A stretch of 34,429 nucleotides of DNA. It comes from Confluentibacter flavum. GTDB taxonomy: Bacteria > Bacteroidota > Bacteroidia > Flavobacteriales > Flavobacteriaceae. The position numbers were made by a program, and so were the translations under genes. Position 1 is the first letter of the stretch; every line of letters begins with the position of its first letter. The stretch is taken from NCBI RefSeq assembly GCF_002843175.1, contig NZ_PJEO01000044.1, positions 1-34,429 of the forward strand, given 5' to 3'. The notes under the pieces are model-generated. The model was not told the DNA's origin and made no database searches. It saw nothing but the letters and a program-made list of their open reading frames with translations. Below are positions 1 to 34,429 of the stretch, one piece after another.

Positions 1-74
1 AAAAAAAATGCAATTTGAATAGTATTCTATTTGGTCTCAAGGGTATTATATATATCAACAGCGATATAATAATA

Positions 75-1244
75 ATGGAATCAATTGAAATCAAAGAATT
101 ATTTAATAAATATATAAGGAGGGAATGTTCCGAAGAAGAAGTGCAACAGATTGTGGCATATTTCCAGAAATCCAAGGATTTTTCGGGTGTACCAACTATT
201 GAAGAGGTCTCAAAACTGCTAGAGGCTTATCCAGACATGGAAGAAGCCGCCGCTAATCGTATCTATAATAATATATTAGAAACAAATAAAAAGAAGCAGC
301 CGTCAATAAAAAGAATATTTCCAATCTTAAGGTATGTTGCAGCTGCGGTTTTAATTGGAATTCTTGCAACAGCTTATTTATTTCAAGATGATATAAATAA
401 TTCACCCCAAGTAAAACCATCAACCATAGTAGACAGTAATATAGTGCCAGGTACCGATAAAGCTACATTGACCTTAGAAGATGGGTCCGTTTTGGTATTG
501 GAAAAAGGCAGTACGGTCCAAACTCAAAAAGCTAATAGCAATGGGGAGAAAATCGTTTATAAATCTGGAGAAGGAAATGTTGCTAAAGTTGTATATAATT
601 ACCTAACCATTCCTCGAGGTGGCCAATTTAATATTGTTTTGTCTGACGGGACAGAAGTTTGGCTAAATTCAGAAACCCAGTTAAAGTACCCGGTAAATTT
701 TGTTAAAGGACAGACTAGGGAAGTAGAGCTTGTTTACGGAGAGGCTTATTTCGATGTCTCACCAAGTACAGTGCATGGAGGTTCAACATTCAAAGTAATC
801 AATAATGCCCAAGAAGTGGAAGTTTTAGGGACTGAATTTAATATAAAAGCTTACAAGGACGAAACCAATGTTTATACAACGTTGGTTGAAGGTAAAGTAG
901 CTGTAGGTAATGGCAAGACAATTCAAAATTTGAAACCAAATCAACAATCAAATTTTGATGTAAGGAATGGTACCATTCAAATTAAGGAAGTAGATGTGTA
1001 TGAGCAAATATCTTGGAAAGATGGCGTTTTTAGTTTTAGAAGTAAACCATTAAAAGAAATAATGAAAGTTTTGTCCAGATGGTATGATGTAGATATCATT
1101 TTTGAGAACACAGAGCTGGAATCTTTGGAATTCATAGGGTCATTGGATAAGGACCAAAATATTGAAGAAATATTATCAATTATGAAATCTTCAACAATTA
1201 ATAATTATGAAATAAAAGGAAATAAGATAATAATTTTAAAATAA
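75..1244 (+). CDS. FecR-family anti-sigma factor (left copy)
   Basis: Inner-membrane anti-sigma factor that holds an ECF sigma factor until a SusC-type transporter signals that its glycan is bound. The 389-residue protein has a cytosolic N-terminal segment, one membrane helix at about residues 87-103, a periplasmic FecR domain around residues 175-270 (core LSDGTEVWLNS) and a C-terminal DUF4974-type domain around 315-385 that should contact the STN domain of SusC. I start it at the ATG at 75. An in-frame TTG at 15 would add 20 residues with no family match. The gene lies 151 bases before the STN-containing susC, the usual order. Its sigma factor is missing here only because the window starts at this point: it precedes the second copy at 31944-32540. 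Confidence 0.93.
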   Translation: MESIEIKELFNKYIRRECSEEEVQQIVAYFQKSKDFSGVPTIEEVSKLLEAYPDMEEAAANRIYNNILETNKKKQPSIKRIFPILRYVAAAVLIGILATAYLFQDDINNSPQVKPSTIVDSNIVPGTDKATLTLEDGSVLVLEKGSTVQTQKANSNGEKIVYKSGEGNVAKVVYNYLTIPRGGQFNIVLSDGTEVWLNSETQLKYPVNFVKGQTREVELVYGEAYFDVSPSTVHGGSTFKVINNAQEVEVLGTEFNIKAYKDETNVYTTLVEGKVAVGNGKTIQNLKPNQQSNFDVRNGTIQIKEVDVYEQISWKDGVFSFRSKPLKEIMKVLSRWYDVDIIFENTELESLEFIGSLDKDQNIEEILSIMKSSTINNYEIKGNKIIILK

Positions 1245-1303
1245 AAACTAAACCAACTAATATTTATAGCCAATGAAATAAAAAAAACTTTTAAAAAAAA
1301 GAA

Positions 1304-1341
1304 GGATAAAGTTTAACCCGCAAAAGTTTATAACTCTATCC
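1304..1341 (+). promoter_or_regulatory. Imperfect inverted repeat in the fecR-susC spacer
   Basis: GGATAAAGTT at 1304-1313 pairs with AACTCTATCC at 1332-1341 with one mismatch. A short AAAGTTT direct repeat lies inside it. It stands about 55 bases before the susC start, so it could be a 5' leader structure or mark the sigma-dependent promoter region. I see no clear Bacteroidota -7 box (TAnnTTTG). The same element recurs at 33925-33962 in the second copy. The function is a guess. Confidence 0.25.
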
Positions 1342-1395
1342 CCTTGAGATTACTGAATAACTAAAATTTTTAATTAACCAATAAAACACAAATTT

Positions 1396-4300
1396 ATGGA
1401 AATAAGTTTAACTAATCCTGCCTTTCCGTTTAGAAAGCAGTTATTAATGAATATTATGAGAATAATGGTTTTCTTTTTTTGTACAGCTTTTTTCGCTTTA
1501 TCTCCTAACGATATTGTTTCTCAAAACTCTAAGGTTAAAATTGCAGAAGATAAACTATTAACAGTGAATGAAGTTTTTTATCTCATAATGGAACAAACAG
1601 ACTACAAGTTCTTTTATGAGAAAGGAATTTTTGAGGACTTTCCCAAAGTACAAGTAAAAAAAGGGGTAATAAGAACAAACGAATTACTAAAGCGAAGCTT
1701 GTCGCACGGAAATTTGGAAATTACCTTAAATGCTAACAATGCCATAATAATAAAAGAAATCCCTCCTAAAACTTTAGAGGAAAAGGTACAAGAATACAAT
1801 GTTTCCGGCACGGTAAAAGATCAGTCAGGACAACCTTTATCAGGAGCAAACATACTTGAAAAAGGCACAGGTAATGGAGTAATGACTGATTTTGATGGGA
1901 ATTTTTCAATTGAGGTTGCCAATTCAAATGCTATATTGGTGGTCTCCTTTATGGGTTTTGCCAATAAAGAAATCCCTGTAAATGGACAATCCAACATAAA
2001 CGTTACTTTAGAGGAAATCGCTGCTGGACTTGATGAGGTGGTGGTTGTAGGGTATGGAACTCAAAAGAAAACTCATGTTACTGGCTCTATAGCTACAGTA
2101 AAAATGGATGATGTTGTAAATGTACCAACTGCAAATGTTAAAAGTTTACTTATAGGACAAATACCAGGTTTAATAACCAATCAGAACCCTGGATTACCAG
2201 GTGAAGACAATGTGCAGTTAAACATTCGTGGTTTTGCTTCTCCTTTAGTAATTGTTGATGGTATTGAGTCTTATATTGATAGACTTGATCCTAACGATGT
2301 TGAGTCTATTACCGTTTTAAAAGATGCATCTGCTGCTATATATGGTGCAAGAGGAGGTAATGGTGTTATTCTAGTAACAACTAAGCGCGGAAAACAAGGT
2401 AAAACAAAAATTAATTACCATGGTTGGTATGGTACTCAGCACGAAATTGCATTACCAGAATTTGCTAATGCTGCAGATTATTTGCAGATACAGAGAGATG
2501 CTTTTTTTAATACACAATACGATCCAACCACTCCAAATAAACCTATTGATTATGGAGTTGCTACTGAAGAATTAATAAGCCAATATCGTTCTGGAGAATT
2601 AACCAGTTATGATTGGAAAAATAGATTAGTAAAGAATGGAGGTGCACAAATAGCTAATCATAATTTTAGTGTAAGTGGAGGTAGTGAGAACTTAACGCAT
2701 TATACTTCCATAGGGGTAATGAACCAGAATGGCATATTAAGAGGCGATTATGATTATGGTAAAATAACCATTACTCATAATATGGATGCTAAAATCACTA
2801 AAGATTTACATATGGCACTTAATGCATCATATATTGATGAAGTTACAGATTATGCTTCAGGTGGCGTAGCTAATATATTAAATGATTTAAGAACGTCTCA
2901 ACCATTTTATGCTTATGAATTACCAGATCCTGATAGAGTTCCATTTTCTGGCTTCAGTCAAAGGTCTATTATAGGAAGAATGTTTAAAAAATTTGCTGGA
3001 TATGATTTGAAAAAAACACAGACATTAGCGGCAGCTATGGATCTTAAGTATGATGCATCTTTTTTACCTGGATTAACACTTGGATCAAAAGTTAATGTTA
3101 GATTTAGAAATCGTTATACAGAAATATTAAATAGACCTTATGAGGTTTATACTTATAACCCGGAACTAGTAAGTAGTACTGATGACGGATATAGAATTGA
3201 AGGTGTTCAATCAGGTAATGTTTTTAGTAAAAGCTATACAGGTGGTGGTGACTCAAATCGAAGAATAGTCTCAAGGTTTTATGGACAGTTTAATAAAACT
3301 TACGATAAACATGAGATTGGACTATTGGCTTTTTTCGAACACGAAAACAATCAATACGATGGCTTAAGCGCTTCGAGATTAGATAATTTATCGCCTGATG
3401 TTCCGCAGATAGTAGGAGAAAATAAACTAACAACAACTGACGGATATGCTAAGCAATTAGAATATACAAGAATAAGCTATACAAGTAGGCTTAATTATAA
3501 TTATGATAATAAATATTTATTAGAAGCTACGTTTCGTGCAGATGCCAGTTCTAAATTTGGACCTAAAAATAGATGGGGTTACTTCCCTTCAGTTTCTGCA
3601 GGTTGGAATGTTCATAAAGAAAATTTTATGGAAAACAATAACACAATAAATCAATTAAAACTAAGATTGTCGTACAGTGAATCTGGTATTGATTCTAATG
3701 TTAGTAACACATCTTTTGATTATCTAACTGGTTTTCAAGAAACAGGGAACATATATATATTAGATGGTATGAATATACCTATTATTTCTAATGCAGGTTT
3801 AATAAACGAGCTAATATCTTGGGAAAAAGTTACTATGTATAATGCAGGTTTAGACTTTTCATTACTAAAAAGTAAAGTTTATGGAGAAGTAGATATTTTT
3901 TATAGAGAAAGAACGGGATTATTAGGTCGGGATATAGGAAACACATCTTCAATATTTGGAGCTAGTTTGCCTTTAATAAATATAAATTCTAGAAACAATA
4001 GAGGTTGGGAATTGGCATTAGGTTATAGAGATAATATTGGAGATTTTAGGTTTGATATAAAAGGTAATGTTGGGTTCTCTCGTGAAAAATACGATTATCA
4101 AGTAGAAAATATAGACTTCGATAACCCAAGGAATGTTAAATACAACCAACTTTCAGGTAATTGGACTAATAGAGTTTTTGGTTATATAACAGATGGTTTA
4201 TTTAACTCTCAAGCAGAGGTAGATGAATATCTTGCTGCTTATACAATAGAGGATATTCCTGGAACTCCAAAACCTGGAGATATTAGGTATATTGACGTAA

Positions 4301-4872
4301 ACGGAGACAATATAATTAATCTAGATGACCGTGAATTAATTGGTCGTGGTGCAACTCCAAATTTAACCTATGCCTTACAGACCATCATTTCTTATAAAAA
4401 TTGGAGTCTAGTTACACAATGGCAGGGAGCTTCATTGTTTAATATAAATGTAGGTGGTCATGTTAGGGCGCCATTTTTTACAAATCAAGTACCTCTTGCA
4501 TTTCATACAAAATATGCTTGGGTGCAAGACCCTTCAAATCCAGGAGTATCATCAAACCCTAATGCTCAAATACCTGCTTTTGAAATTTCTGGTACTAGAT
4601 CTTGGAACAATCCAAGTTCAGACTTTTGGTTAAAAGACGGTACTTACGTTAGATTAAAATCGGCAACTGTAGCTTACAGTTTACCTAAAGAAGTGCTAAA
4701 TAAAATAGGAGTTTCTAATTTAGAATTATACGTGTCTGGAGATAATTTATTAACATTATCTAAATTAGGTATTTATAAAGAAGATCATGATCCAGAACAG
4801 CTTTCGGACGCTTCAGGTTTTGGATTACCCCTAATGAGAACATTTAGTTTAGGTATAAAATTAGGGTTATAG
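1396..4872 (+). CDS. SusC-family TonB-dependent transporter with STN signalling domain
   Basis: Outer-membrane beta-barrel that imports oligosaccharides with its SusD partner, powered by TonB. The 1,158 residues read in order: a long signal peptide (about 1-43), an STN domain (about 50-120), a carboxypeptidase-regulatory-like domain (about 133-210, VSGTVKDQSGQPLSGANI), a plug (about 220-330, ending in ASAAIYGARGGNGVILVTT), then the 22-strand barrel to the C-terminus. The STN domain is not present in all SusC proteins. It marks transducers that signal through FecR to an ECF sigma factor, and fecR is the adjacent upstream gene. susD follows after 39 bases, so they are co-transcribed. The ligand cannot be read from sequence; neighbouring genes suggest a sulfated fucose-containing glycan. 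Confidence 0.96.
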   Translation: MEISLTNPAFPFRKQLLMNIMRIMVFFFCTAFFALSPNDIVSQNSKVKIAEDKLLTVNEVFYLIMEQTDYKFFYEKGIFEDFPKVQVKKGVIRTNELLKRSLSHGNLEITLNANNAIIIKEIPPKTLEEKVQEYNVSGTVKDQSGQPLSGANILEKGTGNGVMTDFDGNFSIEVANSNAILVVSFMGFANKEIPVNGQSNINVTLEEIAAGLDEVVVVGYGTQKKTHVTGSIATVKMDDVVNVPTANVKSLLIGQIPGLITNQNPGLPGEDNVQLNIRGFASPLVIVDGIESYIDRLDPNDVESITVLKDASAAIYGARGGNGVILVTTKRGKQGKTKINYHGWYGTQHEIALPEFANAADYLQIQRDAFFNTQYDPTTPNKPIDYGVATEELISQYRSGELTSYDWKNRLVKNGGAQIANHNFSVSGGSENLTHYTSIGVMNQNGILRGDYDYGKITITHNMDAKITKDLHMALNASYIDEVTDYASGGVANILNDLRTSQPFYAYELPDPDRVPFSGFSQRSIIGRMFKKFAGYDLKKTQTLAAAMDLKYDASFLPGLTLGSKVNVRFRNRYTEILNRPYEVYTYNPELVSSTDDGYRIEGVQSGNVFSKSYTGGGDSNRRIVSRFYGQFNKTYDKHEIGLLAFFEHENNQYDGLSASRLDNLSPDVPQIVGENKLTTTDGYAKQLEYTRISYTSRLNYNYDNKYLLEATFRADASSKFGPKNRWGYFPSVSAGWNVHKENFMENNNTINQLKLRLSYSESGIDSNVSNTSFDYLTGFQETGNIYILDGMNIPIISNAGLINELISWEKVTMYNAGLDFSLLKSKVYGEVDIFYRERTGLLGRDIGNTSSIFGASLPLININSRNNRGWELALGYRDNIGDFRFDIKGNVGFSREKYDYQVENIDFDNPRNVKYNQLSGNWTNRVFGYITDGLFNSQAEVDEYLAAYTIEDIPGTPKPGDIRYIDVNGDNIINLDDRELIGRGATPNLTYALQTIISYKNWSLVTQWQGASLFNINVGGHVRAPFFTNQVPLAFHTKYAWVQDPSNPGVSSNPNAQIPAFEISGTRSWNNPSSDFWLKDGTYVRLKSATVAYSLPKEVLNKIGVSNLELYVSGDNLLTLSKLGIYKEDHDPEQLSDASGFGLPLMRTFSLGIKLGL

Positions 4873-4911
4873 AATAAGCTATTAAACGTGTAATAATTTA
4901 AAAACATTCAG

Positions 4912-6681
4912 ATGAAAAAAATATTATATATACTACTTATAACAGTTATTACTATTATGAGTTGTGAAAATGACTTGATTAAAGAACCAGCTTTTATTTC
5001 CGAAATATCAGTTTTTGAAAAAGAAGAATTAACAGAAGCTTATTTAGCTAATGTTTATGAGAATATGCCATTCATGAATATGACTGGGCAAAGTCAAAAT
5101 GGGTTAGGAATTATATCTGCCGTAGGTATGGAATACACGAATTTTGCAGTTTGGCAGGAACCAAACAAAGCTCAGAACAGAATCTATTCACAAGCAGGTG
5201 GGGCAGGTGAATTAAATTATTGGCCGTATGGTAGCATACGTGACATTAACTATATTTTAGAAGGTATAGTAAACAGTAAATCATTTGACCAAAGCTATAT
5301 TAATGCTAAAATTGCAGAAGCAAAGTTTTTAAGAGCATTTATGTATTTTGAAATGGTAAAACGTTTCGGTGGTGTACCTTTAGTAACAAAAGTGTTGGAT
5401 AAAGATGCTCCTAATGAAGAAATGTTCCCAACGCGAAATACTGAAAAAGAAGTTTACGACTTTATTTATAGTGAATTAAATGAAGCCATTGCCTTATTTA
5501 CAGATGAGAAGAAAGGTGCGGACGGAAGAGCAGATAAGTACGCCGCTTTAGCTTTACAAAGTAGAGCCATGTTATATGCAGCTAGTATTGCTAAATTCAG
5601 TCAAGTTCAATTAGACGGAGTTGTTGGAATTCCTTCAGGAGATGCACAAGGGTATTATCAAAAAAGTTACGATGCTTCTCAAGCTTTAATGAGTGCAGGA
5701 TTTAGTTTATATAATAAATCTAGTGACAAGGTGAAGAATTATGGTGATTTATTTATTGATGAAGGGAATAGTGAACTCATTTTTGTGGAAAAATTTGAAT
5801 CAATCACTAGAGGGCATGATTTTGATCTTTTGGCAACACCACAAGGGTATGATTCTTCTTGGAATGCTAATTTTCAAGTATTTTATGATTTTGTAGAAAA
5901 GTTTGAATTTCAAGACGGTAGTCCAAACATACCTCGTAGTCAATTAACTACTGCCAACACATGGGATATGGATCAGTTTTTTGGAAAAAAAGATCCACGT
6001 TTTAGGGCGTCTGTATTTTATCCAGAAACTGTATATAGAGACAAACCTGTTTATTTCCATTCTAAAACTACTTATACAGACGGTGGCGTAGTAAAAACGT
6101 CTACAAATCCTAATCAAATTATTGATTATAATGGAAAATTATGGCAAGGGGCTGCTTTTCCAAGAAACATTAAAACAACGTCACTATTGTTAAGAAAAAG
6201 AATAGACCCAACTCGATTAGCTCCTAAAGATGGTGGTAGAGAATCAGGACAAGATTATTATGTGTTTAGATATGGAGAAATACTTTTAAACCATGCAGAA
6301 GCAGCATTTTATTTAAATAAGTCAGGTGAAGCCTTAACTAATATTAATTTAATTAGAGAAAGAGCAGGAATGCCTCTAAGAACTGAAGTTACGGAAGATA
6401 ATATCCGTTTAGAGCGTGAATTCGAGCTTTGTTTTGAAGATCACAGATTTTGGGATCTTATTCGTTGGAGAATAGCAACTACAGTATTAGACGGTGTTAG
6501 AACACAAGGTTTAAAGTTTGAGTATAATTTAGATACAGACCGCTATACTATAACACTTACCAATGCATCTTTTGTAGAACCTAATGTTAGAACTTTTGGA
6601 ACAGAGCGTTACTATTTACCATTAAGTCAGGGATTAATTTCTGATAATGTTAATTTGGTACAGAATCCAGGATACAATTAA
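4912..6681 (+). CDS. SusD/RagB-family glycan-binding lipoprotein
   Basis: Surface lipoprotein that caps the SusC barrel and delivers the glycan to it. The 589-residue protein starts with a lipoprotein signal ending at Cys18 (ITIMSC), followed by the SusD-like TPR region and RagB/SusD C-terminal fold. Typical family segments are KFLRAFMYFEMVKRFGGVPL near residue 140 and the RERAGMP...ERE.EL.FE.HR..DL.RW stretch near 485-525. Length is normal for the family. It is paired with susC 39 bases upstream and is followed by a hairpin at 6713-6744, as often seen after susCD pairs. Confidence 0.96.
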   Translation: MKKILYILLITVITIMSCENDLIKEPAFISEISVFEKEELTEAYLANVYENMPFMNMTGQSQNGLGIISAVGMEYTNFAVWQEPNKAQNRIYSQAGGAGELNYWPYGSIRDINYILEGIVNSKSFDQSYINAKIAEAKFLRAFMYFEMVKRFGGVPLVTKVLDKDAPNEEMFPTRNTEKEVYDFIYSELNEAIALFTDEKKGADGRADKYAALALQSRAMLYAASIAKFSQVQLDGVVGIPSGDAQGYYQKSYDASQALMSAGFSLYNKSSDKVKNYGDLFIDEGNSELIFVEKFESITRGHDFDLLATPQGYDSSWNANFQVFYDFVEKFEFQDGSPNIPRSQLTTANTWDMDQFFGKKDPRFRASVFYPETVYRDKPVYFHSKTTYTDGGVVKTSTNPNQIIDYNGKLWQGAAFPRNIKTTSLLLRKRIDPTRLAPKDGGRESGQDYYVFRYGEILLNHAEAAFYLNKSGEALTNINLIRERAGMPLRTEVTEDNIRLEREFELCFEDHRFWDLIRWRIATTVLDGVRTQGLKFEYNLDTDRYTITLTNASFVEPNVRTFGTERYYLPLSQGLISDNVNLVQNPGYN

Positions 6682-6712
6682 TTTTAATTTGAGTTAGTTT
6701 TTTTAGTTTAAT

Positions 6713-6744
6713 GAGTGGTTGATCTGTAATAAGATCGACTACTC
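6713..6744 (+). terminator. Hairpin downstream of susD, likely partial terminator or mRNA stabiliser
   Basis: GAGTGGTTGATC at 6713-6724 pairs with GATCGACTACTC at 6733-6744 across an 8-base loop. All 12 positions pair if two G-U wobbles are allowed. Only a weak T-run follows (AATTTT), so full termination is unlikely. Such elements often let susCD mRNA accumulate above the downstream enzyme genes. That role is inferred. Confidence 0.6.
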
Positions 6745-6829
6745 TCTAATTTTAAATAAGAAAATTAAACAATAAGTCCAAATTGAATAAACGGTATAAT
6801 TAATTTAATTCGAATACATAAAGAAGCCC

Positions 6830-8341
6830 ATGAAACTATTTATTACAATTCTTATATCTGGTTTGTTGCTAAATTGCCAATCTATTAGAAAAGAAACAAA
6901 AAAGTCGCCTGTAAAACTTAATACACCAAATATTGTAATTATATATGCAGATGATTTAGGTTTTGGAGATGTTAGCAGTTATGGGTCAACAGAGTTATTA
7001 ACCCCCAATATAGATCGTATAGCCAAAGAGGGCATTCGTTTTACAAATGGCTACGCAACTTCACCAACGTGCACGCCTAGTCGTTTTTCATTGTTATCAG
7101 GAATCTATCCGTTCAGAAGTAAACGTGCACAAGTATTACCTGGTAATGCCCCTCTACTTTTCGAATTAGGAAAACAAACCTTGCCATCTATGTTGCATGA
7201 TGCAGGTTATTTTACAGGTGTTATAGGAAAATGGCATTTGGGTTTGGGTGATGAAAATATGGATTGGAATAAAGAAGTTAAACCAGGACCTCTAGAAATA
7301 GGATTTGATTACTCGTATGTTATGGCATCAACTAATGATAGAGTCCCATCTGTTTATGTGAAAAATCATCATATTGATGGATTAGACCCAAATGATCCTA
7401 TAGAAGTAAGTTACCGTAAAAATTTTGAAGGTGAACCAACTGGAAAAGAAAATCCTGAATTATTAAAAATACACCCAAGTCATGGGCATGATATGAGTAT
7501 TCATAACGGAATCTCAAGAATTGGATACATGCGTGGTGGTAATTCAGCACTGTTTATTGATGAAGATATGAGTGATGATTTTTTAAAAGAATCAAAAAAA
7601 TATATAAACGATCATAAAGACAAACCTTTCTTTTTATTTTATAGTTTGCACCAACCACATGTACCAAGAGTACCACATCCTCGTTTTGCTGGAAAATCCA
7701 GTTTAGGACCAAGGGGGGACGTTATTTTAGAAGCAGATTGGGCTGTTGGACAGTTTTTAGATGAATTGGATAAATTAGGTTTAGCAGAAAATACAATTGT
7801 AATTTTTTCTAGTGATAATGGACCTGTTTTAGATGATGGATACAAAGATGATGCTATAGAAAAAATAGGAAAACACACACCAACAGGTGGGCTTAGAGGC
7901 GGTAAGTATAGTTTGTTTGATGCTGGAACTCATGTTCCTTTTATGATTAAGTGGCCAGCAAAAATAAAACCTGGAATTTCTAATGCTTTGGTTTGCCAAA
8001 TAGATTTTACCGCTTCTTTTGCATCTATGCTTAATCAGAAAAATACAACTTCTGATAGCGCAAATATTTTAGATGCATTTCTTGGTAAATCTGATGTTGG
8101 TAGAACAGACTTAGTTTTAGGGGATAGTAATATTACAGCATATCGAAAAGGCGATTACGTATTAATCCCACCACATAAAGGGGCTAAAATAAATTGGGTA
8201 AATCATGAAACTGGAAATGACTTAAATTATCAGTTATACAATTTAAAAAAAGACAGAAGTCAGCAACATAATTTAGCAACTCAAAATCCAGAAATGGTTC
8301 AAAGTATGCTAAACGAGATTGAGAACATAAAAAATAAATAA
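6830..8341 (+). CDS. S1-family sulfatase, lipoprotein
   Basis: Periplasmic or surface exo-sulfatase that removes sulfate esters from the imported glycan. It is a 503-residue protein with a lipoprotein signal ending at Cys16. The catalytic motif C-T-P-S-R lies at residues 81-85, so Cys81 should be converted to formylglycine. Metal-binding Asp41-Asp42 (IYADDLGFGD), the GKWHLG lysine/histidine motif and the SSDNG motif are all present, so it looks active. The CxPSR form can be matured by the oxygen-dependent FGE encoded at 30459-31574. The S1 subfamily, and therefore the sulfate position attacked, cannot be assigned by eye. It is followed at once by the remains of a second sulfatase. Confidence 0.94.
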   Translation: MKLFITILISGLLLNCQSIRKETKKSPVKLNTPNIVIIYADDLGFGDVSSYGSTELLTPNIDRIAKEGIRFTNGYATSPTCTPSRFSLLSGIYPFRSKRAQVLPGNAPLLFELGKQTLPSMLHDAGYFTGVIGKWHLGLGDENMDWNKEVKPGPLEIGFDYSYVMASTNDRVPSVYVKNHHIDGLDPNDPIEVSYRKNFEGEPTGKENPELLKIHPSHGHDMSIHNGISRIGYMRGGNSALFIDEDMSDDFLKESKKYINDHKDKPFFLFYSLHQPHVPRVPHPRFAGKSSLGPRGDVILEADWAVGQFLDELDKLGLAENTIVIFSSDNGPVLDDGYKDDAIEKIGKHTPTGGLRGGKYSLFDAGTHVPFMIKWPAKIKPGISNALVCQIDFTASFASMLNQKNTTSDSANILDAFLGKSDVGRTDLVLGDSNITAYRKGDYVLIPPHKGAKINWVNHETGNDLNYQLYNLKKDRSQQHNLATQNPEMVQSMLNEIENIKNK

Positions 8342-8342
8342 T

Positions 8343-9149
8343 ACGAATATAAAATCCATTTATTACATCCTTATTTTAACTTTAATATTGGGTTGCAAAG
8401 AAGAAAAAAATGTAGCTATTAATACTGCTGAAATTTCGAAAAATAACAGACCCAATATAATAGTAATCATTGCAGATGATGCAGGTTATATAGATTCCGG
8501 GTTTATGGGAAGCAAAGATTTGACGGTAGCACCACATAGACCTTGTACTCCTCCAGATTTCATTAAAGGTGTAAGCCAGGCTGGTGAGAGAGGAGATATG
8601 GTTGCAGAATTTGATTGGACAGTTGGAGAAATTATGAAGAAACTAGATCAGTTGGGAATTCGAGAAAACAAAATCTTAATTGTATCAAGTGATAATGGAG
8701 GGACGCTAACAAGTGATGATGGAAAGGATTACGGTCATAAAAGTTGTGAAGAGCTCAGAGGCCATAAGGGCTCTTTATATGAAGTTGGTCACCGGGTACC
8801 TTTTATTGTGAGTTTGACAAATAAAGTAAAGGCCAATACGCAAAGTGATGCTTTAATTAATATTATGGATCTTTACCCTACCTTTTCAAACCTTTTAGGG
8901 ACATCGGATTTTGAAGGAGATGGGATAAGTTTTTTGCAAATTTTGAATTATGGAAAAGAAGAGCGTATTCATAACAAGCATAAAAATCATAATGACATGG
9001 CGTATTTACAAGTTGGCTTTATTGCTGTAAATAAAAAAGGCGCGCATGCAGGTTATAGTTTAAGGTCTGGATTCAATTACGCTGTTTACGACGAAGAAAA
9101 AGGAAACAGAATGGAAGATGCCCAATTTAAAATGTCTTGGGATAATTAA
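8343..9149 (+). pseudogene. Degraded S1 sulfatase lacking the active-site region
   Basis: In-frame relic of a second sulfatase. From 8343 the frame encodes a perfect lipoprotein signal (NIKSIYYILILTLILGC), but the codon where ATG should be is ACG, one base after the previous stop. The first usable start is the TTG at 8388, which removes the signal. The N-terminal IIADDAGYIDSGFMGSKDL segment jumps directly to HRPCTPPDF, which belongs far downstream in S1 enzymes. About 200 or more residues are gone, including the CxPSR nucleophile and the GKWHLG region. The later SSDNGG and GHKGSLYEVGHRVPF motifs remain, and the C-terminus also looks shortened. No sulfatase activity is possible. Loss of this gene may narrow the set of sulfate linkages the locus can handle. 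Confidence 0.85.
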
Positions 9150-12317
<3,168 letters not shown>

Positions 12318-12322
12318 ATAAA

Positions 12323-14734
12323 ATGAAAACATTACAACAAATTTTTGTTGCAATTTTAGTCACAGTTTTTTGTTCTTGTGCAGAGCAAAAAGTATTCACG
12401 GAAAAAGACATACAAAATAATAAGAGTGACTTAAAACTATGGTATAATGCCCCCGCCAAAAGTTGGTCCATGGATGCATTGCCTATCGGAAATGGTTATT
12501 TAGGAGCCATGTTTTTTGGTAAAGTGTATGAAGAACGTATTCAGTTTAATGAAGAATCGTTATGGACAGGAGGAAAGGGTTCCTGGGAAGACTATAATGG
12601 AGGTAACCGACCTGGAGCTTACAGGCATTTGCCAGAGATTCGTCGACTGATAGAAAAAGGAAACTATAAGGATGCCAATACTTTGGCAAAAAAAGAATTA
12701 ATAGGAAAAATCAAAAATGTTTCAAATGGGCATTTTGAGGGCTTTGGTGCTTTTCAACCTTTTGGGGATTTATTGGTAACCTCCAAATCAGATCGTATAT
12801 ATCAAGATTATAGGAGAGAATTAGATATTTCAAATGGAGTTGGTTACGTTCAATACAAAGCTAATGGAATTACTTTTGAGCGTACATACTTTGCTAGTTA
12901 TCCCAAACACGCCTTAGTTTTTCAATTTAAAAATAATAGTAATGAAGGGGTTGATTATGAGGTAAATCAAGATAATGTTGGCTCGGATTCCAATATGTCG
13001 TTTGAGAATAACCAATTAATTATATCTGGTGAACTTATAGATAATGGTATGGCTTTCGAAAGTAGATTGCTTATTGATAGCGATGGCGAAATATCATTTA
13101 CCGACAAAACATTACATGTGAGAAATGCAAAATACCTTAATCTATACCTCACTGCGGCCACCGATTATGTGAACGATTACCCTAATTATAAAGGAAAGGA
13201 TTTTATAGCCCAGAATAAAAAGATAATTGAATCCTTAAAGCAAAGCAATTACGAAGCTGTTTTGAAGGAACATATAGCCGATTTTTCAGCCCTTCACAAT
13301 AGAGTTCATTTATCATTAGGTAATAATCAAGAACAAGGGAAAATACCGACCAATAACCGTTTAGATTCCTATGCCAAAGGAGGTTTAGACCCATCACTGG
13401 AAGCTTTGTATTTTCAGTATGGAAGGTATTTACTGATTAGTAGTTCAAGACCGGGTACTCTACCAGCGAATTTACAAGGAAAATGGAATGATCGCACGGC
13501 TCCAGCTTGGGCCTCAGATTACCATGCTAATATAAATGTTCAAATGATTTATTGGCCAGCAGAATCAGCTAACTTGGCCGAATGTCATGAACCTTTAATA
13601 GAATATATAGACAAACTGAGAGAACCTGGGAGTCAAACAGCCAAGGATTTTTTTAATGCAAGAGGATGGGTAGTAAACACCATGAATAATACGTTTGGTT
13701 ATACAGCTCCGGGATGGGGCTTTCCTTGGGGATTTTTCCCAGCAGGAGCCGCTTGGTTGACTAGGCATGCATGGGAGCATTATAAATACTCTAATGATAA
13801 AATTTTTTTAGCAGAAAAGGCTTATCCATTAATTAAAGATGCTGCTTTATTTTGGTTAGATTATTTAAGTAAAGATGAACATGGGCATTTGGTATCTTTT
13901 CCTTCCTATTCCCCAGAGCACGGAGAAATTTCAGCAGGTGCCTATATGGATATCCAAATTGTTTGGGATTTGTTTCATAATTGTATGCAGGCTCATGATA
14001 TTTTAGGTATAGATGATGAATTTTCAAAACAAATAGAGATAGCACATGCAAAACTATTGCCTTTAAAAATAGGGAATTGGGGTCAGCTCCAAGAATGGAA
14101 AGAGGATGTTGATGATCCCGAGAACAAACATCGTCATGTATCCCATTTGTATGCTTTGTATCCATCGAATCAAATAAGTACAAATTTAACCTCTTCACTT
14201 GCTGAAGCGGCCAAAGTATCACTTGATGCTCGTGGTGATGAAGGTACGGGTTGGGCGCTGGGTTGGAAAATTAACCTATGGGCTAGGTTACATAATGGAG
14301 ATAGAGCTTATAAAATGTTGAGACGCGCCATGAAATTAAGCTTAGATGATGGTTGGGGAGAAAAACGCAATATGTTAGATGGGGGTGGAGTTTACAGCAA
14401 CTTACTATCAACACATCCCCCTTTTCAGTTAGATGGTAATATGGGAGTAACGGCAGGAATTATTGAAATGCTTCTGCAATCACATGACGACAATACTATT
14501 GATTTATTGCCAGCACTTCCAAGTAGTTGGAAAGAGGGAACGGTAAGCGGATTGAAAGCCAGAGGCGGCTATGAGGTGAGTTTTACTTGGGCAGCAAGCA
14601 AGTTGGTTTCTGTTACCATACATTCCAAATCAGATGGTTTTTGTAAGGTAAAAAATGCCGATATAATTAAAAGGATTGAGCTTAAAGCAAATCAAATTAT
14701 TACGCTAAATGCGACGTTAGATGTAATACCTTAA
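12323..14734 (+). CDS. GH95 alpha-L-fucosidase, lipoprotein
   Basis: Inverting exo-enzyme that releases L-fucose. The 803-residue protein begins with a lipoprotein signal (VFCSC, Cys19), then the N-terminal beta-sandwich with the family start (LKLWYNAPA..W..ALPIGNGYLGAM), then an (alpha/alpha)6 barrel and C-terminal beta domain. Catalytic positions match the Bifidobacterium AfcA pattern: the Asn-Ile-Asn pair at 403/405 in YHANINVQM, the acid Glu532 in SPEHGE, and Asp704 in FQLDGNMG. All are present. Some GH95 enzymes are alpha-L-galactosidases, but the L-fucose catabolic genes and FucP in the same locus support fucosidase. The linkage preference cannot be read here. Confidence 0.93.
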   Translation: MKTLQQIFVAILVTVFCSCAEQKVFTEKDIQNNKSDLKLWYNAPAKSWSMDALPIGNGYLGAMFFGKVYEERIQFNEESLWTGGKGSWEDYNGGNRPGAYRHLPEIRRLIEKGNYKDANTLAKKELIGKIKNVSNGHFEGFGAFQPFGDLLVTSKSDRIYQDYRRELDISNGVGYVQYKANGITFERTYFASYPKHALVFQFKNNSNEGVDYEVNQDNVGSDSNMSFENNQLIISGELIDNGMAFESRLLIDSDGEISFTDKTLHVRNAKYLNLYLTAATDYVNDYPNYKGKDFIAQNKKIIESLKQSNYEAVLKEHIADFSALHNRVHLSLGNNQEQGKIPTNNRLDSYAKGGLDPSLEALYFQYGRYLLISSSRPGTLPANLQGKWNDRTAPAWASDYHANINVQMIYWPAESANLAECHEPLIEYIDKLREPGSQTAKDFFNARGWVVNTMNNTFGYTAPGWGFPWGFFPAGAAWLTRHAWEHYKYSNDKIFLAEKAYPLIKDAALFWLDYLSKDEHGHLVSFPSYSPEHGEISAGAYMDIQIVWDLFHNCMQAHDILGIDDEFSKQIEIAHAKLLPLKIGNWGQLQEWKEDVDDPENKHRHVSHLYALYPSNQISTNLTSSLAEAAKVSLDARGDEGTGWALGWKINLWARLHNGDRAYKMLRRAMKLSLDDGWGEKRNMLDGGGVYSNLLSTHPPFQLDGNMGVTAGIIEMLLQSHDDNTIDLLPALPSSWKEGTVSGLKARGGYEVSFTWAASKLVSVTIHSKSDGFCKVKNADIIKRIELKANQIITLNATLDVIP

Positions 14735-14749
14735 ATGATGAAACTATGG

Positions 14750-15004
14750 TTAATCGCCTTGACTTAACAACATTTCAGGAGTTGCAACGGTTCTAAAGCC
14801 AGTGTGCTCGGCAGAAGAATCCATACTCGTTCCCATTCTGGAAGACACTCTATAACTGGCACAATAAGAGTCACTACATAAAAAAGACCCTCCTTTTATT
14901 ATTTTTTCTTCTAAATAGGGATTATTTGGGTTATAGGCTTTATCAGCTCCTTTAGGATTTATTACTGTGTCTTTTTTAGATGCTAACTCGTTATGTAAGA
15001 ACAA
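14750..15004 (-). pseudogene. Antisense remnant of an FGE/sulfatase-modifying factor (C-terminal 80 residues)
   Basis: The minus strand encodes about 78 residues that align end to end with the C-terminus of the intact FGE at 30459-31574, from the ELASKKDT segment to the end. The paired catalytic cysteines (FLCSDSYC) are included. The protein match is about 80-85 percent and the DNA match clearly lower, roughly 75 percent by eye, so it is a remnant of a diverged paralogue and not a recent copy. Everything upstream of that segment is missing; the fragment stops abruptly about 20 bases before the GH120-like start. It is the only coding remnant on the minus strand and is convergent with GH95. It marks a rearrangement point between GH95 and the next gene. 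Confidence 0.85.
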
Positions 15005-15018
15005 TTAAATAAAGAAAA

Positions 15019-17061
15019 ATGATTAAGGAAAAATTAGGTGGAGGTGTTTTTCAATCAAGAAAAATATTTTTTACAACAGCTATGCTCCTTTTAGTAATGT
15101 ATAAAGTCCTTGCAAACACTTACTTTGTCTCACCGAAAGGTTCTGATACAAATCAAGGAACTAGCACAAGACCATTCAAAACTATTAATAAAGCTTCACA
15201 AGTCGCCATGCCGGGAGATACTATTTTGGTGCGTCAAGGTATTTACAGGGAACGTGTCGTTCCGGTACGGGGAGGAAGAGCAGGGGCTCCTATTGTCTAC
15301 ATGGCAGAGCCTAGTAAAGCTGTAATTATACGAGGTTCGGAATTATGGTCTCCCAATTGGCGGGCAAAAGGAGAAGGGATTTATGCTGCGGTGCCTGATG
15401 ATAAATTATTTAATGATATCCGGTCAGATTATATAGATGACCATAACCCTTTCAAGGTGACCTTATCATCTACACCCTACCAACGTGAAGGGAAAAGAGA
15501 ATGGGAAAGAGGAAATAAATTGGCCGATTCTACCCTGGTTTATACCTGCGGACAAGTTTTTGTGAATGGAAGATTATTTAAGGAGGTTCCCTTTTTTAAA
15601 GAACTTAAAAATAATATGTGGCACTACAACCCCGATTCAGGAGAGATCCAGATTCATTTTGGCAATCTTAAACCAGAGGATCAGGAGGTGGAAATCACCA
15701 CAAGGCGAAGGATTTTCGCCCCCATAAGCAGAGGTTTGGGCCATATAGTGGTTGAAGGTTTTATTATGGAACATTGTGGCAACAATTATCCTACTAATTT
15801 TTGGAATACACCCCAGTGGGGACAACGTGGCGCTTTAGGTTTGGAAATGGGACACCATTGGGTCGTTCGTAAAAATGTAATTCGTTATGCTAAGACATTT
15901 GCATTGGATGCCGGTCATATAGATCAAAATGGCAAGTCTCAGGCTGCTCATGACAATCTGATTGAACTCAATTACATCCTTGAAAACGGATCGGCAGGTA
16001 TTCTTTCAAACAGTTCATCCAATTTGGTTATTCGAGATAATGTGGTCATGTATAACAATACGATGAATTTTCTTGGGGCTAAAAGATGGGAGCAGGCAGG
16101 TATCAAATGCCACAATATGTTGAATGGAACTATTCAAAATAATTATGTGGCAGACAACTACCTAACTTATGGTATCTGGTTGGACAATAAGTTTCCAAAT
16201 AGTCGTATCGCTAGAAATGTGCTGCTCAATAATGGGCGTGCAGGTCTTTTTCTAGAAATGAGCGATTATGAATATGATATGCTTTTTGTAGATAATAACA
16301 TTATAATTGGAAATAAGGAAAACCCAATATACATTCATGATGCTTCCGGAGGTACCTTTATGCATAACCTCATAGCCAATACCGAAAGCCAAAATAAATA
16401 TGGGCAAGGCGTGCTTATCCATCAGGTGTCAGAGAGAACAAGAACCTATCACCATTCACTTTATAACAACCTTTTTATTAATAATCCGAAAGTCATAGAC
16501 ATTGACTACCCTTCACATCTGGGGGGTGACCAGCGTCTAGACTTTAATGTATATGAGGCAAAGCCGAGTGATCGTGTTTTTATGATCAACAAAGCCTCAA
16601 AAAAACCTTCTCCTTGGTCAGATCAAGAGTTTATGACTTTGGTCAAAAAAGAAATCAATGCTAAGGAGATTAAGTTAGCAAAAGGTGAACTCGGAGGAAG
16701 AATTCCACTAACTTTTGAACAATGGAGAGCATTTTGGAAAGTACATGATTTAGCGAATGACACCCATAGTGTATTGAAAGAAGGTAGTAAAGTTCAGTAC
16801 AATAAAGAAACTCTTGAACTTGTAATAGAGATTCCTTATGACCCCAAAGAAATAGGCTCCAAAAACCATGAGCTTATAGACTTTGATTATTTAGGTAATG
16901 AGATAGCACAAGATGGCAAAGCCATTCCGGGACCTTTTCAAATACTGAAAAAAGGGAAAAACAAATTCAAAATATGGAATGGACTACCCATTTTAGAAAA
17001 AGGAGAGTTGCCAAATCCGATGGAATTTACTTCATATAATCAAAGTTTTCATAATTGGTAA
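15019..17061 (+). CDS. Right-handed beta-helix glycoside hydrolase, probably GH120 (beta-xylosidase-like)
   Basis: Exported 680-residue enzyme with a signal peptide (about 1-32) and a right-handed parallel beta-helix. The start (TYFVSPKGSDTNQGTS, then PGDTILVRQGIYRE) and the C-terminal FDYLGNE...GPFQILKKGKNKFKIW segment resemble GH120 beta-xylosidases as I remember them. The proposed nucleophile is Asp389 in GIWLDNK and the proposed acid/base is Glu413 in LFLEMS. They match the spacing and context of the Asp/Glu pair of the Thermoanaerobacterium GH120 enzyme. Xylose removal from a fucan or heteroglycan is the likely role. GH141 or another beta-helix family is the main alternative. It follows the FGE relic and ends before a terminator, so it may be the last gene of the upstream transcript or, with its own promoter, a separate unit. 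Confidence 0.72.
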   Translation: MIKEKLGGGVFQSRKIFFTTAMLLLVMYKVLANTYFVSPKGSDTNQGTSTRPFKTINKASQVAMPGDTILVRQGIYRERVVPVRGGRAGAPIVYMAEPSKAVIIRGSELWSPNWRAKGEGIYAAVPDDKLFNDIRSDYIDDHNPFKVTLSSTPYQREGKREWERGNKLADSTLVYTCGQVFVNGRLFKEVPFFKELKNNMWHYNPDSGEIQIHFGNLKPEDQEVEITTRRRIFAPISRGLGHIVVEGFIMEHCGNNYPTNFWNTPQWGQRGALGLEMGHHWVVRKNVIRYAKTFALDAGHIDQNGKSQAAHDNLIELNYILENGSAGILSNSSSNLVIRDNVVMYNNTMNFLGAKRWEQAGIKCHNMLNGTIQNNYVADNYLTYGIWLDNKFPNSRIARNVLLNNGRAGLFLEMSDYEYDMLFVDNNIIIGNKENPIYIHDASGGTFMHNLIANTESQNKYGQGVLIHQVSERTRTYHHSLYNNLFINNPKVIDIDYPSHLGGDQRLDFNVYEAKPSDRVFMINKASKKPSPWSDQEFMTLVKKEINAKEIKLAKGELGGRIPLTFEQWRAFWKVHDLANDTHSVLKEGSKVQYNKETLELVIEIPYDPKEIGSKNHELIDFDYLGNEIAQDGKAIPGPFQILKKGKNKFKIWNGLPILEKGELPNPMEFTSYNQSFHNW

Positions 17062-17099
17062 ATCTTGGTTGTTGTTACATTTAATTATATGAGAATACT

Positions 17100-17220
17100 T
17101 TATACAATGAAATGCAGAATGAGTTTCATAATTATTTGATGATTAATATGATAAAGATGTTAGGAGTATATTTATATAAAAAAAACAATTTAGGCAAAAA
17201 AACTATCATTCATTGTATAA
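17100..17220. repeat. Perfect 12-bp inverted repeats 97 bases apart
   Basis: TTATACAATGAA at 17100-17111 is the exact reverse complement of TTCATTGTATAA at 17209-17220. Bases flanking the arms do not pair. The 121-base unit has no coding capacity. It could be a very small MITE-like remnant, an operator pair, or chance in AT-rich DNA. No target-site duplication is evident. Confidence 0.35.
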
Positions 17221-17329
17221 CAAATTGTTGTGGTAGGTTCTGAATCGTATTAAATTTACATCATCATTGATTTTTTTAATTTTTGGATATAAACTGCATA
17301 ATTAGTTTGAATTTAGTTTGGTTGGAAAG

Positions 17330-17360
17330 GAGTTGGTTTTAAACCAACTCTTTTTATTTT
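17330..17360 (+). terminator. Rho-independent terminator
   Basis: GAGTTGGTTT at 17330-17339 and AAACCAACTC at 17341-17350 form a perfect 10-bp inverted repeat around one base, in practice about 8 bp with a small loop. A T-rich tail (TTTTTATTTT) follows directly. This is the clearest terminator in the window. It ends transcription coming from the enzyme genes before the AraC gene. Confidence 0.88.
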
Positions 17361-17439
17361 ACATTTATGAGTTGGATATGATTACCATTTTTACATTTAA
17401 TATATATAATTCAATAATTTCATTTTAATCAGAAGATTT

Positions 17440-18318
17440 ATGAAACTTCATTTATTAAATAGGACCAAATTTGATAACACCTCTTTTTCAGTCAATATTA
17501 ATGACTATAAGCATTTTTTAAAACTTTGGCATTACCACCCAGAATTGGAACTTGTAGTGATAATAAAAAGTTCAGGGACTAGCTTTATTGGTGATAGTAT
17601 AGAAAAATTTGAAGAGGGAGAAGTGGTATTGATAGGGAAAAACTTGCCACATAAATGGCTGAATGATGATGTTTATTTTCTAGAGAACTCAAAATTAAAC
17701 GCTAAAGCAGTAGCGATTCATTTTAGGGAAGAGTTTTTGGGAACCTTATTTGAAAAAGCTCCAGAAATGATATCGATTTCAAAATTATTACAAAAATCTT
17801 CACAAGGGATCAAGTTTATTGGTCTTGAAAAAAAATTGATAGACAAAATCATCAATTTAAATATCAACGACGTTTTTAAAAGGACCATTAAGTTTATCGA
17901 AATTCTGTATGCTTTATCAAATCATAAACAGATCAAAGTATTGTCAAGTGCTGGATTTAGAAGTCCTGAAGTAAGCATTGGCAATAAAAGTTTGGATAGA
18001 ATGTACGATTATATTTTTGATAATTTTAAGAAGGATATCAGTTCAAAGGATATAGCCGATATACTATTTATGAACCATGCGTCTTTTAGCCGTTTTTTCA
18101 AACGTGTACACAAAAAGACCTTTACTAGGTATTTGAACGAGATAAGGACTGGTTATGCATGTAAGCTCATTTTGGAATCAAAATACAGCATATCAAGTAT
18201 TTGCTATGAATCTGGCTACAATAACCTCTCAAATTTCAATAAACATTTTAAAGACATCAAAGGGATGTCACCGACGGATTTTATAAAGGCCCATTTAGAA
18301 AAGGATAAGGCAAAATAA
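17440..18318 (+). CDS. AraC-family transcriptional regulator
   Basis: A 292-residue cytosolic regulator with an N-terminal cupin-like sugar-sensing domain (about 15-110, WHYHPELELVVI) and a C-terminal double helix-turn-helix AraC domain (about 185-285, ending SICYESGYNNLSNFNKHFKDIKGMSPTDF). It lies after a terminator and 80 bases before the fucose genes, all in the same direction. It probably activates the fucose-uronate catabolic operon in response to free fucose or an early intermediate. The inducer is inferred from position. The 9-bp inverted repeat at 18362-18389 is a candidate target. Confidence 0.92.
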   Translation: MKLHLLNRTKFDNTSFSVNINDYKHFLKLWHYHPELELVVIIKSSGTSFIGDSIEKFEEGEVVLIGKNLPHKWLNDDVYFLENSKLNAKAVAIHFREEFLGTLFEKAPEMISISKLLQKSSQGIKFIGLEKKLIDKIINLNINDVFKRTIKFIEILYALSNHKQIKVLSSAGFRSPEVSIGNKSLDRMYDYIFDNFKKDISSKDIADILFMNHASFSRFFKRVHKKTFTRYLNEIRTGYACKLILESKYSISSICYESGYNNLSNFNKHFKDIKGMSPTDFIKAHLEKDKAK

Positions 18319-18361
18319 GCATTGGTTTATGTTAGTTTCAAGGTAGTGCAGTTTTACTAAG

Positions 18362-18389
18362 ACTATTAATTTTAATTTTTATTAATAGT
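18362..18389 (+). promoter_or_regulatory. Inverted repeat upstream of the fuconate dehydratase gene
   Basis: ACTATTAAT at 18362-18370 is the exact reverse complement of ATTAATAGT at 18381-18389, spaced by 10 bases. It lies 10 bases before the ATG at 18399, in the only sizeable gap between the AraC gene and the catabolic genes. It may be an operator or a 5' hairpin over the start site. AT-rich chance pairing is possible. Confidence 0.3.
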
Positions 18390-18398
18390 TATTAGAAG

Positions 18399-19733
18399 AT
18401 GAATCAAAACACCATCATTACAAACATACAAGTAAAGGACGTACGTTTTCCAACCAGTCTCGCTTTGGACGGTTCGGATGCCATGAATCCAGATCCGGAT
18501 TATTCAGCGGCCTATATTATTTTAGAAACAAACCATCCTCAGAATATGGAGGGCCACGGACTAACCTTTACAATTGGCAGGGGCAACGAACTTTGTGTTG
18601 CAGCCATAAAATCATTGAGCCACTTAATCATAGGGAAATCACTTCAGGAATTCACAAATGACATGGCAGGATTTTGGCGCATGATAACGGGGGATAGCCA
18701 ATTGCGTTGGTTAGGCCCAGAAAAGGGTGTTATCCATTTGGCAACTGGCGCTATTGTGAACGCCGTATGGGATCTTTATGCTAAAGTAGAAGGGAAGCCA
18801 TTGTGGAGACTTTTGGCAGACATGAGCCCAGAACAATTGGTTTCTTGTATTGACTTTACCTATATAACAGATGCCATAACTCCAGAAGAAGCTTTGGCAA
18901 TGCTTAAAGTAAAGGAGGCCACAAAAAAAGACCGTATAGCCTATTTGGAAACCCATGGGTATCCTGCCTATACCACATCTGCGGGCTGGTTAGGCTACTC
19001 CGACGATAAGATGCGGCGTCTGTGTAGAGAGGCTAAGGCGGAAGGCTTTAAGCATATGAAGATAAAAGTAGGCTCCGATCTACAGGATGATATGCGCAGA
19101 GCCGCCATTATCAGGGAAGAAATTGGCTCTGGGTTAAAATTGATGATGGATGCTAATCAAAAATGGGATGTCGATGAGGCCATAATCAATATGGAATGGC
19201 TTAAAATGTTCAATCCTTGGTGGATCGAAGAACCAACAAGTCCGGACGATATTTTGGGGCATGCAAAAATAGCAAAAGCTATTGCACCAATAAAGGTGGC
19301 CACAGGAGAACATTGCCAGAACAGAGTGGTTTTCAAACAGCTTTTACAGGCCAATGCCATAGGAATATGCCAAATAGATAGTTGCAGAGTGGGTGGAGTT
19401 AATGAAATACTTGCCATATTATTGATGGCGGCCAAATTTAACGTGCCAGTCTGTCCCCATGCTGGAGGAGTAGGTCTTTGTGAGTATGTACAGCATCTTT
19501 CCATGATAGATTATGTGGCCATTAGTGGCAGTATGGAAGACAGGATTATTGAGTATGTAGACCATTTACATGAGCATTTTTATGATCCTGTAATAATAAA
19601 AAATGGCGCTTATATGCCCCCAGCACTACCGGGATATAGCATCACAATGAAGGAGGCGTCTTTAAAAGCCTATGAATTCCCCAATGGAAAAATATGGGAA
19701 GATATTATGAAAACAAAAAACGTTAAAGCATAA
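18399..19733 (+). CDS. fucD: L-fuconate dehydratase (enolase superfamily)
   Basis: Converts L-fuconate to 2-keto-3-deoxy-L-fuconate in the cytosol, the third step of non-phosphorylating fucose breakdown. The 444 residues closely follow the Xanthomonas FucD/human ENOSF1 type (about 440). The K-x-K base is Lys221/Lys223 (HMKIKVGSD). Metal ligands are Asp251 (MMDANQKW), Glu277 (WWIEEPTSP) and Glu304 (ATGEHCQN). The catalytic His354 is in CPHAGGVGL. These are offset by a constant +3 from the positions I recall for the Xanthomonas enzyme, which supports the specific call over other enolase-family acid-sugar dehydratases. The SDR gene follows after 3 bases. Confidence 0.93.
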   Translation: MNQNTIITNIQVKDVRFPTSLALDGSDAMNPDPDYSAAYIILETNHPQNMEGHGLTFTIGRGNELCVAAIKSLSHLIIGKSLQEFTNDMAGFWRMITGDSQLRWLGPEKGVIHLATGAIVNAVWDLYAKVEGKPLWRLLADMSPEQLVSCIDFTYITDAITPEEALAMLKVKEATKKDRIAYLETHGYPAYTTSAGWLGYSDDKMRRLCREAKAEGFKHMKIKVGSDLQDDMRRAAIIREEIGSGLKLMMDANQKWDVDEAIINMEWLKMFNPWWIEEPTSPDDILGHAKIAKAIAPIKVATGEHCQNRVVFKQLLQANAIGICQIDSCRVGGVNEILAILLMAAKFNVPVCPHAGGVGLCEYVQHLSMIDYVAISGSMEDRIIEYVDHLHEHFYDPVIIKNGAYMPPALPGYSITMKEASLKAYEFPNGKIWEDIMKTKNVKA

Positions 19734-19736
19734 GAT

Positions 19737-20513
19737 ATGAAGTTTGATCTCACAGGTAAATCAGCTCTGGTTACGGGAGGGGGAAGTGGTATTGGAAAGG
19801 CCATTTCCGTTGTTTTGGCTGAACATGGTGCCCATGTATATATTTTGGAAATGAACCTAGAAAATGCCCATGACACTATAAAGGAAATTCAAGAAAAAGG
19901 TGGAACAGTTGAAGCACATTCTTGCAACGTAGCCAATAAGAAACAAGTCAATGAAATCATCGCTTTAATAGCCGAAAAAGGAAAAATAGATATTTTGGTC
20001 AACAATGCAGGCATTGCGCATGTTGGCAATATAGAGAACACTGAGGAAGAAGATTTAGACAGACTTTACCAAGTTAACATCAAAGGGGTTTACAATTGTG
20101 CACAAGCCGCAATAAATACCATGAAAACCAATGGTGGTGTAATTATAAATATGGCGTCTGTGGCATCTTCTGTTGGTATTTTTGACCGATTTGCCTACTC
20201 CATGACAAAAGGAGCAGTGCTTACGATGACCTATTCAATTGCTAAGGATTATATAAAATATGGCATACGCTGTAACTGTATTTCTCCAGCAAGGATACAT
20301 ACACCATTTGTTGATGGCTTTATAAAAAAAAATTATCCAGATAACGAAACCGAAATGTTCGAAAAATTATCAAAGACCCAACCCATTGGACGTATGGGTA
20401 GCCCTGAAGAAGTTGCCAATTTAGCATTGTATCTATGTTCTGATGAAGCCTCTTTTATAACAGGCTCCAATTATGTACTCGATGGAGGCTTTATAACATT
20501 AAACGGAAACTGA
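19737..20513 (+). CDS. SDR oxidoreductase, probable 2-keto-3-deoxy-L-fuconate dehydrogenase
   Basis: NAD-dependent short-chain dehydrogenase of 258 residues. It has the cofactor motif TGGGSGIG near residues 12-19, NNAG near 88, and an intact catalytic Tyr154-x-x-x-Lys158 (YSMTK). It most likely oxidises C4 of 2-keto-3-deoxy-L-fuconate to 2,4-diketo-3-deoxy-L-fuconate, since it lies between the dehydratase (3 bases upstream) and the diketo-acid hydrolase (25 bases downstream). SDR sequence alone does not fix the substrate; the operon order does. Confidence 0.85.
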   Translation: MKFDLTGKSALVTGGGSGIGKAISVVLAEHGAHVYILEMNLENAHDTIKEIQEKGGTVEAHSCNVANKKQVNEIIALIAEKGKIDILVNNAGIAHVGNIENTEEEDLDRLYQVNIKGVYNCAQAAINTMKTNGGVIINMASVASSVGIFDRFAYSMTKGAVLTMTYSIAKDYIKYGIRCNCISPARIHTPFVDGFIKKNYPDNETEMFEKLSKTQPIGRMGSPEEVANLALYLCSDEASFITGSNYVLDGGFITLNGN

Positions 20514-20538
20514 CAAATTAAATTTAAATTAAATATAG

Positions 20539-21402
20539 ATGAAACTAATACGATTTGGAGAAGTGGGAAAGGAAAAACCGGGATTGGAAATAGCCAATGG
20601 CGTTAGAATCGATGTGAGCGATTTTGGTGAAGACTACAATGAATCTTTTTTTGGATCAGATGGAATTTCAAGGTTGAGGAGTTGGTTGGGCAAGCATGGA
20701 GAGACCTGCAAAGTAGTCGATCAAAATGTTAGATTGGGGGTACCTTTTGCACGACCTTCAAAAATTATTTGCGTAGGATTGAATTATGCACAACATGCTG
20801 AAGAGGCAGGTATGGAAGTCCCAAAGGAACCTGTTTTGTTCTTTAAATCCACAACGGCTTTAATTGGTCCTAACGATGATGTCATCATTCCTAAGGGAAG
20901 CGAAAAAACGGATTGGGAAGTTGAATTGGCCATTGTCATAGGTAAAAAGGCCTCTTATGTTGAAAAAAAGGATGCCTTTGACTACATAGCAGGCTATGTA
21001 TTGCACAACGATATCAGCGAGCGTGCCTTTCAAATAGAACGCTCAGGACAATGGTGCAAGGGCAAAGGCTGTGATACGTTTGCGCCTATGGGACCCTTTA
21101 TTGCCACAAAAGATGAAATAAAGGATCCAAACAATTTAAACCTTTGGTTAAAGGTGAATGGAGTGATGATGCAGAATAGCAGTACCTCCGATTTTATTTT
21201 TAACGTACAGCAAGTGGTGAGCCATATCAGTCAGTTCATGACCTTATTACCTGGAGACATCATTTCCACAGGAACACCTTTTGGTGTCGGTTTAGGCTTA
21301 AATCCACCGGTGTATTTAAATCAGGGCGATGTCATGGAATTGGGAATAGAGGGGTTAGGAACCTCTAGGCAACATGTTAAAGCTTATGGATCAAAGAGTT
21401 GA
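20539..21402 (+). CDS. FAH-family hydrolase, probable 2,4-diketo-3-deoxy-L-fuconate hydrolase
   Basis: Fumarylacetoacetate-hydrolase-type enzyme of 287 residues that should cleave 2,4-diketo-3-deoxy-L-fuconate to pyruvate and L-lactate. The family's metal ligands are visible: Glu127 and Glu129 in DWEVELAIVIG and Asp158 in LHNDISERA. The STGTPFGVG segment near residues 246-254 is also typical. Producing lactate, not lactaldehyde, distinguishes this hydrolytic route from the aldolase route. It agrees with the LutABC genes downstream. Other FAH proteins act on different diketo acids, but the context here is clear. Confidence 0.88.
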   Translation: MKLIRFGEVGKEKPGLEIANGVRIDVSDFGEDYNESFFGSDGISRLRSWLGKHGETCKVVDQNVRLGVPFARPSKIICVGLNYAQHAEEAGMEVPKEPVLFFKSTTALIGPNDDVIIPKGSEKTDWEVELAIVIGKKASYVEKKDAFDYIAGYVLHNDISERAFQIERSGQWCKGKGCDTFAPMGPFIATKDEIKDPNNLNLWLKVNGVMMQNSSTSDFIFNVQQVVSHISQFMTLLPGDIISTGTPFGVGLGLNPPVYLNQGDVMELGIEGLGTSRQHVKAYGSKS

Positions 21403-21489
21403 AGTTTGTTATCAAATTTCTAAATCCGTAGGTTTTGTCAGGAAATTAGATACAATTTTATAATATTATTTTACAGGTAATTAAATTAT

Positions 21490-22269
21490 ATGGATTTAGG
21501 ACTCAAGGATAAGGTAATTATAGTAACAGGAGGCTCCAAGGGTATTGGTAATGGTATTTGTAACCTCTTAGCCGAAGAAGGTGCTGTACCCGTAATAGTG
21601 GGAAGGAACCAACAAAATATATTGGATGCTGTTAAGGCAATCCATGTTAAAAACCAGAAAGCATCATATGCTTTTGCAGAGCTTACCGATCACGAACAAT
21701 GCAAAAATGCCGTAGAACGAGTTATAAAGGAGTTTGGAAAAATAGATGGATTGGTGAACAATGCTGGGATAAATGACAGTGTAGGCTTGGCATCTGGAAA
21801 TTATGATAGTTTTATGGAATCCATAAAAAGGAACCTAGTACATTATTATTTGATGGCCCATCATGCATTACCAGAACTAAAGAAGAGTAAAGGAGCTATT
21901 GTTAACATTGGATCCAAGACATCAGTGACAGGACAAGGTGGTACTTCTGGCTATGCTGCTTCAAATGGAGGGAGGAACGCTTTGACAAGGGAATGGGCCG
22001 TGGAATTATTGCCATACAGTATTAGGGTCAATGCGGTCATTGTAGCGGAAAGCTTTACACCGCTTTATGCCAGATGGCTGAATACGTTCCCTGATCCAGA
22101 AAAAAAACTAACTGATATCATCAAAAATATTCCGTTGGAAAAGCGGATGACCACCACTGAAGAGATTGCCAATACAGTGGCATTTTTGTTGTCCGATAAA
22201 TCCAGCCACACCACTGGTCAATTGGTTTTTGTTGACGGGGGGTATGTGCATCTGGATAGAGGATTGTAA
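21490..22269 (+). CDS. SDR oxidoreductase, probable L-fucose dehydrogenase
   Basis: Expected to oxidise L-fucose to L-fucono-lactone, the first pathway step. The 259-residue protein has the TGGSKGIG cofactor motif (13-20), NNAG (about 92-95) and a C-terminus (SSHTTGQLVFVDGGYVHLDR) like known L-fucose dehydrogenases. The active-site motif is unusual: Tyr155 is followed by Asn159 where SDRs carry lysine (YAASN, not YxxxK). The codon is AAT, one base from lysine. This may be a trait of the Bacteroidota branch or an inactivating change. The gene is set off by 87 bases from the hydrolase and followed by fucP after 34 bases. No separate fuconolactonase gene is present. Confidence 0.8.
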   Translation: MDLGLKDKVIIVTGGSKGIGNGICNLLAEEGAVPVIVGRNQQNILDAVKAIHVKNQKASYAFAELTDHEQCKNAVERVIKEFGKIDGLVNNAGINDSVGLASGNYDSFMESIKRNLVHYYLMAHHALPELKKSKGAIVNIGSKTSVTGQGGTSGYAASNGGRNALTREWAVELLPYSIRVNAVIVAESFTPLYARWLNTFPDPEKKLTDIIKNIPLEKRMTTTEEIANTVAFLLSDKSSHTTGQLVFVDGGYVHLDRGL

Positions 22270-22303
22270 AATTAATTATTTAAATTATTATAATATATTG
22301 AAT

Positions 22304-23632
22304 ATGGACAAAGTTAGACCGCCAGTGGTGTCAAAAAAAGTAATGGTGCCTTTTATTTTGATAACCTCCTTATTTGCTCTTTGGGGATTTGCCAATGCGG
22401 TCACGGACCCAATGGTACAAGCTTTTAAAAAAATATTGGAGCTTTCAAATTCTGAGGCCGCATGGGTGCAAATGGCATTTTATGGCGGGTATTTCTGCAT
22501 GGCTTTGCCAGCGGCCATGTTTATGAGGAAATATTCGTATAAAACAGGTATTTTGATAGGTTTGGGATTATATGCAACAGGTGCATTACTGTTTTATCCA
22601 GCCGCAATAACCGAGCAATTTTGGTTCTTCTGTTTGGGGTTGTATGTTCTAACCTTTGGTTTGGCTTTTCTAGAAACAGCGGCAAACCCCTATGCGTTGG
22701 CATTGGGAGCAAAAGAAACAGCGACCCAGAGATTAAACTTAGCACAAGCATTTAATCCATTAGGCTTAATAGTGGGTTTGTTTGTTGCACAGCAATTTGT
22801 ACTCAAGAATTTACAATCGGACGATATAGATAATTTCAGGGTTTTAGATGAAGCTTCAAAGATTCTAATAAAAACGTCTGATCTCATAGTCATTAGAAAT
22901 CCTTATGTGATTTTGGGACTGGTTATTTTAGCTGTTTTTGTTCTTTTTATTATCAGTAAAATGCCCCAATCCAAAGAAGATGGGGCGATGCCAAACATTG
23001 GCGAAACGTTTGCCGCTTTAGAGAAAAATAAAAAATATGTATTAGGAGTCTTGGCTCAGATATTATATGTTGGCGCGCAGATTATGTGTTGGACTTATAT
23101 TTATCAGTATGCTGAAGCCATAAGTATAGATAGTGTCACAGCGGGTTACTACCAAATGGCCGCATTTATTTTTTTTACAATAGGTAGAGCCATTGGTACT
23201 TATTTGTTACGTTTTATAAGTTCAGGAAAATTATTGATGTATTTTGCTCTATTGGCAACCGTATTTGTATTAGGAACTATAATAGTAGAAGGAGACGTTG
23301 GTTTGTATTGTTTGGTAGGGGTTTCTTTTTGTATGTCCTTAATGTTCCCTACTATCTATGGTATCGCTTTGGGTGATTTAACCGAAGAACAGTCCAAGGT
23401 TGGGTCTGCTGGTTTGGTGATGGCCATCGTGGGAGGTGCCTTAATGCCAAAACTTCAAGGTATGATTATAGATTTAGGAGGGAATGGCGTTAACGATACC
23501 ACCATATTAGGTGTTTCAGAAGTTAATTTCTCATTTGTTTTGCCCTTGTTATGCTTTATTTATATAGCCTGGTACGGATTAAGGGTGTTTAAAAGGCATG
23601 AAGCAACTGATGATTTTTTACATGTTGTATAA
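22304..23632 (+). CDS. fucP: L-fucose:H+ symporter, FucP-like MFS
   Basis: Inner-membrane proton symporter bringing L-fucose into the cytosol. It has 442 residues and about 12 hydrophobic helices. Family segments include LWGFANAVTDPMVQAF near residue 25, GGYFCMALPAA near 65 and FLETAANPYALALG near 122-135, the last holding the glutamate equivalent to a key FucP residue. I place the start at the ATG at 22304. The frame is open from 22166, but that stretch overlaps the fucose dehydrogenase gene and encodes no membrane-protein-like sequence. FucP-type proteins can also take other 6-deoxy or pentose sugars. The catabolic genes beside it support fucose. Confidence 0.9.
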   Translation: MDKVRPPVVSKKVMVPFILITSLFALWGFANAVTDPMVQAFKKILELSNSEAAWVQMAFYGGYFCMALPAAMFMRKYSYKTGILIGLGLYATGALLFYPAAITEQFWFFCLGLYVLTFGLAFLETAANPYALALGAKETATQRLNLAQAFNPLGLIVGLFVAQQFVLKNLQSDDIDNFRVLDEASKILIKTSDLIVIRNPYVILGLVILAVFVLFIISKMPQSKEDGAMPNIGETFAALEKNKKYVLGVLAQILYVGAQIMCWTYIYQYAEAISIDSVTAGYYQMAAFIFFTIGRAIGTYLLRFISSGKLLMYFALLATVFVLGTIIVEGDVGLYCLVGVSFCMSLMFPTIYGIALGDLTEEQSKVGSAGLVMAIVGGALMPKLQGMIIDLGGNGVNDTTILGVSEVNFSFVLPLLCFIYIAWYGLRVFKRHEATDDFLHVV

Positions 23633-23640
23633 ATTTAATC

Positions 23641-23784
23641 ATAGACCAAACCCCAATGGGTCGTTATGGAGTGCCAGAAGATTTAGTTAGTACCACATTA
23701 TACTTGTGTGATGATGCATCTTCTTTTGTAACAGGAGTCGTTATTCCAGTAGATTGTGGGTTTAGTGCATTTTGTGGGGTATAA
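23641..23784 (+). pseudogene. 3' stub of an SDR-type fructuronate reductase (uxuB) gene
   Basis: The frame from 23641 encodes 47 residues (QTPMGRYGVPEDL...TLYLCDDASSFVTG..IPVDCGFSAFCGV, then stop) that match only the C-terminus of SDR enzymes. The IPVDxGFSAF.GV ending is typical of the SDR-type D-mannonate oxidoreductase that reduces fructuronate to mannonate. Two cysteines stand where Gly and Ser are usual. No start or Rossmann region exists; fucP ends 8 bases before the homology begins. It lies 14 bases before uxuA, where an intact copy would be expected. The fucose module therefore seems to have been joined to the uronate module at this point, removing the 5' four-fifths of the gene. Confidence 0.83.
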
Positions 23785-23798
23785 AATATAAATAAAAT

Positions 23799-24977
23799 AT
23801 GGAGCAAACATGGCGTTGGTATGGGCCAAAAGATCCCGTATCGTTATCAGATATCAAACAAGCAGGCGCAACAGGAATTGTAAGCGCGTTACATCATATT
23901 CCCAACGGAACCATTTGGACTGTTGAAGAAATAAATAAAATAAAAGAAATTATAGAAAGTGTTGGATTAACTTGGAGTGTGATAGAAAGTGTGCCGGTTC
24001 ATGAAAACATAAAAACACGTTCGGGAAATTTTCAGCAATACATAGATAATTACAAAAAAAGTATTGAAAATTTAGCAACTTGTGGCATTCATATAGTTTG
24101 TTACAATTTCATGCCCGTTTTAGATTGGACAAGAACAGATTTGGCTTTTGAAGTAGAAGATGGTTCTAAAGCATTACGGTTTGATGTAGCAGCATTTGCA
24201 GCTTTTGAAATGTATTTATTAAAAAGACCAGGAGCTGAAAATGATTATTCTGATGAACAAAAGATGGAAGCTATGGCTTATTTTCAAAATCTTTCAGATG
24301 ATGACAAACAAAAATTAGTTAAAAACATTATTGCAGGATTACCAGGTGCAGAAGAAGGTTATACCTTAGAACAATTTCAAACCATTTTAGATACGTATTC
24401 TCATATTGATGCACAAAAATTAAGAGAAAATCTGGTAGCGTTTTTAAAAGAAATCGTACCTGTTGCAGCTCAAAATAATGTGTTAATGTGTATTCATCCA
24501 GACGATCCTCCTTATCCTATTTTAGGCTTGCCACGTGTGGTTAGCACCGAAGAGGATTATGCCTATTTATTTTCTCAAGTACCAGATAGAGCTAATGGGA
24601 TTACCTTTTGTACAGGCTCTCTAGGTGTTAGGGAAGATAACGATTTGGTTCAAATTGTGAAACGTTTTGCAGATCGTGTTCATTTTCTTCATTTTAGAAG
24701 TACGCAACGCGATGAAAAAGGTAATTTCTATGAAGCCAATCATTTAGAAGGTGATGTAGACATGTATAGTGTTGTAAAAGAAATCGTTATAGAAGAGCGC
24801 AGACGTAAAGCAGCGGGCATGAAAGATGCTATAATACCCATGCGTCCAGATCACGGACACCAAATGTTAGACGATTTACACAAAAAAACCAACCCAGGGT
24901 ATTCGGGTATTGGGCGTTTAAGAGGGTTAGCAGAATTAAGAGGTTTAGAATTAGGTATCTCTAAAAGTTTAGTATAA
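23799..24977 (+). CDS. uxuA: Mannonate dehydratase
   Basis: Cytosolic Fe/Mn-dependent enzyme converting D-mannonate to 2-keto-3-deoxy-D-gluconate in hexuronate catabolism. The 392 residues follow the UxuA family from the start ([24 protein letters not shown]) through the metal-site regions [10 protein letters not shown] (about 230), FCTGSLG (about 270), HFLHFRST (about 295) and [10 protein letters not shown] (about 347). Length is normal. The stop overlaps the uxaC start by one base (TAATG). The enzyme that should feed it, fructuronate reductase, survives only as a stub just upstream. Confidence 0.95.
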
Positions 24978-26389
24978 TGGCCACCATAAATTCAAAAGCA
25001 TTTATTACCGATAATTTTTTATTGAATTCTGAAGTAGCCGTAACCTTATATCATCAATACGCTAAAGATTTACCTATTATTGATTATCACAATCATTTAT
25101 CTCCAAAACTTATTGCAGAAAATAAACCCGTAAACAATATAACCGAAGCTTGGTTAAATGGCGACCATTACAAATGGCGTGGTATGCGGGCTAATGGCAT
25201 AGATGAAAATGACATAACAGGAAATGCCAGTTTAGTGCAACGTTTTGAAAAATGGGCTGAAACGGTTCCTTATACCTTAAGAAACCCGTTGTTTCATTGG
25301 ACGCAACTTGAATTAAAGCGCTATTTTGATATTGATGCTATTTTACAACCAGCAACAGCTTCAGAAATTTACAGCAAAGCAAACGCCATTTTAGCACACA
25401 AAACACCTGCCCAATTATTAGAAGATATGAAGGTGGAAGTAGTGTGCACAACAGATGACCCATCAGATACTTTAGAATATCACCAAACAATTGCAAAGGC
25501 AGGTTTTTACACCAAAGTGTATCCTACATTTAGAGCCGATGAATTGTTTTTTATAGGTCAAGAAAAATTTCTACCTTATCTAAATAAATTAAGCAATGCT
25601 GTTAATTTTGAAATTTCAAATTATTCAGATTTTATAAGAGCCATAGATGCAAGAATTGCATATTTTAATGAGAATGGCTGTCGCCTGTCAGATTTTGGGG
25701 TAGGCGAAGCTTTAGTCATGGAAGCATTTACAGAAGTAGAAGTGGAAGCCATTTTTAAGAAACGATTGCAAGGTGACACACTTTCTTCATTAGAAATTAA
25801 TAAATACAGGTCTGCTATTTTCTTACATTTAGGAAAACAATACCATAAATTTAATTGGGTTCAACAATATCATTTGGGCCCTATTAGAAATAATAATACC
25901 TGTTTGGTAGAGCAAATTGGTTTAGATGCAGGCTGCGATTCTATAGCCGATTTTCCAATGGCAGAATTTATGTCTAAGTTATTCAATAGCTTAAATGCTA
26001 GCAATCAACTAGCAAAAACCATCACCTACAATTTAAACCCATCACAAAATGAAGTGTTTGCTACCATGATGGGTAATTTCCAAACTGGAGGTGTTCCCGG
26101 AAAAATGCAATGGGGTTCAGGTTGGTGGTTTTTAGACCAAAAAGACGGGATGGAAAAACAATTAAATACGCTATCAAATATGGGTTTATTAAGCCGATTT
26201 GTAGGTATGTTAACAGATAGTAGAAGTTTTCTTTCGTTTCCTCGTCATGAATATTTCAGACGCATTTTATGTGATTTGTTGGCTGAGGATGTTAACAAAG
26301 GTTTGGTGCCTAATGATATTGATTTTTTAGGAAACATGGTTCAGGATATTTGTTATAATAATGCTATGCGATATTTTAATTTCAATTAA
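24977..26389 (+). CDS. uxaC: Glucuronate isomerase
   Basis: Isomerises D-glucuronate to D-fructuronate (or D-galacturonate to D-tagaturonate) in the cytosol. The 470-residue protein has the family's N-terminal IIDYHNHLSP metal site (about 35-44), HYKWRGMRANG (about 64), CTTDDPSDTLEYH (about 156), LHLGKQYHKFN and the GWWFLDQKDGM and GMLTDSRSFLSFPRHEYFRR segments near the C-terminus. It overlaps uxuA by one base, so the two are translationally coupled. With UxuA present, and no altronate enzymes, the glucuronate branch is favoured. Confidence 0.95.
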   Translation: MATINSKAFITDNFLLNSEVAVTLYHQYAKDLPIIDYHNHLSPKLIAENKPVNNITEAWLNGDHYKWRGMRANGIDENDITGNASLVQRFEKWAETVPYTLRNPLFHWTQLELKRYFDIDAILQPATASEIYSKANAILAHKTPAQLLEDMKVEVVCTTDDPSDTLEYHQTIAKAGFYTKVYPTFRADELFFIGQEKFLPYLNKLSNAVNFEISNYSDFIRAIDARIAYFNENGCRLSDFGVGEALVMEAFTEVEVEAIFKKRLQGDTLSSLEINKYRSAIFLHLGKQYHKFNWVQQYHLGPIRNNNTCLVEQIGLDAGCDSIADFPMAEFMSKLFNSLNASNQLAKTITYNLNPSQNEVFATMMGNFQTGGVPGKMQWGSGWWFLDQKDGMEKQLNTLSNMGLLSRFVGMLTDSRSFLSFPRHEYFRRILCDLLAEDVNKGLVPNDIDFLGNMVQDICYNNAMRYFNFN

Positions 26390-26405
26390 TTGAAAAATAA
26401 AGATT

Positions 26406-27704
26406 ATGAAAGAAACTCAAAAGTTATCCAATTATCGTTACAGGATTTTAGGACTTTTAATGTTCGCCACCACCATTAACTATTTTGATAGGAGCCTTAT
26501 TGGGGTATTGGCCCCAACACTTGAAAAATTATTTGGATGGACCAATAGTGATTATGCCAATATTATGATATCATTTAAAGTGGCCTACGCACTGGGTTTG
26601 CTTTTTATGGGCGGTTTAATAGACTGCTTAGGAACCAAAAAAGGATATACCTTATCCATTGTTATTTGGAGTGTATTTGGTATGTTACATGCTTTTGTAC
26701 GTCCAGGTTTTAGTGTCATTGGATTCGCTGCGGCAAGATTTGGATTAGGCTTTGGTGAGTCTGGAAACTTTCCTGCTGCTATAAAAACAACTGCAGAATG
26801 GTTTCCAAAAAAAGACAGAGCTTTTGCAACAGGGCTTTTTAATGCAGCCACAAGCATAGGTGCCATCGCCGCACCTTTTGTTGTGGGGTGGATAGTACAT
26901 GAAGATGGTAAAAATTGGCAGTTTCCTTTTTTGATCACTGGGATTTTAAGTGCGTTCTGGGTATTTTTATGGTTTAAGATGTATAAAAAACCAGAAGTTC
27001 ATCCGTATGTAAGCAAAGAAGAATTGGCGTATATCCAGAGTGATTCAGAAATAGAAAATGAAGAAAAGTTGCCTTGGATAAGTGTCGTGGGCAAAAAAGA
27101 AACCTGGGCATTTGCATTGGCAAAAACAACAGATGCTGTATGGTGGTTTTACCTGTTTTGGGGGGCGAAATTTTTGGCAGATACTTTTGACGTCAATATT
27201 CACAACATAGCACTTCCATTTTTTGTAATATATATTATGGCAGATATAGGAAGTATTTTGGGAGGGTATCTTTCGGGTGTTTTTATTAAAAAAGGATGGT
27301 CTATAAATAAGTCTAGAAAAATTACGCTTCTAATATGTTCCTTAATTATATTACCAGTCGCCATGGTGGCTGTTACAGATAACAAATGGTTAGCAATTTT
27401 TTTAATCGGATTAGGCGCAGCAGGCCATCAGGCATGGTCTGCTAATATTTTTACATTAGCATCCGATGTATTTCCTAAGAAAGCAACAGCATCCGTCGTT
27501 GGTATAGGAGGTATGGTAGGGGCTGTGGCAGGTATTATTGTAGATAAAGCATTAGGTACAGTATTAGATACTGCTGGTAATACAGGTTATTTTTGGGCAT
27601 TTCTTTTGGCAGGTTCTAGTTATTTGATTGTTCTTGGGTTGGTTCATTTATTAATGCCAAATATGACGCCTTTAGATGAAAATTTAAATAAAAAATCTAA
27701 TTAA
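26406..27704 (+). CDS. MFS hexuronate transporter, ExuT-like
   Basis: Inner-membrane transporter of the anion:cation symporter type, 432 residues with about 12 hydrophobic helices. The opening NYFDRSLIGVLAPTLEKLFGW and the ARFGLGFGESGNFPAAIKTTAEWFP segment (about 100-125) are typical of ExuT/galactonate-type carriers. Position directly after uxaC (16 bases) and directly before lutA (no gap) supports uptake of glucuronate or another uronate. Transport of fuconate or lactate is possible but less likely. Confidence 0.87.
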   Translation: MKETQKLSNYRYRILGLLMFATTINYFDRSLIGVLAPTLEKLFGWTNSDYANIMISFKVAYALGLLFMGGLIDCLGTKKGYTLSIVIWSVFGMLHAFVRPGFSVIGFAAARFGLGFGESGNFPAAIKTTAEWFPKKDRAFATGLFNAATSIGAIAAPFVVGWIVHEDGKNWQFPFLITGILSAFWVFLWFKMYKKPEVHPYVSKEELAYIQSDSEIENEEKLPWISVVGKKETWAFALAKTTDAVWWFYLFWGAKFLADTFDVNIHNIALPFFVIYIMADIGSILGGYLSGVFIKKGWSINKSRKITLLICSLIILPVAMVAVTDNKWLAIFLIGLGAAGHQAWSANIFTLASDVFPKKATASVVGIGGMVGAVAGIIVDKALGTVLDTAGNTGYFWAFLLAGSSYLIVLGLVHLLMPNMTPLDENLNKKSN

Positions 27705-28442
27705 ATGAAAGTCGGGTTATTTATACCATGTTATATCAATCAATTATACCCGCAAGTTGGAATAGCGACATTAGAACTTCTTGAAAAATTAGGTGTAGAT
27801 GTTGATTATCCTATGGGACAAACCTGTTGCGGGCAACCGCTTGGAAATTCTGGATATGAAGATGATTCTAAAGGCATATGTCAATTGTTCGTTGAAAATT
27901 TTAAAACTTACGATTATATTGTTGGGCCATCCGGAAGTTGTGTGTATCATGTAAAAAAGCATTTCGATATTTTAGAGCAAACCGAAGATGTAAAACGGGT
28001 TAGAAAAAACACTTATGAATTATGTCAATTTATACACGATGTATTAGGAAAAACCCATTTAGGAGCGTCTTTTCCTTATAAAGTAGGCATTCATAAAAGT
28101 TGCCATGGTCTACGTGGATTGCGTTTAGGGTCATGTTCAGAACGGATGGACACACATTATTCAACTGAAGAAGATTTACTTAAAAATGTAAAAGGCTTAG
28201 AGCTGAAAACGTTGAAGAGGGTAGATGAATGCTGTGGTTTTGGAGGCACGTTCTCCGTATTTGAAGAAGCCATTTCGGTAAAGATGGGAAACGATAGGAT
28301 TAGAGATCATATTGATAGTGATGTTCAAGTGATTACAGGAGCAGATCATTCGTGTTTAATGCATCTAGAAGGTTTGATTAATAGGAATAAGCAACCTTTG
28401 AAAGTGATGCACATCGCAGAAATTTTAAATAGCAGTATCTAA
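27705..28442 (+). CDS. lutA: L-lactate utilisation protein LutA (CCG-domain Fe-S subunit)
   Basis: Subunit of the LutABC complex that oxidises L-lactate to pyruvate. The 245 residues contain the two cysteine-rich CCG motifs: CCGQPLGNSGY near residue 40 and CCGFGGTFSV near 177. They also contain the GPSGSC and HKSCHGLRGL segments. ATG follows the transporter stop with no gap, and lutB begins 3 bases downstream. In this locus its probable job is to use the L-lactate released from L-fucose by the hydrolase at 20539-21402. Confidence 0.93.
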   Translation: MKVGLFIPCYINQLYPQVGIATLELLEKLGVDVDYPMGQTCCGQPLGNSGYEDDSKGICQLFVENFKTYDYIVGPSGSCVYHVKKHFDILEQTEDVKRVRKNTYELCQFIHDVLGKTHLGASFPYKVGIHKSCHGLRGLRLGSCSERMDTHYSTEEDLLKNVKGLELKTLKRVDECCGFGGTFSVFEEAISVKMGNDRIRDHIDSDVQVITGADHSCLMHLEGLINRNKQPLKVMHIAEILNSSI

Positions 28443-28445
28443 ATT

Positions 28446-29813
28446 ATGGCACACGCAGACGAAGCAGCACTATTTAATAAAGATGAATCTAAAGTAGACT
28501 GGCATGATAAAGCCTTATGGTTTGTTAGGCAAAAACGAGACAAATCGGCACACAAGGTAAAAGGATGGGAAACACTTAGGGATTTGGCTTCAGCTATTAA
28601 AGCGAATGTGATGTCAAATCTTGATAACTATCTTGTTCAGTTTGAAGAAAATGCCCAAAAAAATGGAGTGACTGTACATTGGGCGGCTGATGCCGAAGAA
28701 CATAATAAAATTGTACATAGTATTCTTCAACAAACCAACGTAAAAAAAGTGGTTAAAAGCAAATCGATGCTTACTGAAGAATGCCATTTAAACCCGTATC
28801 TAGAAGCCAATGGCATTGAGGTGGTTGATACCGATTTAGGGGAACGCATCGTTCAACTAGCAAAAGAAGTACCAAGCCATATAGTTTTACCGGCCATTCA
28901 TAAAACAAAAGAAGAAGTGGACGTCTTGTTTCAAAAGCATTTAGGAACAAAACCAAGTAATGGCGATCCACAATATTTAACGAATGAAGCTAGAAAGCAT
29001 TTACGCGATAAATTCTTAAAGGCCGATGCTGCCATAACGGGAGTTAATTTTGCGGTGGCTGATACAGGTGGGATTGTTGTTTGTACCAACGAAGGAAATG
29101 CCGATATGGGTGCGCATCTTGCTAAAGTGCATATTGCTTGCATGGGTATGGAAAAACTAATTCCGCAAGAAAAACATTTGGGTATTTTTTTAAGATTATT
29201 GGCCAGAAGTGCTACAGGACAACCAATTACAACCTATTCGTCACATTTTAATAAACCAGCTCCGGGTACAGAGATGCATATTGTAATTGTTGATAATGGT
29301 AGAACCGAGCAGTTAAATCGTGAAGATTTTAGAGCATCATTACACTGCATTCGTTGTGGAGCTTGTATGAATACCTGCCCAATTTACAGACGCAGCGGAG
29401 GACACAGTTATAAAGCGACCATACCAGGACCCATTGGTTCTATTTTATCTCCGGGAAAAGATTTAACAAAGCATAGCGATTTACCATTCGCTTCCACGTT
29501 ATGTGGTTCGTGTTCAGATGTTTGTCCGGTTAAAATAAACATTCATGAGCAATTGTATAAATGGCGACAAGTTATTGTTAAAGACGTGCCACAACCTGTC
29601 GTTAAGAAAACCGTTTTAAAAATAGCAGGACGTGTGTTGGCAAATTCTAAAATGTATGGTTTTGCTGGAAAATCAGCACGTTTTATATTAAAGCATGCTC
29701 CTCGATTTGTAACGTATTCTAAATTTAATGCGTGGGGAGAAGCTAGAGATTTACCGGAAGTGAAAGATGATAATTTTGATACGTGGTATAAGAAAAGACA
29801 AAAACATGAGTAG
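28446..29813 (+). CDS. lutB: L-lactate utilisation protein LutB (LUD plus ferredoxin domains)
   Basis: Iron-sulfur subunit of LutABC. The 455-residue protein has an N-terminal LUD domain (about 60-290) and a C-terminal dicluster ferredoxin region. The first 4Fe-4S motif is CIRCGACMNTCPIY (about 301-314) and the second CGSCSDVCPV (about 355-364). The last 100 residues are the family's conserved tail. Its 3' end overlaps the likely lutC start by 8 bases, so translation is coupled. Confidence 0.94.
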   Translation: MAHADEAALFNKDESKVDWHDKALWFVRQKRDKSAHKVKGWETLRDLASAIKANVMSNLDNYLVQFEENAQKNGVTVHWAADAEEHNKIVHSILQQTNVKKVVKSKSMLTEECHLNPYLEANGIEVVDTDLGERIVQLAKEVPSHIVLPAIHKTKEEVDVLFQKHLGTKPSNGDPQYLTNEARKHLRDKFLKADAAITGVNFAVADTGGIVVCTNEGNADMGAHLAKVHIACMGMEKLIPQEKHLGIFLRLLARSATGQPITTYSSHFNKPAPGTEMHIVIVDNGRTEQLNREDFRASLHCIRCGACMNTCPIYRRSGGHSYKATIPGPIGSILSPGKDLTKHSDLPFASTLCGSCSDVCPVKINIHEQLYKWRQVIVKDVPQPVVKKTVLKIAGRVLANSKMYGFAGKSARFILKHAPRFVTYSKFNAWGEARDLPEVKDDNFDTWYKKRQKHE

Positions 29814-30387
29814 AGCATCCATTTTAAACGCAGTAAAAAAGAACAAGCCTGACTTATTGCCATTGCCAGAAATCGATTTAGATGTTTTTTCAGAAAATAT
29901 AGATTTAGTGAAAACATTTATTGGGAATGTTGAATTTGTTGGTGGGAGAGCTATTCAATTGGGTAGTGTTGAAAATATAGATTCAGAAATAAAAAACCTC
30001 TATCCTAATGCAACCAAAATAGTATCCTGTACAAGAGATTCTAATTTAGGTACCATTTCGATTTCAAAAAACACTAATCCACACGGATTAGAAACCATTG
30101 ATTTAGCTATTGTAAAAGGAGAATTGGCGGTTGCCGAAAATGGTGCGGTTTGGATTTCTGAAAATGATCTTACTATTCGGGTCTTACCTTTTATCACCAA
30201 TGATCTGATTTTAATAGTAAACAAAGAAGATATCCATTTACACATGCATAGTGCTTATAAAGCTATTTCAAAAAGAGACAGAACCTTTGGTCTATTTCTT
30301 TCAGGGCCATCTAAAACAGCAGACATCGAACAATGTTTGGTGATAGGAGCCCAGGGCGCTATAAGTTTAACGGTTTTGATTGTTTGA
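29806..30387 (+). CDS. lutC: L-lactate utilisation protein LutC (LUD domain)
   Basis: Third subunit of LutABC, 193 residues, a single LUD domain (TIVLAIVKGELAVAENGAVWI-type core near residues 100-120, LSGPSKTADIEQCLVIGAQG near 165-184). I start it at the ATG at 29806, giving MSRASIL, the normal LutC N-terminus. An in-frame start at 29767 lies inside lutB and adds only 13 unrelated residues. It ends the run of closely packed catabolic genes; the next gene begins 71 bases later. Confidence 0.92.
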   Translation: MSRASILNAVKKNKPDLLPLPEIDLDVFSENIDLVKTFIGNVEFVGGRAIQLGSVENIDSEIKNLYPNATKIVSCTRDSNLGTISISKNTNPHGLETIDLAIVKGELAVAENGAVWISENDLTIRVLPFITNDLILIVNKEDIHLHMHSAYKAISKRDRTFGLFLSGPSKTADIEQCLVIGAQGAISLTVLIV

Positions 30388-30458
30388 ATTCAAATTAGTA
30401 TTACAATCAATTTATAAAAACATTTAAAAGCATTAAATTTAATTTTAGATAGTTAGAA

Positions 30459-31574
30459 ATGACACATAAGAAGGAATTACTAATAATGGTTGTTTGTTTT
30501 TTTATAGCTATGGGTTGTAAAAGACAAACGTCTGATAAAATTGAAATTACTCATTCACCAGATAAAACTATTTCAAAAAAAATATTGGATAGTCTCATTC
30601 AAAATCCACCCAAAGATATGGTATGGATCCCTAGAGGCACTTTTTTACAAGGTGCTGTACCACAAGACAACATGGCGATGAAACATGAGAAGCCTCGACA
30701 CCCAGTAACTGTGGATGGATTTTTTATGGATATTACCGAAGTAACAAACGCCCAGTTTTCAAAATTTGTTGAGGAGACCGGGTATATAACCATAGCGGAA
30801 CGTGAGATAGATTGGGAAGAAATGAAAAAGCAACTCCCGCCTAACACACCCAAACCTCATGATTCTATTTTGCGGCCAGGATCTTTAATGTTTAAAAAAA
30901 CAAAGGAATCGGTCCCTAATCTATATGATTTCTCACAATGGTGGCGATGGGTAATTGGAGTCAATTGGAAACACCCAAGCGGGCCACATACTAACTTAAA
31001 AGGAAAAGAAAATCATCCTGTAGTCCATATTTCTTATGAAGATGCCTTGGCATATTGCAAATGGGCTAGAAAACGATTGCCAACAGAAGCAGAATGGGAA
31101 TTTGCAGCTAGAGGCAATAATAAAAACACCATGTTTTTCTGGGGAGATGAAAGAGATGGTTTATCAAAAAGGGCAAATAGTTGGGAAGGAGAATTTCCTG
31201 TAAATAACACCTTAGAAGATGGGTTTGAACGAACAGCACCCGTTAAAACATACCCACCAAATAATTTTGGTTTATATGATATGGCAGGCAATGTATGGGA
31301 GTTCACTAGTGATTGGTATAATGTAAATTATTATGAAGAGTTGGCATCAAAAAAAGATACAGCTATAAATCCAAAAGGAGCAGATAAATCATATAATCCC
31401 AGTAATCCATATTTACAGGAAAAAATAATAAAAGGGGGGTCGTTTTTATGTAGCGATTCGTATTGTGCCAGTTATAGGGTGTCTTCTAGAATGGGAACTA
31501 GTTTAGACTCTTCAGCAGAACATATTGGTTTTAGAACAATTGTAACTCCAGAGCAGTTATTATTTAAAGAATAA
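30459..31574 (+). CDS. Formylglycine-generating enzyme (FGE/SUMF1 family), lipoprotein
   Basis: Oxidises the active-site cysteine of CxPSR sulfatases to formylglycine using oxygen and copper. The 371-residue protein starts with a lipoprotein signal ending near Cys20 (FFIAMGC), then an FGE-sulfatase domain (about 55-365). The copper-binding pair Cys331 and Cys336 in FLCSDSYC has the same spacing as Cys336/Cys341 of human FGE, so activity is likely. The segments MDITEVTNAQFSKFV, LPTEAEWEFAARG and MAGNVWEFTSDWY are also typical. The lipoprotein signal places it in the periplasm, beside the exported sulfatase at 6830. It is the intact relative of the antisense fragment at 14750-15004. Confidence 0.93.
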   Translation: MTHKKELLIMVVCFFIAMGCKRQTSDKIEITHSPDKTISKKILDSLIQNPPKDMVWIPRGTFLQGAVPQDNMAMKHEKPRHPVTVDGFFMDITEVTNAQFSKFVEETGYITIAEREIDWEEMKKQLPPNTPKPHDSILRPGSLMFKKTKESVPNLYDFSQWWRWVIGVNWKHPSGPHTNLKGKENHPVVHISYEDALAYCKWARKRLPTEAEWEFAARGNNKNTMFFWGDERDGLSKRANSWEGEFPVNNTLEDGFERTAPVKTYPPNNFGLYDMAGNVWEFTSDWYNVNYYEELASKKDTAINPKGADKSYNPSNPYLQEKIIKGGSFLCSDSYCASYRVSSRMGTSLDSSAEHIGFRTIVTPEQLLFKE

Positions 31575-31943
31575 TTTAATAAATAAGTTTTTTTAAAATT
31601 ATATGATTACAGAATAATTTCAGATGATTAGATATGAATTAAACACACACATAATTAGGTTATTTTATACTAACATGTTGCGGATTATAAGCTGATTTTT
31701 TTTACTTAATATTTTTAGATAAAAGTTAAATGATGATTTCCCAGAGATTGTGTGGGAAATAATCTAAAACTTAAAAATTTGTTAAATATCTTGTGTTTTT
31801 CATGAGATGAAACTAAACATTACATCTCTAATATCGTTAGGAATTAACAAAAATTGTTTAATATTGAGTGATTTTATTAATCAAATTTTCATTCACTTTA
31901 GAGGGGTGCTTGAATGAATAATTCAATTTTTAGTTAAAAAATA
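31575..31943. other. 369-base intergenic region upstream of the ECF sigma gene
   Basis: No gene seen. It should hold the transcription end of the FGE/lut side and the promoter of the sigma gene. Two inverted repeats are visible: an imperfect 12-bp pair at 31732-31743/31753-31764 with no T-tail, and a perfect 8-bp pair (TTCATTCA/TGAATGAA) at 31888-31895/31911-31918 about 25 bases before the GTG start. Either could be regulatory. If the locus is a tandem or circular unit, this gap is a natural place to look for the joint. Confidence 0.5.
31732..31764 (+). promoter_or_regulatory. Imperfect 12-bp inverted repeat upstream of the sigma gene
   Basis: GATGATTTCCCA at 31732-31743 pairs with TGGGAAATAATC at 31753-31764 except at one position, around a 9-base loop. 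No T-run follows, so it is not a standard terminator. It could be an operator or an mRNA hairpin. Confidence 0.3.
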
Positions 31944-32540
31944 GTGATTAATAGCAATACAAATACCGAAAAATTATTAATTAGACAACTTACCGAGGGA
32001 AACAATAAAGCCTTTCGTAAGCTTTTTGATTATTACAGGAATGACCTCTACAAATTCAGTTTAAGTATGGTGTGTTCTAAAGACTATGCTGAAGAAATAG
32101 TTCAGGATGTTTTTATGAAGGTATGGATTAAGAGAGAATCATTAAATCCTGAAATGTCTTTTAAGTCCTATGTATTTACAATAACCCGAAACAAAAACAT
32201 AAAATTTCTGAAAAAAGCTGCGAATGACAGAAAACTCAGAGAGGAGATTTTTTATAAGAAGCAAAAATTTGCTAATTCAATAGATATTTATGTCCGAGAA
32301 TCAGAATTAGAATCTATAAAGCAGGAAGCTCTAGATAAACTATCTCCAAGAAGAAGAGAAATTTTCGAAATGTCCAGAAATGAAAATAAGAGTTATGAAG
32401 AAATAGCGGAAGAATTAGGTATTTCAATTAGCACAGTACGGAATCAAATGAGTAAATCCTTAGAGATTCTTCGTGATTTTATTTTAAAAAATAAGGAAAT
32501 TGGAATCGGGCTGTTATTATTTTATAAAGATTGGATGTAG
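31944..32540 (+). CDS. ECF RNA polymerase sigma factor (Bacteroidota PUL type)
   Basis: Extracytoplasmic-function sigma factor, 198 residues, that should transcribe susCD when released by FecR. Region 2 lies at about residues 20-65 (AFRKLFDYYRNDLYKFS, CSKDYAEEIVQDVFMKVW) and region 4 at about 130-185 (LSPRRREIFEMSRNENKSYEEIAEELGIS, STVRNQM). I accept the GTG at 31944 as start: no ATG stands upstream in frame before a stop, and the family N-terminus begins soon after. fecR follows after 155 bases. Sigma, fecR and susC in this order form the usual trans-envelope relay; only the right-hand copy of the relay is complete at its start. Confidence 0.93.
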   Translation: MINSNTNTEKLLIRQLTEGNNKAFRKLFDYYRNDLYKFSLSMVCSKDYAEEIVQDVFMKVWIKRESLNPEMSFKSYVFTITRNKNIKFLKKAANDRKLREEIFYKKQKFANSIDIYVRESELESIKQEALDKLSPRRREIFEMSRNENKSYEEIAEELGISISTVRNQMSKSLEILRDFILKNKEIGIGLLLFYKDWM

Positions 32541-32695
32541 TCTGATAGTCTTTTTGTCTTACAATTATTGCTTTTTCACCAACTTCAACCCCTTTAAATT
32601 ATTTTATTCATAAAATAGTTTAAAAAAAATGCAATTTGAATAGTATTCTATTTGGTCTCAAGGGTATTATATATATCAACAGCGATATAATAATA

Positions 32696-33865
32696 ATGGA
32701 ATCAATTGAAATCAAAGAATTATTTAATAAATATATAAGGAGGGAATGTTCCGAAGAAGAAGTGCAACAGATTGTGGCATATTTCCAGAAATCCAAGGAT
32801 TTTTCGGGTGTACCAACTATTGAAGAGGTCTCAAAACTGCTAGAGGCTTATCCAGACATGGAAGAAGCCGCCGCTAATCGTATCTATAATAATATATTAG
32901 AAACAAATAAAAAGAAGCAGCCGTCAATAAAAAGAATATTTCCAATCTTAAGGTATGTTGCAGCTGCGGTTTTAATTGGAATTCTTGCAACAGCTTATTT
33001 ATTTCAAGATGATATAAATAATTCACCCCAAGTAAAACCATCAACCATAGTAGACAGTAATATAGTGCCAGGTACCGATAAAGCTACATTGACCTTAGAA
33101 GATGGGTCCGTTTTGGTATTGGAAAAAGGCAGTACGGTCCAAACTCAAAAAGCTAATAGCAATGGGGAGAAAATCGTTTATAAATCTGGAGAAGGAAATG
33201 TTGCTAAAGTTGTATATAATTACCTAACCATTCCTCGAGGTGGCCAATTTAATATTGTTTTGTCTGACGGGACAGAAGTTTGGCTAAATTCAGAAACCCA
33301 GTTAAAGTACCCGGTAAATTTTGTTAAAGGACAGACTAGGGAAGTAGAGCTTGTTTACGGAGAGGCTTATTTCGATGTCTCACCAAGTACAGTGCATGGA
33401 GGTTCAACATTCAAAGTAATCAATAATGCCCAAGAAGTGGAAGTTTTAGGGACTGAATTTAATATAAAAGCTTACAAGGACGAAACCAATGTTTATACAA
33501 CGTTGGTTGAAGGTAAAGTAGCTGTAGGTAATGGCAAGACAATTCAAAATTTGAAACCAAATCAACAATCAAATTTTGATGTAAGGAATGGTACCATTCA
33601 AATTAAGGAAGTAGATGTGTATGAGCAAATATCTTGGAAAGATGGCGTTTTTAGTTTTAGAAGTAAACCATTAAAAGAAATAATGAAAGTTTTGTCCAGA
33701 TGGTATGATGTAGATATCATTTTTGAGAACACAGAGCTGGAATCTTTGGAATTCATAGGGTCATTGGATAAGGACCAAAATATTGAAGAAATATTATCAA
33801 TTATGAAATCTTCAACAATTAATAATTATGAAATAAAAGGAAATAAGATAATAATTTTAAAATAA
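32696..33865 (+). CDS. FecR-family anti-sigma factor (right copy)
   Basis: Identical in translation to the protein at 75-1244, including the membrane helix, FecR domain and DUF4974-type tail. The ATG at 32696 is used; the frame is open from a TTG at 32636. Here the cognate ECF sigma gene stands 155 bases upstream, giving the complete regulatory pair. If the window is a circle or overlap artefact, this is the same gene as the left copy and not a second one. Confidence 0.93.
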   Translation: MESIEIKELFNKYIRRECSEEEVQQIVAYFQKSKDFSGVPTIEEVSKLLEAYPDMEEAAANRIYNNILETNKKKQPSIKRIFPILRYVAAAVLIGILATAYLFQDDINNSPQVKPSTIVDSNIVPGTDKATLTLEDGSVLVLEKGSTVQTQKANSNGEKIVYKSGEGNVAKVVYNYLTIPRGGQFNIVLSDGTEVWLNSETQLKYPVNFVKGQTREVELVYGEAYFDVSPSTVHGGSTFKVINNAQEVEVLGTEFNIKAYKDETNVYTTLVEGKVAVGNGKTIQNLKPNQQSNFDVRNGTIQIKEVDVYEQISWKDGVFSFRSKPLKEIMKVLSRWYDVDIIFENTELESLEFIGSLDKDQNIEEILSIMKSSTINNYEIKGNKIIILK

Positions 33866-34016
33866 AAACTAAACCAACTAATATTTATAGCCAATGAAAT
33901 AAAAAAAACTTTTAAAAAAAAGAAGGATAAAGTTTAACCCGCAAAAGTTTATAACTCTATCCCCTTGAGATTACTGAATAACTAAAATTTTTAATTAACC
34001 AATAAAACACAAATTT

Positions 34017-34429
34017 ATGGAAATAAGTTTAACTAATCCTGCCTTTCCGTTTAGAAAGCAGTTATTAATGAATATTATGAGAATAATGGTTTTCTTTTTT
34101 TGTACAGCTTTTTTCGCTTTATCTCCTAACGATATTGTTTCTCAAAACTCTAAGGTTAAAATTGCAGAAGATAAACTATTAACAGTGAATGAAGTTTTTT
34201 ATCTCATAATGGAACAAACAGACTACAAGTTCTTTTATGAGAAAGGAATTTTTGAGGACTTTCCCAAAGTACAAGTAAAAAAAGGGGTAATAAGAACAAA
34301 CGAATTACTAAAGCGAAGCTTGTCGCACGGAAATTTGGAAATTACCTTAAATGCTAACAATGCCATAATAATAAAAGAAATCCCTCCTAAAACTTTAGAG
34401 GAAAAGGTACAAGAATACAATGTTTCCGG
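34017..34429 (+). CDS. SusC-family transporter, 5' part cut by the window end
   Basis: First 413 bases of a susC gene identical to 1396-1808. It covers the signal peptide, the STN domain and the first residues of the carboxypeptidase-regulatory-like domain (137 full codons). The frame is open to the last base, so the gene is truncated by the end of the sequence and not by mutation. In a circular or tandem reading it continues as the full gene at 1396-4872. Confidence 0.93.
   Translation, partial: MEISLTNPAFPFRKQLLMNIMRIMVFFFCTAFFALSPNDIVSQNSKVKIAEDKLLTVNEVFYLIMEQTDYKFFYEKGIFEDFPKVQVKKGVIRTNELLKRSLSHGNLEITLNANNAIIIKEIPPKTLEEKVQEYNVS

Follow-up and report, generated by a model that had tools for sequence, protein, structure and literature searches.

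The window, the whole 34,429-nt stretch of DNA that was analysed, is the complete contig C38 of Confluentibacter flavum. It is a PUL, with an adjacent susC/susD pair and genes for carbohydrate-active enzymes, and both of its ends consist of a direct repeat, here called R. The features are:

1..1808, + strand: R copy 1, spanning fecR and the fecR-susC spacer and reaching codon 137 of susC
75..1244, + strand: fecR anti-sigma gene, copy 1 (FecR 2e-19, FecR_C 2.7e-22; frame open from 15, ATG at 75)
1396..4872, + strand: susC; codons 1-135 form the head, an N-terminal leader plus an STN-fold domain, followed by CarbopepD_reg_2 (136-217), the plug (225-324) and the barrel
4912..6681, + strand: susD
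6830..8341, + strand: sulfatase
8388..9149, + strand: sulfatase, C-terminal half only (profile 172-300 of 301)
9171..12317, + strand: GH2 beta-galactosidase-type enzyme
12323..14734, + strand: GH95 enzyme
15019..17061, + strand: right-handed beta-helix protein, weakly lyase-like
17440..18318, + strand: AraC-type regulator
18399..23632, + strand: sugar-acid catabolism block of enolase-superfamily dehydratase, SDR, FAH-family hydrolase (2,4-didehydro-3-deoxy-L-rhamnonate hydrolase-like, below the curated cut-off), SDR and MFS
23799..26389, + strand: uxuA and uxaC, uronate catabolism
26406..27704, + strand: MFS transporter
27705..30387, + strand: LutABC-like genes (CCG, LUD/4Fe-4S and LUD domains)
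30459..31574, + strand: protein with an FGE-sulfatase (formylglycine-generating-like) domain
31944..32540, + strand: ECF sigma factor, immediately preceding R copy 2 (TIGR02985 151.7, cut-off 126.4)
32622..34429, + strand: R copy 2, with the same sequence as copy 1 and, in the preferred reading, running on into the susC of contig C37
32696..33865, + strand: fecR copy 2, within R copy 2
34017..34429, + strand: susC head copy 2, within R copy 2, running off the contig

The exact terminal overlap of 1,808 bp announced in a preliminary description of this DNA was confirmed: bases 1-1808 are identical to 32622-34429, as assembled, since slight divergence of the copies could have been collapsed in a short-read graph. 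The identity is far above chance and was the sole exact terminal overlap at lengths from 10 nt to half of the window. The two copies lie in direct orientation, 32.6 kb apart. Contig C37 opens with R as well, following the window to base 1808 and diverging at 1809, and the right end of contig C7 is formed by the first 63 nt of R; the other three ends hold all 1,808. Within the assembly graph R is a two-in/two-out repeat, entered from C7 and C38 and left towards C38 and C37. A 1,309-bp repeat of the same assembly was found whole on one contig end (C11.L) and with 63 nt on eight ends. When 2,500 nt of each unmasked end were compared, 93 of 110 had an exact match of 58 nt or longer to another contig end, and 64 of 110 one of at least 500 nt. 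Both ends lay in sequence common to other contig ends in 39 of 55 unmasked contigs, while the own ends dovetailed only in C38. The circle or tandem array of the preliminary description is not supported as first choice, since R is two-in/two-out, opens C37 and begins at the end of C7; the circle was dropped as default reading with the finding that R is common to C37 and C7. The plain alternative named there, an assembler that stopped in a shared 1.8-kb repeat, fits R on C7 and C37 and the 39 contigs with shared ends.

A 43-bp direct repeat was located at C7:13341-13383 and C37:96728-96770, the latter copy being the 3' end of a tRNA-Met gene. An integrase gene (C7:13488-14750, Phage_integrase with Arm-DNA-bind_5) lies 104 nt from the repeat. 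The tRNA-Met site was compared in four other genomes of the genus, one of them (G001) cut at a contig end. In G002 and G003 the C7 genes, one tRNA-Met and the C37 genes are contiguous and the element is absent. The site match is imperfect: no counterpart of the amidohydrolase gene C7:12179-13261, which is not part of the 43-bp repeat, was found in these two stretches. In G004, homologues of TraG/I/J precede this tRNA-Met. Because of the 43-bp repeats and the adjacent flanks in two genomes of the genus, C7 and C37 are the two sides of one insertion. The interval between them encodes a MobB relaxase (398.5, cut-off 200), TraG (TIGR03783; 328, cut-off 261.55), a coupling protein (TraG-D_C / T4SS-DNA_transf), TraM and a TraN-like DUF4138 protein; TraK scored below its curated cut-off. 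An end-adjoining integrase, direct repeats in a tRNA gene with an element-free site in relatives, and a relaxase, coupling protein and type IV secretion ATPase together characterize an integrative conjugative element (ICE). The window is very probably an interior segment of a chromosomal ICE of ~138.6 kb in the tRNA-Met gene, with the order C7-R-window-R-C37, a linear join that we infer; the assembly stopped at both R copies and hence produced identical contig ends. The simplest reading takes the PUL as cargo of this element, which would make it a flavobacterial conjugative element carrying an entire PUL. The mobile PUL considered in the preliminary description holds in kind and not in scale, the mobile unit being the ~138.6-kb element and the window only its interior part. 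Judged by its genes, the element would be transferable.

A free PUL circle of 32,621 bp beside a chromosomal C7-R-C37 is permitted by the repeat graph, the contig ends dovetail exactly, and joining them restores the order sigma (31944-32540), fecR, susC, as had been stated before. However, the ends of C7 and C37 explain R without a circle, and no replication, relaxase or other mobilisation, or integrase match was obtained in the 23 window proteins scanned (frames of at least 90 aa, some nested minus-strand frames excepted), so that a stable circle is unlikely; altogether we consider this reading very improbable. An autonomous circular plasmid calls for a replication gene on the 32.6-kb unit, which was not found among the same 23 proteins, and the plasmid was dropped for lack of a replication or mobilisation match. 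A C38-R circle beside C7-R-C37 is also compatible with the assembly graph, two R copies being needed either way. A circle restores sigma-fecR-susC for the window but leaves C37 without a sigma gene. In the linear order, no frame of at least 90 aa lies between the C7 transposase and R copy 1 that could be a directly upstream sigma gene, and none of the 13 C7 proteins scanned is a sigma factor. Identical direct repeats of 1.8 kb at a distance of 32.6 kb lend themselves well to homologous recombination, and a mixed population or tandem copies, that is, the linear element with a detectable fraction of deleted, circular or duplicated forms arising by R-R recombination, would agree with the two repeats; nothing in the assembly requires it, and we rate it as improbable, if slightly less so than the free circle. 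The case shows that identical contig ends can mimic a circle.

R is a regulatory head: it encodes the FecR anti-sigma factor and, after the fecR-susC spacer, the signalling domain at the N-terminus of SusC. It is joined to two SusC barrels, that of the window and a very different one on C37: the heads are 100% identical, the plug and barrel segments 42, 26 and 31%. The TIGR04056 match in the window susC begins at aa 135. Compared with a Wocania SusC (L040), the barrel segments of the window protein are 77-86% identical and the STN 24%, whereas with L043, L044, L045 and L048 the STN is 60-63% identical and the barrel segments 24-33%. By these sequence identities the window SusC is a head/barrel chimera. 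Ordinary tandem gene duplication, with the common head as conserved ancestry, could be read from the CarboxypepD and plug domains of both SusC proteins and from their neighbouring PULs. The identities taken domain by domain contradict it, short of a far faster evolution of barrels than of heads, and an R-type FecR and head turned up in none of the 11 barrel relatives of the window; we regard it as scarcely credible, and plain duplication of susC was dropped on the domain identities. The STN domain expected of a TonB-dependent transducer is predicted in this SusC by fold only, as a search of the window head with Pfam STN gave no hit up to E 10. The AlphaFold2 model of the head (mean pLDDT 81.8) retrieved mostly signalling-domain entries as top Foldseek matches (best E ~1e-3, none counted at <=0.001), besides unrelated Dot, secretin and phage-tail proteins.

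Across loci, FecR similarity tracked STN similarity largely apart from the transporter in a correlation over 55 pairs. Bias was checked with the window and C37 removed, in subsets of 27, 11 and 15 pairs. The FecR-STN correlation was kept in every subset (reached by 0 of 500 permutations each time). STN-plug did not leave the permutation range (218, 137 and 323 of 500 at or above). FecR-plug values were 0.19, 0.28 and -0.04 (37, 30 and 299 of 500), and a weak link of FecR to the transporter is possible. The carboxypeptidase-like domain gave 0.25, 0.47 and 0.23 with the plug (22, 3 and 22 of 500), so by this measure it goes partly with the transporter. Against free exchange, six of the eight pairs with STN identity of at least 0.75 also had a plug identity of at least 0.75, the high-STN pairs with a low plug being only window/C37 (0.32) and L169/L187 (0.37). 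For free exchange, 13 of the 25 pairs with plug identity of at least 0.55 had an STN of at most 0.33. The FecR of R was matched at E<=1e-80 in 63 of 299 family genomes, its own included. Among the places scored, at most six per genome, same-score and same-identity FecR places occurred only in its own genome; G266 had two places of equal score (346.6 bits) with 54 and 53% identity. Exact duplicates look rare in that sample, a survey of R's FecR type only; L045 came from another search.

A signal route from STN via FecR to sigma is putative in the R system. One FecR/STN type would gate two PULs, and the sigma factor encoded between the R copies probably serves both. The head may have been brought to both transporters, or made uniform on them, by homologous recombination; co-regulation of the two PULs and recombination of heads are what we infer from this arrangement. 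Recombination directly between the R copies could remove or double the 32.6-kb PUL or make it circular for a short time, and could release a circle of 32,621 bp. We tentatively propose, with more doubt than confidence, that FecR, spacer and STN make up a portable input cassette which recombination copies to unrelated SusC importers and which wires a new PUL to a resident sensor and sigma factor; as a side effect, a PUL between identical heads could loop out or amplify. The locus offers a measurable case of a glycan importer whose sensing end is inherited apart from its transport end, and such inheritance would let a single recombination step rewire a PUL to another regulator. Head swapping between SusC proteins was not found in the literature searched by title and abstract start, which is weak evidence of absence.

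The element resembles the conjugative transposons of Bacteroidetes and Flavobacteria (TraG family TIGR03783), which we take to be CTnDOT-like, in TraG, TraM, MobB relaxase and coupling protein, in the tyrosine integrase and in the tRNA target with direct repeats. It differs in its cargo of several PULs and in a TraK scoring under the curated cut-off. PULs as mobile cargo have been described in gut Bacteroidetes, with 47 SusC+SusD loci on mobile genetic elements (PMC6907783) and a postulated ICE transfer of the porphyran PUL (PMC5849685); here, in contrast, a flavobacterium is the host, and the PUL is bracketed by two identical copies of a regulatory head. Arenibacter sp. ARW7G5Y1 (L045) likewise has a direct repeat heading two different SusC genes, of 2,811 nt with 18 mismatches, all in the first 207 nt, and adjoining TraN-TraG homologues. 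Unlike R, it includes a divergently oriented sigma gene, and a 98-N scaffold gap lies at the junction of its copy 2 with the barrel; a partial CarboxypepD duplication at this locus was dropped, as it flanks the scaffold gap. TonB-dependent transducers are modular. The predicted STN fold of the window head is common to the receptors FecA, PupA, PupB, FpvA and FoxA with FecR/PupR, whose signalling domains make up most of the top Foldseek matches. In contrast to these receptors, the STN is here carried by a SusC glycan importer and too distant in sequence for Pfam STN, and the whole FecR-STN head is duplicated exactly.

The preliminary description had reported that bases 1-1808 of the window equal bases 32622-34429, and this exact terminal overlap was confirmed. 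The window is contig C38 in full, from an assembly of 57 contigs and 4.14 Mb. Its nearest named relatives, Wocania ichthyoenteri among others, point to the Flavobacteriaceae. The 1,808-bp repeat (R) is also present at the start of contig C37 (204 kb), where the first mismatch to C38 is base 1809, only six differences occur as far as base 1866 and divergence follows; the first 63 nt of R form the end of contig C7. By the sharing of contig ends, R is thus entered from C7 and C38 and leads out into C38 and C37, and the graph fits either a linear order C7-R-C38-R-C37 or C7-R-C37 plus a circle of the window closed through R. Comparison of 2,500 nt from each end of all contigs, excluding two all-N contigs (110 ends, 55 contigs), revealed for 93 ends an exact match of at least 58 nt to another end and for 64 ends one of at least 500 nt; 39 of the 55 contigs shared both ends. 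One shared end exceeded R in length (C23/C24, at least 2,500 nt), and self-dovetailing ends were confined to C38. As an assembly puzzle, the window is ordinary. The 23 window proteins scanned gave no replication, relaxase or integrase matches. Low-level circle formation by recombination between the R copies is possible.

C7 and C37 are the flanks, the two sides of a single insertion, delimited by the following features.

Features at the borders of the insertion
C7:13341-13383, 43-bp exact direct repeat, copy 1, just ahead of the tyrosine integrase gene
C7:13488-14750, tyrosine integrase
C37:96728-96770, 43-bp exact direct repeat, copy 2, the 3' end of the tRNA-Met gene
C37:96728-96802, tRNA-Met gene

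Among four other genomes of the genus, G002 and G003 presented C7 genes, one tRNA-Met and C37 genes contiguously, with identities of 68-95% for seven proteins on the C7 side (ABC transporter through SusD) and 86-98% for the first three proteins on the C37 side. An amidohydrolase gene (C7 12179-13261; loci L007-L008) between SusD and the 43-bp repeat, immediately outside the latter, was unmatched at the G002/G003 site. For G001 the comparison was stopped by a contig end. In G004 the DNA upstream of this tRNA-Met encodes TraJ/TraI/TraG homologues (67-78%); from this different TraG/TraI/TraJ-bearing stretch of a sister species (L235, G004:C53, 8-16759), the tRNA-Met site is an insertion hotspot. 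By eye, a second, partial tRNA-Met copy (5' part) with a short palindrome adjoins the complete gene (L167, C37 about 96,780-96,860), perhaps the scar of an earlier insertion. Between the 43-bp repeats were a MobB relaxase, a coupling protein, TraG, TraM and a TraN-like protein, together with a TraK match scoring under the cut-off. Joined linearly, the element measures 9,290 + 34,429 + 94,919 = 138,638 bp. Also carried as cargo are a HipA-like protein and an Eco57I-like methylase accompanied by a PLD-type nuclease (L166-L167, C37 66-87 kb).

R comprises fecR, the 151-nt fecR-susC spacer and susC codons 1-137. The SusC core begins at residue 135 by NCBIfam and CarbopepD_reg_2 at residue 136, so R ends at the boundary between core and head, the N-terminal leader with the STN-fold domain. 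Pfam STN did not match the heads of the window, L044 and L048, matched weakly (E 0.1) in L043, 60% identical to the window head, and clearly in the distant L040 (Wocania ichthyoenteri). An AlphaFold2 head model (8 sequences) had a mean pLDDT of 81.8, with the last 15 residues under 50. Its top PDB matches include PupR/PupB, FecA, FpvA, FoxA and PupA signalling-domain entries; the best E is about 1e-3, and the number of matches counted with E of 0.001 or lower is zero. Matches also extend to Dot, secretin and phage-tail proteins.

Judged by its relatives, the window SusC head is a graft relative to the barrel, the transport part. Between the window and C37 SusC, residues 1-135 are 100% identical, the CarboxypepD domain 65%, and plug and barrel segments 42%, 26% and 31%. 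L040 shares 77 and 86% identity with the window in the barrel segments, 24% in STN and 33% in FecR; the window STN is 60-63% identical to those of L043, L044, L045 and L048, with barrel segments at 24-33% and plugs at 42-58%. None of 11 window-barrel relatives carried the R-type FecR and head; five had a different FecR, in one case as a match of only 64 aa, and in six no FecR was detected, eight of the 11 loci covering only 1.5 kb upstream. L040 additionally had a 24-aa STN match. For the C37 barrel, 19 loci drawn from 36 non-own matches gave four R-type heads, four other FecR and 11 with none detected. Seven more loci (L043-L049) all had the R-type head, which was part of the search query. 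Taken together, the counts for the two barrels suggest, short of proof, that the head first belonged to the C37 sugar-degradation cluster (PUL).

Pairwise identities of 55 distinct FecR-SusC pairs were compared by Spearman correlation with 500 permutations. FecR-STN reached 0.83 (highest permutation 0.28), FecR-plug 0.06 (117/500 permutations at or above) and STN-plug 0.02 (212/500). Because the pairs were chosen by similarity to the window FecR or SusC, three subsets were tested: FecR-STN gave 0.39, 0.48 and 0.87 (0/500 at or above in each), STN-plug 0.01, 0.07 and -0.06, and FecR-plug was weakly positive in two. Similar plugs were kept in six of eight pairs with closely similar heads. On these last two findings, head exchange between SusC proteins would be an occasional event, not a constant one. 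A second case of a duplicated head on two SusC is supported by Arenibacter sp. ARW7G5Y1 (L045), where two SusC genes, 100% identical in residues 1-150, 56% in 151-225 and 32.5% beyond, are each headed by a copy of a directly repeated 2,811-nt stretch containing sigma, fecR and the susC head; the 18 mismatches between the copies all fall within its first 207 nt. The repeat adjoins TraN-TraG homologues (TraJ 88%, TraG 74%). The second junction falls at a 98-N gap, thus L045 supports the duplication without proving it.

Several remnants and repeats were observed in the element. In a 237-nt inverted repeat (window 14758-14994 / 31333-31569, 81%), the right arm is the 3' portion of the gene for the FGE-domain protein and the left arm an inverted piece of that gene, ahead of the beta-helix gene. 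A sulfatase C-terminal half (8388-9149) lies immediately 3' of a complete sulfatase gene. In L008 (C7:12001-22693), 62-bp perfect inverted repeats (C7 15781-15842 and 22160-22221) flank a 6.4-kb block that encodes a sulfatase, proteins of esterase type and a DDE transposase. Beside the left arm the beginning of a fecR gene (90% to R 1-224) breaks off at C7 15783, and C7 22468-22689 is repeated at this remnant (15399-15620; 222 nt, 96%), spanning the sequence preceding R and the first 59 nt of R. The remnant is a third, broken head within the same element.

Sulfatases, the FGE-domain protein, GH2, GH95, the beta-helix protein, a sugar-acid dehydratase/SDR/FAH block, UxuA, UxaC and LutABC-like genes suggest as PUL target a sulfated polysaccharide that contains uronic acid along with fucose or rhamnose. 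The sigma gene lies immediately upstream of R copy 2; at the C7 end no such gene was detected just ahead of R, so one sigma may serve both heads in the linear order. In the model outlined in PMC11501099, glycan import by SusC alters the anti-sigma factor and sigma is released. Of moderate interest is the conjugative element, which carries a PUL and has its regulatory head in duplicate; PULs carried by mobile elements are already known from accounts in PMC6907783 and PMC5849685.
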